Assembly: GCF_001640025.1 (NCBI RefSeq)
Contig: NC_031672.1
Span: forward strand, 4,526,001 to 4,590,000
DNA: 64,000 bases
Direction: 5' to 3'
From: Sugiyamaella lignohabitans
Taxonomy: Eukaryota > Ascomycota > Dipodascomycetes > Dipodascales > Trichomonascaceae
Shown piece by piece: positions 1-64,000 of the stretch. Below the pieces are notes generated by a model, which saw only the letters and a program-made list of their open reading frames with translations, did no database searches and had not been told where the DNA came from. The first letter of the stretch is position 1; each line of letters begins with the position of its first letter. The position numbers and the translations under genes were made by a program.

Positions 1-472
1 CTGGAGATCATGGCACCGTTCTTTCAACCGATGGATTATCAGGTACGTTTATATTCCTTTAGGAGGATCTAAGCGAACGCTGCTCAACTCGCTTATTGTT
101 TTCATGTTTGTAGCTATCTGGCACGACATTCAACTGCGTTTACTTCTGTGGGGCTGGCTAGTTGTATTATTTATTTTACCAGAAGTACTTGCCAGCTTAT
201 TGTTTCCAGCCAAGAAATGGGGCTCGAATTCTATTTACCGACATTTGTGTGCTATCGGAGGTGTTGCTAATGTATGGATGATGATGATAGCTAACTTGGT
301 TGGATTCTGTGTTGGCCTGGACGGTGTTAGCGAGATGCTCCACGATATGATCTACACAGCAGATGGAATCAAGTATGTGATATTATCATCGCTGGCGCTA
401 TTTGTTGGTCTTCAAGCCATGTTTGAGTTCCGTGAACGTGAAAAGCGCATGGGCATCAATCTCCGCTGTTAG
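1..472 (+). CDS. GUP1: Gup1-type membrane-bound O-acyltransferase, C-terminal part (5' end outside window)
   Basis: The reading frame is open from base 2, so the gene starts upstream; 156 C-terminal residues are visible. The segment [11 protein letters not shown] near the left edge and FVAIWHDI about 30 residues later carry the two conserved MBOAT motifs, the second with the catalytic-type histidine. Several hydrophobic spans follow, ending in a charged FREREKRMG tail. In yeast, Gup1 is an ER/plasma-membrane multispan acyltransferase that remodels GPI-anchor lipid and affects glycerol uptake. Spacing of the two His motifs and the tail fits the family. GUP1 converges with LCL3; the 400 bp between them hold one GC element oriented toward LCL3. 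Confidence 0.9.
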
Positions 473-672
473 ACTTTTGTAATTCCCATGAAAGTAAAAC
501 AATTCGATATAAAACAGGCGAGCTGAGCCGAGACTCGTCGAGGACATATACACCTAATAATATTGTTACATTACATTGATTAATATATTGGCTGTTGGCA
601 GGAGTTTATTCAGGGGTTCGAAGCCTTGGTACTTCGCAAGGGGTCTTATTATACAGCCACGGGTCCCGAATC

Positions 673-732
673 CGACTCGAGCGAAGCGAGAGGAGCAGCG
701 GGGTCTGGGGCGGAGCCCCAGCCGCCGGAGGC
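673..732 (-). repeat. GC element, solo 60-bp unit
   Basis: Runs from CGACTCGAG to CCGCCGGAGGC. It is 157 nt past the LCL3 stop, with the GCCTCCGGCGGC terminus nearest LCL3. Confidence 0.9.
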
Positions 733-889
733 AGAGCCCGACCAGCGGAAGCACGGATCCCAGGATGGATGTATTTACAGGAATGGAGAGTGTGAGTCTC
801 TGGAAGTTTATATACAGTGCTACTTTTGGAGTAATTAAGACTTGTCAGAGAAACGAAATGACCTTCAAATTTAAAATCGTTATATTACA

Positions 890-1633
890 CTAACTATTAC
901 TGTATTTTTTCTTGTATTCGCCTGGAGTAACCAGGGACTTGGTTCCTTTTCGGAACATGCCAATTTTTCTGTTTTTCGATGCTTGCTCAAGTTTGCGAAA
1001 CGCTGCTTCTTGACCATTGAACTCAGCACCCTGTTTAGCTTCATAAACAACAGCCCAACCCTGTCGTAACATTTCTTTACTGACATTGCGACGGCCGTTC
1101 CACTTCCACAAACTGGCCTGTCCCACTGTACGGCCATATTGATCGTTTACAAGTGGCATCACTCTGACATGTCTTCCCAAGACATATCCTCTTAACCAAT
1201 CAAGAGCCTCTGCTGAATATGGTTGAGCGGGTTTCCCAAAATGAGCTGCTTCTGGAGCATCAACACCACATAACCGAACATGAATAGTTTGACCTTTGAG
1301 TCCTCGACTGTTGACTTTTGGAGCATGCCGTAACCAGCCCCAACCACCTATTATTCCTCCTGGAGTATGATAGAAATGAAAGTTATCAGCATCTCCCACT
1401 GAAGTCACGAACCCATAGAGTGACCTCTTACGAAAAAATGACTGTGGTATCTTGTGTGAGTTGGGGATTCTGCGTAAATATGATCTGTACACGTAGAAAC
1501 CGAGTCCGAATGTTGAGCACAGAATAGTCGTCGGGATCAAAACCTGACTTGACAAAAATGACACCTCAGGCTGAATAGACTGTGCATCCTGCTCTTTTTG
1601 TCCCTTTTTTTCACTGTCTAATCGCTTGGACAT
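890..1633 (-). CDS. LCL3: Lcl3-like membrane-anchored staphylococcal-nuclease-fold endonuclease
   Basis: 247 residues from an ATG at 1633. A hydrophobic anchor covers about residues 31-50. A thermonuclease (SNase-like) domain follows from about residue 70 to 232, with VRLCGVDAPE (active-site arginine and acidic residues), a central DQYGRTVG segment and GWAVVYEAK. Length and anchor-plus-nuclease order match fungal Lcl3, a mitochondrial/membrane-associated putative endonuclease. No intron is needed. It is divergent from BOR1 across 736 bp and converges with GUP1. Confidence 0.9.
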   Translation of the reverse strand: MSKRLDSEKKGQKEQDAQSIQPEVSFLSSQVLIPTTILCSTFGLGFYVYRSYLRRIPNSHKIPQSFFRKRSLYGFVTSVGDADNFHFYHTPGGIIGGWGWLRHAPKVNSRGLKGQTIHVRLCGVDAPEAAHFGKPAQPYSAEALDWLRGYVLGRHVRVMPLVNDQYGRTVGQASLWKWNGRRNVSKEMLRQGWAVVYEAKQGAEFNGQEAAFRKLEQASKNRKIGMFRKGTKSLVTPGEYKKKYSNS

Positions 1634-2369
1634 GACAGATTAAATGCTTATTGTCAAATAAACTTGGTGCATATTATTGATGTTGATATGCAAATCAAGT
1701 AAACATGCACCTGCATCACATTTAGGTTTTCAGTGATCATTGGAGGTGCTCTTATAATGGTGATAAGGTATTTCGTTATTAATTCATAGTCATCAAAGAT
1801 CTAATGTTACAGCTTCCTAAGGCACTGATACTAGTCAAGTTCTCTAGATTTTTTTTTGATTATTGGGTTGCTTGCTAGTTTGTACTACATTTCCCTCATA
1901 ATATGTTTTTTCTTCATTTATATTCTATTTATTTTACTTTCAGAACTCGACTTAGCAACATTCATCTGTCAATTTTGATTTTTGATTTATCTGCATATTT
2001 AAATATCACGGATGACTGAAAAACATAAAAGTAGATTTGAGTTCCAAGATGTACCTTATCGCTAATATGCAGCCTCGCAGACTCAAATAAATATGTCCAG
2101 TGCAGGTACAAAAATTAATAAGCATGGATGATCCAGTCAAGACATATCGGTTTACGTCAGTTCTTCTCTTTTCTAGCTCGTAGTTTTGTTTCATTTCGCA
2201 GATAGGACGACGGTGTTTCACAAAGTTTTGCCATTTGGACACTTTAATTTTTACTGAATTTCAGGTTTTTACGAATATTAGAAGTCTTTTATAACTGAGA
2301 TTGCGGTTGTATGACTGTACAGCAATCGATGAGTCTGAAGATTGATATATTTCAAGATACAATCTATTT
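1634..2369. other. Divergent intergenic region between LCL3 and BOR1
   Basis: AT-rich DNA with T-runs near 1850 and 1930. No gene, RNA or GC element is seen; it presumably holds both promoters. Confidence 0.6.
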
Positions 2370-4421
2370 ATGATGGGGTCTTCAGGAGACGAACGTTCAT
2401 CACAGAACCGCAATGTCGGTCTTGCTAGATTCATACGAGGTACTATAGGATCTCCGTTCAAGGGCATCATCCATGATATAAAAGGAAGACTACCATATTA
2501 CCTGTCCGACTGGACAGATGGCTGGAATTACCGAGTCATACCGTCTATTACCTATATGTATTTTACAAATATTTTACCGGCGATAGCGTTTGCTCAGGAT
2601 ATGTTTGATAAAACCAACAATTCATATGGTGTTAATGAAGTACTATTGGCATCTGCCATGGGCGGTATAGTATTTGGTTTATTTGCAGGCCAGCCATTAT
2701 GTATAGTGGGTGTTACTGGACCGGTTGCAATTTTTAATTACACAGTCTACGAAATCGTCAATCCCAAAGGAATACCATATTTTCCATTCATGGCATGGGT
2801 TTATCTTTGGTCCATGGTCATGCATTTCATCATTGCTGCTCTTAACTGGGTTAATGGTCTGAGATATGTGACGAGGTTTTCCTGTGACATGTTTGGATTT
2901 TTTATTAGTGTTGTTTATATCCAAAAGGGTGTACAAATGTTGATGCGAGAATTTGATCACAGCAATGGTGATGTCGAAACCACTGCTATCAAGGCGTATC
3001 TTGCTATAGTGATTGCTCTGCTAGTAATGGTATTTGGCATGATCTCAATAATAATTGGTGAGTACTCGAAATTATTTAAACACTCGCTGCGTAAATTCTT
3101 TTCTGACTATGGATTACCATTGACAGTGGTCTTTTTTAGTGGGTTCGCATTTTTCCCTGGTCGTCTCAAAGATGCTCACTTGAACAGACTCAACATTACC
3201 GAAAGTTTTGTGCCTACTGCGATATCTGGAGGTCGTACCCATGGTTGGTTCATTCATTTCTGGGATATCAATGTCGGTGATGTGTTCCTCGCCATACCAT
3301 TTGCATTATTATTAACATCACTTTTCTACTTTGATCATAATGTGTCTTCACTTATATGTCAGGGCTCCGAATTCCCTCTCAAGAAGCCAGCCTCGTTTCA
3401 CTGGGACTTTTTTCTTCTTGGAATAACAACTGGCTTGGCAGGTATTCTTGGTATCCCAGCACCCAACGGCCTTATTCCACAGGCTCCACTGCATACAATG
3501 AGTCTTTGCGTATGGAAATATAGACGGGAAAACGAGAATCTGGAGAATGCTTGTGTATGGAAGAACCAGGAAGAAAATGGAACTACCTCGAGTGTCTGTG
3601 TATGGAAGTGCCTGCCGGAAGATGGATGTGGCCACAAAAGTGATGAGAGCAACAACAACAGTTTGTGTGAGATGAGAAATGATCATGCCAGGAATGGAAT
3701 AGAAACGGATTGTCAAATGCGGTTGGCTGATAGTGATAGAAGCGGAAGCGACGAAAGCAAAAGTGGCTCATGTAGTCCCCTTCCTATTTCAACTAAACTA
3801 CAGCCCTATATTGCAAGTGTTGTGGAACAAAGAGTAAGCAATCTTGTTCAAGGACTACTCATTCTCGGTACAATGTCTGGTCCACTTCTTGTAGTTCTTG
3901 GTTTATTACCCAAGGGAGTTCTTGCAGGACTATTCTGGATGATGGGTTTATCTGGACTAATGGGAAATGGTGTGACGGCCAAACTCAAGTATATTTTCAG
4001 TGATGAAGAGCATATCGATCCCAAGGATCCACTAAACAAGGTTCGGAAAAAGTATTTATATCTATTTGTGATAGTAGCATGCTTGGGTGCTGCTGGTGAA
4101 GTTGCAATTACAGACACCATAGCTGCGGTGGGATTTCCTGCTATATTGATTGGTCTTGTTGGAGTAGGTAAATTGCTGCCGAAAATAATTCCTGAACCAG
4201 ACATGTCAATCTTGGATGGACCTACGGGCTCGGAATTTATTCTAAGGAATCTTTCATCCGCATCCTGGTCAGCAAACAATGAGAACCATGAGGAAGTTCT
4301 TCCTACGGCGAATAACGATGCGGGTGTTGAGCTTCAACGACTTGAAGAGGGCCAACATCAGAGGCAAGACATGCTTCGTAGACGCAGCAGCCATAGTGGT
4401 AGAGAAGTAAGCATTAATTAA
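2370..4421 (+). CDS. BOR1: Bor1-type borate/anion transporter (SLC4-like)
   Basis: 683 residues, multispan, from an ATG at 2370 with a second ATG directly after. The N-terminal block with LPYYLSDWTDGWNYRVIPS, TYMYFTNILPAIAFA and GQPLCIVGVTGPVAIFN is the conserved HCO3-transporter core; family members export borate at the plasma membrane. Fungal Bor1 is usually about 570 residues. The excess is a hydrophilic, Cys-rich insertion at about residues 377-475, just after GIPAPNGLIPQAPLHT, carrying three degenerate CVWK repeats and Ser/Asn/Asp runs. The membrane domain resumes at KLQPYIASVVEQRVSNL. The insertion is in frame and has no visible splice sites, so I take it as coding. Convergent with MAD1. 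Confidence 0.93.
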   Translation: MMGSSGDERSSQNRNVGLARFIRGTIGSPFKGIIHDIKGRLPYYLSDWTDGWNYRVIPSITYMYFTNILPAIAFAQDMFDKTNNSYGVNEVLLASAMGGIVFGLFAGQPLCIVGVTGPVAIFNYTVYEIVNPKGIPYFPFMAWVYLWSMVMHFIIAALNWVNGLRYVTRFSCDMFGFFISVVYIQKGVQMLMREFDHSNGDVETTAIKAYLAIVIALLVMVFGMISIIIGEYSKLFKHSLRKFFSDYGLPLTVVFFSGFAFFPGRLKDAHLNRLNITESFVPTAISGGRTHGWFIHFWDINVGDVFLAIPFALLLTSLFYFDHNVSSLICQGSEFPLKKPASFHWDFFLLGITTGLAGILGIPAPNGLIPQAPLHTMSLCVWKYRRENENLENACVWKNQEENGTTSSVCVWKCLPEDGCGHKSDESNNNSLCEMRNDHARNGIETDCQMRLADSDRSGSDESKSGSCSPLPISTKLQPYIASVVEQRVSNLVQGLLILGTMSGPLLVVLGLLPKGVLAGLFWMMGLSGLMGNGVTAKLKYIFSDEEHIDPKDPLNKVRKKYLYLFVIVACLGAAGEVAITDTIAAVGFPAILIGLVGVGKLLPKIIPEPDMSILDGPTGSEFILRNLSSASWSANNENHEEVLPTANNDAGVELQRLEEGQHQRQDMLRRRSSHSGREVSIN

Positions 4422-4625
4422 TATTTTGTGTTTCGTAAATATAGAGATCTTGTTATTGTAGACATAGATAGACATGATCTGGGCCTTATGGTCGTCTCCA
4501 TTTCGACCACAGGCGAGGGGCTGGTGCGATAGAACTTGGAATGCATCCTGCTCCAAGTGACCTGTGACCACACCCAGTAGTGGTATACAAAGCTCAGTCT
4601 TCAGCAGTCGAGGTAAAAGCCATGA

Positions 4626-6900
4626 TTAAAATCTCGCTGCCTTAGTAGTCCGGTCATAGAGTTCTAAATTAAGAGCAGATAGGAAACACGGTATGTCCTG
4701 TCGTTCTTTTATCCAGAATGTTATTAGATTCTCAAACTCGGCTGCCCACGGGCTGTTTTCAATGCCAATAAATTTATTCTTTGCCTTTGGATCGGGAATA
4801 AAAGTAAACGAGTCGGTATCAGACGTCGTGAACATTGATGTGGCACGGATCTTTCTGTTCGGTAGAAGATCAACTCGATAACCGAGTAATGAATAAACAG
4901 CTTCTCGAAATTCAAGCGATTTTTTAGCAAACACTTCTTTTATTCTATCCATTCGTTTATTCTGCTCTTGGATTGTCCGTTCAAGTTGCTTCGACTCGTC
5001 GCGAATTCTGTCCAAAGCCGATTTGGGTACAAGGTTAGCTTGGTTGCCACTGTTTGAGAGCTGAGCATGTAAATCGTCGTTTTCTTTCTGCAGAGCCTTG
5101 AGGGTACTGACTTTGACGGCCTCGTGTCGAGAAGTGGGGTTGTCCCTCAGTTCCAAAATACGATGTTTGGCTTGCTGTGACTCAGAAGCTGATGCAATCT
5201 GCTTTTGAAGTGCGTTAATTTCATGTGATAATTGGGCGACTTTCTGCTCAGACTTGTCAAGATCGTTTTGTAAACTTCTGTTCTTGCGTACTGTGGATGA
5301 CAATTGTTCGGCGAGCTTCGAGTCACTGCCTTCAGAATCAGGAGCTGCTCGTTTTTTGTTCCGTAATGGACTGTTAAGTTGAACTACTAATCCTTCTTTT
5401 CGCACTAATTCGTCATTAAGTCCCTTTAGTTCTTGTTTGTATCGTTCAACAAGAGTCTCTAGTTCAGTGATTTTGTTGTCCTTCTCAATATCTGCCGATT
5501 TGTTCTCAAGAGCAACAGATTCGGCTTCATATGCCTTTAGCTGGTCACGAAGCATTTGCGCTTCTTTACTGATAATATCCGCTTGTCGCTGGTATCTGAT
5601 CCGCTGTTGTGATTCTTTATCTAGTCGTTCGTGATAGTCAGTTACTTGATCTTTTAATTTCTGGAGATCTTGACTAACTTCCAACTCTTGTGAAGTGGTA
5701 CTTGACAACGACTCTTCTAATTGACCGATTTTCGACAGTAGAGTGGTTTTCTCGATACGAATATTCATAAGCTCGCGAACGACATCCTGAGGTGACGAAA
5801 ATCTATCATCTTTTTCCAAAAATGTCAGCCATTTGTTTTTCTCTTGTTGTAAGTCGATTATTTGTAACTCCATCTCTGTATTATGTCGTTGTAGGTCGCT
5901 CATGAGCTTCAATTTGGTTTCTAGTGCCTCTTTTTCCTGCTCAACAATATCTACTATACGTTTATCTTTTTCCAGTCGTTCGATATACCTATTCTTGGCA
6001 TCAATTTGTGACTCGAGAGATCGAACATTGCTAAATTGCTCGTTAAGTTCGCGTTTAAACAGGTCAGTAGTAAACTCCATATCGGGCTCTTCATTATTAT
6101 CATTACCATCGGCAGCACCACTTCTTTTCCGACCTCGTGCTGCCAGCTCATTCTTCAATTTCATTATCGTCTCTTCATTTTCAATAATAGTCTGCTGTTT
6201 CGCAAACAGCTCACTTTGAGTTCTATCCAGCTCCTCTTCGACTTTTGCAAACGATATCTCGAGATTTCTGTTTTTTATTTCCAGATTCTCCATGCGATTC
6301 TTGGAGTAAGCTGTTTCTTCTCTCAATTGTGATTCGGCCTGTTCTAAACTGTCCTCGAGATCATTGACTTCAGCTCGCAGCTCCTTATTCTCATTATTGG
6401 CCTTTTCCAGTTGAGCACCAAGTTCTTCACGCACTTTTGCCAGGGTATCTACTGTCTTCTTGTGCTCTGTAAACAAGAATACTTGATCAGTCTGTAAACC
6501 ATCTGCTCGTTTGCCTTCTTCCTTTACTTTATCTTCAAGCTCTCTGACCTCTTTTTCATGGAGAACTTTCTCTCTGCTTCTTTCCTCTTTCTCAAGCTTC
6601 AATTCGTACTGCAGGGCTTCCACCTGCTCTCGCCATGAATCAGCATCGATCCAGTCTGTGTCTTCGTTCTGTCATCTGTTAGTACCAGACCACCCAACTA
6701 CTTCCCACCAATCATTAATCTTGATCCACCAACACCACAATATTCAAGCTCTATAAAGTTCTTCACATCAACCCACATCAATCCCCATTCATCCACATCC
6801 ATCCCCGTTCATCCACATCTATTCACATCCACTACACCCAAAAAATACATACCACACGATTCGACTCTCCTAGAGCCGTCGCACTTTCCGAATCACTCAT
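4626..6900 (-). CDS. MAD1: Mad1 spindle-assembly-checkpoint coiled-coil protein (one intron)
   Basis: Two exons: 6900-6853 (16 codons, MSDSESATALGESNRV) and 6668-4626, joined in phase 0 across a 184-nt intron at 6852-6669. The donor is GTATGT, the branch site TACTAAC, the acceptor GACAG. The protein is 696 residues, almost all heptad coiled coil, and ends in the Mad1 C-terminal domain (EAVYSLLGYRVDLLPNRKIR, then FIPDPKAKNKFIGIENSPWAAEF). Mad1 recruits Mad2 to unattached kinetochores and sits at nuclear pores. Exon 2 alone has no ATG start, which supports the upstream exon. The intron has no GC element. Confidence 0.93.
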
Positions 6901-7190
6901 ATTTAACTGAACTCTTATATTCCAACCAGTTCACCAGCTCCCTGTCCTCGACAATGTTTATTTACATTATCGAGCGCGTCAATGCCGATCTCCTCTAACC
7001 TCACTCGCCGTTGGTGCGGCTCAGGACCCTGCCGCCAGAACCTCCTCGAGCTCCTCCAACAAATTAACCCTCACAACTCAACTCTTGACCCGTTCCAACA
7101 ACCAATTAAACCCATCCCGTAACATTCCTCCAAACCACTCCAAACCGAGAAAGTTACAGGACCACCACTGACCACTGGGGCCCCCGAACT

Positions 7191-7326
7191 GCCTCCGGCG
7201 GCTGGGACCTGCCCCAGACCCCGTAGCTCCTGCTTCGCAGGAGTTGCTCGGGGATTCCCGCTGAACCGACTCGAGCGAACCGAGAGGAGCCACGGGGTCT
7301 GGGGCAGAGCCCCAGCCGTCGGAGGC
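7191..7326. repeat. GC element, 136-bp inverted composite
   Basis: A short arm 7191-7243, ending in hairpin CTCCTGCTTCGCAGGAG, faces a 60-bp arm 7267-7326. It lies in the MAD1-MMS2 divergent promoter interval. Confidence 0.9.
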
Positions 7327-7350
7327 ACACCCCTTGCTTCGTATCGTGGT

Positions 7351-7356
7351 CACGTG
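7351..7356. promoter_or_regulatory. CACGTG E-box upstream of MMS2
   Basis: Palindromic CACGTG in the context GTCACGTGAC, 140 bp before the MMS2 ATG. It matches the known Cbf1-type core; function here is inferred. Confidence 0.4.
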
Positions 7357-7495
7357 ACACATGGAGATATGACATTTTGGCCGACATGCGACCAACGCTT
7401 GTCTCACACGATCTCCTTCTGTACGTCGCCAGTCAGCAAGCACACTAACCGAACACGCCGAGGCCTATCCGTAGTGCACGTACTGAGCTCAAAAA

Positions 7496-8009
7496 ATGTC
7501 AGCTCAAATGTAAGTAAACGGCGGGCGAAGAACCGATTTAGTGGTGCCATATTGGGGCAGCAGGTGGTGGTGGTAGTAGGAGGAGTACTAACAGAGATCA
7601 CAGTCCACGAAGCTTTCGCTTGCTAGAAGAGCTTGAAAAGGGTGAAAAGGGACTTGGATCTGAGTCCTGTTCACTCGGTTTGGCCGATAGCGAGGATATT
7701 AACATGACCTATTGGAATGGAACTATTCTGGGTCCTCCTCATAGTACCCATGAGAACCGTATCTACAGTCTCAGTCTGGAGGCTGGTCCCGAGTACCCAG
7801 AGAAACCTCCACTTGTCAAGTTCCTTTCTAAAGTCAATGCTCCATACATTGACCAAGAAACTGGTGTAGTCAGACCAGACTTGGTTCCATGTCTTGCTAA
7901 ATGGAAGAGATCAAACACTATGGAGACGGTTCTTATCGAACTCCGTAGAGAGCTGGCTTCCCCTACAAATAGAAAGCTCCCTCAACCTCCTGAGGGTTCC
8001 ACCTTCTAA
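7496..8009 (+). CDS. MMS2: Mms2 ubiquitin-conjugating enzyme variant (one intron)
   Basis: Exon 1 is 7496-7509 (ATG TCA GCT CAA AT), exon 2 is 7604-8009. The 94-nt intron has GTAAGT, TACTAAC and CACAG. Splicing gives MSAQIPRSFRLLEELEKGEKG, the conserved UEV N terminus, which confirms the 14-nt first exon. The 139-residue product has the UBC fold (YWNGTILGPP, ENRIYSLSLE, YPEKPP) but lacks the active-site cysteine, as expected of a UEV. With Ubc13 it builds Lys63-linked chains in post-replication repair. The intron has no GC element; one lies 105 nt past the stop. Confidence 0.95.
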
Positions 8010-8114
8010 AAACTCGATTACGGTTTACGCTGCGGCACCTCCGATTCCTGGCTTGTTGGCATCTTTCTCGTCTATTATGCATTTAGTTCTATCTATTAGT
8101 TAGGGGGACGGTCT

Positions 8115-8174
8115 GCCTCCGGCGGCTGGGGCTCTGCCCCAGACCCCGTGGCTCCTCTCGCTTCGCTCGAGTCG
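8115..8174 (+). repeat. GC element, solo unit
   Basis: Sense-oriented, 105 nt after the MMS2 stop and before the convergent SOM1 end. Confidence 0.9.
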
Positions 8175-8294
8175 TTGCGTCGACGTCCCACTGGGATTGT
8201 TTTCTTGGGGTGATGTGATGTTTTGGGTCGAATTTGACGATGATTCCTGCTCATCATGCTAGGGTTTGTGTTCTTCTGGGTGGATTGCTGCTGA

Positions 8295-8726
8295 TTACTT
8301 CTCTCCGAGAACTGATGCTGTCACTTCGGCAAATCCTATGGGCATCACGACTGAGTCTGAAGGGCGGTTCGTTTCCGCGGTAGTGACCTCGACAAGTCTC
8401 GTACGACCATTCACCTGGCAGCTATAGAGGGTTAGTATCGTTTTTCGTCTGAAGCTTGACATGTCTGGCCCATTCTATAAACTGCCAAAGAAACAGCTTA
8501 AAAGCCTCACAGGATATTCATAGACACAAATTTCAAATCAAAACTGCTTGAGCGATGTCTTCAAATCAACCTACAAAAGGACTTACGCTCGAAATAGTCG
8601 ATTAAAGGGGGTGCACACAATCTTCTCTTTGAAGATACCACACTCATACTGAGTTATTTCTTTCAATGGGCAGTCTTCAGGAACCTTGATTTTATCTCGC
8701 GAGAGAACCACAATTGGAGGAGCCAT
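8295..8726 (-). CDS. SOM1: Som1, mitochondrial inner-membrane peptidase subunit (one intron)
   Basis: Exon 1 is 8726-8587, exon 2 is 8421-8295, separated by a 165-nt intron with GTAAGT donor, TACTAAC branch site and CTATAG acceptor. The product is 88 residues. It begins MAPPIVVLSRDK and contains EITQYECGIFKEKIVCTPFNRLFRAC, here given in two halves: EITQYECGIF and KEKIVCTPFNRLFRAC. The conserved tyrosine-Glu-Cys, Cys-x-Pro-Phe and RLF-x-x-C pattern is that of Som1, a small Cys-motif partner of Imp1/Imp2 in the intermembrane space. The last pattern straddles the splice junction, which supports the intron. Neither exon alone is long enough to attract notice. Confidence 0.85.
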
Positions 8727-9130
8727 GTTTTTTAAATCAAACAAATCAAACAAAAAAAAACCTCCAAGAAATTCTTATAATCAAATGTCAGAAGGTCGGG
8801 TCGACCCACTGCAGAACTGCCTGTTCTATAGCAAGGTCAGTTCTTCAGTCAGACTCTCTTTTGTGAGTCTAAATTTTGTGTTTGATAAATGAGTAATACC
8901 AGGGAGCTGAATGACTGTCACCACAAGCGAGTTCTTGATTCGAACCAGGGTTCATTTGGCTCGGAGAGATAACAAAGTTGATAAAAGAGTTGAGATACTG
9001 ATTCAAATACAGCCGCATTTGACCGACATGAATGGTGAAGTTCACGGGATTTCAGACCGATGCATGCAGCAAGCGATCTCATCCTCATTCTCAATTCGAA
9101 GAAAAAAATAATCATAGCTTCTTTGCGAAA
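8727..9130. other. SOM1-SEH1 divergent promoter interval
   Basis: 404 bp without a supported gene; short open frames lack family features. No GC element. Confidence 0.5.
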
Positions 9131-10596
9131 ATGAAGCCATTTATCGCTGGTCACGAGGATCTGATCCACGATGTTGCCTATGGTAAGTGAATTGAGCGAC
9201 CCCCTCCCCTCAAAACCCACCCAATCCCCAATCACGACCTCCTCCCGACGCCTCGACTCGAGCGAAGCGAGAGGAGCCACGGGGTCTGGGGCAGAGCCCC
9301 AGCCGCCGGAGGCATACATCCCCCAGCCAAACCATCCAAACACCGATCTAACAAAAAAACAGACTTCTATGGCAAAAGACTCGCGACATGTTCAGCAGAC
9401 CACCATATCAAGGTGTTTGACAAGACGGCCAATGGCTGGGAGCTGTCTGATTCGTGGAAAGCCCATGATGCTGCGGTTGTTAAAGTGACATGGGCAGGTC
9501 CTGAATATGGTCAACTGCTGGCGTCATGTTCTCATGATGCTAGTGTACGGATATTTGAAGAAGACCCTCGAGAACCCATTAACAGTGGCCGTCGATGGAA
9601 ACGAAAACACACGATTCTAGATTTCAGAGGTCCTTTGTACGACATTGAATTTGCGCCAAGTCATCTTGGTTTGAAACTAGCTTCGATAGGTTCAGACGGG
9701 GTGTTTCGCATTCACGAGGCAATGGATCCTAATACAATGGCATTCTGGACGACATCGGTCGAGGTTAATATGCTGACGAACCCCGTGGCCCGGCAATTAC
9801 AGTCGAGTTTTGCACTGTCGTGGTGTCCATCGATGTTTTTCAAGGAATATATCGTGGCATGTGTGCTGGAAGACGCATTTATTTATCAACGAGACCATCT
9901 CGGCAAATACGTACGAGTGGCTCAACTCACCGAACACAAGGGACTTATTCGCGATGTAGCGTGGGCCCCATCCATGGGCCGAGGTTACCAATTGATTGCA
10001 ACCGCATCTAAAGACGGATACGTTCGAATCTTTAAAATCACCTCCGATACCAACGGAGCCGACACTCTATCACTAACAGCAAGCGCTCTTGACGACGACA
10101 ACGACGACGATGACGAGTCATCCCCGCCACGAGCTCCTGCCAATCTCAAAGTCGAGCTGCTGTCTCAATTCGACGACCACCACGGCGAGGTCTGGCGTGT
10201 GTCGTGGAACCTGACGGGTAAGTGTTTTAACGAGGCTGGTTGTGCCTCCGGCGGCTGGGGCTCCGCCCCAGACCCCGTGGCTCCTGCTTCGCAGGAGATT
10301 GCTGGGACCGTAGGCGCCCGACTCGAGCGTAGCGAGAGGAGCCGGGGGGTCTGGGGCGCAGCCCCAGCCACCGGAGGTATGCCCGTTCGAGGACGTGACT
10401 AACTGGAGGTGTAGGTACTATTTTGGCGTCGGCAGGTGACGATGGCAAGGTGAGGTTCTGGAAGGCCTCGTATTCGAGCGAGTTCCAGTGTATGGCGGTC
10501 GTGTCTGCCGAGCAACGGTAAGTGAAAGTGTGAGTGTTGGCTGGGTTTTACTAACGATTTAATAGCAGAGAAGAGGCTATAGATGTGGACGACTAG
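9131..10596 (+). CDS. SEH1: Seh1 nucleoporin/SEACAT WD40 protein (three introns)
   Basis: Exons 9131-9182, 9363-10217, 10415-10517 and 10566-10596 give 346 residues starting MKPFIAGHEDLIHDVAYDFYG. WD40 blades include CSADHHIKVFD, LASCSHDASVRIF, LIATASKDGYVRIF and LASAGDDGKVRFW. Seh1 is a beta-propeller of the Nup84 complex and of the SEA complex. Splice phases join codons exactly (Y-D-FYG; L-T-G-T-I-L). Introns 1 and 2 contain GC elements ending 49 and 36 nt before the acceptor. Intron 3 is 48 nt with TACTAAC and a tandem acceptor (TAGCAG), allowing products that differ by one arginine. Confidence 0.93.
9254..9313 (-). repeat. GC element inside SEH1 intron 1
   Basis: Solo 60-bp unit; its GGAGGC end is 49 nt from the 3' splice site, upstream of branch sequence ATCTAAC. 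Confidence 0.92.
10243..10378. repeat. GC element composite inside SEH1 intron 2
   Basis: 136 bp: short arm with CTCCTGCTTCGCAGGAG hairpin, spacer TTGCTGGGACCG-like, then 60-bp arm. It ends 36 nt before the acceptor; branch GACTAAC. Confidence 0.92.
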
Positions 10597-11003
10597 ACTG
10601 GTCGATCCATATACATAGAACACTAGTTTGTATTGTAATTATAAATGACTTATTTTGCTCAATAGACCGTCTGTCATGAGGATCTGCTCTGGAAGTGGAC
10701 CCTGCGTACACGGCTGACTTGTCTTCAGGGTTCATTGACATTGATCGAACTTTTGACTTGCAAATAAACCGGTATTTTTTTAGGGTGTAGAAGAGTTTTT
10801 AATTGGTGATTGTTTGTTTTTATCTGCTTTAAATCAGGTTATAATGGTATTTTTGGCTGATTCAGGTGATTAACGGCCGGTGTAGATTGAGGATAGCGAC
10901 CTGCAGATGCTGAAGATCGACATGAAATTTATTTATTTTTCAACCTCGAGCATCTGCATTTCGGGCCATTTCACGAAGTATCTGAACACAGACCTAATTA
11001 AAT
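10597..11003. other. SEH1-NSA1 intergenic region
   Basis: 407 bp, AT-rich, no supported gene or element. Confidence 0.5.
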
Positions 11004-12511
11004 ATGAGAGTTCTGGTTGCGGCAGAAGACAGTGGCAGCTTCAAGGGTAGGTAGTTCTGATGGAATAAATAGCAGATGAGCAGCTGATCGGTGATTCTGG
11101 TGAAGCCTACTGATATTTGTAGTGGAGAGCTATGATCTAGAGCCAGATGCTGGAGATCTCTGAATCTGGTGGAGTGTGTCGCTAACAGTTTTTAGAGCTT
11201 GTGTTTCCTCGTGGAATGGACACGTCGGTGAAAGATGCTCCACAGGAATTGGAGATCGAAACTTATGCCAGTGAGGGGAGAAAGAACTGTATTGACCGAT
11301 TACTGGTATTCAAGTCCAAGAAATACGGTCATAGACTGGTAGCAGTGGCCAGAAGAACTGGTTCAGTCGAACTTTACGATGCCGATAATAAATACGAACA
11401 GATCAAGTCATGGACTGTTGAAAAGAAAAATAACGAGGATGACGAGAAGGATGAGGAGGATGTTGACGCTGATACGAAAAAGGCCAAGACCAGTCTTCTG
11501 AGCACTGAACCTTTTATTGTTGGTTTTGATATCTTACCAGAACACAATGTTCTTGTCAGTTGTGATAGAAATGGAGAAGTTGCTCTGTACGAATTAGATA
11601 ACTTAGAGAAGAAACCAGTAACCTGGGGTGCTATTAAAGAGACGCCTTTAAAGGGTCAAAACAGATATGCTCGTAAAAATGGTAATAGTGAGGGTGGTTC
11701 TTCTAAACCCACATCGCCAATCTCGGTATTCAAATCTAATCCATACAACGAAGGAGAATTTGCTTATGGAGGTAATAAAGTGAACCTCACAATCATCAGT
11801 CTCGACTTCTCCAAAAGAACGCTGACTCAGACATGGCAAGCTAAGAATGTCAAGAACGACAGACTGGATCTTGCCCTTCCTGTTATTATAAACAATGTGT
11901 TCTGGTTCACACAACCTACTAAAAAAGACACTTCAAAGAACGAGACTGGTCTATTGTCACTTACTGGCGACGGGTTCATTCGTCAGTATGACCCTACTAA
12001 ACAGATGCGACCAGTATCTGAGACCAAAATTGGTGAAAACAACACCACTAATAGCAACACCATGAACGCCCGAGCAGGTGCTACTGGAGTTACGGGAGCC
12101 AGTCGCAAGGAAGTGGATATCCGATTGAAGGCCGTTTGCGCTGGAAACAACGACAACAGCATCATCTACACTGATGACAGATCCAACATCACCTATTTCG
12201 ATATACACAAGAACGTCAATGGTGGAAAGTACAACGGACCCACTGGTACAGTTCAAGCATTGCACACATACGACAACGAACTGCTAGCGGCCGGTGGTCT
12301 CGACCGATACCTGCGAATCTACGATATCACGACCCGCGACCAGGTCGCCAAAATCTATGTCGGCACCCACATCTCCTCACTCTGGATCCTCGACGACGAC
12401 GAAAACGCCAACAACAAAAAACGCCGGGCCGCTGATCACGACGAGCAGGCCGACGACGAGCTCTGGAACGAGCTCGAGACCGTCTCCAAGAAAAAGAAGA
12501 GCACTAAATAG
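11004..12511 (+). CDS. NSA1: Nsa1 60S ribosome-biogenesis WD40 protein (one intron)
   Basis: Exon 1 is 11004-11046, exon 2 is 11196-12511. The 149-nt intron has GTAGGT, CGCTAAC and TTTTTAG and carries no GC element. Splicing joins MRVLVAAEDSGSFK with ELVFPRGMDTSVK, matching the start of Nsa1, where a Gly/Ser-Lys-Glu segment precedes a DTSV motif. The product is 452 residues with a seven-bladed propeller (LLAAGGLDRYLRIYD is the last clear blade) and a lysine-rich tail. Nsa1 is a nucleolar pre-60S factor working with Rix7. The 3' end is followed 37 nt later by a GC element shared with convergent CUE3. Confidence 0.93.
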
Positions 12512-12548
12512 ACACTTTATTTATTCACATTTTCTACTTCCCCGGACT

Positions 12549-12636
12549 GCCTCCGGCGGCTGGGGCTCCGCCCCAGACCCCGCTGCTCCTCTCGCTTCGC
12601 TCGAGTCGGGCGTCGACGGCCCCAGCCGCCGGAGGC
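12549..12636. repeat. GC element, partial composite between NSA1 and CUE3
   Basis: A full 60-bp sense unit 12549-12608, then only the terminal part of an inverted arm, 12619-12636. It serves the 3' side of both convergent genes. Confidence 0.88.
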
Positions 12637-12661
12637 ACAGGCGGGGATGGCGTGTATTATG

Positions 12662-14266
12662 CTATTCTAGACCCATTTTCTTGGAATGCTTGTCCTTTTG
12701 GCGCTGACGCTGGATGGATTTGTACTTGTCGGAGCGCTGTCTCTGATTTTTGATTTGTTGCTTGGACCGGTTGGCGTCGGGTGGGTGGGTTTTGGAGTGT
12801 GACTGTGGTGCGGGTTCACTGGATATTGGCTCGTCCGAGTCGTTGTGGTCGGTGTCGTCTTCTGTTACGGGTGTTGATAGGCTGCCGTTGTCGTTGGATT
12901 GGACTCTTTTCAGTGCCGCGTGTCTCATGTGTGGGAGGTTTCCTTGGAACATGAACCGCTCTTCGAGATAGGCCTTGCGACGCGGGTTCTTCTCGATGAT
13001 CCGTGCCCATCCTTCTATTTGTTCGTCGGTCCAGCCTGTTACTTTTCGAAGCTCCAGTCGTTGTTTCGCCTTGCGTGATTCTCGTTTGAAAATGTCAGGT
13101 GTGCTGTTGTATATCTGCCAGAGCTGCTTCTCGATTTTCATAAGGGCTGCTGTACTGGCAGCTTCTTCCTCGGTACGTGGAGCATCGTCGTACGTATCAT
13201 CTCGCTCATCCTCGTCGGCCTCATATATCAGTCGCAATGTCGCTTCTAGAGCTGCTGTATCAGGATTGCTGGGTCTGATCTGCTTATTTGCCTTTTTGTT
13301 TGCTAAAGGTTGGTATCGCTTAATTTCTTCGTCAGACGAGTTTTTGTCACTATCAGCATCAGAAACACTGTAGTCTTCATCGCTATCATCACTTTCTAGT
13401 CCATCAAAGGCGTTTTCGTTTTCTAATAGATAAGCAGTTGCCGTCTCAACACTCGAATGAGAGGCGAGAACTTTGTTCGCGGACTTTATATTGAGATCTG
13501 GGAATAGATCCAGTAACATGCTAATGTCTTCTGGATTCGCACTAGGGGATTGTGCAGTTGTCATTCGCTGTTTTCCTTTTCTATTTGTATCGCCAGGTCC
13601 CGGATATGATACTCCGTTCTGACATAGGGAGATCACCTGCATTGCCAAGTCCGATTCGACTGAATATAATTCAGCATACCAGTTGTCAGTGAGAAACTTA
13701 GTTGAAAGCTCTGGATCAATAATCAGAATAGCAATTGTCTTTAAAATTGTATCACTACTGACGTTATTGCTGTTCTTTATCGTATGTACAGCTAGTTTGC
13801 TGAGTTTGGTAATCATCACTGGGAAGCTCTTGTCGAGATATTTTACATATTGAATGGTCTTGGCAACATTCTTGGGTCCATATAGAGAAATAAAATCCCA
13901 TACAAATTCAGGAGTTGGTCGAGGAATAATGTGTTTAGATGTGACGAGAGTGAACACTCCAGACCGTAAGCTCGCCTCTCGGTTCGATGTGTGACTAGTG
14001 TCTCTTTCTTTGCCCTTTCTTTGTTGTTTACTGGAATTGACTTTTGTTGATTTCACATCTGTTGTATTAATGGCTTTAGCTGAGCCATGGATATACGATT
14101 CGATAAAGGTCCTTAGACTGTTTGGATATCTTCCAGCAGAATCAACAACATAGAACTGAATCAGAGCTGCCCAACTGGAGATTACCGAGTCGAAAGTGGC
14201 TCTGTCGAGGCTCTTCAGAACTTGGTCTGTTGGGTAAGGTGCCAATTCTGGCAGAGTGCCCGACAT
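12662..14266 (-). CDS. CUE3: Cue3 (Rqt3) CUE-domain protein of the ribosome-quality trigger complex
   Basis: 534 residues from the ATG at 14266. The N-terminal half is helical with ASCC2-like motifs (FISLYGPKNVAKTIQYV). A CUE ubiquitin-binding domain sits at about 245-285 (ISMLLDLFPDLNI, then SSVETATAYLLEN). Acidic and Arg/Lys-rich segments follow, ending in QRQRQKDKHSKKMGLE. The family acts with Slh1 and Rqt4 to split collided ribosomes marked by ubiquitin. Order of domains and length fit Cue3. Single exon; converges with NSA1. Confidence 0.88.
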   Translation of the reverse strand: MSGTLPELAPYPTDQVLKSLDRATFDSVISSWAALIQFYVVDSAGRYPNSLRTFIESYIHGSAKAINTTDVKSTKVNSSKQQRKGKERDTSHTSNREASLRSGVFTLVTSKHIIPRPTPEFVWDFISLYGPKNVAKTIQYVKYLDKSFPVMITKLSKLAVHTIKNSNNVSSDTILKTIAILIIDPELSTKFLTDNWYAELYSVESDLAMQVISLCQNGVSYPGPGDTNRKGKQRMTTAQSPSANPEDISMLLDLFPDLNIKSANKVLASHSSVETATAYLLENENAFDGLESDDSDEDYSVSDADSDKNSSDEEIKRYQPLANKKANKQIRPSNPDTAALEATLRLIYEADEDERDDTYDDAPRTEEEAASTAALMKIEKQLWQIYNSTPDIFKRESRKAKQRLELRKVTGWTDEQIEGWARIIEKNPRRKAYLEERFMFQGNLPHMRHAALKRVQSNDNGSLSTPVTEDDTDHNDSDEPISSEPAPQSHSKTHPPDANRSKQQIKNQRQRSDKYKSIQRQRQKDKHSKKMGLE

Positions 14267-14899
14267 TTCACTCGTATTTCTTTGTTTCGTAATCTTCGTA
14301 ACTCTAGGGGTACAGGAAATGGTTCTCGAGTCAGAGCTTCATGGGATATTGCAATGCAGATCAAATATAGTATAGCATGTCATTGTCATGTGACTTGCAT
14401 TACATCCCTAAGATGTCGAGTCAAGTTGCAATAAAAGTTCGATTTAAAATTGTTCTGCCCCAGAGGTGGTGGTTCCTGCTTCATAGGGGTTGGCTGGGAC
14501 CGTCGACGAAACGACTCGAGCGAAGCGAGAGGAGCAGCCAGGGTCTGGGGCGGAGCCCCAGCCGCCGGAGGCATGCCCCGACCCGTAGGAAGCAGGAAGT
14601 GCAATTATCAAAGAGAGATATATTTTGTTGAAATTATGGATCTAATGATATAAAGGACATGTTTGCATTAAGCGGGATTATGTGCAAACAGGCTGTGTTT
14701 GGGAACTGGACTGCGTGTTATGCTTTGAGTTGGACATACGTAAGAGGACAGAGGACATCTTCCATAATAACCAGGCTGATTGAACATAAATAGTTGTTCT
14801 TGTGACGCAGGTTCCAGAGTTCTGACGTAGTTCCAGTAGACTGGCGTAGTTCAGAGTTTTTGTCGCTAATTCCGAAGTTTCGCTGGCATTAATCACACC
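14267..14899. other. Intergenic region upstream of CUE3 and of the small membrane-protein gene
   Basis: Holds a decayed GC composite (14455-14572) and otherwise no supported gene. Confidence 0.5.
14455..14572. repeat. GC element, composite with a decayed first arm
   Basis: The 61-bp inverted arm 14512-14572 is intact. The preceding arm is diverged but keeps CTGCCCCAGA, a CTGCTTC hairpin remnant and GCTGGGACCGTCGACG. Confidence 0.8.
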
Positions 14900-15304
14900 A
14901 TGGTTGCGGAACATACATTCCAGGGAGCAACTCCCCCTCCCGACTACAGAGCCCTTAGAGACTATAGAAGTGGTGGAAGCGACAAACAGACCTGGCCAGT
15001 CGACATAACCTCACTTCCCACTTATCCTTCACCAGCAGAATTGAAAGGCCCTAAGAGAGGCAGTGGTGCATACATGTCATCTACAGGTAACAACAGGGAG
15101 TCCGAGTCTCGACAAGTCGAAAATGAGAGTTACTACTTTCAGGTTACAGAAGAGAATCCGTATTACGAAACCCCCCGAGGAAGTAAGAAACGGTTGTATT
15201 GCTTGCTCATATCCACAATAGTGGTATTTATATTCTTCATTGTGCCTCTGCTGCTAGACACCCGCAAAAACTCGACTGTAGGCCGACACATGTCAAAACA
15301 GTAG
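14900..15304 (+). CDS. Small single-pass membrane protein of unknown function
   Basis: 134 residues from an ATG in the context CACCATGG. The first about 95 residues are polar, Pro/Ser/Tyr-rich, then a basic SKKR precedes one hydrophobic span (LLISTIVVFIFFIVPLLL) and a short basic tail. Topology suggests a single-pass, near tail-anchored protein. I do not recognise a family. Coding status rests on the good ATG context and the coherent topology, with no neighbouring shadow gene. Confidence 0.6.
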   Translation: MVAEHTFQGATPPPDYRALRDYRSGGSDKQTWPVDITSLPTYPSPAELKGPKRGSGAYMSSTGNNRESESRQVENESYYFQVTEENPYYETPRGSKKRLYCLLISTIVVFIFFIVPLLLDTRKNSTVGRHMSKQ

Positions 15305-16508
15305 AAAATAGAGCAGTCCAACACTAGATTCACTATTCTATTGAATGTTTATAAATAAATGCAACTATTATGGAAATGAAAAATTTTTCATTTTTTTTTT
15401 CAATTCTGATATGCAACCTTAAATTGGTCCCTGCATAAGTTAAGGTTGGTAGATTAGATAAGATAAGATTGGGGCAAGGGTTGTACTAGATGTGAAATTT
15501 AGAAGAGCACAGACCAGTAAAATAGAATCCTACAAGTAACCTATAAAGTACAGCGACATGAATGAAACATTAATTAAGAGCTTGTGGGTCAAAATAATAA
15601 ATGATGTTGGTATTGGTAGGATGCAGTGTATAATTTTATTGCGTGTACCGCGTTTGACCCGCCTCCCGGCTATGGATATGCACTTTGCAGTTGGCGTGAG
15701 AGTCGTGTTTTCACCTGCACGGGATGATACAAGCGAACTGCAATCGGCTGGATATACAGCGGGTCTTGGAGTTGTTTTGTTGAACCATGAATTCCACTAG
15801 TCAACTAAAATATCGGAAGAAACTGTATAATTGATCAAGTTCACCAGATTCTAGCTATAGTCCTGATTTTGATGACATTGACTAGTAAAAATCTAATGTA
15901 AACAAACCATTTTCGGTAGGGCGCTTCATCAACGATCCAGATACATACCCTAATACCTCTCAAACAATAATCTCAATAATTTGCTGACTTTGGTACCTAT
16001 TCTGTAGACCTGATACACGCGTATCGCGACATCATGCGTCTGAAATATGAACGGCTGATCCACGCGTGACCTACGCGGGACCTTAATTACTGGTGATACT
16101 CGACTCTCACTCACGCTCTACTCATTTAAAAAACCAGAGACCAATTACTTTCCTTTGATTTTCTTTTTGGTGTTTTCCGAAGTTCGTTTGGTTTATCCAA
16201 AGTTCACAGTGGAACTCAGTCAACGAAAAGAGAATTATAGGTTGCCATTCATTTGTTTACATTCGTTCTCAGTCGGGTTATTTGGTCTTGGATAATTTCT
16301 ACTGAACTATCATCAGGCTTCTTTTCAGTTTCTATTCAAGTTTTCTCTTCACGTTTAGTTTTGAGTTAAACTGCTCGAGCTTATTAAGGGTATCTGGTAC
16401 CAATTACTGTGACATCATTATTAGGAATATTCATATCCTATACTTACATTTTGCGATATTCGCGTCCTCTCGTTAGTCTAATTCCAGTGTTGGTCAACTG
16501 TATTCATC
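15305..16508. other. Long upstream region of the FHA-domain gene
   Basis: 1.2 kb. An 80-codon open frame at 15558-15800 has no recognisable feature. Two MCB sites and a third near-match lie at 16017-16078; the remainder is AT-rich. Confidence 0.5.
16017..16067. promoter_or_regulatory. Two MCB (ACGCGT) cell-cycle boxes
   Basis: ACGCGT at 16017-16022 and 16062-16067, with ACGCGG at 16073. They are about 440-490 bp before the ATG of the FHA gene. MCB boxes bind MBF in yeasts, and Tos4/Plm2 are G1/S targets. Confidence 0.55.
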
Positions 16509-18684
16509 ATGGACCAATTTCCCCCTTCGTCTCCTCCTGAGGCATCTGCTTCTGCTTCTACCAGACAAAAGCTACCTCGTCATGAATTTGATATTGGTCG
16601 TCTTCACCAGAAATTAATGGCCACGTCCAATTCCCTTCAACCAGTAGACGGTTTGGGACTTAGTTCTCAAAAGTCTGGATTATTACCTGCTTTTGTTCCA
16701 ACTGATGTTATTGATAAATCTAAATCTATTGGTAAGGGTTATGACAGATTGCCAATTAAAATTCATGAAGATACAGGACCATTCTCTCCGTCTGCTAAAG
16801 CTTCTTCTAATAACATAGATCAAGCCCGCATGTTCTATCCTACCCCAGACCCTTCTTCTACTATTGGAGATAGATCTTCGTCTCCTGGCAGACAGAAAAT
16901 AGCTGTTAGTCGTAATAATGAGCCTTCGTCTCCCGTTAAACGAAACCGCGACTCTTCTACTGATTTACTAAAATCCAAGAAATCTGCCAACTCTAGTGCT
17001 AGCAATTATCCAACATTCGCTCCTTCTCATGCACAAGAGCAGTCGTTTACAATTAGATCACCATTATCTGCTGTCGCGCTAGTTCGTCTTCCCACCTCTG
17101 GTAAGACTGTCACAATTGGCAGGTCATCGCAATCCTGTGATGTTGCCTTGTCTAGAAAGAACAAGCTCGTGTCTCGAGTACATGCCAGTGTCAGATATAC
17201 CGCATCTACTAACACCCTCTCAATGGAGTGTTTAGGATGGAATGGTTTGACTGTGGTTGTGCCATTTTATGACAAAAAAGTCGATCAACAAACCCTTCAT
17301 GACGGGTATCCTACAGCCACTGGTACTTCCGACTATGAAGTACCTAAAGGGCATGGTGTTGAAGTGGACTATGTTCCTGGCATCACTATTGATATCAGAG
17401 GTGAACGCGCATTATTGGAAATCGTCGACGACGACGTCAATGATGACACTGAGGACGAGAGTGTGGCAGGATCTCAAGTAAACACCAAGTCATCTACTCC
17501 CCAGCCTGAATCATCCCTCCAATCAATTGACCATCACACCCTTGAAAATGTGATGCAAGTCGAATCCAACGACAAACAACTCAACACAGATGCCTCTAAC
17601 AATAATGCTCTACCGGCATTACCTGAGCAAGAGAACCAACCTTCGACTCCCGACTGTCCTAATACCCCGTCTCGCAACGCCGAATTCTCTGTAGAAGCTG
17701 CCCAAGTCGCAACTCCCCCAGCTGCTTCCGAGAACGACCAAGTATCAAGACAGCTGCCGCCATCGTCTCCTCATTTTGCTGGCTCCACTCCCTCCATCTC
17801 CATGCTCTCATCCCCTGTCAGAGAGCGAGAGCGTTTAGTCCACGAAGACATGCCACTAGTCGAAGAAGAAGAAGAGGAAGAGCAAGAAGTGGAAGAACAA
17901 GAGGAACATCTTGAAACAACTTCAGATCAAGTTACAACTCCCAAGACCGCGGAAACTCTAAACGAAACTATTGCTGCTGTACACACTGTGCCCTCTGAAA
18001 ATACAGTCTCACAGAAAGAGGTGGTGACCTCTAGATCCTCCTCAGAACAACCCGAGATTCCTAAACACCTCCACAGCAAACCGACCCTGGCGCCAACAGC
18101 CTCATCTACGCCCTCGACACCCCGTCCACTGTCCGACTCTGTCTCCCTCAACATCAAAACAGAACGTCTTGACTCATTATCACCACAAACCAACTCTCGA
18201 TTTAAACGAGCAGCCTCCGAAGAGCCCTCGAAAAAGCGCAAAAAGGTCAAACAGGAAGATGAGTCTGATCAAGATTTAGAACTTGGTGCTGAAGAAATCC
18301 AAAAAATTTCACACCTCGTTGCCAATAACCTAGCATTCTCCAGACTATCGTCTACCCCTATCTCCACATTACGCAAGGCTCTAGGAGTTCTCTCGTCAGT
18401 GCCAAAATCAAAACTTCGCGACATCCTCTCTAATATCAAATGTGTTGGTGTCATTCAGAGATCCGGTAAAGATGCTGCTGGCAAACCCTTGGAAGAGGAG
18501 TACTACTATCTCCCAGAAAACGACGATGACGAGCACCGACGTCTGATGCTCGAACAATCTCGAGGCCATGGCGGTCTAAGGTCTTGTAGACGACAGCACA
18601 AGCAGGTAAGTAACCCATCTCACCCTCCCCTTAAAACAATACTAACAAAAACAGTACTACTGGAAGAAACCTTCGGGCAGGTAG
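16509..18684 (+). CDS. Tos4/Plm2-like FHA-domain protein (one 49-nt intron)
   Basis: Exons 16509-18605 and 18655-18684; the intron has GTAAGT, TACTAAC and AACAG. Splicing replaces read-through with HKQYYWKKPSGR, completing a conserved GGLRSCRRQHKQYYWKKP-type tail. The product is 708 residues: disordered Ser/Pro-rich N terminus, FHA domain at about 185-300 (VTIGRSSQSCDVAL, LVSRVHASVRY), a long acidic Ser/Thr/Glu-rich middle, and a helical C-terminal domain from about 600. In yeast, Plm2 and Tos4 are chromatin-associated G1/S transcripts involved in genome stability. Family placement rests on FHA plus tail. Confidence 0.8.
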
Positions 18685-18801
18685 ACAACACCCCCGGTTA
18701 ATTTTTGCATATTCTTGTTTCCCTTTTAATGTTTTCATTTTTTTGTATTTTTTTTCTTACATGTAACATATTCTGGCACTTAAATTTGGGCCGGTATGAC
18801 T

Positions 18802-18861
18802 GCCTCCGGCGGCTGGGGCTGCGCCCCAGACCCCCTGGCTCCTCTCGCTTCGCTCGAGTCG
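18802..18861 (+). repeat. GC element, solo unit
   Basis: Sense to the FHA gene, 117 nt after its stop. It is 48 nt from the convergent CDS1 end in the non-preferred orientation. Confidence 0.9.
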
Positions 18862-18909
18862 AAGACGGGGGATGAGTCTGATTGTATTGCAATTGGTTTA
18901 TTATTTTAT

Positions 18910-20193
18910 CTATGTAGCAAGACTCTCGAGAATCCGGCTGTCAGCGACGCCTCGGCTGTGAAGATACTTCTCAAGAGCGACCACGAGCTGGATTTGCTCC
19001 TCGGTGCTCAGACTGGTGATGGCCAGCTGTAAAATCGACGTCACACTCAGATGGTGGTTGGATACAAATGACTCGTAGTATAGGTACGAGAAGAATCCCA
19101 TCAGGAACTGACAATCCATACGGTCGGTAATACCTCCGTGGCCGGGAATGGTATCACCAAAGTCCTTGACTTGGAAGGTTCGTTTCAGACCCGATGCAAA
19201 GAAACCGCCAAAAGGAGCGATAAGCGAAGCAAACGTGGCAAGGAACATGACGTGAATGTGAATAGGAGCAAGCTCAATCGTCTCTTTGTTGATGATGGTC
19301 TGTAGGAATGGTGGCACACGGTAAATCTGTGCAAGGAATACTGGGTCGGGAGTACATTGAGGATGGTTGAAAACACTCTGGCCAAGATCCTCCATGGGAC
19401 AGATAATGTAGCTGTATTGGATAAGGACGTGGCTGAGAATGACTCCAAAAACAATGGTACAGATCCAGGCGCCTACAAAACCCTCAACGGTCTTCTTAGG
19501 AGAAATGGCAATCAGAGGAGTTCTTCCAAAAGTGATTCCACACAAATAAGCAAAGATATCGTTACAAATGACTAAAGCTGCTGGCACCATGAACCAGAAC
19601 AATCCAGCGAAAATATTATTGACAATGAAATGGGCTTGAATGACAACTAAGAACAATGTCATGTGGGTGATGCAGAATTGTGTGAATTGGAACTTGTAGT
19701 GACCCTTTTCTAATGAGTACACAAAGTACACAAATCCAATGATGTACAGACAGTAGGACAAGAATCGGTGGTGAATGGCTAATGGAAGTAGCAGAGAATC
19801 GACCAAAACGACATTCTTGAAATAATAAATCAAATTCTCTCCCTCCAAAAAGTAGATGGTTGTAGCCAGGAAGTACCAGTTCAACTTTCTTCCCCAAGGC
19901 AATCTTTTTTCTCTTGCTGGTTCACTAGAAAGGTTGATAACTTCCTTAAATGTAAGGATTTGTATTAATCCCACCAGAGCAATGACCCATATGTGACCAG
20001 CTCCAAGAATAGCAACAAAGAATACAATCATAACAAGAGTCCATACTGTTCGGACAATGAAGTTCTGTTTCTTCTTTTCTCTTTCTGAAGGTTCTTTTAT
20101 GTTGCTCACGGTCCTGGGTGCTGTAGTCTTGGGAGAAGAAGCTTGAACTTGAGCTGGTGACTCTCTCGAGCCAGTCTTTTCTTTTCTAGCCAT
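18910..20193 (-). CDS. CDS1: Cds1 phosphatidate cytidylyltransferase
   Basis: 427 residues from the ATG at 20193 (MARKEKTGSRE). An in-frame ATG at 20298 would add 35 residues without family support. About eight hydrophobic spans are visible. The CDP-diglyceride synthase core includes CNDIFAYLCGITFGRTPL, SPKKTVEGFVGAW and the signature PGHGGITDRMDCQ. It makes CDP-diacylglycerol from phosphatidic acid and CTP in the ER, the branch point for phosphatidylserine and phosphatidylinositol. The C terminus carries an acidic, helical extension. Confidence 0.94.
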   Translation of the reverse strand: MARKEKTGSRESPAQVQASSPKTTAPRTVSNIKEPSEREKKKQNFIVRTVWTLVMIVFFVAILGAGHIWVIALVGLIQILTFKEVINLSSEPAREKRLPWGRKLNWYFLATTIYFLEGENLIYYFKNVVLVDSLLLPLAIHHRFLSYCLYIIGFVYFVYSLEKGHYKFQFTQFCITHMTLFLVVIQAHFIVNNIFAGLFWFMVPAALVICNDIFAYLCGITFGRTPLIAISPKKTVEGFVGAWICTIVFGVILSHVLIQYSYIICPMEDLGQSVFNHPQCTPDPVFLAQIYRVPPFLQTIINKETIELAPIHIHVMFLATFASLIAPFGGFFASGLKRTFQVKDFGDTIPGHGGITDRMDCQFLMGFFSYLYYESFVSNHHLSVTSILQLAITSLSTEEQIQLVVALEKYLHSRGVADSRILESLAT

Positions 20194-20329
20194 TTTGAAA
20201 GGTTGTTTGGTGTTTTTGATGCCTCGATGCTGATGCTTCGATTGCTGATGTTGATTGCTGATTAAGTGTGTTATATCAATCGATATGTGAATTACCAAGC
20301 TGTGATGCTAAAAGTTGGTATAAGATGCA

Positions 20330-20515
20330 ACTAATGACACTTGAAGTTGAAACTAGATAGTCGAAATAACGACTTGATACGAGATGTCGAAAGTACAGTC
20401 GATACTACAGTCGATAGTAGACTTTACTAGATATTAACAGTTGATAAGAGACAGTCGATAGTAGACTTAACTGATATTAGATAGTCGATACTAAGCACTC
20501 GATACCTGGATCTAG
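20330..20515. repeat. Degenerate AGTCGATA(C/G)TA repeats upstream of CDS1
   Basis: At least six copies of an AGTCGATA-like core separated by 10-50 bp, several followed by GTAGACTT. Confidence 0.6.
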
Positions 20516-21482
20516 GTCCTTTAGTGAACTTGTTATCGGATGGTATGCAAGACCAAAAATATCCCTTGTGTGTTTAATATAATAAATCACTGTGCCAAAG
20601 CTCTTTAAACCTGAACTGAACTGAACTGGTTCTAGAAGTCTGTTGGGATGCTATTGCTCGATTAGTAATGTGCAACTTTAAACTATTTTAGTTGCTCTTT
20701 GTGTACTGTGTACTTCACAAGCTGGTCTTTGGTCCGTCTCTGCAAAAAGTTCCAGTGTCCACTAGAACAACCTGCTCTGAATTGCTGGAAATAACTAACT
20801 ATCCAATTAATTACTCTCCAATCCAGTCTAATTCATTACAGTATATTCAAGTCCAACAGCAATTGGCACTACAAAAGAACAAAAGCTTATAAACAACACC
20901 GACAAACAACCACCCGTAAAAACTGCCAGCATCGAATATTTCATATCTCCTCTCACTCTTTCACACCCACAATTTTGTCACTGACTCGCCCCTCACTCCC
21001 CTTCTCTATCTTCTTCACAATGCAATTGCCAGATATCAGACCCATTCCTCTACTTACCAATTAAGAGATGTTCTCCAATAAAATCGCCGTAATCAGATAT
21101 ACACGCCAACCGGGCTCGTCGCTAGCTAGTGGTAATGATAAACAGCCAAATTCCGTTTCTGTTTGGACCCTTCTGTTCTGTTCTTTTCAGCCAAGTTCAG
21201 GAGAATCTTTTGGCTCACCTGCAGCACCATCTCTCAGTAGCGCCAGACCCTAGTACACATGCCGCGCTCCTCGACTTCCTGCCGGCTCTTTTCTTCACAT
21301 GCTACAGAAATCCTACATATCCACCACCAAACCGTGCCCCCGTCCGTCCCCCAACCCACCGTTTCTATGCATGGACGCCAGCCAACCGAACCGAGCCGTT
21401 TTCTCTCTCAACTCTCAACAAATGCTAATCGCCGCTTGGCACGGTGGCCCGGGAGCTGGTTATCGCCGATGAGGGTGGTTTT

Positions 21483-21536
21483 GCCTCCGGCGGCTGGGGC
21501 TCCGCCCCAGACCCTGGTTGTGCTCGCTTCGCGAGC
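21483..21536 (+). repeat. GC element, short form with GCTCGCTTCGCGAGC hairpin
   Basis: Unit ends in the alternative perfect hairpin GCTCGCTTCGCGAGC followed by TGCTGGG. Confidence 0.88.
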
Positions 21537-22244
21537 TGCTGGGTCGTGGATTCGGCGTTTGTGACGGGGTTTTCGGATGAAGATGATGAGTGTGTGTGTG
21601 TCTTTGTATTCTGTTCGTCGTCTCGGTTCGGTCTTTCCGATTCAGCCAGCGGAGCCCCGCTGGGATCTTAGATTATGAATCAATCACCGCCCTAGCCCTT
21701 ATCTGGCTCCTCTGGTTCCTGGATAGACTAGACCCTGCATCGCTGGTGGATAAGAACTGTCTAATGATCTAATGATCTAATCCGCTAGTCTGTAGACTGA
21801 AATATATAAATAATTGCGTGTGGCTCTCAGGTACACTAATAAATCCGAAGTGTGGTAGTCTTAATTCTGTCAATTGCTGCTATTCGACTATTTACTCGAC
21901 ATTTTCCTGTCTTTATATCTGCTTATTTATCCTACCTTTAGATCACAGATGTCTACCGGCAGGGGTGCATATGAGCAGCAGGGACTTAATATATGCTGTT
22001 AAAAGTACGGTCTCGAGATAGATCAATAACTTAACAGTCCTACGACATACTAATATTCATTCAAAGTAACATCAATTGCATCAAATCTCTCATATTTATT
22101 GGCTCTTTGATATCAATCTCTCTATCAATCAATCCATCAACGGGTGTATATATTGATTATAATACATCAGTTCTTTCTGTCCATCTGAATTCACTAGTAC
22201 TAATACATCCATTAGATCTATCATATCCGCCAGGTATAACATTC

Positions 22245-22640
22245 ACTCATCAGTTCTATTATATTCATTCAACTTGATCATTTCTTTCATATCAATTAAA
22301 CTTCACATTCCATCAGTGCTCTATCCATCAAACTCATCAAATCAAATCTATTATATCATCTAATTCATCAGGTCTATTACATCCATCCAAGTCCATCAGT
22401 TCTATCATATTCATTCAACTTCATCATTTCTTTTATATCAATTAAACTTCATCATTCTCTCTGTTCTTTCTATCCATCAAACCCATCAAATCAAATCGAA
22501 TCTATCACATCCATCTGAATATACTATAATATCCATCAGGTCTATCACATCCCTCAAGTCCATCAGTTCTATCATATTCATTAAACTATATCATTCCTTT
22601 GCATATCAATTGACCTCCATCAGATCTTTCATATCACCAA
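22245..22640. repeat. Degenerate tandem repeat, period about 150-160 bp
   Basis: The block CATCAGTTCTATYATATTCA followed by a CATTTCTT/ATATCAATTAAACTT segment starts near 22249, 22397 and 22560. Shorter CATCA/TCTATCA motifs fill 22050-22720. Confidence 0.65.
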
Positions 22641-22778
22641 ATCTACGACACCAATATCACTTCCATCACTTAAGGAAGTCCATCTCCAAACTATATTCAC
22701 CTGTCTCTACCATCCTATGTCACCGCCCTTTAGGCTACCAGCTTGATCATAGAACTATAGAATATCCTGCTTGAAATA

Positions 22779-23687
22779 ATGACAGCATTGACAACTCTGG
22801 AATCAGTCATTAAAGAGTTTGTTAGCTCTAATTCCTCATTTAAACTGCTGGATCCAATCCCGTACCATGGCATTCGTGGCTCTGATGATATAGCTCCTGC
22901 TTCCAAGATCATATCCAAGGGTCCTTTGTGCATTCTGGACTCGTCTTTCAATCCTCCTCACAAAGCTCATCACATTATAGCTGAAAGTGCCTTGAAGTTC
23001 TACGGCTCGCAGTCGCCATCATTGCTACTTCTGTTGGCGACTAACAATGCTGACAAAAAGGGTCAGTCCATCCAACAGTTTGCCCACAGAGTCAAAATGA
23101 TGCAATTGATGGCTGAGCACATGATGGCCTCCAATAAAGACTCACCTCCTGTCTATGTTGGACTTACCAATGAAGCCAAGTTTGTTCACAAGCTGGATGC
23201 TGTCAAAGACGTATTACAAACCCCGTCCTCAGCTCAGTCTACATCCCTCTCATCATCTTCACCTGCATCACCTTCATCACCGTCAGTAGTGTTTCTAGTG
23301 GGTTTCGATACCCTGGTTCGCATTCTGGACTCGAAATACTATGATCCCAACCTGCCACTTGAAGAGTCTCTAGCACCACTCATGACGCGAGCAGCATTCT
23401 TCTGTCTGACTCGACAACCCGACCCAATCTCAGTCCCACAAACCAACGCCTTCTCAACCCTCGACGTAGCAGGCCAACTAAACCTCTCCAGTCTCATCCA
23501 CTCAAACCAACTTCCTGGCATCCCCTCATCCTGGTCCGACAACATCGTCGTAGTCGAATCGCCCTCCCCCGAAACCGACGGCGTCAGCTCATCCCTCATC
23601 CGCCAGCTCGTCCAACAAAACCGCGACATCTCCACGCTCGTCCTACCACCCGTCGCAGACTACCTCAGTTCGGCCGACGTTTTTTAA
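22779..23687 (+). CDS. POF1: Pof1-type nicotinamide mononucleotide adenylyltransferase
   Basis: 302 residues from an ATG at 22779. The nucleotidyltransferase motif is ILDSSFNPPHKAH at about residues 50-62, with HKAH in the HxGH position. The family pattern continues with LLLLLATNNADKK, FAHRVKMMQLMAE, VVFLVGFDTLVRILDSKYY and, near the end, DGVSSSLIRQLV, the ISSSxxR-like motif. Pof1 makes NAD from NMN and ATP. A Ser/Pro-rich loop at about 150-170 is unusual. The stop is only 8 bp before a GC composite shared with convergent ECM33. Confidence 0.87.
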   Translation: MTALTTLESVIKEFVSSNSSFKLLDPIPYHGIRGSDDIAPASKIISKGPLCILDSSFNPPHKAHHIIAESALKFYGSQSPSLLLLLATNNADKKGQSIQQFAHRVKMMQLMAEHMMASNKDSPPVYVGLTNEAKFVHKLDAVKDVLQTPSSAQSTSLSSSSPASPSSPSVVFLVGFDTLVRILDSKYYDPNLPLEESLAPLMTRAAFFCLTRQPDPISVPQTNAFSTLDVAGQLNLSSLIHSNQLPGIPSSWSDNIVVVESPSPETDGVSSSLIRQLVQQNRDISTLVLPPVADYLSSADVF

Positions 23688-23695
23688 CCGGGCAT

Positions 23696-23832
23696 GCCTC
23701 CGGCGGCTGGGGCTGTGCCCCAGACCCCCCGGCTCCTCTCGCTTCGCTCGAGTCGTTCCCGTCGACGGCCCCAGCAGTCTCCTGCGAAGCAGGAGCTACG
23801 GGGTCTGGGGCAGAGCCCCAGCCGCCGGAGGC
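23696..23832. repeat. GC element, 137-bp composite between POF1 and ECM33
   Basis: Long arm first (23696-23755), spacer with CGTCGACGG, then a short arm opening with CTCCTGCGAAGCAGGAG. The arm order is inverse to the 7191 copy. Confidence 0.92.
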
Positions 23833-23936
23833 AGGTCCCGACCCCCTGGAAGTGTGAGTAGTAGAGATAATATTATTTATTATATGGAGGATACAACATA
23901 GCTAATACAACTTGCGGTAAATTATTAGGTTATATT

Positions 23937-26900
23937 TTAAACGAATTGGAAAACAAAGGCGGCCAGAGCACCGAAAGCAGAGGTGTATTCCATGGCCAAG
24001 GGGACGGCACCGCCCTTAGAGCTCGAGGTGGTGCTGGCGGCAGCGGTGGCAGAGGCAGAGCCGCTGCCAGAAGAGGCGCCAGAGGTGGCGTGGATGGCAA
24101 CAGAGGTCGACACAGACTTGGCCTTGCAGACATAAGAGTCTCCTTGGATATCACCGTCAGAGTGAGCTTGGTTCCAGGACGAACAGTTGAACTTGGACGA
24201 AGAAGACTCAATGTCAACACCACCCTTGACCAAAGTCAAAGAGGGCAATTGGGCAGAGCTGAAGTTACCAGTGAAGTCAATGGCACCACCAACAGACTTG
24301 ACCTTGGGGAATCCGAGAACAGAACCCAATTGGGTGTTGTTGGCAATTTGGAATCCTCCGCCAACAGTGCTCAATTGAGGGAAAGAGACGTTGGAAAGTT
24401 GGTCATTAGAAACAATAGCCAAAGAACCACCGATTTGAGTGAGTTGGGGGAAGGCAAGTCCGTTGACGGTGTTGTTAATGAAACCAGCAGAAGCATTGAC
24501 AACAGTGATGTTGGGCATCGAGATCGACGAAACGTCTCTGAAAGTGATGTTGTTGGCCCATTGAAGACTGGGGAACGAGGCGGAAACCTGTTGAGCATTG
24601 AACGAGATGTCCAAAGATTGAGCAACAGTTTGAAGGTTGACATTGACCTCGTTGAGATATCTGTTGTTGTTGATATCAAAAGTGTCAACATTGTCAACAT
24701 TGATACCCTCAAGAGAAGTCAAGGAAGTGTCGGAAATGGTGATGCTCTTGGCTTGGTTAACAACGTTGTTGAACTGGATGCTACCAAGACCAGCCAAGTG
24801 CAACCAGTAGATAGCACCAACAGAGGTCAATTGAGGCATTGCCAAAGTACTCAAAGCAGGGAGAATCTCCAAATCAAGAGTTCCACCAATGGATTGAAGA
24901 GAAGGAGCATTGATCGAGCCCAAGTTGGTGGCATTGTTGGCAACCAAGTCACCGGTGATCTTTTGAACACCGTTGATGTTGGCCGACGTCAAAGCAGGGT
25001 CAAGAGTCAAAGTACCGTCAAAAGTTTGACAACCGGCAATGCCGTCCAAATCGGATTGCTGCTTAGCAGTCAAATCACTGGAACAGGCAGAGTTGGAGGC
25101 AGCTGGAATCTGTTAGTGGCTGGGTTTACTGGGGCGGGGGGTGCTGCCTCCGGCGGCTGGGGCTCTGCCCCAGACCCCGTGGCTCGCTTCGCTCGTTGCT
25201 GGGATCGTCTGGTTTGGGTTGTGGATCTGGTTGTGTGGTTCAGTGGTGGTTCATGGATGATTCGCTGGTTGTTCAGTTGGGTAACTTATCAAGATCTCAC
25301 TCTCTCACGGTCTCACAGTCTCAAAATCTCTTGGTCTGATGGTCTGATGGTCTGGTAGTTCTCAGGTCATTTCCGATTGACTTTCAATCTCCGTGGTTTA
25401 TCTGCTTTCTCCCAACCCGGAATTCACTTCTTCCTCAGTTATTTCACCCGGTCTGACCAGATTTGATCTGAGCTGACCCAGTTTGGCTGATTCATCACCT
25501 GCTTATCTGAACATTTCAGGATCGACTGAAATTCCCCCTGATTGCGTCTTTTCTCCCAAAAGACTCTCTCGGTGGTTAGGGAGTACAGGTGCAGCAGCTC
25601 TCCGAAACCGCTCGTGGTATCCATGTTACAGAAATCCAGAATCAGCCAACTGAAGTCCAACTGGTTATGACCTGCTAACCCTCACCCACATTCTCTGTCT
25701 CTAATCAGATCCCAAACCTAATCTAAGATAAAGCCAGGGTTAGGTCTGGTTGCCGACATGCATGCTACTGGATCTAGTCAAAGCACAACGCCGGTTCTAG
25801 CCCGTTTAGGTCCCTCGTGTCAACGTGAAAAAAAAAACCTGAAACCACTCGGAGATTATCGCTTACTCTCGGAATCAAAAGCCGAGCATGCTTCATTTTC
25901 AATTTCGATCCACTTTGTTTTAATCATTGCTGGGTATTTTTGACCTTCTGTACTTTTCTTAATAAACTGGTTTTTATGGTATGTGGCATCATCTGTGAAA
26001 TATACCTACCATAAGGCGTGTGTCATGGGCGGCTGAGTATAAACTTCAGTCGCACCAGCGACAACAACCACTCCGCAGCCTGACAATTAAATTGCTTCTC
26101 TGAAATTCAAATCTTCCAAAAAAATACAGTTGCTGGGTAATATGTAATAAACAGAGCCACACAAACATTAATAATAATAGATGCCATAGATTTAATTGCT
26201 GTTTAAGCCTGCCCAGCTTGTATTGGTGATATTAGTGTGATAACACTAGTGGTACCTGTTTCGGGGCTAGAGCTAAAAATAGCATTTTTCACTGATATCG
26301 CCAACTGTTTTAGCTATCGATTGATCTGCCATCCAAATGGGTATTTCAAATAGTGGAGACAGGTGCTGTGGTTGAAATATCCATACGAGTAGTGATAGGG
26401 AGAAGTGACCAGTAGTGGTTGTAAAACGATTGGAGCGAGGTATAACCAGCCAGCAATCTTGCAGAAATAACGGTCTGTAAACAATAACATGTATCGTTGT
26501 TACGTTGTGCTGTAGATGTGTAGTGTAATGTAGTACTAGTTAGATTGCCAGTAATCTCAACGACCATCGTGGTCAAAGTGGTGAGTTGTCACCATCGTCA
26601 CTGGATTTTTAACTGAATGCTAATACCATAACATAAAGAGTGCTCTACTGTCAATCAGTGAGGTACAGCAGCTAGACCCATGGTCAATTCAGAACAACCA
26701 GGTTTCATCCAGACAATCCGGTACCATCGATACAATCCAGTACTCCACTACACATTACCCAACAGCCCAACAGTCAACCATCATTCAATCGACTACAATC
26801 CAACTCCATCAAAGCAACTCCTATCAACCTTATCACCCCTACACCCCACCTCCTGTCAACCCCTATATCCATCAATCCAATCCAGTTTTGTAATCGCCGA

Positions 26901-27169
26901 CCAAAACAACTGATAACACAACAAAAACCAATAACAAATCGTGAACCATAACTCAACCAATTTCCAGAAATCACCAAACCAGAAACACTCGTCCACCATC
27001 ACATTCAACACTGGTAACCATAATAATCCCCAGTCTGATGTGTGTTCCCTTTTTAACCATTGATAAAAATCCCAGTATCGACATCCCTGAAACTCAACTC
27101 CTCTTCTCTCTACTTACCATAAGCTCCACTGACAGCAGCAGCACCAATGATGAACTTCTTGAATTGCAT
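23937..27169 (-). CDS. ECM33: Ecm33/Sps2-family GPI-anchored cell-wall protein (one 2-kb intron)
   Basis: Exon 1 is 27169-27118 (MQFKKFIIGAAAVSGAY), exon 2 is 25102-23937; the intron 25103-27117 is 2015 nt with GTAAGT, CACTAAC and TTCCAG. The split codon rebuilds GAYAASNSACSSDLTAKQQ, supplying the signal peptide that exon 2 lacks. The 405-residue protein has the receptor-L/leucine-rich-like repeats typical of Ecm33 (ITGDLVANNATNLGSINAPSL onward), a C-x(8)-C motif near FNCSSW, a Ser/Ala-rich stretch and a hydrophobic GPI-attachment tail. It supports wall integrity. S. cerevisiae ECM33 also has a 5' intron, but a short one. Confidence 0.9.
25103..27117 (-). other. 2015-nt ECM33 intron
   Basis: Contains one GC element near its 3' end and otherwise AT-rich, pyrimidine-rich DNA. 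Short open frames inside it lack family features. I see no nested gene or clear snoRNA boxes. Confidence 0.7.
25146..25205 (+). repeat. GC element inside the ECM33 intron
   Basis: Antisense to ECM33; the GCCTCCGGCGGC end is 43 nt from the 3' splice site. Confidence 0.9.
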
Positions 27170-27822
27170 TTTTAAATGTTTTCTATATTTGTTTGTATTG
27201 GAAACTTTTCGACCAAAAAAAATGACAAAGTCTCTTGTTCAAAGTCCTGTACAAAAGTAAAAACAAAAAAACCAAAAGGTTGTGAAGTGGAAAAAGTCAG
27301 GAGGGGAAAGGAAAAAGGAAAAATAAAAAAAGAGGAAGGCACGGGTGAATATCAGAAAAACAAAAGAGTTTCAGTTGGCTGGCTCGTCGGCTGGCTGGCT
27401 GGTATGCACGCTGTTGACCGCGCATACGCATAAAAGGCGCGCTCCAACTGCTTTTGGCGGCGGTTTTGGCTGCCGCTGCTGCTGCCCGTAAGCAACCCCC
27501 CCCCCCCCATTCACACCATAGAATCACTGCCAGCCGTCCTGGATTTCTGCTGCTGCCGGGGGAGAGCCTGCTCGCTTTAGCCGTCTGTTGTCCCACATGC
27601 ACGCTTGTTTGTTGTTATTGTGATTGACCCGAATTCATGCCCCACCCCCTTTTTCAGCGCTCGGCGCCCTGTAGTGGTAGGGGTTTTCCTCGGTACATGC
27701 TGCCAGCGGGGCCTCTTGCGTCGTGTCAACTTTTCAACTTTTCTTTTTCTGCTGTCAACCGGGTCAATGGCTGCTACCGCTACAACTGATTCTGGGTTCT
27801 GGGTCTTGGGGGTGGGGGGTCT

Positions 27823-27882
27823 GCCTCCGGCGGCTGGGGCTCCGCCCCAGACCCCGTGGCTCCTCTCGCTTCGCTCGAGTCG
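27823..27882 (+). repeat. GC element, solo unit
   Basis: 60-bp consensus copy ending CGCTCGAGTCG; no gene adjacent. Confidence 0.9.
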
Positions 27883-28527
27883 GGACGTCGAGATACGCGT
27901 GTTATCTGTTGAGAGTAGTCAGGAGAGGGAGGAGGAGCGGGTGGGTTGGTGGGGTCGAGGGGGGAGGCTCGCTAGATCGATCGTATGTGACCGGTCGGTC
28001 GCTCAATCGACTGATCACCTCTACCTGTATGGCGCGCGTCCCCTCCCCCTCTTCCTGCCTGATGCCCGCCTGGTGTTGCTACTGCTGCTGCTGCTGCTGC
28101 CCGTACCAGACCAGCTGTAGTTAGCGTTTTGGCCCCTCTAATGTCCCCTCCTCGGCCCCTCAGCTACTCCTCTCCCCTGAATTTTCCCCTGACCCCTCAC
28201 CGCGACCCCTCTATTTTGACAGACGTCCCTCCTGATTTTTCTCACAACTGGCCTGCTCTCCACAAATAAAATAATTCATACCACTCCATCGGCCGTGCCA
28301 AGTGGGCCCAACATTCCACGCCCGTGAATGGGCCAGTTTCAGGCCCAGCCAACCCCACGACCCTATCTCCAGCCCCAGTGGCTGCCATCTCGGCCCCCTG
28401 CTCGACCAGACCACCCCGGCACCTGCTGTTACATTTCCAGCCCTGTCCAGAATGCGGAACTCACGCAGCGAACCGCAATCAGCGCCAGATCCTTCGATGC
28501 CACCAGGGAAAAATAACCAACCCACCT

Positions 28528-28662
28528 GCCTCCGGCGGCTGGGGCTTTGCCCCAGACCCCGTGGCTTCTCTCGCTCCGCTCGAGTCGGTCGCCCTGACCC
28601 CTTAGTCTCTCCTGCGAAGCAGGAGCAACGGGGTCTGGGGCGGAGCCCCAGCCGCCGGAGGC
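28528..28662. repeat. GC element, 135-bp composite
   Basis: Long arm 28528-28587, spacer, short arm with CTCCTGCGAAGCAGGAG. Confidence 0.92.
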
Positions 28663-29642
28663 CGACCCCCTCCCCCTGATCCACAGGTGCGTCTTCGATT
28701 CGCGTTCAGAAGCCGGATCGTGCAGGTGGTCCGAACTTGAAACCGATGATACTGCAAGTACGTGATAGCGACGGGCTCGATTGTTTGATTGTGACGTAAC
28801 AGGGGCTTGAGATATCGTGCCAGGTCAGTCGATTAGTCCTGGTGTGTCGCATTTGAGCCGTTTGTTTCATGTTTTGGCTGCTCCTCCTCGGTTGATACTG
28901 GTATGAATGTGGTGGATGGTTGGCTTGACAAAGGGTGCCCGTGCTGTTAAGCTTTCGGCAGTTGCAGTGACTCGGTTACTAACTAACTATTAACTATGGA
29001 TCTCAGGATCTGATCGCTAACCTTGCTATCTGACAATTCTAACCGTGACAGGCAATAAATATACACTGTCACTTGCCGCTTGGAGAACCGTTAACTTTGA
29101 TGGCGGGTGGGACTAACCCCATTTAGCGACATCAGGGTTCTTGCGATCGCCCTCAAGCCGTTAAGCTAGTGTTTGTCTGTTTGTGTTTACTTTTACGCTT
29201 TTGGGGCTAGGTGGGTCTCGCAACTCTAATCCACACAAATCTAAATTTCACACTTGGCTGGCCTGTCTGAATCTATTCTCATCTGGTCAATTGAATCGTT
29301 TGTTTACTAACTTAAAAAACACAACCACTCGATATGAGTCTCTGGATAGTCAGTTATCTGACTTCTCCTGCCTGTCGAAAATATTATTAAACGCGACAGC
29401 AACTCGCGTCGCAGCCGGTGCAGGGGGCTGCTTAGACCACCAGCACCAACAGCAGCAGCTCCACCACCAGATTCCATTCATCGCAAAATAATAATCCGCA
29501 AGAATGGGCATAGCCGGTGCATGCTGCGTGCCAAGCCGACCGGCATGAACAACACTCGACGCACCGCTGCTGCCTGCCAACCCTCATGCACGACTCCGCC
29601 CGATTTACTCCTCTCTCCTGAGCTCTGGCGAGCTGTCCTGGT

Positions 29643-29702
29643 GCCTCCGGCGGCTGGGGCTCCGCCCCAGACCCCGCGGCTCCTCTCGCTTCGCTCGAGT
29701 CG
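29643..29702 (+). repeat. GC element, solo unit
   Basis: 60-bp consensus copy next to an AT-rich block. Confidence 0.9.
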
Positions 29703-29779
29703 AACGTCGCGGTCCCACGAGCTCGGCCGTTGAAGTGAAGAAAACCGTTTGGTTGTACCGGATCCTGTGGGCTCCCTGA

Positions 29780-30060
29780 CAAAAATACGAGTTATTAGTA
29801 TTAATATTATCTTGTTTTAATAGTGTTTTATTAGTATTAGAATGCTAGATGACCATTAAATATTATAGCTACTGTTAATATTAATAGTGATATTTTTTGT
29901 ACTCACTGTATATGGTGTTGTTATACGTGTATCATAGGCTAGCGATAGTCGTTATGCAATAATTATTAATATTATTAATGATGAACCATTTGATTTATTT
30001 AAATTAAAGTAATATTATTATCATTTGGCGGTTTTTTAATTTAAAAGTGAAAGTGATCCA
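29780..30060. other. AT-rich block (TTAATATTATTA-type)
   Basis: About 280 bp of nearly pure A+T with ATTATTAATATTATTAATG runs, between GC elements. It could be an ARS-like or decayed repeat; not resolvable here. Confidence 0.45.
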
Positions 30061-30099
30061 GTTGCTAGTATGTCTTTTACTGAACCACGGTCCCAGGTC

Positions 30100-30154
30100 G
30101 CTCGGCGAAGCCGAGCACAACGGGGTCTGGGGCAGCGCCCCAGCCGCCGGAGGC
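30100..30154 (-). repeat. GC element, short form with GCTCGGCGAAGCCGAGC hairpin
   Basis: Same orientation as the copy at 30203 and about 103 bp from it. The tail hairpin differs in sequence but pairs perfectly. Confidence 0.88.
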
Positions 30155-30202
30155 ACTCACCGCTCCCCCAGCACCCCAGTCCAGCACCCACGGACCCAGA
30201 AA

Positions 30203-30257
30203 GCTCCGCGAAGCGGAGCACAGCGGGGTCTGGGGCAGCGCCCCAGCCGCCGGAGGC
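30203..30257 (-). repeat. GC element, short form with GCTCCGCGAAGCGGAGC hairpin
   Basis: 164 nt after the OM14 stop, with the GCCTCC terminus toward OM14. Confidence 0.88.
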
Positions 30258-30421
30258 GCCATCTCAGGGGGTGGTGGTTGGTTACCCGATTCGGGCTATT
30301 TCAGGGGTGCGGCGGTGTCAGATAGGAAGTGGAATTCAAGTATATCTCCATATACACATATAAATATATATTTATAAATAAGAAGCCCGGGGCGCGAGTT
30401 TGTTGTTGTTGTTGTCGGGGG

Positions 30422-31599
30422 TTACTTCTTGGCAAGAACCTTGGTGGCAGCAAAGTACTCTAGGAACCCGGCCGCGACCACACCGACACTGACAACAGCC
30501 ACAGCGGGCCAGGTCAGTTTATCGGCTTTGTGTTGCTGGGCCAGGTAGCAGGCACCTCCTGATGCGGCCAGGATAGTGAACAACAGAGTGCTCGACACTA
30601 CAGGGTCCTTAAGCTCTTCGCCAACAGCGGATATCTCGTCGCGGACGACATCCTTGTACTTGTCGTAGACACCTTTTCCCTCGTCAGCAAGTTTCTTGGC
30701 CTCGGCCTCGACCTCTTTAATGGCCTTTTCAGCTTCTTCAGCAGCCTCTTCAGTGACATTCACATGTTCAATGGGCACACCCTCGTCGTTGGGGATGGCG
30801 GCTCCGGATGCAGCAGCGTCGGCGTATCTGGAAACGCTTGTTAGTCGTTCGTTCGGGTTGGGGGGCCTGCCTCCGGCGGCTGGGGCTCCGCCCCAGACCC
30901 TGGCTGCTCCTCTCGCTTCGCTCGAGTCGGGCTTACGGGTCTCCCGTTGCTGGGGTCCCTCTGAATCGACTCGAGCGGAGCGAGAGGAGCCACGGGGTCT
31001 GGGGCAGAGCCCCAGCCGCCGGAGGCAATCCGACTGCCCTTGTAAGCTCCGTAGTGGTCGGGCTTGATCCGGCGAGGGGAGCACAATGAGTTCTGTTAGA
31101 TCAGTAAGAGTCGGCCAGTTCAGTAGGTGCAGCCTGTGTACTGTAGTAAGAACAGTCAGCCAGTCAGCTTAGTGTACTCCTGTAAAGAGAGCTTAGATAA
31201 CTCATATCCACACTACGACTTGTACTTATTGCTCACTTGGTTCTACAACTGAACTTTAACAAGTCCAATTGCTCTTCAGTGATTGAGAATTGGCCCCTTG
31301 GAATTGGCAATTGACAGAAAAAATCACGCAATCTCGACTGCTACCAGCTACCAATTCGACCTTTGACTTCTAACTCGACTTTTAACCACCAGACCAGTAG
31401 AGACAGTTCTAGCTTTACTCATCTGATTGACTATCCAAAACCGACTAAGACCCAGATCTGAACCCTTCAACAATTATCAACGGAAAAATCGGTCTGGATC
31501 TCATATTCCTATCTAACTCGACATCGAACTCACTCTTGAACTGGATCTCTGATCTAATATAGCTCACCAAGGAAGGACAAGGGAAGGTACTTACGACAT
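30422..31599 (-). CDS. OM14: Om14-like mitochondrial outer-membrane protein (one intron, 5-nt first exon)
   Basis: Exon 1 is 31599-31595 (ATGTC), exon 2 is 30827-30422; the 767-nt intron has GTAAGT, GACTAAC and TTTCCAG. Splicing yields MSYADAAASGAAIPNDEG, the MSYA(D/E)xA start seen in fungal Om14 homologues. The 136-residue protein has an acidic amphipathic middle (EEAEKAIKEVEAEAKKLADE) and a C-terminal membrane domain starting DPVVSSTLLFTILAASG. Om14 is an outer-membrane porin partner and ribosome-NAC receptor. S. cerevisiae OM14 also has an intron right after the start. A frame reading PDHYGAYKG at 31040-31075 is inside the intron and I treat it as non-coding. Confidence 0.8.
30869..31026. 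repeat. GC element pair inside the OM14 intron
   Basis: Two long-form arms facing inward (30869-30929 and 30967-31026), 158 bp in all; the near end is 41 nt from the 3' splice site. Confidence 0.92.
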
Positions 31600-32720
31600 G
31601 GCTAATAGTAATTTGTATCAAATAAGATTGTAAAAAGACGGTCAGGATCGGTAAGTGATATCGATTCGCGACCAATGGATGTATCAACAGAAAAAAAAAT
31701 TTCTTGGAATAAAAACACAAGTATCAGTAAACCGAGTAGAAATACGTCGTCTAAAACACCATCTGCGTCCTGATTTATAGGAAACCTAAAACCGATGACC
31801 CTTAGTGTGATTGGCCAGTTATTTTTTGCCTCTTAGTTGCCGTACCGCTATTTTAGCAACTAATCAACTGCTTATAGACCTACATACATGCCACTACCGC
31901 ATGGGTCCTTATCCTTGTGCAGGAGCTGCTGCATCAAAGATTGCTGCTGTCCACCCTAACCAGATGGTACACGCTGCATCGAATCTGGCGGTGGGGTACG
32001 AGGGGCCAAGAGGGGTCAGGGGGGTCAGTCTCGGTTCTTTCTTCCGAGATCTGAATAACTACCAGTGAATCAAGAAGTCTGTATCAAATCATCAGGAAAT
32101 AACAGAGTAAACAGAATAAAACAAAAACAAATGGGATTCTAGAAGTCTCATGCCGGGACCGCAATTGGCCACCCCGTATGCGACAGCTGTTTCTGGCACG
32201 GATAGCAGTGGTACCTATTTAACCACCCATTAACCCACTCGAGAGCCATCAAATGACCGAGAAGGCACTCACACGCTATCAACTTACAACCGAGTGGCAC
32301 CGGACAGTCACTAAACACATGCACCCCACGTGAAACGCCCGAAAAAGTCGCCACAAACCCAGCACTAATCAACAGGGTCCTCTGACCTTACAGGCCAACA
32401 CCGGGCGATCGCGGGTCGGATCGGCCAGGCGCCACTTTGCACGGCAGTACCCTTCACCAACCGGCATCGATCTCCGAAATCAACATCGAGGGATCCAACT
32501 GGAACCGAAATAACATCGAAAAAGTAAGGCCAATTGGGCTGCCTCCGGCGGCTGGGGCGCTGCCCCAGGCCCCGTGGCTCCTCTCGCTGCGCTCGAGTCG
32601 GGCGTTTACGGTCCCAGCAGCTCGCGAAGCGAGCACAACGGGGTCTGGGGCCGTACCCCAGCCGCCGGAGGCAGCATCCGCTTCCCGAGGAAGAACCTAA
32701 CAGTGGTCAGTAGAGGGGTC
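31600..32720. other. OM14-aldolase divergent region
   Basis: 1.1 kb. No gene seen apart from a possible aldolase 5' leader with an intron (GTAAGG at 32525, CCTAAC near 32696, acceptor about 32703-32710) enclosing a GC composite. Confidence 0.5.
32541..32672. repeat. GC element, composite upstream of the aldolase
   Basis: Long arm 32541-32600, then a short arm with GCTCGCGAAGCGAGC. Its end is 31-38 nt before a CCTAAC-plus-AG acceptor that suggests a 5'-UTR intron. Confidence 0.9.
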
Positions 32721-33752
32721 ATGGCAGAGCAGTTCGCGAGTGACAACTATGCCGGGATCTGTCCCGAGGCATTGGAGATGATGGTTAAGGCTAATGCTGG
32801 TCACGAGATCGCATATGGAGACGATAGTTGGACAGCCAAGGCCGTTGATACGATCAAGAAAACTTTTGAAAAGGAGGATAGCGAGGTCCATTTCGTGTTC
32901 AATGGCACAGCCGCTAACTCGCTGGTGCTGTCCAGTGTGTGTAGACCTTATCAAGCGGTCATTTGTGGAGAATATTCGCATATTGAGACCGATGAATGCA
33001 GTGCTCCAGGGTTCTTCTCAGGCGGTACTAAGAATTTGATTGCCAGAACGCCAGACGGAAAGTTGACTCCTGAACTGATTGAACAGGTCGTTAAAAGAAG
33101 AGACGACGTGCACAGCGCTAAACCAAAAGCTGTATCAATTGCTCAGTCCACTGAGACTGGTCTTGTATATACTATTGACGAGGTCAAGGCCATTTCTAAA
33201 GTGTGTAAACAATACGGACTCAAACTTCACATGGACGGAGCTCGGTTTGCTAATGCTTGTGCTGCTCTTAACTGTACAGCTGCTGAAATCACATGGAAAG
33301 CCGGTGTGGACGTTCTGTGTCTTGGAGGAAGCAAGAACGGCATGGCTCTTGGCGAAGCAGTCATTTTCTTCACCAAAATCGAAAACGAGGATTTCGATGC
33401 CCGTATTAAACAAGCCGGTCAATTGGCTTCGAAAATGCGGTTCCTGACTGCTCCCTGGATAGGTATGTTGACCAACGACGTTTGGCTGAAAAACGCCCGT
33501 CACTCGAACCAATGTGCCCAATATTTTGCATCGAAACTCCGCGACATTCCCGAAATCAAAATCATTCTCCCTGTCGAAGCCAATGCAGTATTCGCCTCAT
33601 TCCCACCAGCTCTCACCGAACAACTGCACTCTCTCCACTGGCACTTCTACGAAATCATCGAGAGCAGCAACCGGTTCATGTTCGCATGGGACTCCACCAC
33701 CGCTCGCATCGACGAGTTCGTCGCCGACATCCGCCGTATCCTCGCTAAATAG
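32721..33752 (+). CDS. PLP-dependent L-threonine aldolase/beta-eliminating lyase of bacterial type
   Basis: 343 residues from the ATG at 32721 (MAEQFASDNYAGICPEAL). Fold-type-I PLP motifs are clear: EIAYGDDSWTAKAVD, FVFNGTAANSLVLSSV, the cofactor aspartate in HMDGARFANA, and the Schiff-base lysine in CLGGSKNGMALGEAV. The enzyme should cleave threonine or related beta-hydroxy amino acids to glycine and an aldehyde in the cytosol. From memory of the families, FASDNYAGI, TWKAGVDVLCLGG and AGQLASKMRFLTAPW resemble proteobacterial aldolases more than yeast Gly1, which opens with a DFRSDTVT motif. The start ATG lies just after a probable 5'-UTR intron. Confidence 0.85.
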   Translation: MAEQFASDNYAGICPEALEMMVKANAGHEIAYGDDSWTAKAVDTIKKTFEKEDSEVHFVFNGTAANSLVLSSVCRPYQAVICGEYSHIETDECSAPGFFSGGTKNLIARTPDGKLTPELIEQVVKRRDDVHSAKPKAVSIAQSTETGLVYTIDEVKAISKVCKQYGLKLHMDGARFANACAALNCTAAEITWKAGVDVLCLGGSKNGMALGEAVIFFTKIENEDFDARIKQAGQLASKMRFLTAPWIGMLTNDVWLKNARHSNQCAQYFASKLRDIPEIKIILPVEANAVFASFPPALTEQLHSLHWHFYEIIESSNRFMFAWDSTTARIDEFVADIRRILAK

Positions 33753-33779
33753 ATTTCACACTCTTCTTCTCCGGGGTCT

Positions 33780-33940
33780 GCCTCCGGCGGCTGGGGCTCT
33801 GCTCCAGACCCCGCTGCTCCTCTCGCTTCGCTCGAGTCGGGTTTGGGGGTCCCCAACAACAGAACCCGTCCCCGACGTAACGACTCGAGCGAAGCGAGAG
33901 GAGCCGGGGGGTCTGGGGCGCAGCCCCAGCCGCCGGAGGC
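33780..33940. repeat. GC element pair, two long arms
   Basis: 33780-33839 sense and 33881-33940 inverted; begins 27 nt after the aldolase stop. Confidence 0.92.
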
Positions 33941-34080
33941 AGACCGGGGAGAGGAAATTAGAGGTAATAATATTAGTATTTGGTACAAGAATCATTACAG
34001 GAGACAAAATAGGGAGCTGGTGTCAGTCAGATGTGCGGTTAACGCTGGTAAGTCAGCTTCATGAGAAGTGAAGGAGTGAA

Positions 34081-34392
34081 TCAACTGGCCCATTGTTTTT
34101 GAATTTTCGAGCGCGAATCGCAGAACAGGGTTCCAGAGTCGTTGTCGTGGTAGGGGTAATATTGAAGGTCATTGGCCAGGTACCAGGCCCGAGTCTGTTG
34201 CTGTGTCATCGTCCGTCCATGACAATTGCCAGACCAGGCGATTTTAGTCTTTGTCAAGTCAGACTGCAAAACAAATGGATTCACAAACTCCAGATGGTCA
34301 ATTCCACAAAGAAAGCGGATGTTCTGATAAACAATAGGCGAATGAGCCTTAATAATAGCACCATCATCAAGTCTGTATTTCTTGTTCCCCAT
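34081..34392 (-). CDS. Orphan open frame, doubtful gene
   Basis: 103 codons from a true ATG (MGNKKYRLDDGAIIKAHSP) to TGA. Composition is protein-like and not repeat-derived, but I recognise no family. A second minus-strand open stretch (34616-34431, with DIVDTVNVDALLADITAVED and no ATG) lies just upstream and could be an earlier exon or a remnant; no convincing splice pair joins them. Confidence 0.3.
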   Translation of the reverse strand: MGNKKYRLDDGAIIKAHSPIVYQNIRFLCGIDHLEFVNPFVLQSDLTKTKIAWSGNCHGRTMTQQQTRAWYLANDLQYYPYHDNDSGTLFCDSRSKIQKQWAS

Positions 34393-34849
34393 GATAAACT
34401 GTGTGAGGGAGTGTGTCGTCGCAAACGGGACTAAGGCTCAATAGGAGCGGTATAAGAAGATACCAAAGGAGCAGGCTTTGACTCACTAGTAATAGAACAC
34501 TGCTGAAGCTTGGCATTGTACGAATCCTCGACAGCGGTAATATCGGCAAGAAGAGCATCGACATTAACAGTGTCAACAATGTCAAAAGGAGTTTCATCAA
34601 CCAAGTTTAACACCACCTGAACGACCTGCCTCAGAGCAGCCGGTGTCTACAACCACTCGACCCTTAGACTCACCGAAATACTAACCGCCAGCTCTCATTT
34701 ACAACCGAATAAACCCATTTCCGTTCCGATCGACCTCGCTCTCAGAACTTTACTTTGTACGGCAATACCAGGGGTAAATCAAAAAAGGGCCGAGCCATCT
34801 GCAAGATAACGGCGGGGGTATGCATGCGGGATCCAGGGGGTGCCGGACT

Positions 34850-34905
34850 GCCTCCAGCGGCTGGGGCGCTGCCCCAGACCCCGAAGCTCGCTTCGCTGGT
34901 TACGC
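34850..34905 (+). repeat. GC element, diverged short form
   Basis: GCCTCCAGCGGCTGGGGCGC start, GCTCGCTTCGC hairpin half, then decays. Confidence 0.8.
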
Positions 34906-35231
34906 GGGGTGTCCAGAGCACGAGGGACCCTGGTGGAGCGGAGACCGGGGCCTGCAAGTGGGAGCACGCAGGGATTCGGAAGGGTCCTGCGACGGACAGA
35001 GCTTGAAATCCCACACAGAAATCGCACGATGTAACAGGGTTCAAGCCCCGGAAACCAGCTGGGGCACAAAAAAACCCTTCCCTGCTCACCAGAGCAGCTC
35101 AGTCCTAGGCAAACCACGCTCAGACCCTCCCCAGTCACAACACCAAAAATGCACAAAAACGCACAAACCCGCTAAAAACCCTCTTCCACCCACCCACCCC
35201 TCGCACCCCGCTGACGGTACACCCCACGCAA

Positions 35232-35291
35232 CGACTCGAGCGAAGCGAGAGGAGCCACGGGGTCTGGGGCGGAGCCCCAGCCGCCGGAGGC
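35232..35291 (-). repeat. GC element, solo unit upstream of RPS2
   Basis: 60-bp consensus copy about 240 bp before the RPS2 ATG, GGAGGC end toward the gene. Confidence 0.9.
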
Positions 35292-35529
35292 AGGGTCCCA
35301 GGCTAGGGTTACCCGACTACCCAAATAGGAAATACGGAGTGAGAAAAGTACAGTCACATCTGGGAGATGCAGGTAGAGTGAAAAATTCATGCATGGTCAC
35401 ATGACGAGACAAGCGACTCACAAAGTTTTGCAGGTAGAGAGAGGAGTGGAGAGAGTTGTAAGTTCCCGACTCGTTCACGTTCGACAAACCGACAGTTTAT
35501 CAACAACAAAAAAGAACAGAAAAATCAAA

Positions 35530-36324
35530 ATGTCAGACGCTGCTGCTCCTGCTCAAGCTCGTGGTGGATTCGGCCGTTCCGGAGCCGCTCCCCGTGGTCG
35601 TGGTGGCCCTCGTGGCGGCCGTGGTGGTCCTCGTCGTGGAGGTCGTAGAGACGAAGAGAAGGGCTGGCAACCAGTCACCAAGCTTGGCAGACTTGTCAAG
35701 GCTGGTAAGATCAAGTCTCTTGAGGAGATCTATCTCCACTCTCTCCCTGTCAAGGAGTACCAAATCATTGATCAATTCTTGCCCACTTTGAAGGACGAGG
35801 TCATGAAGATCAAGCCTGTTCAAAAGCAAACCACTGCCGGTCAACGTACCCGTTTCAAGGCTGTTGTTGTCATTGGTGACTCTGCCGGACACGTTGGTCT
35901 TGGTATCAAGTCTTCTAAGGAAGTCGCCACTGCTATCCGTGCTGCCATCATCATTGCCAAGCTCTCCATCATCCCCGTTCGTCGTGGTTACTGGGGTACT
36001 TCTCTTGGTCAACCCCACTCTTTGCCCACTAAGGTCACTGGTAAGTGCGGTTCCGTCACTGTCCGTCTTATCCCTGCTCCTCGTGGTACTGGTGTCGTTG
36101 CCTCTCCTGCCGTTAAGAAATTGCTTCAACTCGGTGGTGTTGAGGATGCTTACACCTCTGCCTCCGGTTCCACCAGAACCACTGAAAACACCCTCAAGGC
36201 CGCTTTCGTCGCCATCGGTAACACATACGGTTTCCTCACCCCCAACCTCTGGAAGGAGACTGCCTTGGAGCCCTCTCCTTTGGATGTCTACCACGACGTT
36301 GCTGCCGGCAAGGCTAGATACTAA
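35530..36324 (+). CDS. RPS2: 40S ribosomal protein uS5 (Rps2)
   Basis: 264 residues from the ATG at 35530 ([18 protein letters not shown]), following an A-rich leader typical of a strongly translated gene. An RGG-rich N terminus (about residues 10-40) precedes the S5 double-stranded-RNA-binding fold, with the signature [20 protein letters not shown] and [13 protein letters not shown]. Codon use is strongly biased (GTC, GCT, AAG, GGT), as in highly expressed yeast genes. The small-subunit head protein lies at the mRNA entry channel and affects decoding fidelity. The open frame extends upstream to 35389 but without family similarity. Confidence 0.97.
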
Positions 36325-36400
36325 ACAAAAGTCTTCTATTTATGGGTCCATTTTGTATTTAGTCTAATAAAAAGTTAAACAGCACACGACTTGCCTCGCT

Positions 36401-36550
36401 GCCTCCGGCGGCTGCGGAGCTTGCTGGGACCGTGGGATCTTGGATTGAATCTGTTTCGGTAGAAAAACAGACACGAGACACCCCCGGATGCGACTCGAGC
36501 GCAGCGAGAGGAGCCACGGGGTCTGGGGCGGAGCCCCAGCCGCCGGAGGC
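36401..36550. repeat. GC element pair, first arm truncated
   Basis: Arm 1 (36401-36434) has lost its middle and jumps to GCTTGCTGGGACCGT; arm 2 (36491-36550) is complete and marks the left edge of the FKBP-EMC1 duplication. Confidence 0.88.
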
Positions 36551-36620
36551 AGATGGGCCACTCAAAGAACTATAGCATTAAAACGGACGTGAGTTACAAA
36601 TCGACTTTCTCGCGGATGAC

Positions 36621-36934
36621 GCCGGGATAGTCATTGATAATGTTTTAGACAATGAATGTGATTCCATACGTAATTTAATCGTTTTTATTAAAGTTAATAA
36701 ATTTGCTGCATCAGAAGTAGGATCAGCAGGAATACCAGGAATATCTGGCTCTCCATGGTTTTATTATCTTTAGTTATTATGAATATACTCATATTAATAG
36801 TATTTTGTATTATTCAAAAGAGCCAAATAACTTTCTAATTGTTGTTTTTGCAACTCAGCTCTCATCTCCTGTACCTCTGAACTAAAATTCAAATCTGCAT
36901 ATACAAATCTTTTAGTTATAGATGAAGGATAAAC
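36621..36934. other. 314-bp AT-rich insertion in the FKBP copy A
   Basis: Absent from copy B, where GGATGAC joins AGGGGTGTCG directly. It is far AT-richer than its surroundings. It supplies a new C terminus to copy A on the minus strand, and is also open on the plus strand for about 50 codons (reading NKFAASEVGSAGIPGISG). Origin unknown. Confidence 0.85.
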
Positions 36935-37546
36935 AGGGGTGTCGTCGTCGAGGTCGGTGGCATCGGTGTCGGGATCAGAGTCGGCGACAGAGTCTGAGTC
37001 GGACGAGGCGTCCGAGTCGTCGGATTCGGGTTCCGAGGAGACAGCAATGTCGTCAGTTTCGGCGTCCGAATCTGCTTCGTCCTCGGTAGGAGAGTCGCTG
37101 TCGAGGTCTGGGACTTGAGAATCAGGAACTTCGACTACTGGCAAACCTTCTCCGTTGATAGAAACAAGTTCGGTGGTGAAAATAAGAGTGGCATGAGGAG
37201 GAATAGCACCACCAGCCCCATGTTCACCGTATCCCAAGTGTGGAGGAATGGTCAATTTCCGTTTTTCGCCAACACACATTCCAAGAATACCTTGATCCCA
37301 TCCTTGAATCACACGACCAACACCCAATGGGAACTCAATGGGCTGACCTCTCTCGACAGACGAGTCAAAGACAGTTCCGTCCGCCAGTTTTCCAGTGTAG
37401 TGGACCTCGACCAAGTCGCCCGAACGGGCCTTTCTGGTACATCCGTCAACTCTCTTGAGAATTCCAATACGCAATTTCTCTTGCTGCTCAGCACCAGCCA
37501 CAACAGCCAAAAGACCAGTCAAGACCAAACCCAATTGCAACTTCAT
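36794..37546 (-). CDS. FPR2: FKBP-type prolyl isomerase, secretory (Fpr2-like), copy A with altered C terminus
   Basis: 250 residues from the ATG at 37546. Signal peptide [19 protein letters not shown], then an FKBP domain at about 25-130 ([63 protein letters not shown]) with the usual active-site aromatics. A long Asp/Ser-rich acidic tail follows. After DDDTPV the sequence leaves copy B and reads a new 45-residue amphipathic stretch ([20 protein letters not shown]) encoded by the 314-bp insertion. Likely an ER-lumen foldase by family. Nearly identical to copy B upstream, so the duplication is recent. Confidence 0.88.
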
Positions 37547-37650
37547 TGTAACGTTGAATATTGCCAAATCCACCTCTTCCGCTTCACAACTTATGTACGT
37601 GGCGGTGTCACGTGCGTTTTCAGGGGGAGCATCGCCGGGGTCGGGGACGT

Positions 37651-37811
37651 GCCTCCGGCGGCCGGGCTCCGCCCGGACCTGGTTGTGCTCGCTTCGCGAG
37701 CGATTTGGGGGTCCTGTCACTGCCAAAATCAGCTGCTGGCTCGACGGTCCAAGCCGCTTCGCGAAGCGAAGCACAACCAGGGTCTGGGGCGGAGCCCCAG
37801 CCGCCGGAGGC
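37651..37811. repeat. GC element composite, CCGGGCTCCGCCCGG subfamily
   Basis: The first hairpin is CCGGGCTCCGCCCGG rather than CTGGGGC-x3-GCCCCAG, and the tail hairpin GCTCGCTTCGCGAGC. The inverted arm keeps the standard first hairpin. Lies upstream of FKBP copy A. Confidence 0.9.
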
Positions 37812-37897
37812 AGACCTCCGACCCCCGTGAACAGTCACAAAAGTACACAGAAATATTAATTACAGGAGTAGTAAGCATGCTCGAAGAGTGTGTTTAG

Positions 37898-38107
37898 AGC
37901 TCGCCGACGCCCCATTGCTGGTCAATGCGTTTTTTGAGGGCGTAGCGACGCACGATAATGGTCACGGTCAGGATGGTCATGATGGTGTAGATGAGTTTGG
38001 GTTTCTCGAAGCTGACAGTGAGCATGTCGAAAGGGCGAGACGGCGTGATGCGTGTGAAGAACAGGTCTACGGGCCCGAATCCGGCAATCAGTGATGTTGA
38101 TTCGAGT
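37898..38107 (-). pseudogene. Truncated EMC1 3' fragment
   Basis: Encodes the last about 69 residues of Emc1 (up to ...QQWGVGEL) with a handful of base differences from the intact gene. It ends abruptly at GATTCGAG next to a GC element. No start, so a by-product of the tandem duplication. Confidence 0.92.
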
Positions 38108-38108
38108 C

Positions 38109-38168
38109 CGACTCGAGCGCAGCGAGAGGAGCCACGGGGTCTGGGGCGGAGCCCCAGCCGCCGGAGGC
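38109..38168 (-). repeat. GC element at the duplication junction
   Basis: 60-bp unit abutting the EMC1 fragment; identical in place to 36491-36550 of copy A. It is 43 nt after the FKBP copy B stop. Confidence 0.92.
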
Positions 38169-38211
38169 AGATGGGCCACTCAAAGAACTATAGCATTAAA
38201 ACGGACGTGAG

Positions 38212-38850
38212 TTACAAATCGACTTTCTCGCGGATGACAGGGGTGTCGTCGTCGAGGTCGGTGGCATCGGTGTCGGAATCAGAGTCGGCGACAGAGTCTG
38301 AGTCGGACGAGGCGTCCGAGTCGTCGGATTCGGGTTCCGAGGAGACAGCAATGTCGTCAGTTTCGGCATCCGAATCTGCTTCGTCCTCGGTAGGAGAATC
38401 GCTGTCGAGGTCTGGGACTTGAGAATCAGGAACTTCGACTACTGGCAAACCTTCTCCGTTGATAGAAACAAGTTCGGTGGTGAAAATAAGAGTGGCATGA
38501 GGAGGAATAGCACCACCAGCCCCGTGTTCACCGTATCCCAAGTGTGGAGGAATGGTCAATTTCCGTTTTTCGCCAACACACATTCCAAGAATACCTTGAT
38601 CCCATCCTTGAATCACACGACCAACACCCAATGGGAACTCAATGGGCTGACCTCTCTCGACAGACGAGTCAAAGACAGTTCCGTCCGCTAGTTTTCCGGT
38701 GTAGTGGACCTCGACCAAGTCGCCCGAACGGGCCTTTCTGGTACATCCGTCAACTCTCTTGAGAATTCCAATACGCAATTTCTCCTGCTGCTCAGCACCA
38801 GCCACAACAGCCAAAAGACCAGTCAACACCAAACCCAATTGCAACTTCAT
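38212..38850 (-). CDS. FPR2: FKBP-type prolyl isomerase, secretory (Fpr2-like), copy B
   Basis: 212 residues from the ATG at 38850, with the same signal peptide, FKBP domain and acidic Asp/Ser tail as copy A. It ends [13 protein letters not shown]. The last four residues vaguely recall an ER-retention tetrapeptide but do not match the HDEL/KDEL consensus. Being uninterrupted and next to intact EMC1, this copy probably shows the ancestral C terminus. Its own 5' flank, including a CACGTG site about 65 bp upstream, is shared with copy A. Confidence 0.9.
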
Positions 38851-38953
38851 TGTAACGTTGAATATTGCCAAATCCACCTCTTCCGCTTCACAACTTATGT
38901 ACGTGGCGGTGTCACGTGCGTTTTTAGGGGGAGCATCGCCGGGGTCGGGACGT

Positions 38954-39115
38954 GCCTCCGGCGGCCGGGCTCCGCCCGGACCTGGTTGTGCTCGCTTCGC
39001 GAGCGATTTGGGGGGTCATGTCACTGCCAAAATCAGCTGCTGGCTCGACGGTCCAAGCCGCTTCGCGAAGCGAAGCACAACCAGGGTCTGGGGCGGAGCC
39101 CCAGCCGCCGGAGGC
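38954..39115. repeat. GC element composite, CCGGGCTCCGCCCGG subfamily (duplicate of 37651 copy)
   Basis: Between FKBP copy B and EMC1; 82 nt after the EMC1 stop. Confidence 0.9.
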
Positions 39116-39197
39116 AGACCTCCGACCCCTGTGAACAGTCACAAAAGTACACAGAAATATTAATTACAGGAGTAGTAAGCATGCTCGAAGAGTGTGT

Positions 39198-41969
39198 TTA
39201 GAGCTCGCCGACACCCCATTGCTGGTCAATGCGTTTTTTGAGGGCGTAGCGTCGCACGATAATGGTCACGGTCAGGATGGTCATGATGGTGTAGATGAGT
39301 TTGGGTTTCTCGAAGCTGACAGTGAGCATGTCGAAGGGGCGAGACGGCGTGATGCGTGTGAAGAACAGGTCTACAGGCCCGAATCCGGCAATCAGTGATG
39401 TTGATTCGAGTGTTGCTGGTTCGGAAACAATGTGGTTGACTCCTAAGAGGTGACGCGAGTGGGAGAGGACGTTCATAGGAGGAAGGAAGATGACCGAGTT
39501 GTAAGTTGCTAGTCCTTCTTCTTGCTCTTCTTTCGTGGGATTCCGGCCAATAGGACGTCTGGCATCAAGCAAAATCTTGGGTAGAGTTGCTACTTTACCG
39601 TTGCTCAGAGTCAGGATAATGTCTCTGGAAGTGACACCATATCTGGTACGAGACACCGATAACGAGGTGATGATATCGTCGTTGAAAATGTAAGATTGCG
39701 ATTTGACGTGAGGGGGGGCAAACGAATCGAAAGACGAGTACTTCTCATCATCTTGCGAGTGTCTTTGGTTGGGAATCTCTGACTCGTACAAATCCCATAC
39801 AGCGATTTTCTGGCCCTCAATAGGCAGTTTGCTGTAAAAGGAGTACACAATCCAGTGCTCACCAAATACAAGGTTGATAGGTGATTTGTTAGACACCTCA
39901 TCTTTGTGGACTTTGGTGTGTAGAACCCGGCCAGTCACACTGTCGAGTAAAGTCACGACGAGAGTATTGGTTTCTTCGTTGAGTGCAGCAACTGCAATAG
40001 CATTACGGTGAAGATACTTGTACAGCACACTTCTATCTCCCAAGACCTTACCGATGGAAGCAGTCAAGTCCTCAGGAGACCGCTTGGCTGTAGCAACAAT
40101 GCGGTAATTGGGTCCTGGAGTGTACTGGAAGGTCTTCTGAGGCTCGGCAATGCCAAAATTGACAGCATATCCATCAAGAGTAGTACCATCATCTGATACT
40201 TTGGTGTGGTATGTACTTTTAACAGCTTCATCAGTAGAATCATTGGACTCTGTAGCCGGCGAGTCGTTAGCGGAGTCGGAGCTGACAACTGTGTAAACAG
40301 ATTCGTTTGAAATAGCATATATAGCATTCTGAGTGTGTACAACTTCGGTAATGACAGAATCTGATGGTAATAAAATGGAAGACGAGGGTTGAACATTTCC
40401 TTCAACATCGACAGTGAAAATCTCACCAGTTGAAATGACTGCATAGATAGTATCGGAGTTGACAGCCAGATCCACAATTTCAGAGCCTTGTGGAACCGGT
40501 AATGTGACGGACCATACAATAGCGCCTTGGTTAGTAGTATCCAAAGCAAATACATGATTGTACTTATTAGCGACCACCAAGAGTTTATGGAATCCAAACA
40601 AGTTATCGTGAGATTCTGTTTTGGTATGAGATGTAAGAGGTACTTCAGCTGTCTTGTCATCCTCGGCATTACTAGCAGATGCAGAAGGGAATTTGACATG
40701 GGAAATAAAATATTTCAAATCTACCCAGTGACGAGCCAATCTTCTAGAAAATGCAGACAGGACATCAGCATGTTCTTCAAAGAGCAGCTCTTCTTCTGAC
40801 AGACTCGAGTCATCAGACAAAAAGTCGACAAACACAGCTGACGTGATTTCGGTCAGTCCATCTTGACGAGACCACACAACTTCTAATAAAGGATCAATGA
40901 GTTGTAAATTACCCAACTCAGTTTGTGCAAGGGTGTTGCCAGATGGAAAAGACAGAATAGGAAACGGATGGTTTTCACTGACAGCATTCACACTAGTATT
41001 AATATCAGCTTCAGCTCTGGTAATAGTATGACCTTTGACAGTGAACTTGATAATGATATTACTGTCCAAGAGATTGACCACTTCAGAAGTGGCAGTTACT
41101 TCTACAGTTGACTTGACTGATTGACTAGCCAAAACAACCGATTCTTCACTAGCAGTATTTCCATTGGAATCGACCACACGAATTGCAGCATTTGAGCCTG
41201 ATCTCACCACAACAATAGTATCAGAGCTACCTTGAACAGGGTGAACACTGAGAACCTCGTCCAAAGAGCGAGAAAACACTGAAGTAGCACTTCCGAATTT
41301 TCTTCTCGAGTGAACAGATCCATCGGATTTGTCAACATTGATCAAATAGCCACTGGAAGTAATGACTCCAACCTTGTCTGATAAATCAATCACAGCCAAA
41401 GGAGCAGAATCAATTTCCAGATCACTAGACCAGGTACGAGAACCCGACAATGCATCTAATTTGAGTAAAAATCCACTTTTCAGTGCCACAAATACTTGAT
41501 CAGTATTGGCATTTGCACTAGCAGCAACTCCATTGATAGCAGAAACCGTTTCTTCAAGGGAGATATCCCATTCGGCCAAACCTGTAATAGGATCCCAAGC
41601 AATAACTCGACCATCACTAGAAGCAGACACAAACAGCTCGTTGAGTCCATTATTTACTTTTGCCAAGTATTTACTAGAAACAGCATGTGTTTGAGACGAA
41701 GAATCGGATTCATCCAACCATCTTCTCCAAAGAGTTGTACCATCAGTACCATTAATTGATGCCAGTACCGAGGACTCAGTAAATGTACCAATGATCGCCT
41801 CGCTGTTGCTACTTCCACGAGCAACAACGGTATTCTGAGAATTTAAATAACCAATTGGATTTTTAGCCCAATCTACAACATATGCCTCGTCCGAAAAAAC
41901 AGCAGAAACTCCAGATGCCAATAAAGACACTGACACAGACGTCAGGAAAGCCGTCGCGCCGAACTTCAT
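39198..41969 (-). CDS. EMC1: Emc1, ER membrane protein complex subunit 1
   Basis: 923 residues, taking the ATG at 41969 (MKFGATAFLTSVSVSLLASG); an ATG-less extension lies upstream. Signal peptide, then a large luminal beta-propeller region (WRRWLDESD, VIAWDPITGLAEWDISLE, GSRTWSSDLEIDSAPLAV), a DUF1620-type C-terminal module (GVTSRDIILTLSNGKVATLP, LDARRPIGRNPTKEEQEEGL, GPVDLFFTRITPSRPFDML), one transmembrane helix (KLIYTIMTILTVTIIV) and a short cytosolic end. Emc1 is the main luminal scaffold of the EMC insertase for tail-anchored and multispan proteins. Its 3' 210 bp are duplicated at 37898-38107. Confidence 0.94.
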   Translation of the reverse strand: MKFGATAFLTSVSVSLLASGVSAVFSDEAYVVDWAKNPIGYLNSQNTVVARGSSNSEAIIGTFTESSVLASINGTDGTTLWRRWLDESDSSSQTHAVSSKYLAKVNNGLNELFVSASSDGRVIAWDPITGLAEWDISLEETVSAINGVAASANANTDQVFVALKSGFLLKLDALSGSRTWSSDLEIDSAPLAVIDLSDKVGVITSSGYLINVDKSDGSVHSRRKFGSATSVFSRSLDEVLSVHPVQGSSDTIVVVRSGSNAAIRVVDSNGNTASEESVVLASQSVKSTVEVTATSEVVNLLDSNIIIKFTVKGHTITRAEADINTSVNAVSENHPFPILSFPSGNTLAQTELGNLQLIDPLLEVVWSRQDGLTEITSAVFVDFLSDDSSLSEEELLFEEHADVLSAFSRRLARHWVDLKYFISHVKFPSASASNAEDDKTAEVPLTSHTKTESHDNLFGFHKLLVVANKYNHVFALDTTNQGAIVWSVTLPVPQGSEIVDLAVNSDTIYAVISTGEIFTVDVEGNVQPSSSILLPSDSVITEVVHTQNAIYAISNESVYTVVSSDSANDSPATESNDSTDEAVKSTYHTKVSDDGTTLDGYAVNFGIAEPQKTFQYTPGPNYRIVATAKRSPEDLTASIGKVLGDRSVLYKYLHRNAIAVAALNEETNTLVVTLLDSVTGRVLHTKVHKDEVSNKSPINLVFGEHWIVYSFYSKLPIEGQKIAVWDLYESEIPNQRHSQDDEKYSSFDSFAPPHVKSQSYIFNDDIITSLSVSRTRYGVTSRDIILTLSNGKVATLPKILLDARRPIGRNPTKEEQEEGLATYNSVIFLPPMNVLSHSRHLLGVNHIVSEPATLESTSLIAGFGPVDLFFTRITPSRPFDMLTVSFEKPKLIYTIMTILTVTIIVRRYALKKRIDQQWGVGEL

Positions 41970-42494
41970 TTTGCAATTGAATCGAGCTAACAACTGGGAA
42001 GTTTAAGCTCGAGAACTAACCAACAGCAAATGAATTATACTGATCACAGACACAGATGTTTACCAACAACCAAACAATTGAGGGTATGACAAAGTCCCAG
42101 AGTGCCAGAGTCCGTTTTTGATGTCGTAATTGCCGGAGATGACTACTGTAGAAGCTCTCGAACATGGACATGCACCTTCACAGAACCATATTGTGAATAA
42201 GTAGGGGATTTTGACGGTGCATTTTGATATTAGGTCCATTTGATGTTTATGCATCGGTGATATTGTACATCTCGAGAATAATATATCACGTCAACTGAGA
42301 GTCTCTAGGACTCTATTTTCTGAATTATTATCGATAATAGCCTTCATCAGCATATATCAGAACTACAATTGGGCTTTTTTCGTTCATGAAGAGAGAAACC
42401 GAGTCGATTGGATCGAATACAGTTGGTCACTGAACAGATCTGTCTCTTAACTGTCAAACCTGATTCATTGTCGGTGCTGTTGACTGCTCGATAA
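41970..42494. other. EMC1-SAC3 divergent promoter region
   Basis: 525 bp with no supported gene or GC element. Confidence 0.5.
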
Positions 42495-45400
42495 ATGTTC
42501 GGGGGATTTGGCAGTGCTCCTCCTGGAGGAGGGGGCGGAGGATCAGGGAACACAGGTAGTGTTTTTGGAACACAATCTGCGTTTTCAGGTCCACCAGCTG
42601 GAAATGGAGGATTCACATTTGGCCAACCAAATCAACAGAATCAGCAACCGCCACCACAACAGCAGTCAAATTGGTCGAACAAATGGCAGAATCCACAACT
42701 CCAGCAACAAAATCAGAAGAATCAACAGGCCAGACAGTTTGGAAAGCCGAATCGGGGCCAGTTTCAAGGCAACAACAGTTCTCGAGGTGGTTTCAATGGC
42801 AATGCCAGTGGTAGTTCGAGTTTCGGTAACCAGAATGGTAGTGCTTTTACAGGTGGATCAACTTCATCAGGAGCTTTTGACCAACAACAAAAAGGAGGCA
42901 ACAACAGGCCCAGAGGAGGGGGAATGAATCGCGGAAGAGGAGGGTTTGGACAGAACCGAGGTGGTAAATTTCAGCAGCAGCAGCAGCCCCAAAATCAACA
43001 ACAAACGAAGAATGTATTTCAGAGTAAACGCTCAATTCCTGCTCCAGGATCTGGTAGTCTGACTGCACCAGGGTTCAAGCCCAGGTCACGACCACCACGC
43101 CAAGTACCCGAGTTCTTACTACCAGGATCAGCTTCGATAAAACAAGTGCTATGGAAACAGGATCCATGGGACCTTTCGAACCAGCAGGCCATGGCACGTC
43201 TCGAACAGCAGTTTTCAAGTTCCGACATGCAAACGCTCTATGAACAGGTAGGATCTCATTGATAGAGGAGCCCGACCCCGTTACTGCATCTGCCAGAATC
43301 CGACTCGAGCGAAGCGAGAGGAGCAATGGGGTCTGGGGCAACGCCCCAGCCGCCGGAGGCATGGATCCCTCCCGAGAGAAACTAACACACCACACAGATG
43401 CAGAGTATGAGAGAGAAAGAGAGACAAGAAATGGAGTCTAGAGGGCTTGTAGATAGACAGGATGTGAAGAAGAAGCTGCAAGATGCCATTACGTTTGTTG
43501 GTTCTTGTACCGATATGTGTCCCATTTTTGAACGAGTTCGACGAACGTATGAGAACAACGTCAAACAGCTTGAAAAGGACCCTCAGACCGGAAAAGTGAC
43601 GAGCCAGTATGCAGTCAAGGCGTTTTCAAGACCAGCAGCAGGCCAGCCACCACCACTGCCATCAGACGTGCGACCTCCTCATATTTTAGTGAAAACGCTG
43701 CAGTATCTTAGTGAAAAAATCTTACCACAGCTACCAGCCAGTCATTCATTTTTGTGGGATAGAACGAGATCCATCAGACAGGATTTTACGTACCAAAACT
43801 ACTCGGGTCCGGAGGCTATCGAGTGTAATGAGATAATCGCCCGAATTCATATTATCTGTCTTCATGTAATGGCGGGTCATGATCAGGAGTACTCGAAACA
43901 GCAGGAGATTGAACAGCTCACGAAAACGTTACAGACACTATCGGAATTTTATAACGACAATCGGAAACGAGGGCTTCCAGACAGTCCTAATGAGCCGGAA
44001 ATGAGAGCGTTTCAGCTTCTGTGTCATCTGAAGGATCCTGATGTAGAGTTCCAAGTCCAGCAGTTGCCGATACATGTGTTTAAAGATGCGAGAATCCAAA
44101 GAGCTCTGGAGCTGCGAAATCTAGTTCAACAGAATAGAATTCTCGAAAAGGGGCATATATATACAGAAAATGCTGCGAATATTTTTGCGCTATTTTTTGA
44201 AAAGCTAGCCACTGATGGTAGTACGCCACCACTGTATTTATGTCTTTTGGAAAGCTCGTTCAATGATATACGACTGGCTTCGTTAAATGCCATGTCAAGA
44301 GCATATCATTCTCGAGGAAAGCCGTATTTTATCGACCGACTGACGAGTATGCTGGGGTTTGACAGTGAGCAAGAGGGGTTAGAATTCTGCCAGTATTACG
44401 ACTTGACTGTGGTTGATGATGCCAGTGGAAAGAAATGTGTGGATTTGGTTTCATACAATCAAAGTACGGTTAATAATAAACAGCCCAAACAGCAGCCTTT
44501 TAGTCTACTCGTTGATAGACGGGTAGGAGCTGGTTATAATCAGCTGGTGGTACCGAGTAGAATTGACAGTGCGTCCACAACTCCTGCTGCAAGTGGTGGA
44601 ATAGGAACTGGATTTGGTGGATTCTCTGCCAGGAGTAACAGTAGCTTTGGAAATAGTATAAATGGAGTTGCCAAACCTGTGTTCGGTAGCGGCATTCCCA
44701 GCCCTGGTCAGACTCCTAATATATTTGCGGCTAATAAAGAGGCAACCTTGTTTGGTGGTACCAAGTCTTCAATTCCAAGCATGCCTTCTGCTCCGCCAGC
44801 AACCAAGGCTCAAACATGGGCTAATATTGCTAGTGGAGCTGTCCCTGCAACTACAGAACCAACGCCAGCGGTCAAACAGGAGCAGTCTGCTCTACAAACG
44901 CAACCTTTCAGTCTGTCAGGTGGCAGGGGAATTGGTCTAGCTAAACCCCAATCTGTGGGAATTCCTTTAACAGCTAGCACTGCATCATCAGGTACAACAC
45001 CAAATTCAATGTTCGGCTCTTCTAAACCATTTTCATTTGGTGGCGACACAATCAAAGCAACATCGACATCACTCTTACCAAATAAAACACCACAACCATC
45101 AAGTAATGTTTTTACCAATCCTTTTGCAAGTAACGCATCTGCAGATAAGAAACAAGCACCAGACTCGGCGTCAACAGTTTCACCTCTCGGCCAAACGCCG
45201 GCTTCAACACCCGGTCCCAAACCAGCATTACCAACCGAACCAGTAGCATTACCACCTCCACCAAAACCTGTTTATACAGATTCGATGGTCAAAAAGCAGA
45301 TAGATAGAATGCTTCGATCAGCAGTGTCTGGCGAAATCAGCTCGAATATTCTCCCCAGCCAGTGGAAGTCGATAACACAGGCTCGTCAGGAAAGAAAAGC

Positions 45401-46670
45401 ACTCATTGATAGCGTTTCAGAAGATATCTACAAAAAGTGCATTTCCGACCTGTTATACCGACAATCTGCTAATGCCCTAGCCGAACACCTATTTTCAAGG
45501 AGACTGAGACGGGATGCCATTCGATTGATTAGTGCTGCTGGACAGCGAGCAAAAGAACGGGCAGATCGCAAACGCAAAATTCTCGAAGAATACCGAATTG
45601 TGTCACAAACATTGGGTAGAAGTGACTTGCGACGATCGAGCAGTAATGGCAGTCTAAGAAGCAGGCCGACATCTTCATCATCTCATGTGTCCGAAAAAGA
45701 GCAAATCAAAGCAATGAAACGAGCCAGGGTATCCGCATCGAACGAATGGTCACCATACGCCCTTAAACCCCTATTAATCCCATCAGTAGAAGAAGCATTT
45801 AGACGGCAGTCTCAGTTTGACAGAACAGTGTCGTTAGCTATATTCGTTCCTGACTGGGAGAAAACTGAAGGCACCTGGACACGGAGCAAACTGTCACTTG
45901 TATGGGATGGCCAGCAGACATCGACCTACTGTAACAAGGTGGAAAACAACAGCACACAGATCAACCTCATGGCTCTTGAGAGTGATCCTGCCACGTTTTC
46001 TAGAATTGGCATGCTTATATTTGAGTGTGGAGTTGATCTCAGCATAGAACCTCAAGCGTTTGAAGCAGTCATCTCGAGCTTGGTACCCCGGTCCGAGTTT
46101 CTTATCAGTCTACTGATTGTCAACTGGGATGGCCGGTCACAATCGGACGTCTACGAACATCTCAACATCACGAGATACGAATCACTTTTAGACAACATTA
46201 CATTCTGTTCCCTAACGTCATCCAGTATTGGAAAAGACATCTCTGTGAATTTCAGCGTCGGACTCGAACGACTCAGTCAATCATTCACTGCTACTCTCTC
46301 AACTTTAGGTCTACAACTGCGAAAACAACAAGCAGCCAACAACCAACGACGACTGGCATTAAAAGCTGCTAAAGAAGAACAAGAACGACGACTTGCTCTC
46401 GAAAAACAAAAACAAGACAAATGGAACCGACTGAGCTCGCTCAACTCGTTACACGTCTACACCGAATCGCCCTCACCCCCCACCGCTCCACCACAACCCA
46501 AACGAAAACGCAGTTTCAACGACAGCGGCTCCCTGGCCACCTCACCCGCCACCAAATCAGCTCGCAACCCCTCTGCCATCCACTCAACACCAGTCCAACT
46601 CCCCAAAGCACTCGCCGAGCTCAAAGACCTCGTCTCCTCGGTCCTCACCCGCACCCCGCAATCCATGTAG
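42495..46670 (+). CDS. SAC3: Sac3, TREX-2 mRNA-export scaffold (one intron)
   Basis: Exons 42495-43247 and 43398-46670, phase 0, give 1341 residues. The 150-nt intron has GTAGGA, AACTAAC and CACAG. Exon 1 is Gly/Gln/Asn-rich with scattered FG motifs (VFGTQ, FTFGQ), as in nucleoporin-binding Sac3 N termini. Exon 2 opens the SAC3/GANP domain (FVGSCTDMCPIFERVRR, ECNEIIARIHIICLH, LELRNLVQQNRIL). An FG-rich linker (about 640-790) and a helical Sus1/Cdc31-binding-type region with basic coiled coil follow. Sac3 couples SAGA genes to the pore. The intron holds a GC element; another follows the stop. Confidence 0.94.
43301..43360 (-). repeat. GC element inside the SAC3 intron
   Basis: Solo unit antisense to SAC3; its GGAGGC end is 37 nt from the acceptor. 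Confidence 0.92.
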
Positions 46671-46755
46671 CATATCTCCCTTTAATGTAATATAGCATCG
46701 CATCCCCCTTCTGCCCCTCTTGCTTGACTGGAGTCGGACTTGAGGACGGGGACCT

Positions 46756-46930
46756 GCCTCCGGCGGCTGGGGCTTTGCCCCAGACCCCATTGCTCCTCTC
46801 GCTTCGCTCGAGTCGGGCTCCGGGACCCTGTCCGTACCCCTGTGACCTGCCTGCTGGCGAACTCCAAGCCCGACTCGAGCGGAGCGAGAGGAGCAGCGGG
46901 GTCTGGGGCGGAGCCCCAGCCGCCGGAGGC
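46756..46930. repeat. GC element pair between SAC3 and the convergent gene
   Basis: Long arms 46756-46815 and 46871-46930. They lie 85 nt and 83 nt from the two stop codons respectively. Confidence 0.92.
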
Positions 46931-47013
46931 AGCAGGACATGTGGAAGTGTATAGAAATGCATGTTATTAAATAAATAGAATAAATAGACGTGGATCACGT
47001 ATGCAGAAGGGGG

Positions 47014-49218
47014 TTAGAAGTCGTTGATGGACATCGAGTGGGCGAGGTGCGAGGTGGGCAGGTAGGTCCGGTGGGGCGAGCGGTCTTGGAGGTCGAAGCT
47101 CGACACGAACCGTTTGCGGATGCCGAAGATTTCTTCGGTGCCGAACTCGTCTTCGAGGAGGTAGCTCGAGTTATTGTCCTGGCGGGGACCCAGGATCATT
47201 TGCGCTCGGCCCACAAACTCCTCGTCGACTTTGCCGTTACGTTTCATGAGCAGCTCGACCGCGTAAACTCGGTAGAAGTCGCTGTTCATTCGCAGCTCGC
47301 GTGGTCGCAGACCGGGAATGATGGTCGTTTGCACCCGGTACGTTTTCAGCGAAATAGGTTTCAGTTTGGGTGGGGCAGCATTGCCGGTGCTGGGGCTTTT
47401 ATTACTGTTGGTGCTGCTGCTAGCAGCAGAATTGTTGCTAGTGGAGTTGGAGGAGGATGTTGGAGAGACAACTAGTAATTGAGCAGGATGGGGTTCATCC
47501 ATGGACCGAGGACCAAATGACAGGTAGTTTGTCGTCACATTCTGCTGGGTGTTGGAAAGTGACGATGCCATGAGTGATATGGCTTTGATAGACGCAGTGA
47601 GATTCGACACAATCGACTTTTTGCCAAGTAGACGTTTGGTTTTGGAAAACACAGAGCTGCTTTTCTTTTCTTTCGTCTTCTCATCATTCGTATCGTCATT
47701 GTCGTCACTGTCATTATCATTCTCGTTCCCATTATTGTAATCATATGTATTGTCAGTCAACGATCCAGCTACGAGCAATGGATGGTCGTCAATTGACGCT
47801 TCAAAGTCGGGGATCTCGATTTTCCGTCTCGATACTGGACCTGTAGCACTATTGGCCACTGAATTGGCACTAGTAGACAATGCCGAGTTAGCAGACTCAC
47901 AAGATACAAACGAGCCAACAGGAGAATCATATGGAGTGACAGTGGTGGTAGAATCATGGTCGAGCTGACGGTTGTCTAACCCAGACAGACCGAGTAGTGC
48001 TTCAGTCGAGGCAAGAACAGGCGATTGTGAGTTATTAGCATCATTTTCACCGGATTCTCCATCGTCATCCTCATCAATCCATTCGTGAATATCGTCGACC
48101 CGTTTACCTTGGTACGATATTGGCACGGCACCAGTGGACTCCGAATTACTTTCGGGTTCAGGGGTAGTAGTATCAACCTTAACGTTTAATGCAGCAAGAC
48201 TATCACGAAAAGCTCCTTGCCAAGTCGATAACGTGCTAGCAGAATGTACTCCGTAAGCAGGTGGTGCCGTTTGTTTTGGTTTTTGCTCTGCTATAGCACG
48301 TTTGCTTTTGGCGGAATACTCACCGCCGCCGTTGATAAGCGATGCGTCTTCGGTGCCGTGTACTGCATTATCATTGTTTCTCGAAGCCGGGGTTAGGGTC
48401 GAGTTAGAGTGGGTATCACGACGTAGTGATCGGAAATGGGTCTCCGAATTTTGGGGGTGGTATTGGTGATGGTGGAGGTCGTCATCGTCGGAATGGTGAA
48501 CAGACGTCGAATCGGCATTGGTGTTGGAGTCATCGTCACCGTTAATTGCATCAGACATAAACGAATCCATTGAATCCATCGAGTTGACCGAGTTGATTGA
48601 GGTGGATGGGTTGGAGTAGGACGTAGCGGTAGACGTAGAAGAGGGGCCAATTAACATGTCAAAATCGTCTAAACCAGCCGAACTAGACTGGGAAGTAGAA
48701 ACCAAGTTGCGTAGATTGTTGATTGGATGCATAATAGGGGTAGTTCTAGCAGTCGAACTGGTACCAGTACTACCCATAGACATATCACTTGTTGTAGATA
48801 TCGTAGATGTAGTAGAAGTAGCACTTACAGTGCTAACAGCAGTGTCGGTACTACTGTTACTACCAGCTCGAGACTTTAATTCGGGTCTCATGGGAGGAGG
48901 TAGTAACAAATCGTTATCGTAATTGACATCGTCATTGTTGTTGGTAGGAGAACGAGAACAACAGGACGAAGGAGAAGAAGCCAAGGATGTGGTCGAACGA
49001 TTGCTCCGTTTTTGTTTTCGTGGTTTAGGAATAACAGTAGTCGTTAATAAATTTGACAGAGCTGGCGATAGCTTTCGACCCCTGTGATCATGAGTGATGT
49101 TGGTTTGTTTCACAGTCAACACAGAAATAGGCGGCGATACAGAAGTCGAGATGGCTATCTCTGCGTTATTTGAATATAACATTTTTTGTTGTTGGATAGG
49201 CCGAGTCGGCAATGGCAT
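47014..49218 (-). CDS. Ser/Asn-rich protein with a conserved C-terminal block, function unknown
   Basis: 734 residues from the ATG at 49218; an ATG 12 codons later is a possible alternative start. Residues 1-600 are low complexity, rich in Ser, Thr, Asn and Asp, with acidic runs (DNDSDDNDDTNDEKTKEKK). The last about 130 residues look folded and conserved: LKTYRVQTTIIPGLRPRELR, MNSDFYRVYAVELLMKRNGK, then a polar tail. I believe the RELRxNxDFxRxYAxE pattern recurs in uncharacterised fungal proteins but cannot name a function. No signal peptide or membrane span. Converges with SAC3. Confidence 0.75.
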   Translation of the reverse strand: MPLPTRPIQQQKMLYSNNAEIAISTSVSPPISVLTVKQTNITHDHRGRKLSPALSNLLTTTVIPKPRKQKRSNRSTTSLASSPSSCCSRSPTNNNDDVNYDNDLLLPPPMRPELKSRAGSNSSTDTAVSTVSATSTTSTISTTSDMSMGSTGTSSTARTTPIMHPINNLRNLVSTSQSSSAGLDDFDMLIGPSSTSTATSYSNPSTSINSVNSMDSMDSFMSDAINGDDDSNTNADSTSVHHSDDDDLHHHQYHPQNSETHFRSLRRDTHSNSTLTPASRNNDNAVHGTEDASLINGGGEYSAKSKRAIAEQKPKQTAPPAYGVHSASTLSTWQGAFRDSLAALNVKVDTTTPEPESNSESTGAVPISYQGKRVDDIHEWIDEDDDGESGENDANNSQSPVLASTEALLGLSGLDNRQLDHDSTTTVTPYDSPVGSFVSCESANSALSTSANSVANSATGPVSRRKIEIPDFEASIDDHPLLVAGSLTDNTYDYNNGNENDNDSDDNDDTNDEKTKEKKSSSVFSKTKRLLGKKSIVSNLTASIKAISLMASSLSNTQQNVTTNYLSFGPRSMDEPHPAQLLVVSPTSSSNSTSNNSAASSSTNSNKSPSTGNAAPPKLKPISLKTYRVQTTIIPGLRPRELRMNSDFYRVYAVELLMKRNGKVDEEFVGRAQMILGPRQDNNSSYLLEDEFGTEEIFGIRKRFVSSFDLQDRSPHRTYLPTSHLAHSMSINDF

Positions 49219-50225
49219 TTGTGGATACTAGTAGTCTTAAAAGGTGCAAGGCATATCAGTTGATAGTATTTGGAGAGTGCTCGATGCCAGCGCTGTATCA
49301 ATGTTGGCCAAAAAAACAAAAAAAAAACTATTACTGTCAATGATCAATCCAATCAGTAATCAATAATTAGTATCAATAAACAGAATCAATAATCAGTAAC
49401 AATCTACTAGTGAAATATCAACAGATGTCGAAGTTATCTTATCTGTTATCTACCGGACTGCCGAATGTTGGTGACTGTGATGTTGTACTGTAGTTGTAGT
49501 AGTAGTTGTAGTTGTAGTTGCAGATTATAGAGCAGCGACAACAAGAGAAATAATAATAAATAAAGGTCGATAATTAATCAAAAGACCAATTCAACTTCAG
49601 TCGAAATAGTTCTTTTGAAATTTGAAACAAAATCGTTATTGTTGTTCGCACTAAAAGTCGGAGTTGCAATCAACAAGCAAGTACGCACTGAGTCAACTGT
49701 AGTATGGTAGTAGTAGTAGTAACAACCAGTAATCAATACTACTTAATAATCCCAGCGGCAATCAAAAAACAAAAAAACACAAAAACCAAAAAAGTTCCTT
49801 GGTCGTAGCAAAAGTTAAAGAAAGAAGATATCAAACTTATACAAGAAACAGCTGAAAGGTAATAACCAACCTTGAATCAAAGGTTAATTAACTAACTTAG
49901 AACACCGAGCAAAAAAAAAAGGGGCCTATCGATTCGATTATATACAGTGATTATCAACCAGCCTACTTTGCTAGCCACATTGGATACGGGGGTTTGGTTT
50001 GGCTTGGTTTGGTTTGGTTGGGAGTAAGCAGGCGCGCATCGGATGCAGGACAGCCATGCGACCCAGCATGCGACCCGAATGCGACGCCAATGCACCCACT
50101 GCGGCAGTTGGGGGTTACAGTCGCAGCCGGTCGCCGGCCCCTAGGTAGGGGCGATGGGCCAGCTGCAATGTGCATGCCAGCCAGTGCGTTGATGACGCAG
50201 TGTCACCAGGGTGGGGGGACGGACT

Positions 50226-50280
50226 GCCTCCGGCGGCTGGGGCTCCGCCCCAGACCCTGGTTGCTCCTGCTTCGCAGGAG
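50226..50280 (+). repeat. GC element, short form
   Basis: Ends with CTCCTGCTTCGCAGGAG hairpin and TTGGCTAGG remnant. Confidence 0.9.
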
Positions 50281-50912
50281 TTGGCTAGGTTCGTAGGGGG
50301 TTGATTGGAGGAGGTGGAGGTGAAGGAGGAAGTAGTGGTGGTGGTGGGATTATTGGGCCGTGGGAGGTGGAAGGGATGTTTATTGGGTGATGTGAGGGGG
50401 TGGTTAGCGGGTGGTTAGTGGGTGATTACTGGGTCGTCACTGGGTGTTACTGGGTGGTTTATTGGCTTGTGTGAGGGGGTGACAACGGGTTAAGGACCCG
50501 TTGTGAGGAATGGTTGGAGGGCCGGAGATGTGGTCCTGCCTGGCTACTCACTCGCATGACCAGTGTCTCAGTAGGCGGAGGGTGTGACACAGTTGTATGT
50601 GGGCTGCAAGGCAAGCCCTGCCTGACTGGCCCCAGAGGGCACACCCAAGCGACGCTGGGGCCCGCTGGGGCCGGTGACTTGAATCTGCACCGATCGGTTT
50701 GGAAGCCATTGCCGCGAGCCTTCGCTACATGGCTGTGCAGGAAAAGCGTCTTGTCCCGTGCCTGCTGCCCTTTACTTTTTCCTCACCACCCCTGCCCTCT
50801 CCCACATATGCAGTACTTTTTGCCGCCCCCACCACGGCGGCTCCGGACTTCCGGACACGGCGGCCCACCTCCCCCAAACAGCAACCGGCCTGTGGGCCGC
50901 CAATGGGGGTGT

Positions 50913-50962
50913 GCCTCCGGCGGCCGGGCTCCGCCCGGACCCGTGGTGCTCGCTTCGCGAGC
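50913..50962 (+). repeat. GC element, CCGGGCTCCGCCCGG subfamily, solo
   Basis: Third locus with the altered first hairpin, tail GCTCGCTTCGCGAGC. Confidence 0.88.
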
Positions 50963-51125
50963 GGCGTCGGGGGTGGGTCCGCTGGCTGATGCTGTCGACC
51001 CCCAGCCAGGGGTCTGTGTGGTATGTGTATGAGTGTGCAGTAATAATAATAATAATAATATTTTTTTCCACCCACCCCCAACAGACATCGGCGATTGGCC
51101 CCTATCCAGGGGTGCGGTTGTGGCT

Positions 51126-51262
51126 GCCTCCGGCGACTGGGACTCTGCCCCAGACCCCGCTGCTCCTCTCGCTCCGCTCGAGTCGGTTCCCTCGACGGTC
51201 CCAGCAGTCTCCTGCGAAGCAGGAGCTACGGGGTCTGGGGCAGCGCCCCAGCCGCCGGAGGC
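51126..51262. repeat. GC element, 137-bp composite
   Basis: Long arm, spacer CTCGACGGTCCCAGCAGT, then short arm with CTCCTGCGAAGCAGGAG. Confidence 0.92.
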
Positions 51263-51916
51263 ACAACCACGACCCCCCAAGAGCACGGCACTGGTGCCGT
51301 ATGTGAAGTTTAACTTTATTTTTGGGGGCCCGGGATGTTGGGTTCGGAGCTGAAAATACAGGCGAAAAAAAACTCGTCGATCGAGAGCTTGTTTGAGGTC
51401 GCGGATTTCGTTCGGAACAGACATAAGTCTAGACCGCATTTGTCGCCAGTTCATTGGTCGCAGAAATGTCTCGAAATGAAACAGTTCCTGCTTGGACTAG
51501 AATGGCAGGCTCATCGCTTATGTTGGCGATCCATGCGTGTCGGCCTGCCCAAACCGGACATCAAATTCTCCAAACAACACCGCTTTTTCTCGTTTCCCGG
51601 CCTCAAACTGGGGTTTTAAATGAACTGACGGGTCTTTATCTCGTCTCCTGACGAAACCAGCTCAAAAACTATATCCATTGACTTTTTTGACCCGCGACAG
51701 AGCCGATTCGCATGCCCTTGCACGATCTCGATCGGTCATCGCATAGCCGTTGCGCCGCACAGGCTGTTGAAACGTCCGATGCCAAAAAAAATTTTTTCTC
51801 CGCTCCGAAAACAATCCCGCACCCCTGAAAATAGATCCACCGTCGATTGCCGGCCGCTGCTCCCAGGCTCCGTTGTGCTCGCTCCGCGAGCGGCAGATTT
51901 GGGGGGGTCTGGGCCT

Positions 51917-52057
51917 GCCTCCGGCGGCTGGGGCTCCGCCCCAGACCCTGGTTGCTCCTGCTTCAGGAGTTTTTATTGACTGGGACCCCCGCGGGAACGA
52001 CTCGAGCGCAGCGAGAGGAGCCACGGGGTCTGGGGCAACGCCCCAGCCGCCGGAGGC
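51917..52057. repeat. GC element, 141-bp composite
   Basis: Short arm (hairpin partly lost, CTCCTGCTTCAGGAG) plus long inverted arm. A detached GCTCGCTCCGCGAGC hairpin lies about 40 bp to the left. Confidence 0.88.
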
Positions 52058-52281
52058 ACGCTCCCCCTCAGCGCATTCCGCGAGAAAAAATATTATTATT
52101 TCGCGCGCTGGCGGGCTCGATCGATGGCGCGATCTGTGATTTGAGTCTGTAATAATCCCCGATGCCTGAATAATACCCGATCTCACGCCCCCTTCCAGCA
52201 CCCAAACGGGCTGAAAAAGAACTCGAACAACCTCGCCAGCACCCAACCGCTCCCGTTCCACGTGCCCCACGGTCCCAGCAA

Positions 52282-52341
52282 CGACTCGACCGCAGCGAGA
52301 GGAGCCACGGGGTCTGGGGCAGAGCCCCAGCCGCCAGAGGC
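52282..52341 (-). repeat. GC element, solo unit with substitutions
   Basis: Carries CGACTCGACC and CCGCCAGAGGC changes; lies upstream of the next gene. Confidence 0.85.
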
Positions 52342-52458
52342 ACGGCCCCTCCCCCTGGAGGTTAGGGTGCAAGATTATGCAAGATCGATAAGATTAGCCT
52401 GAAGATAAGGTTGGACTGCGTGAGGACGAGATTCTGGGTTGTACATGAGAGGCGAAGG

Positions 52459-54372
52459 ATGGCTGCGGTGATGGGTAGGCTCGGTTTTTATGTGGTGCTG
52501 GCGTGTGTGGTCAGTGCGGGATTTTTGTATGCTGGTTTTGGCCGTGATAGGGAGCTTGTGCTGTATCCAGGAGTACCATGGGTGCCGGGGTCGGACCCGG
52601 ACGACGGTGGTGGTGCCGTGTGGCCGGTCCAGGTGTCGTGGGACGGGTATAAAGAACAGTTGGAACCTGTGGATTGGTACAATTCGAGTGCGTTGTTTGG
52701 GACGGTGAATAACGCGTTGAGGAGAAAAGGAAGCGATTTGAATCCCGTAGGAGTTTCGTTTATTCCGGCAGTGATTCCGGCAAACACGCTGCTGTATCAT
52801 GGCACGTTACATGGAAAGTTCCCTGACAATCCAGAATGGATTGCAATGGATCCAGAATTCTCGTACAATTTTAAAAACGGACTTTGGCGATGGAGAGGTA
52901 AAAAGCTGCCTGCGAAGAAACCAGATCACGACCAGGATTCTGAGGTTGACCAGAATGCGAGAGGGCAAAATGTGAGAGGGCAGGTTGTAGCAGAGTCGGA
53001 GCATGAGCAAGTGTCTTTTGATGAACAGAGTCTAGAAGATGGGTTTGAAAGTGATATGGAGGGTGATTTGGGAGTCACTGATCAGAGCCAGGATGCGTCC
53101 AGCTTGCTGACGTTTATAACGAAGAAGCCGTTGGACAAACTGATTCTGCTGGATGGTGCCAGTGGAGCCAAGTCGTCGTTCGGCGAAATGGACACTCAGA
53201 TGCTGTGGTCGCAAATGGAGAGATCCAGATGGACTCGGATGCAGATTCGTGATGAAAGGATTATGGCTAAGAAGATTTGCGAATGGGGTCGTCCATATGG
53301 TTTGGACGGGATTATTCGTTTGGAGATCTCGTTCGAGGTGATTATCTGCGACTTCCACAGTCCGAAAATAGACCTGCTGTCTAATGTCACGTATCCTAAT
53401 CCATACGAATTTTTAGGACTTCCTGCTGACCACGACAGTGATTATTATTCATTGTTAGATGAGTTTACAGACTCGCCGTCTCAGGCTCTTATTCGACTAC
53501 TTTCTCAAAGTGCGGGCTACGACCATATCAAGTCGGGTGAATCTCATTATAACGGCGATTACAGGATTGAGCTTGACTATAGACACATGATCACTGCTAT
53601 TAACAGGACATATTTGACTCCCGATACATATCTTCGACGATTGGACAATATTACTCAGGAAGTGCAGGACGGTATGATTGAGGATATAGCGTACGCATTA
53701 CAACATCCTATAGAGCCGAGACTGGGAAACAACTGGCAATTACTCACTGACACCATTGTCGCTCGATTAGCCCCGCTGCTATACACACTGAATACCACAT
53801 TGGCAGGTCATACTGGCAGTTCACAGTCACAGTCAATCGACGATTTGCGGGCTCTGGGCGTCAATCTCACTACTGGAACATATAATATCTTGCGAATGTA
53901 CTCGGACAACACCACTGGCGGGGCCAATATAACCGACGACGCCCTGGATTCGTTTGTGTTCCAGTACTCTAAACCCACGTACCCACTGTATTCAGAAACC
54001 GACCGGCTCATCTGGTCGGCCATCTACCAGGTGGTAAGGGCAATTGGACACCAGCTGTTCAGTATCTTCTCGCTCTCAAAAGATATTATCTCTACAACCT
54101 ACCAAAATCACGAACTGAATCAGCAACTCATAACCGAACTCTCTCGCAAAATCGACGTCCAGTCGGCCGAACTCAATCGACTGCTCACCGACCTCAACTG
54201 GTCGTACTACTACCAATGCAGCCACAAATGCCGCGAAGACGAGCTGTGCATGGTCCCGACCTGGGGCCCTACTCCCTACCACAGATGGAAAACAATCGAC
54301 GAACACGGACAGCGTCGCAGAGTATCCTACTCGGATCTCCAGTGCATCGGTTTATACGATCTGGTCGAATAA
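52459..54372 (+). CDS. Fungal membrane-anchored protein of unknown function
   Basis: 637 residues from the ATG at 52459; an ATG four codons later is equally plausible. An N-terminal hydrophobic span (LGFYVVLACVVSAGFLYAGF) acts as signal anchor. About residues 105-150 contain NTLLYHGTLHGKFPDNPEWI, then AMDPEFSYNF. A central block reads LDKLILLDGASGAKSSFG with YGLDGIIRLEISFEVIICDF, and the C terminus has paired cysteines (CSHKCREDELCMVPTWG). I recall this YHGT/PEW...LDG...WG layout from uncharacterised fungal proteins; no activity is known to me. Several NxT/S sites fit a luminal domain. Confidence 0.75.
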   Translation: MAAVMGRLGFYVVLACVVSAGFLYAGFGRDRELVLYPGVPWVPGSDPDDGGGAVWPVQVSWDGYKEQLEPVDWYNSSALFGTVNNALRRKGSDLNPVGVSFIPAVIPANTLLYHGTLHGKFPDNPEWIAMDPEFSYNFKNGLWRWRGKKLPAKKPDHDQDSEVDQNARGQNVRGQVVAESEHEQVSFDEQSLEDGFESDMEGDLGVTDQSQDASSLLTFITKKPLDKLILLDGASGAKSSFGEMDTQMLWSQMERSRWTRMQIRDERIMAKKICEWGRPYGLDGIIRLEISFEVIICDFHSPKIDLLSNVTYPNPYEFLGLPADHDSDYYSLLDEFTDSPSQALIRLLSQSAGYDHIKSGESHYNGDYRIELDYRHMITAINRTYLTPDTYLRRLDNITQEVQDGMIEDIAYALQHPIEPRLGNNWQLLTDTIVARLAPLLYTLNTTLAGHTGSSQSQSIDDLRALGVNLTTGTYNILRMYSDNTTGGANITDDALDSFVFQYSKPTYPLYSETDRLIWSAIYQVVRAIGHQLFSIFSLSKDIISTTYQNHELNQQLITELSRKIDVQSAELNRLLTDLNWSYYYQCSHKCREDELCMVPTWGPTPYHRWKTIDEHGQRRRVSYSDLQCIGLYDLVE

Positions 54373-54402
54373 AAAATGGAATTACTACTAGTATCCGGGT
54401 CT

Positions 54403-54462
54403 GCCTCCGGCGGCTGGGGCTGCGCCCCAGACCCCACTGCTCCTCTCGCTTCGCTCGAGTCG
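54403..54462 (+). repeat. GC element, solo unit
   Basis: 30 nt after the stop of the preceding gene, sense orientation. Confidence 0.92.
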
Positions 54463-54502
54463 TTTTCAGGGGGATCCAGGTTCCCCGCCGGGGTCGGGGT
54501 GT

Positions 54503-54646
54503 GCCTCCGGCGGCTGGGGCCCTGCCCCAGACCCCGTGGCTCCTCTCGCTGCGCTCGAGTCGGTTCTGCGGGGGACCTTCAGTCAATAAAACTCCTGCGA
54601 AGCAGGAGCAACCAGGGTCTGGGGCGGAGCCCCAGCCGCCGGAGGC
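54503..54646. repeat. GC element, composite
   Basis: Long arm 54503-54562 and short arm with CTCCTGCGAAGCAGGAG. With the preceding solo it makes three arms in 245 bp. Confidence 0.92.
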
Positions 54647-54772
54647 ACACCCACCCCCTGAAAACGCAGGGTCTGGCCAGCCGCATGCATCGGGGTCGTC
54701 ATGTTGGAATACGCAGATCACTGAATGCTTCACGACATTTCACAGACATATAAGAGCACTGTTGAGTTAGCG

Positions 54773-55255
54773 ATGAGTGCCGAGTTTTCGAAACAGAATG
54801 CCACGCTGGCCAGCAAAACGTTTGCTGATGTGAAAACTGGCGACAGACTGGCTAAAGAGTCGGACGTGACTGCTGGATCAGGCGCTGTACCCCCTGAGAC
54901 CGAGTACTTTGGATTCGCCCTTTACGTGGGAAGTACCTTTGTGGCAATTGTTTACACACTCTGGGCACTCTTGCCAAGGTCGTGGCTTCAAGCTTTGAAC
55001 ATATACTACTACCCATCGCGGTGGTGGGCCGTTTCACTGCCGTCTTTCCTGGTCATGACCCTCGTGTACATCTACGTCGGCCTGGCCTCATACAACACCG
55101 AGGTCCTCACACAACCGCTAACGAGCCTCGAAACCATCACCGATCTGCACGCCAAAATCGTGCCCCGCGATCAAACCGAAAAATACCTCACCGAGCACTC
55201 TGACGGCGTCTGGGACCTGCCGCTCTCCGAGGTCTGTAAAGTGCTCTACAGCTGA
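54773..55255 (+). CDS. GPI19: Gpi19/PIG-P subunit of GPI-GlcNAc transferase
   Basis: 160 residues from the ATG at 54773 (MSAEFSKQNATL); an in-frame ATG at 54725 would add 16 residues but a TATAAG sequence lies between the two, favouring the downstream start. Two hydrophobic spans (YFGFALYVGSTFVAIVYTLW and VSLPSFLVMTLVYIYVGL) flank a short loop with YYPSRWWA. The end reads ITDLHAKIVP then DGVWDLPLSEVCKVLY, the PIG-P pattern. The complex adds GlcNAc to phosphatidylinositol on the ER cytosolic face, first step of GPI synthesis. Converges with PPZ1. Confidence 0.92.
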   Translation: MSAEFSKQNATLASKTFADVKTGDRLAKESDVTAGSGAVPPETEYFGFALYVGSTFVAIVYTLWALLPRSWLQALNIYYYPSRWWAVSLPSFLVMTLVYIYVGLASYNTEVLTQPLTSLETITDLHAKIVPRDQTEKYLTEHSDGVWDLPLSEVCKVLYS

Positions 55256-55303
55256 CCCTCTCTCTATTTATATTTATTTATTTATTTCTTCTTCCTTGTG
55301 CCT

Positions 55304-55471
55304 GCCTCCGGCGGCTGGGGCTCCGCCCCAGACCCTGGTTGCTCCTCTCGCTTCGCTCGAGTCGGGCGTCAGGAGACCAGATAACCCAAAAAGTCGCGAT
55401 TCCCCAAACCCGACTCGAGCGAAGCGAGAGGAGCAACCAGGGTCTGGGGCGGAGCCCCAGCCGCCGGAGGC
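55304..55471. repeat. GC element pair between GPI19 and PPZ1
   Basis: Long arms 55304-55364 and 55411-55471, 48 nt and 91 nt from the two stops. Confidence 0.92.
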
Positions 55472-55562
55472 AGACACCCCCAGGAGATTTGGTCCGAGAG
55501 CGGAGCGATAGGAACAGGACTAAATAGTAGTAGAATAAAATAATATATAGAGAGGAGAGTGG

Positions 55563-57590
55563 TTAGTAGCTCTGGGGACCAGAGGGGGACGGGCTGGTAA
55601 GGAGGCCGTTGCGTCGCTCGTGTTTGCCCTTTTTCATGACTTGTTTGAGAGCGACCGAGTCGAGTGGTTTGAGCAGCTCGAAACTGCACAGCAGCCCTTC
55701 GCTGACAGACATGACGGCGCCCCAGTTGTCGAACTCACCGCAATAGTTGGGAGCGCTGAACACCGTGACAAGACTACGCTCGTTGAAAAACTCGTAGCCG
55801 TCTTCCACCACCATATGTGCTCGACACACCAGGTCGAAACTGAATTTGGTCAGGAACTTATTAATGGCCACTTTGTTGAAACAATACGACACACCCCGCT
55901 CATTATCTTCCCATTCGTTACCAGTATCGGCCGGGTCAGACCATAACAGATCGTTGAGAAGTCCGTAGTCGGGCACATCAGTGGGTCGTTCGATACTTCT
56001 TATTTCATTGAGGTTGTTGAGGGCTGGTGACAGGCCACCATGAACACAGAAGATCTTCTGAGCAACCACAGCAGCAATGGGTAATGCGTTGAAAGTGTCA
56101 ATAAATATTTTCCAAATCTTGGTGTTACAGCGTCGCTTGCATTCGTCAAAAAACCCATATACTCGGGTGACATTGGCACATTCGTGGTTTCCTCGTAGAA
56201 GGAAAAAGTTCTCTGGATACTTGATTTTGTAGCATAAAAGCAGGAGAATGGTTTCCAGAGACTGCTTGCCTCTGTCTACGTAGTCTCCTAAGAATAAATA
56301 ATTGGCTGCTGGTGGGAAGCCACACATGTCAAACATTCGAATGAGATCTCCATATTGTCCATGAACATCGCCCACTATCTTCACAGGTGTCGACAGTTCC
56401 AGCAGGGTTGGTTGTGAAAGAAAGATTTCTCTTGCAGTCTGGCAAATAAGCACGATCTCGGCATTCTTCAAACACACGGATCGGGTCGTTTTCCCGCTGT
56501 ATCCAGCGTCCAACAGTCGTTGGATGATTTCTTCAATATTCAGTGAAGTTGCTGGTGATGATGGATGTGAGATTCTAGGAATGTTTCTAGGAGTACTGGG
56601 CATAGATCCCATAGGTGTATGGGAACTTGCCAGTGGTCCTTCATGTGTGGGAGTGGATGACGATAGTGGGATATGACTGTTTATTATGTTGCTGCTGCTA
56701 CTGTTGTTACTGTTGTTATTGCTATTGTTGTTGCTGTCGTTATTGCTGTTGTTGTTGTTGTCTACCGAACTGCTACTAAGATTGCTAGAGCTGTTAGTCG
56801 TGCTGTCGTCCTTTACCGTGCTATTGTGGGATATAGAGCTGGAATTAGCAGCAGAAAAGCTGCTATCACCGTTTGAACCCGCTGCCGTGTTAGTTGCAGC
56901 GCCGTCGGAGCCAGATCCTGGATTAATGCTATTTCTCGATTCATCGCCCGACCCGTTGTTTAGATTTGAATGAGATAGTTGAGTTGACGAGTCGGGGAAC
57001 GAGTCTACACCAGGAGTATTTGGCGCCGTGAAATTCCCATCCCTATCTCTTCGCATGAGAATTGGTTCTTTTGGCGCGATTTGTTGCATTGATCGTGGTA
57101 ACACTGAAGGGAATGGATAACCATCACCCGTTTGGCCATTGCCATCGTCATAGCCGCTATTGGAACCACTAGCACCACCAGCCGAAGCCGCTCCTGGAGC
57201 AAGACTGTTTCCGAAACTGCTAGCAGTTGGAGTTCTAGCACCGGTATTTATATTGCCATAGCTGGTATCGCCCAAAGAGTCGTGGAAACTGCTAGCACGA
57301 ATATGCGAATTTTTCGGGGATGACGAGTATGCATTATTAAAAGAGCTTGTATCAGGAGGAGCCAAAGTATCATGACCGCCACTACCACCAAAACTCGACG
57401 AATGGTTATCATACGAGCTTGACTCTGGAGCCTCTAAAGCCGATTTGAATGAGCCATGGTCCGAATTGATAGACAGTCGTGACCGAATGGACCTGGCCGA
57501 CCTTGTCGAGCCCTGAGTATCAGTTCGAGAAAACGACGGGTACGACTGTAACCCGTCTTTCTTCGAAGACTTTGAGCTATTATTCCCCAT
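55563..57590 (-). CDS. PPZ1: Ppz1-type Ser/Thr protein phosphatase
   Basis: 675 residues from the ATG at 57590 ([13 protein letters not shown]). The glycine at position 2 and basic context fit N-myristoylation, as known for Ppz1. Residues 1-360 are Ser/Asn-rich and disordered. The PP1-like catalytic domain occupies about 370-670 with [36 protein letters not shown] and [12 protein letters not shown]. Ppz phosphatases control K+ and pH homeostasis through Trk1/2 and are inhibited by Hal3. The open frame runs upstream through a GC element, but that extension is not protein-like. TACTAAC at about 57611-57617 followed by AACAG suggests a 5'-UTR intron. Confidence 0.94.
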
Positions 57591-57663
57591 ATTGAAACTG
57601 CCACTGTTCCTGTTAGTACCCCACTCCGAACCGAAATTGCATTGCCAGGTCCCTTCGACGCAA

Positions 57664-57723
57664 CGACTCGAGCGAAGCGAGAGGAGCAGCGGGGTCTGGG
57701 GCGCAGCCCCAGCCGCCGGAGGC
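57664..57723 (-). repeat. GC element upstream of PPZ1
   Basis: 60-bp unit in the probable 5'-UTR intron; here the CGAGTCG end faces the acceptor, opposite to the coding introns. Confidence 0.9.
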
Positions 57724-58495
57724 ACACTTCCAGCCCCCCAAAACCCCTCCCGACCGTCATTGCACACCCCAGTCTCGACGACCAACCAGCCGACACAGAA
57801 CCGAGCAACCAGTACCAATCAATAGCCCCTCGAGGCAATTCGCCAGCAACGCCATAACCACAACCACAGTCGAACTCCCTAACAATCACCCCAGGACAGT
57901 CGAAAGTCGATTTCGAGAAGAAAAGTCGTGAACCTGTGGGTGCGAGATGACAAATGCACCACCCCAGCAACCAGACCAGCACCGGTTCTCGACAACGAAC
58001 AAAAGAGAGACCATTGTTCGAAGAAGACGCCAGTGAATCCGTAACAGCACCGGCAGAACCGGTTAAAATAACTCACCAGAATCACGTACCAATAACCGAG
58101 TCGCAAGTGTCCATTCAGACCAGCCGATAACAGAGCGCAACCAGACCTCGCCAGAAACCGCAATCTGCCGTCTCGCTCTCACTGTATAAAAATAAATATA
58201 ATCGATGTTGCCCTGGCACTCGAATCACTGCCAGAATCACCCTTATCTCACTGATTCATGCACAAACTCACACAGTCCAATCCCAGCAGTCTTGTGGTTG
58301 CTGGTCCTATAAATATATATATAGATAGATACCTAACTAGTCAAATACAGCAGTTGTATGTAGAAGCAGAAGTTCCCGTTGCAGCGAACCACTCCATGGG
58401 CTAGGGCTCATCCCGCCGCACACCGATCTCCAGACCCTGCTTCTCTCTCCTGCCGATTCGGGGGGTTTCAGGGGGTGTCAGGGGGTGGGGTGCCT

Positions 58496-58555
58496 GCCTC
58501 CGGCGGCTGGGGCTGTGCCCCAGCCGCCACTGCTCCTCTCGCTGCGCTCGAGTCG
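58496..58555 (+). repeat. GC element, solo variant
   Basis: Reads GCCCCAGCCGCCACTGCTCC where other copies have GCCCCAGACCCCG. Confidence 0.88.
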
Positions 58556-58651
58556 GGGGGAGGGGTGTGGGTCTGGTTGGGAAATAAGTGGCCGGGGGTT
58601 GTTTTCTGGGGTCATGGTCGGTTTTGGAAATTCAGGGGGATGGAGGGTACT

Positions 58652-58712
58652 GCCTCCGGCGGCTGGGGCTCCGCCCCAGACCCTGGTAGCTCCTCTCGCT
58701 TCGCTCAAGTCG
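58652..58712 (+). repeat. GC element, solo unit
   Basis: 61 bp, tail CGCTCAAGTCG. Confidence 0.9.
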
Positions 58713-58969
58713 GGCGTGGGGAATCGGTCTGCTGATGGGTTGTTCTAGAACTACTTTTTCCTAGTCCCGTCGGAGTCGGATTCAAGGTCCTGTTCCTGCA
58801 GATCTTCTCCACAACGACCTCTTCGATGTCGAATTTTTTGATGGTTGGTTTTCACTTTCTTACTTCTCTGCCAAATTGTATTACAGATTCACCGCTGGCG
58901 ATTTCTCGACACAAACGGGCCTATTTTCAAGGACGTAACTCCGATATTCTGCTACTTCAAAATTCAATG

Positions 58970-59880
58970 AACCTGAGTCAACTGCTGAATCAATCAATTA
59001 ATCTACCTGAATTAAATGCATTAAATGCCGAAATCACTGTTGAATGAAATGTTAGAAGAAAATTGTAATACTGCCGAATCAATTGACAAGAATAAGCTGC
59101 TTAGTCAATCGACCCAGTTAACTGCTGAATCAATCAAATTGGATCAACTGCTTTATCAATTAACCTGAATAAGCTGTTGTATTATGATTAATCAATCAAC
59201 TGGGATCAACTGCTTAATAAATGAGTCAGTCAATAAATAAATCGACTTAAATCAATACCGAATTGGCTGGATCAATTGCCGAATCAACCTGAATAGTGTC
59301 AGTGAACGGATATATCATGTCAGTGAACGGGCATGTCATGTCAGTGAATCGGCATGTCATGTCAGTGAACGGGCATGTCATGTCAGTGAATCGGCATGTC
59401 ATGTAAGTGAACGGGCATGTCATGTCAGGGAACGGGCATGCCATGTCAGTGAACGGGCCTGCCATGTCAATGAATTGGCATGTCATGTTATTGATCATAC
59501 ATATCAGGGAACGGGCATGTCAGTGAACGGATATATCATGTCAGTGAACCGGCATGTCAACCTGAATTAATTCAACTGCTGTATCGATCGATCTTTATCA
59601 ATGCTAAATTAACTGCTGGATTAACTGCTAGATAATTGCTGAAATATCTGCCGAATCAACCTTGTATAAATTGCTGAACCAACTTCTGAACCAACTTCTA
59701 AACCAACTGCTGAACCAACTGCTGTACCAACTGCTGAAACAATTGTTTTATCAACCTTAATCAACTGCAGAATTCTGTATCAATGAATCAGTAGATCAAT
59801 CCATCTGAATCAACTACTAGATCAATTGCTGAGTTATCTACTGGATCTACTGCCGAACCAATATACCTGAACCAACTGCT
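58970..59880. repeat. Degenerate AACTGCTG(A/T)ATCAAT-rich repeat field
   Basis: Many diverged copies of a 12-20 bp motif (CAACTGCTGAATCAATCAA-like) on both sides of the minisatellite. Confidence 0.6.
59297..59560. repeat. 21-bp minisatellite
   Basis: About 10-12 copies of a unit like CAGTGAACGGGCATGTCATGT with period 21, alternating GAACGG and GAATCGG variants. On the minus strand it is open and would read a TDMTCPF/TDMTCRF heptapeptide. Confidence 0.88.
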
Positions 59881-59919
59881 GGGCCAATTGCTGATTTAGC
59901 GCAGACCGTCCCCCAAGCC

Positions 59920-59979
59920 CGACTCGAGCGAAGCGAGAGGAGCAGCGGGGTCTGGGGCGGAGCCCCAGCCGCCGGAGGC
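59920..59979 (-). repeat. GC element, solo unit
   Basis: 130 nt after the TIF3 stop, GCCTCC terminus toward TIF3. Confidence 0.92.
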
Positions 59980-60109
59980 AGCGTGTCATAGGAGCAGGTC
60001 TGTGGATGGCAGTCATAGCAATTAAACACATAAATCTAGAAACACATACAGGGGTGGTATGATGGAGACATCATAATACAAAACATTTTGGGGGTTGGGG
60101 GTCGGACGT

Positions 60110-62015
60110 TTACTTGCGGCCGCCTCTTTTGTTGGGCACGACGTTCCAGTCGCCGGACTCGAGCTCTTCAGGAGTGGCTTCAGTAGTCAGCAGGGCCTCA
60201 GCGGCGGTCTTTTGATCCTTTTTAGGCTCGTCAGCACCGGCGGCAGTCGAGTCGGCAGGTTGAGAACCGGCAGCAGCAGCAGCGTCAGTTTCGTCTTCAT
60301 CGTCGTCCTCAGTCTTCAAAACCTCGAATCTCTTACGGAGTTGCTCGGCTTTGGCCTCGTCCTTTTGCTTTCTCTCTTCCTCACGGGCTTTAATCTCGTC
60401 GCGGTGCTTCTTCTCGGCCTCGAATCTCTCATGTTCGTGCTGAACATACTTCTCACCAACCTCCTCTAACTTCTTAGTAGTATCAACAGGCTTGGCCGAT
60501 CCAAATACTGACGAACGATGGCTGTCATTAGGAGATGGGGCGTCGTTCGAACTGCCGGCAGAAACAGTTCGCGGCTTAAGATCCAGCTTCTTACGGCCAG
60601 CGCGAGGAGCAGTGGTTTGACCCGATGCACTGGGTCCGCCACGGCTTCCACGCCAGTCGCTGTTGTTATCGGCCTCGGTAACAGGTCTTTCTTTACCTTC
60701 TCTGGGCTCACGGGGTTCTCTAGGTTCTCTTCGACGAGGAGGAAGAGGTCCTCTTCTCTCCCAATTGTCGAAATCACGCTCTTTTCCGTCGTCTTCGTTA
60801 CGACTAGAACGACGTCTTTCGTCGTGTGGAGGACCACCGGCAGGAGGTCCTCTTCTCTCCCAGTTTTCATAATCACGACCATCGTCTTCACGAGGAGGAC
60901 GGGGTCCACGTCTAAGACCGGCTTCTCCACCTTCTTCACCCTCATGGTGACGACGGTATCTGGGGTGAACATTCTCAAGATTAACAGCAGGAGGACCACG
61001 TCTCTCCCAGTTGTCGTAATCACGAGAATCGTCCTCGACAGGAGGTCCTCTTCTGTCGGGTCTGTCACCTCCTCTAGGAGGTAATGGACCTCTTCTCTCC
61101 CAATTGTCGTAGTCACGGTTATCATCGAATCCTGGAGCACCACCGCTGCCTCTTCTTCTTCTTGGTCCAAAGTCATCTGGACCTCCTGATAATGGGCCTG
61201 CTTGGTTGGATCTCCAGTCACCGCTGAACTTGTCGTCTTCACGACGTTCACTAACAACAACTCTCAACGAACGGTTGAGGAGCGAAGTTCCGTCTAACTT
61301 AAGAGCCTCGACTAACGAGTCACGGGTCTCGAACTCGACAAATCCATAGCCTCTCAAACGGCCGGAAACACTGTCACGAGGTAATCGCACTGACACAACC
61401 TTATACTTGTCGCTATCAGCAAACAGTTCCTTGATGTTCTCTTCAGCCACTTCATAATCCAAATTCAACAAACGAGCAGTGAAAGGAGCCGAGTCGGGAA
61501 TAGGGACTGGCTCACGGTCGTTTCGACGGTAATCAGAGGGTTCAGCACGAGTCCATCCGTCGCTGTCACGGTCGGCTCCAGGACCTCTTCTGCCGAAATC
61601 CGAGCCTTCAGAACGACCCCAACTGCTATCACCGCCACGAGATCCGCCTGATGGAGGCAATGGGTTGCTGAACGAGCTGGGAAGGTCGTCGTCAGCCCAT
61701 GAGGCTCCACCGACCGATCCATACTGGTCATTGGACATGAAGTCCTGGAACGTCATTTTCACTCCCTTCTTCTTAGGAGCTGGGTTTTCTTGTTAGTTTT
61801 CTGGGGACGGGGTGCTGCCTCCGGCGGCTGGGGCTCCGCCCCAGACCCTGGTAGCTCCTCTCGCTTCGCTCGAGTCGGGCGAGGGGGCTGTCCAGTGGTT
61901 TGGGGGGCCTGAGTTCGCGGTTTGGCGGCGGTTTTTTCCGTGGATTTGGCATCCTGGTCTTGCCCTGTGCGCTCCGTAGACCGCTGGGCCTGGATTCTGG
62001 CCGCTACTCACCCAT
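60110..62015 (-). CDS. TIF3: Tif3 (eIF4B) translation initiation factor (one intron, 4-nt first exon)
   Basis: Exon 1 is 62015-62012 (ATGG), exon 2 is 61779-60110; the 232-nt intron has GTGAGT, AACTAAC and ACCCAG. Splicing gives MAPKKKGVKMTFQDFMSND, matching the MAPPKK start of yeast Tif3. The 557-residue product has a Gly/Ser/Trp-rich N terminus (GGASWADDDLPSS), an RRM at about 95-170 (FTARLLNLDYEVAEENIKEL, GRLRGYGFVEFETRDSL), then four RD(Y/F)(D/E)NWERRGP repeats in an Arg/Gly/Asp-rich region, and a charged C terminus. It stimulates eIF4A-dependent mRNA recruitment. The intron carries a GC element 37 nt from the acceptor. Confidence 0.93.
61817..61877 (+). repeat. GC element inside the TIF3 intron
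   Basis: Antisense to TIF3; the GCCTCC end is 37 nt from the 3' splice site. Confidence 0.92.
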
Positions 62016-62186
62016 TTTGAATGTTTCTTCCTGCGGGCCTAACTATCAATGGTGGCTTGTTTTGCTGGTAAAATGAGGTCTACACTACCATTTTCGTTAG
62101 TAAAAAGTCATTCACCCCCCAAATCAACACCCCACAACCTCCCCATCGCCCTTCCAACCCCTCAGATTCCCTCACTCCCCCTCACT

Positions 62187-62246
62187 CGACTCGAGCGAAG
62201 CGAGAGGAGCCACGGGGTCTGGGGCAGAGCCCCAGCCGCCGGAGGC
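62187..62246 (-). repeat. GC element, solo unit
   Basis: 60-bp consensus copy upstream of TIF3. Confidence 0.9.
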
Positions 62247-62499
62247 ACAACCCCACCCCATCCCACACACTCAACTCCCAATCCACACCCACCGCACCAG
62301 CCAGTCACACTTACACTAAGAAAAATCCAGTTGCTAGTACTTCAATTGACTTTGATTGATACAAATCAGTCCTGTCTCTCGCTTCCTCACTCCTTGCAAC
62401 GTAAAATCGTTCGTCCTCTGCACCGACTTTTTTCAGGGCAAGGGCTCTGAAAATTTCCCACGCCGCTCGCCGCGGGGCGCGCGGCAATGGTGGCCACGT

Positions 62500-62643
62500 G
62501 CCTCCGGCGGCAGGGGCTCCGCCCCAGACCCTGGTTGCTCCTGCTTCGCAGGAGTTTTTATTTACGGGGGCCCCCACGGAAACGACTCGAGCGCAGCGAG
62601 AGGAGCAGCCAGGGTCTGGGGCGGAGCCCCAGCCGCCGGAGGC
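62500..62643. repeat. GC element, 144-bp composite
   Basis: Short arm with CTCCTGCTTCGCAGGAG, spacer, long arm with CGACTCGAGCGCAGCGAG. Confidence 0.92.
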
Positions 62644-63950
62644 ATGCCCGGCCCGGCAATTTCAGGGGACGCCGGTGTCCCGGAGGTGCAGGAGCCCTTG
62701 CAGGCTGCATGCGAGTATGGCACCGCTCCGACGATAAGGTTGGGAGGAGGGGGTGCGGGCCACAAGCGGGCTTTGTGTGCTGGGCCGGGATTAGCGGATG
62801 TGTTTGGGGGGGTGGTGGTGCAGGGTGCAGGATGCACCGCGCCCTGCAAGCCCGCCCTGGCTGCGATCGGGGATGCTGGGGATGCCCGTGCCCCTCATAC
62901 TCGATCGAGGACCGGTCTGAAGCTTAATTGGGGGCCTCCATTGGGGGTGCTAGGGAGCAATTGGCTTAGGCGGAGTGGATAGGCTCGTTTGGCCGGCAGC
63001 TGGCGTGCAGCCCACCGGCATGGATCAGGCAGAACAAGCAAAACAAGCAGCTCGACGGCGACAGGTCTGCGGCAGGGCAGCAGCAGATGCAGCAGCCAGC
63101 CCACCAGAAACCTGCCGCTGGCTGCCGCTGGCTGCCGCTCGATACTCCCAATTGTGCACCAGACCCGGCCGAAAAAGTACAAGAGAGCTCTAAACCACAG
63201 TCCAGATAGGATTTGCCAAAAAGTTTAATCCGTATCAGCACCCGCTACCTCCTTTTATTTACAACCGCTTCAGCTGGGGGTGTTTGTGCTACTTTTCTCT
63301 TTCTGCCATTTTTCTTATCTTCAATTGAATTGAATTGGTTTTGTTAATCAATTAATATTTAATTATCAGTGTGCCTGGATCTGCCGGAATCTCGAGAACA
63401 GGTCAATCGTTATACAACGAACTGATTTCTGATATTGGCTGAATTGGTATTTCAAAGTGCACTTTAAACTCACTTGTAAGTAAATTGTCAGTGCTCAACG
63501 GGCAAACGAACTATTTGTCCTGCTTCTTTGAGTTGGTAACTGCTGTTTAAATGGTATTTGACAGAGTTGGTTACTGATTGTCACTGATTATCACTGATTT
63601 CTGGGGTTTCTGGGGTTTCTGGGGTTCCACTGGTCTCACTGATCACTTTTCGTTTGTTGCGAATTAGAGTAACTGCCTGTTGAGTTCGTTGTCGACTTCG
63701 GTGGTTCGAACCTGTGGAACCCACAATTATTTTTCATCGACCTCTACCAGTCACAAACCTACCGACATATTCGTTAATCGAGCGACTGGTCGACGACCGA
63801 GCGTTTGCGGAGACATCTGTAAGCCACACACCATACATGTCGCAGGTTCATCACCTTCCGGCAGTCGCATCAGCATCGGCAACAGCATCAGCAGCATCGA
63901 AATATTTCTACCGGCACCTCCCGAGAACCGCACACTAACTGTATTACAGC

Positions 63951-64000
63951 CCATAGCAACAGCCATTGCGGCAGTCGGATCTCCACTGGATCTCAATTGG
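63951..64000 (+). CDS. Possible internal exon of a gene leaving the window
   Basis: CACTAACTGTATTACAG immediately precedes 63951 and is a good branch-plus-acceptor. The 50 bases after it are open in one frame (PIATAIAAVGSPLDLNW). An upstream open stretch ending at a GTAAGC donor at 63819 is in compatible phase, but I find no ATG for it and recognise no family. Confidence 0.35.

Follow-up and report, generated by a model that had tools for sequence, protein, structure and literature searches.

A family of short hairpin elements in the nuclear genome of the yeast Sugiyamaella lignohabitans shares its core with a bacterial repeat

Hairpin elements in a 64-kb stretch of yeast DNA

The window, meaning the whole stretch of DNA analysed, comprises 64,000 nt of Sugiyamaella lignohabitans (GCF_001640025.1, NC_031672.1, positions 4,526,001–4,590,000 of the forward strand). 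Loci were called by fuzzy end motifs, and two end matches (56912 and 62511) were excluded as non-elements. There are 42 loci, 17 inward-facing composites and 25 single arms, at about one per 1.5 kb, in agreement with a preliminary description of this DNA. The core, GCCTCCGGCGGCTGGGGCNNNGCCCCAGACCC, was matched 53 times in the window at up to three mismatches, and not once in 100 dinucleotide shuffles.

An arm of approximately 50–60 nt opens with a T and GCCTCCGGCGGC; the 7-bp core hairpin follows, then ACCC, a short junction and the tail hairpin. It is bounded by T|GCCTCC on one side and by the tail on the other, and the 5′ consensus is a T followed by G-rich sequence. A wider sample of 264 kb was taken as a single stretch of one chromosome, with about 0.65 cores per kb as against a genome average of 0.39. 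In this sample the 29 fixed core positions were free of mismatches in 147 of 185 arms, and the outer-edge T was present in 168 of 176. The tip base N of the S tail can be any of the four bases, while the remainder of that tail is nearly fixed. All five tail hairpins listed in the preliminary description are present, but the commonest, CTCCTCTCGCTNCGCTCGAGTCG (98 of 184 arms in 264 kb), does not form a full Watson-Crick hairpin and has only four pairs in the computed fold. Its other strand reads CGACTCGAGC-GNA-GCGAGAGGAG, which we presume could fold by way of two tandem G.A/A.G steps.

Single arms with an S tail lie on the forward strand at 8115–8174 (identical to the 60-mer used as query), 18802–18861, 27823–27882, 29643–29702, 54403–54462, 58496–58555, 58652–58712 and 61817–61877. 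On the reverse strand they lie at 673–732, 9254–9313, 14512–14572, 35232–35291, 38109–38168, 43301–43360, 52282–52341, 57664–57723, 59920–59979 and 62187–62246. Single arms with an H tail are found at 21483–21536 (forward, GCTCGCTTCGCGAGC), 30100–30154 (reverse, GCTCGGCTTCGCCGAGC), 30203–30257 (reverse, GCTCCGCTTCGCGGAGC), 50226–50280 (forward) and 50913–50962 (forward), and arms with a degenerate tail at 25146–25195 and 34850–34899, both forward.

Composites, to which no strand is assigned, occur in the order H + S at 7191–7326 (136 bp), 10244–10378 (135 bp), 51917–52057 (141 bp) and 62500–62643 (144 bp), and in the order S + H at 23696–23832 (137 bp), 28528–28662 (135 bp), 32541–32672 (132 bp), 51126–51262 (137 bp) and 54503–54646 (144 bp). 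The size of 135–137 bp noted earlier for five of them (at 7191, 10243, 23696, 28528 and 51126) was recovered as 136, 135, 137, 135 and 137 bp, and is that of composites with one S-tail and one H-tail arm. Composites of two S arms lie at 30869–31026 (158 bp), 33780–33940 (161 bp), 46756–46930 (175 bp) and 55304–55471 (168 bp). An S arm with a partial arm forms a truncated composite of 88 bp at 12549–12636, and the first arm is truncated in the 150-bp composite at 36401–36550, whose arm at 36491–36550 adjoins a segmental duplication and is duplicated as the single arm at 38109–38168. The composite H + H at 37651–37811 (161 bp) is likewise duplicated at 38954–39115 (162 bp). An alternative, compensated core stem, CCGGGC-TCC-GCCCGG, is carried by three window elements, in one arm of the composite at 37651, at 38954 and in the single arm at 50913.

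The 264-kb sample contained 61 composites of up to 250 bp, in which the palindromic arms form inverted doublets. S was paired with H in 45 of the 61, and 40 of those 45 measured 132–145 bp. The three composites that were folded gave far better folds than their shuffles.

Across the genome we counted 6,182 cores at up to one mismatch, with none for the reversed-pattern control. At 60–75 bp per core, the family is calculated to occupy about 2.3–2.9% of the yeast genome. Copies lie on all four contigs, which are of chromosome size (2.3–5.9 Mb). An assembly artefact was ruled out because the family has subfamilies, a gene-context bias and copies on all four contigs. The view that the family is non-autonomous and nuclear is thus supported, as had been proposed. 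Rfam gave no match in the window at the gathering score, and one composite gave sub-threshold microRNA-like matches only (best 31.3 of 77 bits). Literature searches on yeast GC-rich palindromes, Sugiyamaella genomes, REPIN/RAYT in eukaryotes and palindrome transfer did not return a description of the family among the matches listed; as text, the core strings were present in four papers, which by their listed entries do not deal with repeats.

Constraint on pairing and linkage between variable parts

In 23 hand-picked cores 98.5% of cells were paired, compared with 88.9% after shuffling; 18 cells were altered on both sides (5.4 in shuffles), and the covariation score was 0.359 (0.151 in shuffles). 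Two of five covariation measures were no higher than in shuffles. Among 54 cores from Myxococcota, 363 of 378 cells were paired, compared with 313.8 in controls (maximum 332), and 12 distinct H tails had 38 of 60 cells paired, compared with 20.4. The controls were shuffles and slid alignments, and the statistics ignore kinship. Two-sided compensation in tails and core stems therefore exceeds these controls on most measures, in statistics that are not tree-aware, and the earlier proposal that pairing is under constraint is supported.

In 111 S arms the tip N was independent of the core loop (p 0.23) and of the junction (p 0.52), and the core loop was tightly linked to the junction (0 of 3000 shuffles). 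In H arms the junction was linked to the stem, which is in part an effect of parser cuts. In 31 composites, with a strict parser and low power, the core loops of the two arms were unassociated (p 1.0) and linker similarity did not track arm alleles, here finely divided (Mantel p 0.33). Free assortment of the two arms was nevertheless dropped, since a coarser test found the two arms of a composite to share their junction class (concordance 0.70 compared with 0.50, p 0.003), also within S/H composites alone (Fisher p 0.002). This sharing is in line with that between neighbouring loci at 0.3–3 kb, which is weak (p 0.017). As to what is copied as a unit, the results point both ways: linkers and loops gave null results, and junction class was shared.

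Target sites and candidate enzymes

No consistent target-site duplication was found in 61 composites at lengths of 2–9 and offsets of 0–3. At the best two settings, flanks shared 4 to 6 bases in at most one of the 61 composites and 7 or more in none. Matches of two or three bases were few (3 of 61 at the adjacent two-base setting, z 3.1). The flanks had weak inverted similarity (positions 1–12, 5.49 compared with 5.06, p 0.0085), and their local inverted score was 5.74 compared with 5.16 (0 of 300), over a shared G/C-rich bias.

Self-comparison of the 264 kb gave 155 alignments and no filled/empty pair. The REP transposase domain, Y1_Tnp, was absent from the yeast genome, with a control positive in 5 of 14 genomes. 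Phage_integrase was also absent, with a control positive in 14 of 14, although a divergent fungal enzyme might escape this profile. The Helitron Rep profile had no match in yeast and its control was likewise silent in all 14 genomes. RVT_1 had 13 matches in the yeast genome; the idea that the elements are retrotransposon cargo was rejected, as the exact end motif was absent from the eight RVT_1 loci examined (3.5–3.8 kb each). No mobiliser, insertion event or empty site was thus seen in yeast with these enzyme profiles and the 264-kb self-comparison.

The same core in bacteria

The 28-base core GCCTCCGGCGGCTGGGG..CCCCAGACCCC is also a repeat of some Alphaproteobacteria and of a Myxococcota bin, often in inward-facing pairs. 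At least 120 exact stretches of the yeast core were present in the bacterial collection, and 19 of 80 bacterial stretches listed contained an exact inward pair. Twelve bacterial carriers had between 1 and 272 copies per genome, and the reversed control had none. The spread is patchy: in a sample of 384 further genomes from one carrier's class, none had the core. Y1_Tnp was absent from 11 of the 12 carriers and present in one. Rfam gave no match in the 11 bacterial loci examined, of at least 120.

Bacterial copies differ from those of yeast in loops, outer base, flanks and tails. The GGGG-to-CCCC spacing is 6–8 nt, compared with 5 in yeast, position –1 is mostly G rather than T, and neither a tail hairpin nor CGTC after ACCCC was seen in the bacterial copies inspected. 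Because spacing, –1 base and tail differ, the two cores may have converged or may answer to a shared binding constraint. If the cores were unrelated, their likeness would come from a favoured form of GC-rich, very stable hairpin; bacterial core stems vary freely by compensation, so the shared CTGGGG stem could be coincidence. We nevertheless consider convergence improbable: the 28 fixed bases that agree include ends that the core hairpin does not need (GCCTCCGGCGGC, ACCCC), inward pairs occur in both yeast and bacteria, and only 0.02 core matches would be expected by chance in the whole bacterial collection at 70% GC.

Two filled/empty pairs, with untidy borders, were found between related bacteria. 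In orthologous bacterial arms 269 of 286 non-loop positions were equal, a figure inflated because most loci were chosen by exact pattern match, compared with 375 of 578 in flanks. One orthologous arm (L102/L146) was lost in the second genome.

Genomic setting in yeast

The density of loci was highest between convergent genes, at 1.62 per kb of intergenic DNA, with 0.67 for tandem and 0.48 for divergent genes; 24 convergent loci were observed where 10.4 were expected. This bias, together with a T-run directly after 90 of 228 bacterial arm ends, as in intrinsic terminators, would suit hairpins that host selection keeps, for example to mark boundaries or to end transcripts where genes converge; in bacteria such hairpins would be bidirectional terminators. 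A selfish element avoiding genes and promoters would produce the same bias, however, and of 93 intergenic loci 24 were divergent and 45 tandem. A T-run followed none of 184 yeast arms, and Pol II is not known to use T-run hairpin terminators. Patchy presence in bacteria is also unlike a core function, and maintenance by the host is in our judgement very doubtful.

Locus density tracked background GC, computed after masking the elements: r was 0.91 in 12-kb bins and 0.82 when 200 bp of padding was added. It also tracked the GC3 of 67 ORFs (r 0.48), and one border of the segmental duplication lies at the arm at 36491–36550. These observations could be accounted for by recombination alone, in which breaks or stalls at forks would be repaired from other copies and GC-biased conversion would maintain the hairpins and raise nearby GC, with no enzyme of their own and no recent transposition. 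The sharing of junction class within composites and among neighbours, and the lack of a transposase candidate with the Y1_Tnp and Phage_integrase profiles, point the same way. Conversion alone does not, however, account for how thousands of sites were reached, for the fixed S/H arrangement or for conservation of the outer T. Beyond 300 bp the core loops of neighbours were not clearly alike (p 0.11), and GC-rich regions may merely attract or tolerate insertions. Recombination as the sole process therefore seems to us unlikely.

Two elements, at 9254–9313 and 10244–10378, were placed by eye in introns of the same SEH1-like gene. That introns are built from elements was rejected, with two intron-like contexts in 120 loci compared with a random mean of 3.3 (maximum 7), in a weak test that requires open exons of 240 nt and misses both SEH1-like copies.

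Relation to known repeats and a proposed mode of spread

REP-like hairpins are known from prokaryotes, and many of them are tied to a bacterial transposase. The yeast family resembles REP/REPIN elements with RAYT (Y1 HUH) in its short palindromic arms, inward doublets and many near-identical copies outside genes. It differs in being nuclear, in its extra tail hairpin and in arm ends that lack the GTAG tag, GTAG being found only within some junctions; Y1_Tnp is missing in yeast and in 11 of the 12 bacterial carriers. The comparison made earlier with MITEs and mitochondrial GC clusters is not the best one, since there is no consistent duplication and the same sequence recurs in bacteria as inverted, REPIN-like pairs. 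Like MITEs, the composites are short and non-coding with terminal inverted repeats (folds computed), but no target-site duplication was found, single arms and composites are equally common, and an arm is a set of hairpins in its own right.

According to PMC4478555, yeast mitochondrial GC clusters are short, mobile-like GC-rich palindromes with modular shuffling and have direct repeats, AG or ACT, on either side; they are similar in form, but are mitochondrial, have another sequence, and their AG/ACT repeats have no consistent counterpart here. CGTC-tagged REPs are described in PMC3733652 as palindromic, dimeric, mostly from alpha-Proteobacteria and without a dedicated transposase. On this description, rather than on a consensus sequence, they resemble the family described here, for which no dedicated transposase was found either, but the bacterial arms inspected lack CGTC after ACCCC and a degenerate CGTC occurs only in yeast linkers, in many of them. 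Hairpin repeats of about 50 nt also lie in noncoding DNA of Volvox carteri, nucleus included, where PMC2670323 judges them inert organelle transfers, often degenerate and making up about 0.06% of nuclear DNA. In the yeast family, by contrast, 147 of 185 cores are perfect and the share of the genome is about 2–3%.

On our best reading the paired parts are strictly kept, and hairpin tips, linkers and flanks vary. The account that we prefer, and regard as evenly balanced between right and wrong, is of a REPIN-like, non-autonomous family of hairpin elements in the yeast nucleus, copied in trans or by repair and probably of bacterial origin; mobility, a mobiliser and transfer from bacteria are what we infer. 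Arms would act as hairpins in single-stranded DNA, on the lagging strand or during repair or recombination, and would be copied in trans by a putative enzyme, or by break repair with short-tract exchange. New copies would enter G/C-rich sites with no duplication of the target. We propose that stems stay identical while tips vary because copies that do not fold could not donate. After a most likely bacterial origin, the family would have expanded to about 2–3% of the genome, with copies surviving mostly where they are least harmful, between convergent genes.

A bolder version, possible but somewhat improbable, is a non-coding cross-domain element that would spread as folded single strands in several bacterial groups and, following horizontal transfer, in a nucleus, with no dedicated transposase. 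It would use universal replication and repair functions, its stems being kept because only folded copies would donate. That the yeast and bacterial cores agree suggests a single kind of small DNA, selfish or structural, acting in both. More than 6,000 nuclear cores that equal a bacterial repeat, where that transposase was not found, would mean either that non-coding selfish DNA was transferred between domains or that a mode of spreading is common to both, and these two possibilities are open to testing in yeast and in cultured bacteria. The family also provides natural copies by the thousand, whose tips, stems and flanks differ greatly in their rate of change.

The 60-mer query had no match in plasmids or phages, and a variant with a CAAAGGG stem was found in one viral contig.

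Distribution of the hairpin repeat in the yeast genome

The recurring GC-rich repeat is real: the window contains 53 cores with up to three mismatches, against none in shuffled sequences, and the count of about 42 loci in the preliminary description was reproduced at 42. Within 264 contiguous kb (C1:4326001-4590000), 185 cores had at most five mismatches, and 147 of these were perfect at 29 fixed positions. The 203 fuzzy ends in this region gave 61 composites, each made of two inward-facing arms and a linker, and 81 unpaired ends, a few of which are not elements. The yeast genome, 15.93 Mb in four contigs including the window, carried cores on all four, with 3,074 + 3,108 at up to one mismatch and none of the reversed pattern. 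An excerpt of one paper gives 16.0 Mb, 4 chromosomes and 6,820 genes for Sugiyamaella lignohabitans CBS10342, and it names Sugiyamaella americana among sequenced yeasts (PMC5499181). Named relatives of a Bor1-like protein include Trichomonascus and Blastobotrys.

Open reading frames of at least 120 aa were used as gene stand-ins in the 264 kb. They contained 27 of 121 loci, compared with 58.4 expected, and because the ORFs holding loci are only 120-226 aa long, many may not be genes. The 93 intergenic loci were enriched between convergent genes (24 versus 10.4 expected, p 0.0005), with 45 in tandem (47.3 expected) and 24 in divergent intervals (35.3 expected); the median distance was 166 bp to the nearest 3′ end and 595 bp to the nearest 5′ end. 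Either tolerance or function could account for this bias. Element density was correlated with background GC after masking of the elements (r 0.91, 22 bins of 12 kb; 0.64-0.87 under wider padding, at 12-24 kb) and with GC3 of 67 ORFs (r 0.48). Background GC ranged from 0.41 to 0.50 across the 12-kb bins of C1:4326001-4590000, where GC3 of ORFs tracks element density.

Structure of arms and composites

Each arm consists of T and GCCTCCGGCGGC, then the core hairpin followed by ACCC, and finally a short junction that leads into the tail. In the core hairpin CTGGGGC pairs with GCCCCAG around NNN, the C being counted in both. Among 184 arms with at most four mismatches, 98 had the S tail (CTCCTCTCGCTNCGCTCGAGTCG), 72 the H tail, a class defined by a hairpin around GCTTCGC in which a few are parsing leftovers, and 14 another tail. 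Most of the 61 composites joined S to H (45, of which 40 measured 132-145 bp); the remainder were S/S (seven, 158-211 bp), H/H (three) or unsorted (six).

Information content was near-invariant within the arm and weak and G-rich for 14 nt beyond its 5′ end; a second weak zone, about 16-19 nt long, followed the tail in yeast arms. The outer base preceding GCCTCC was T in 168 of 176 yeast arms, and the core loop was TNC in 127 of 176, so that loop tips are mostly GNA on the complementary strand. All bases occur at the N of the S-tail tip. GCGNAGC forms an unusually stable DNA hairpin, and the S tail may fold via tandem sheared G.A pairs. Three composites folded as single-stranded DNA (four folds) gave −56.7 to −65.9 kcal/mol with z from −8.3 to −11.3, and one single arm gave z of about −3 on either strand.

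Pairing and turnover

The proposal that stems change while pairing is kept was borne out on most measures, by counts that ignore kinship among copies. In 23 distinct cores, hand-picked from yeast and five bacterial genomes, the covariation score was 0.359; shuffling lowered it to 0.151, and in slid controls it never passed 0.133. Pair 13-33 was CG in 12, UA in nine and AU in two, and pair 14-32 was GC in 16 and AU in seven, with no broken cell at either. Pairing also exceeded shuffles in one Myxococcota bin, whose 54 cores had 363 paired cells out of 378 in the stem (shuffled maximum 332), and in 12 distinct yeast H tails (38 of 60 cells versus 20.4, reached in 0 of 5000 shuffles). Two other measures in the 23 cores were no higher than in shuffles beyond chance: pairs changed on both sides (2 versus 1.8) and further pair types (4 versus 5.1). 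One S tail had a double change with the pair retained, and three tails were perfect S-like hairpins.

A young burst of yeast copies would be expected to link the S-tail tip N to the core haplotype. No such linkage was found in 111 S arms (p 0.23 and 0.52). Nor did linker similarity track arm alleles (31 composites, Mantel p 0.33), the S junction being the one exception among the five alleles (p 0.011). Tips and linkers have thus turned over, and paired parts have not. An alternative to long constraint is fast tip change during copying. Bacterial orthologous arms were equal where their flanks differed, at loci picked by exact match. The core loop was tightly linked to the junction, and loop type to tail type (0 of 3000 shuffles each).

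The two arms of a composite shared junction class more often than expected (0.70 versus 0.50, p 0.003), which counts against full reassortment of arms; their core loops showed no association (Fisher p 1.0). As the junction lies where the arms can pair together, sharing could result from pairing between the arms, from co-inheritance or from exchange.

Bacterial and viral relatives

GTDB genomes were scanned for exact matches to the pattern GCCTCCGGCGGCTGGGG-(2-8)-CCCCAGACCCC, which gave at least 120 stretches. The 80 listed came from Acetobacteraceae, Roseococcus, Sphingomonadales, Polymorphobacter, other Alphaproteobacteria, Myxococcota, a deltaproteobacterium and one Clostridia bin, and among these listed matches 19 contained an exact inward pair. 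Twelve carrier genomes held 272, 49, 221, 25, 1, 33, 45, 9, 1, 166, 178 and 40 copies, with none of the reversed pattern. The exact pattern did not occur in any of 384 further genomes from the class to which carrier G006 belongs. A looser pattern matched 14 of 120 genomes of the G006 family, where the reversed control gave one or two matches in eight genomes; G006, G438 and G512 were multi-copy, and the other 11 had one match each. The bacterial distribution is thus patchy. The looser pattern also revealed three stem types in genome G004, CAGGGGC/GCCCCTG in G438 and AAGGGG/CCCCTT in G512.

Bacterial arms differ from yeast arms in GGGG-CCCC spacing (6-8 nt versus 5), in the base at −1 (mostly G versus mostly T) and in a T-run after the arm end (90 of 228 versus 0 of 184); unlike yeast arms, those inspected have no tail hairpin. 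The bacterial form was also seen on seven uncultivated viral contigs, five with inward pairs about 91-93 bp apart, reflecting either phage carriage or host flanks.

Possible mode of copying

Target-site duplications, a suggested mark of mobility, did not emerge, as no consistent direct repeat flanked the 61 composites. Profile searches of the yeast genome for Y1_Tnp and Phage_integrase gave no match, and Y1_Tnp was present in one of the 12 bacterial carriers, a single-copy one. The active form would be a folded single strand, a reading favoured because it accounts for fixed versus free positions and needs no target duplication; copying might proceed by an enzyme in trans or by break repair. 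Functionally, the yeast element can be likened to a REPIN. REP/RAYT systems, bacterial palindromic repeats with their transposase, are, however, defined by a GTAG tag and a cognate Y1 enzyme, and the yeast has neither the tag nor a Y1 match. The nearest precedent is the alphaproteobacterial CGTC repeats, which an excerpt of one study describes as lacking a dedicated transposase (PMC3733652). On a bolder reading, the yeast and bacterial hairpin repeats may be one cross-domain element.

Other features in and around the window

An FKBP-type peptidyl-prolyl isomerase gene lies in a tandem segmental duplication (window 36491-39411; 98.6% over 1,176 alignment columns). One of its borders coincides with an arm's tail end (36491 / 38109), the expected result of recombination between two arms. 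By eye, a SEH1-like WD-repeat gene (window 9182-10564) has elements in two of apparently three introns, one a single arm and one a composite; introns are reported in only 5% of S. lignohabitans genes in the excerpted paper (PMC5499181). A 21-bp minisatellite and an adjoining degenerate 12-bp CTGAACCAACTG repeat occupy window 59276-59559 and 59604-59894. Reverse-transcriptase (RVT_1) matches at 13 places in the yeast genome (eight of them stretches L149-L156), some equal-scoring across contigs, are retrotransposons. Two 134-bp sequences, 94% identical (L017:8315-8448 and L025:3743-3876, in fetched stretches of the 264 kb), look by eye like dispersed 5S rRNA genes, which the same excerpt reports for S. 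lignohabitans (PMC5499181).
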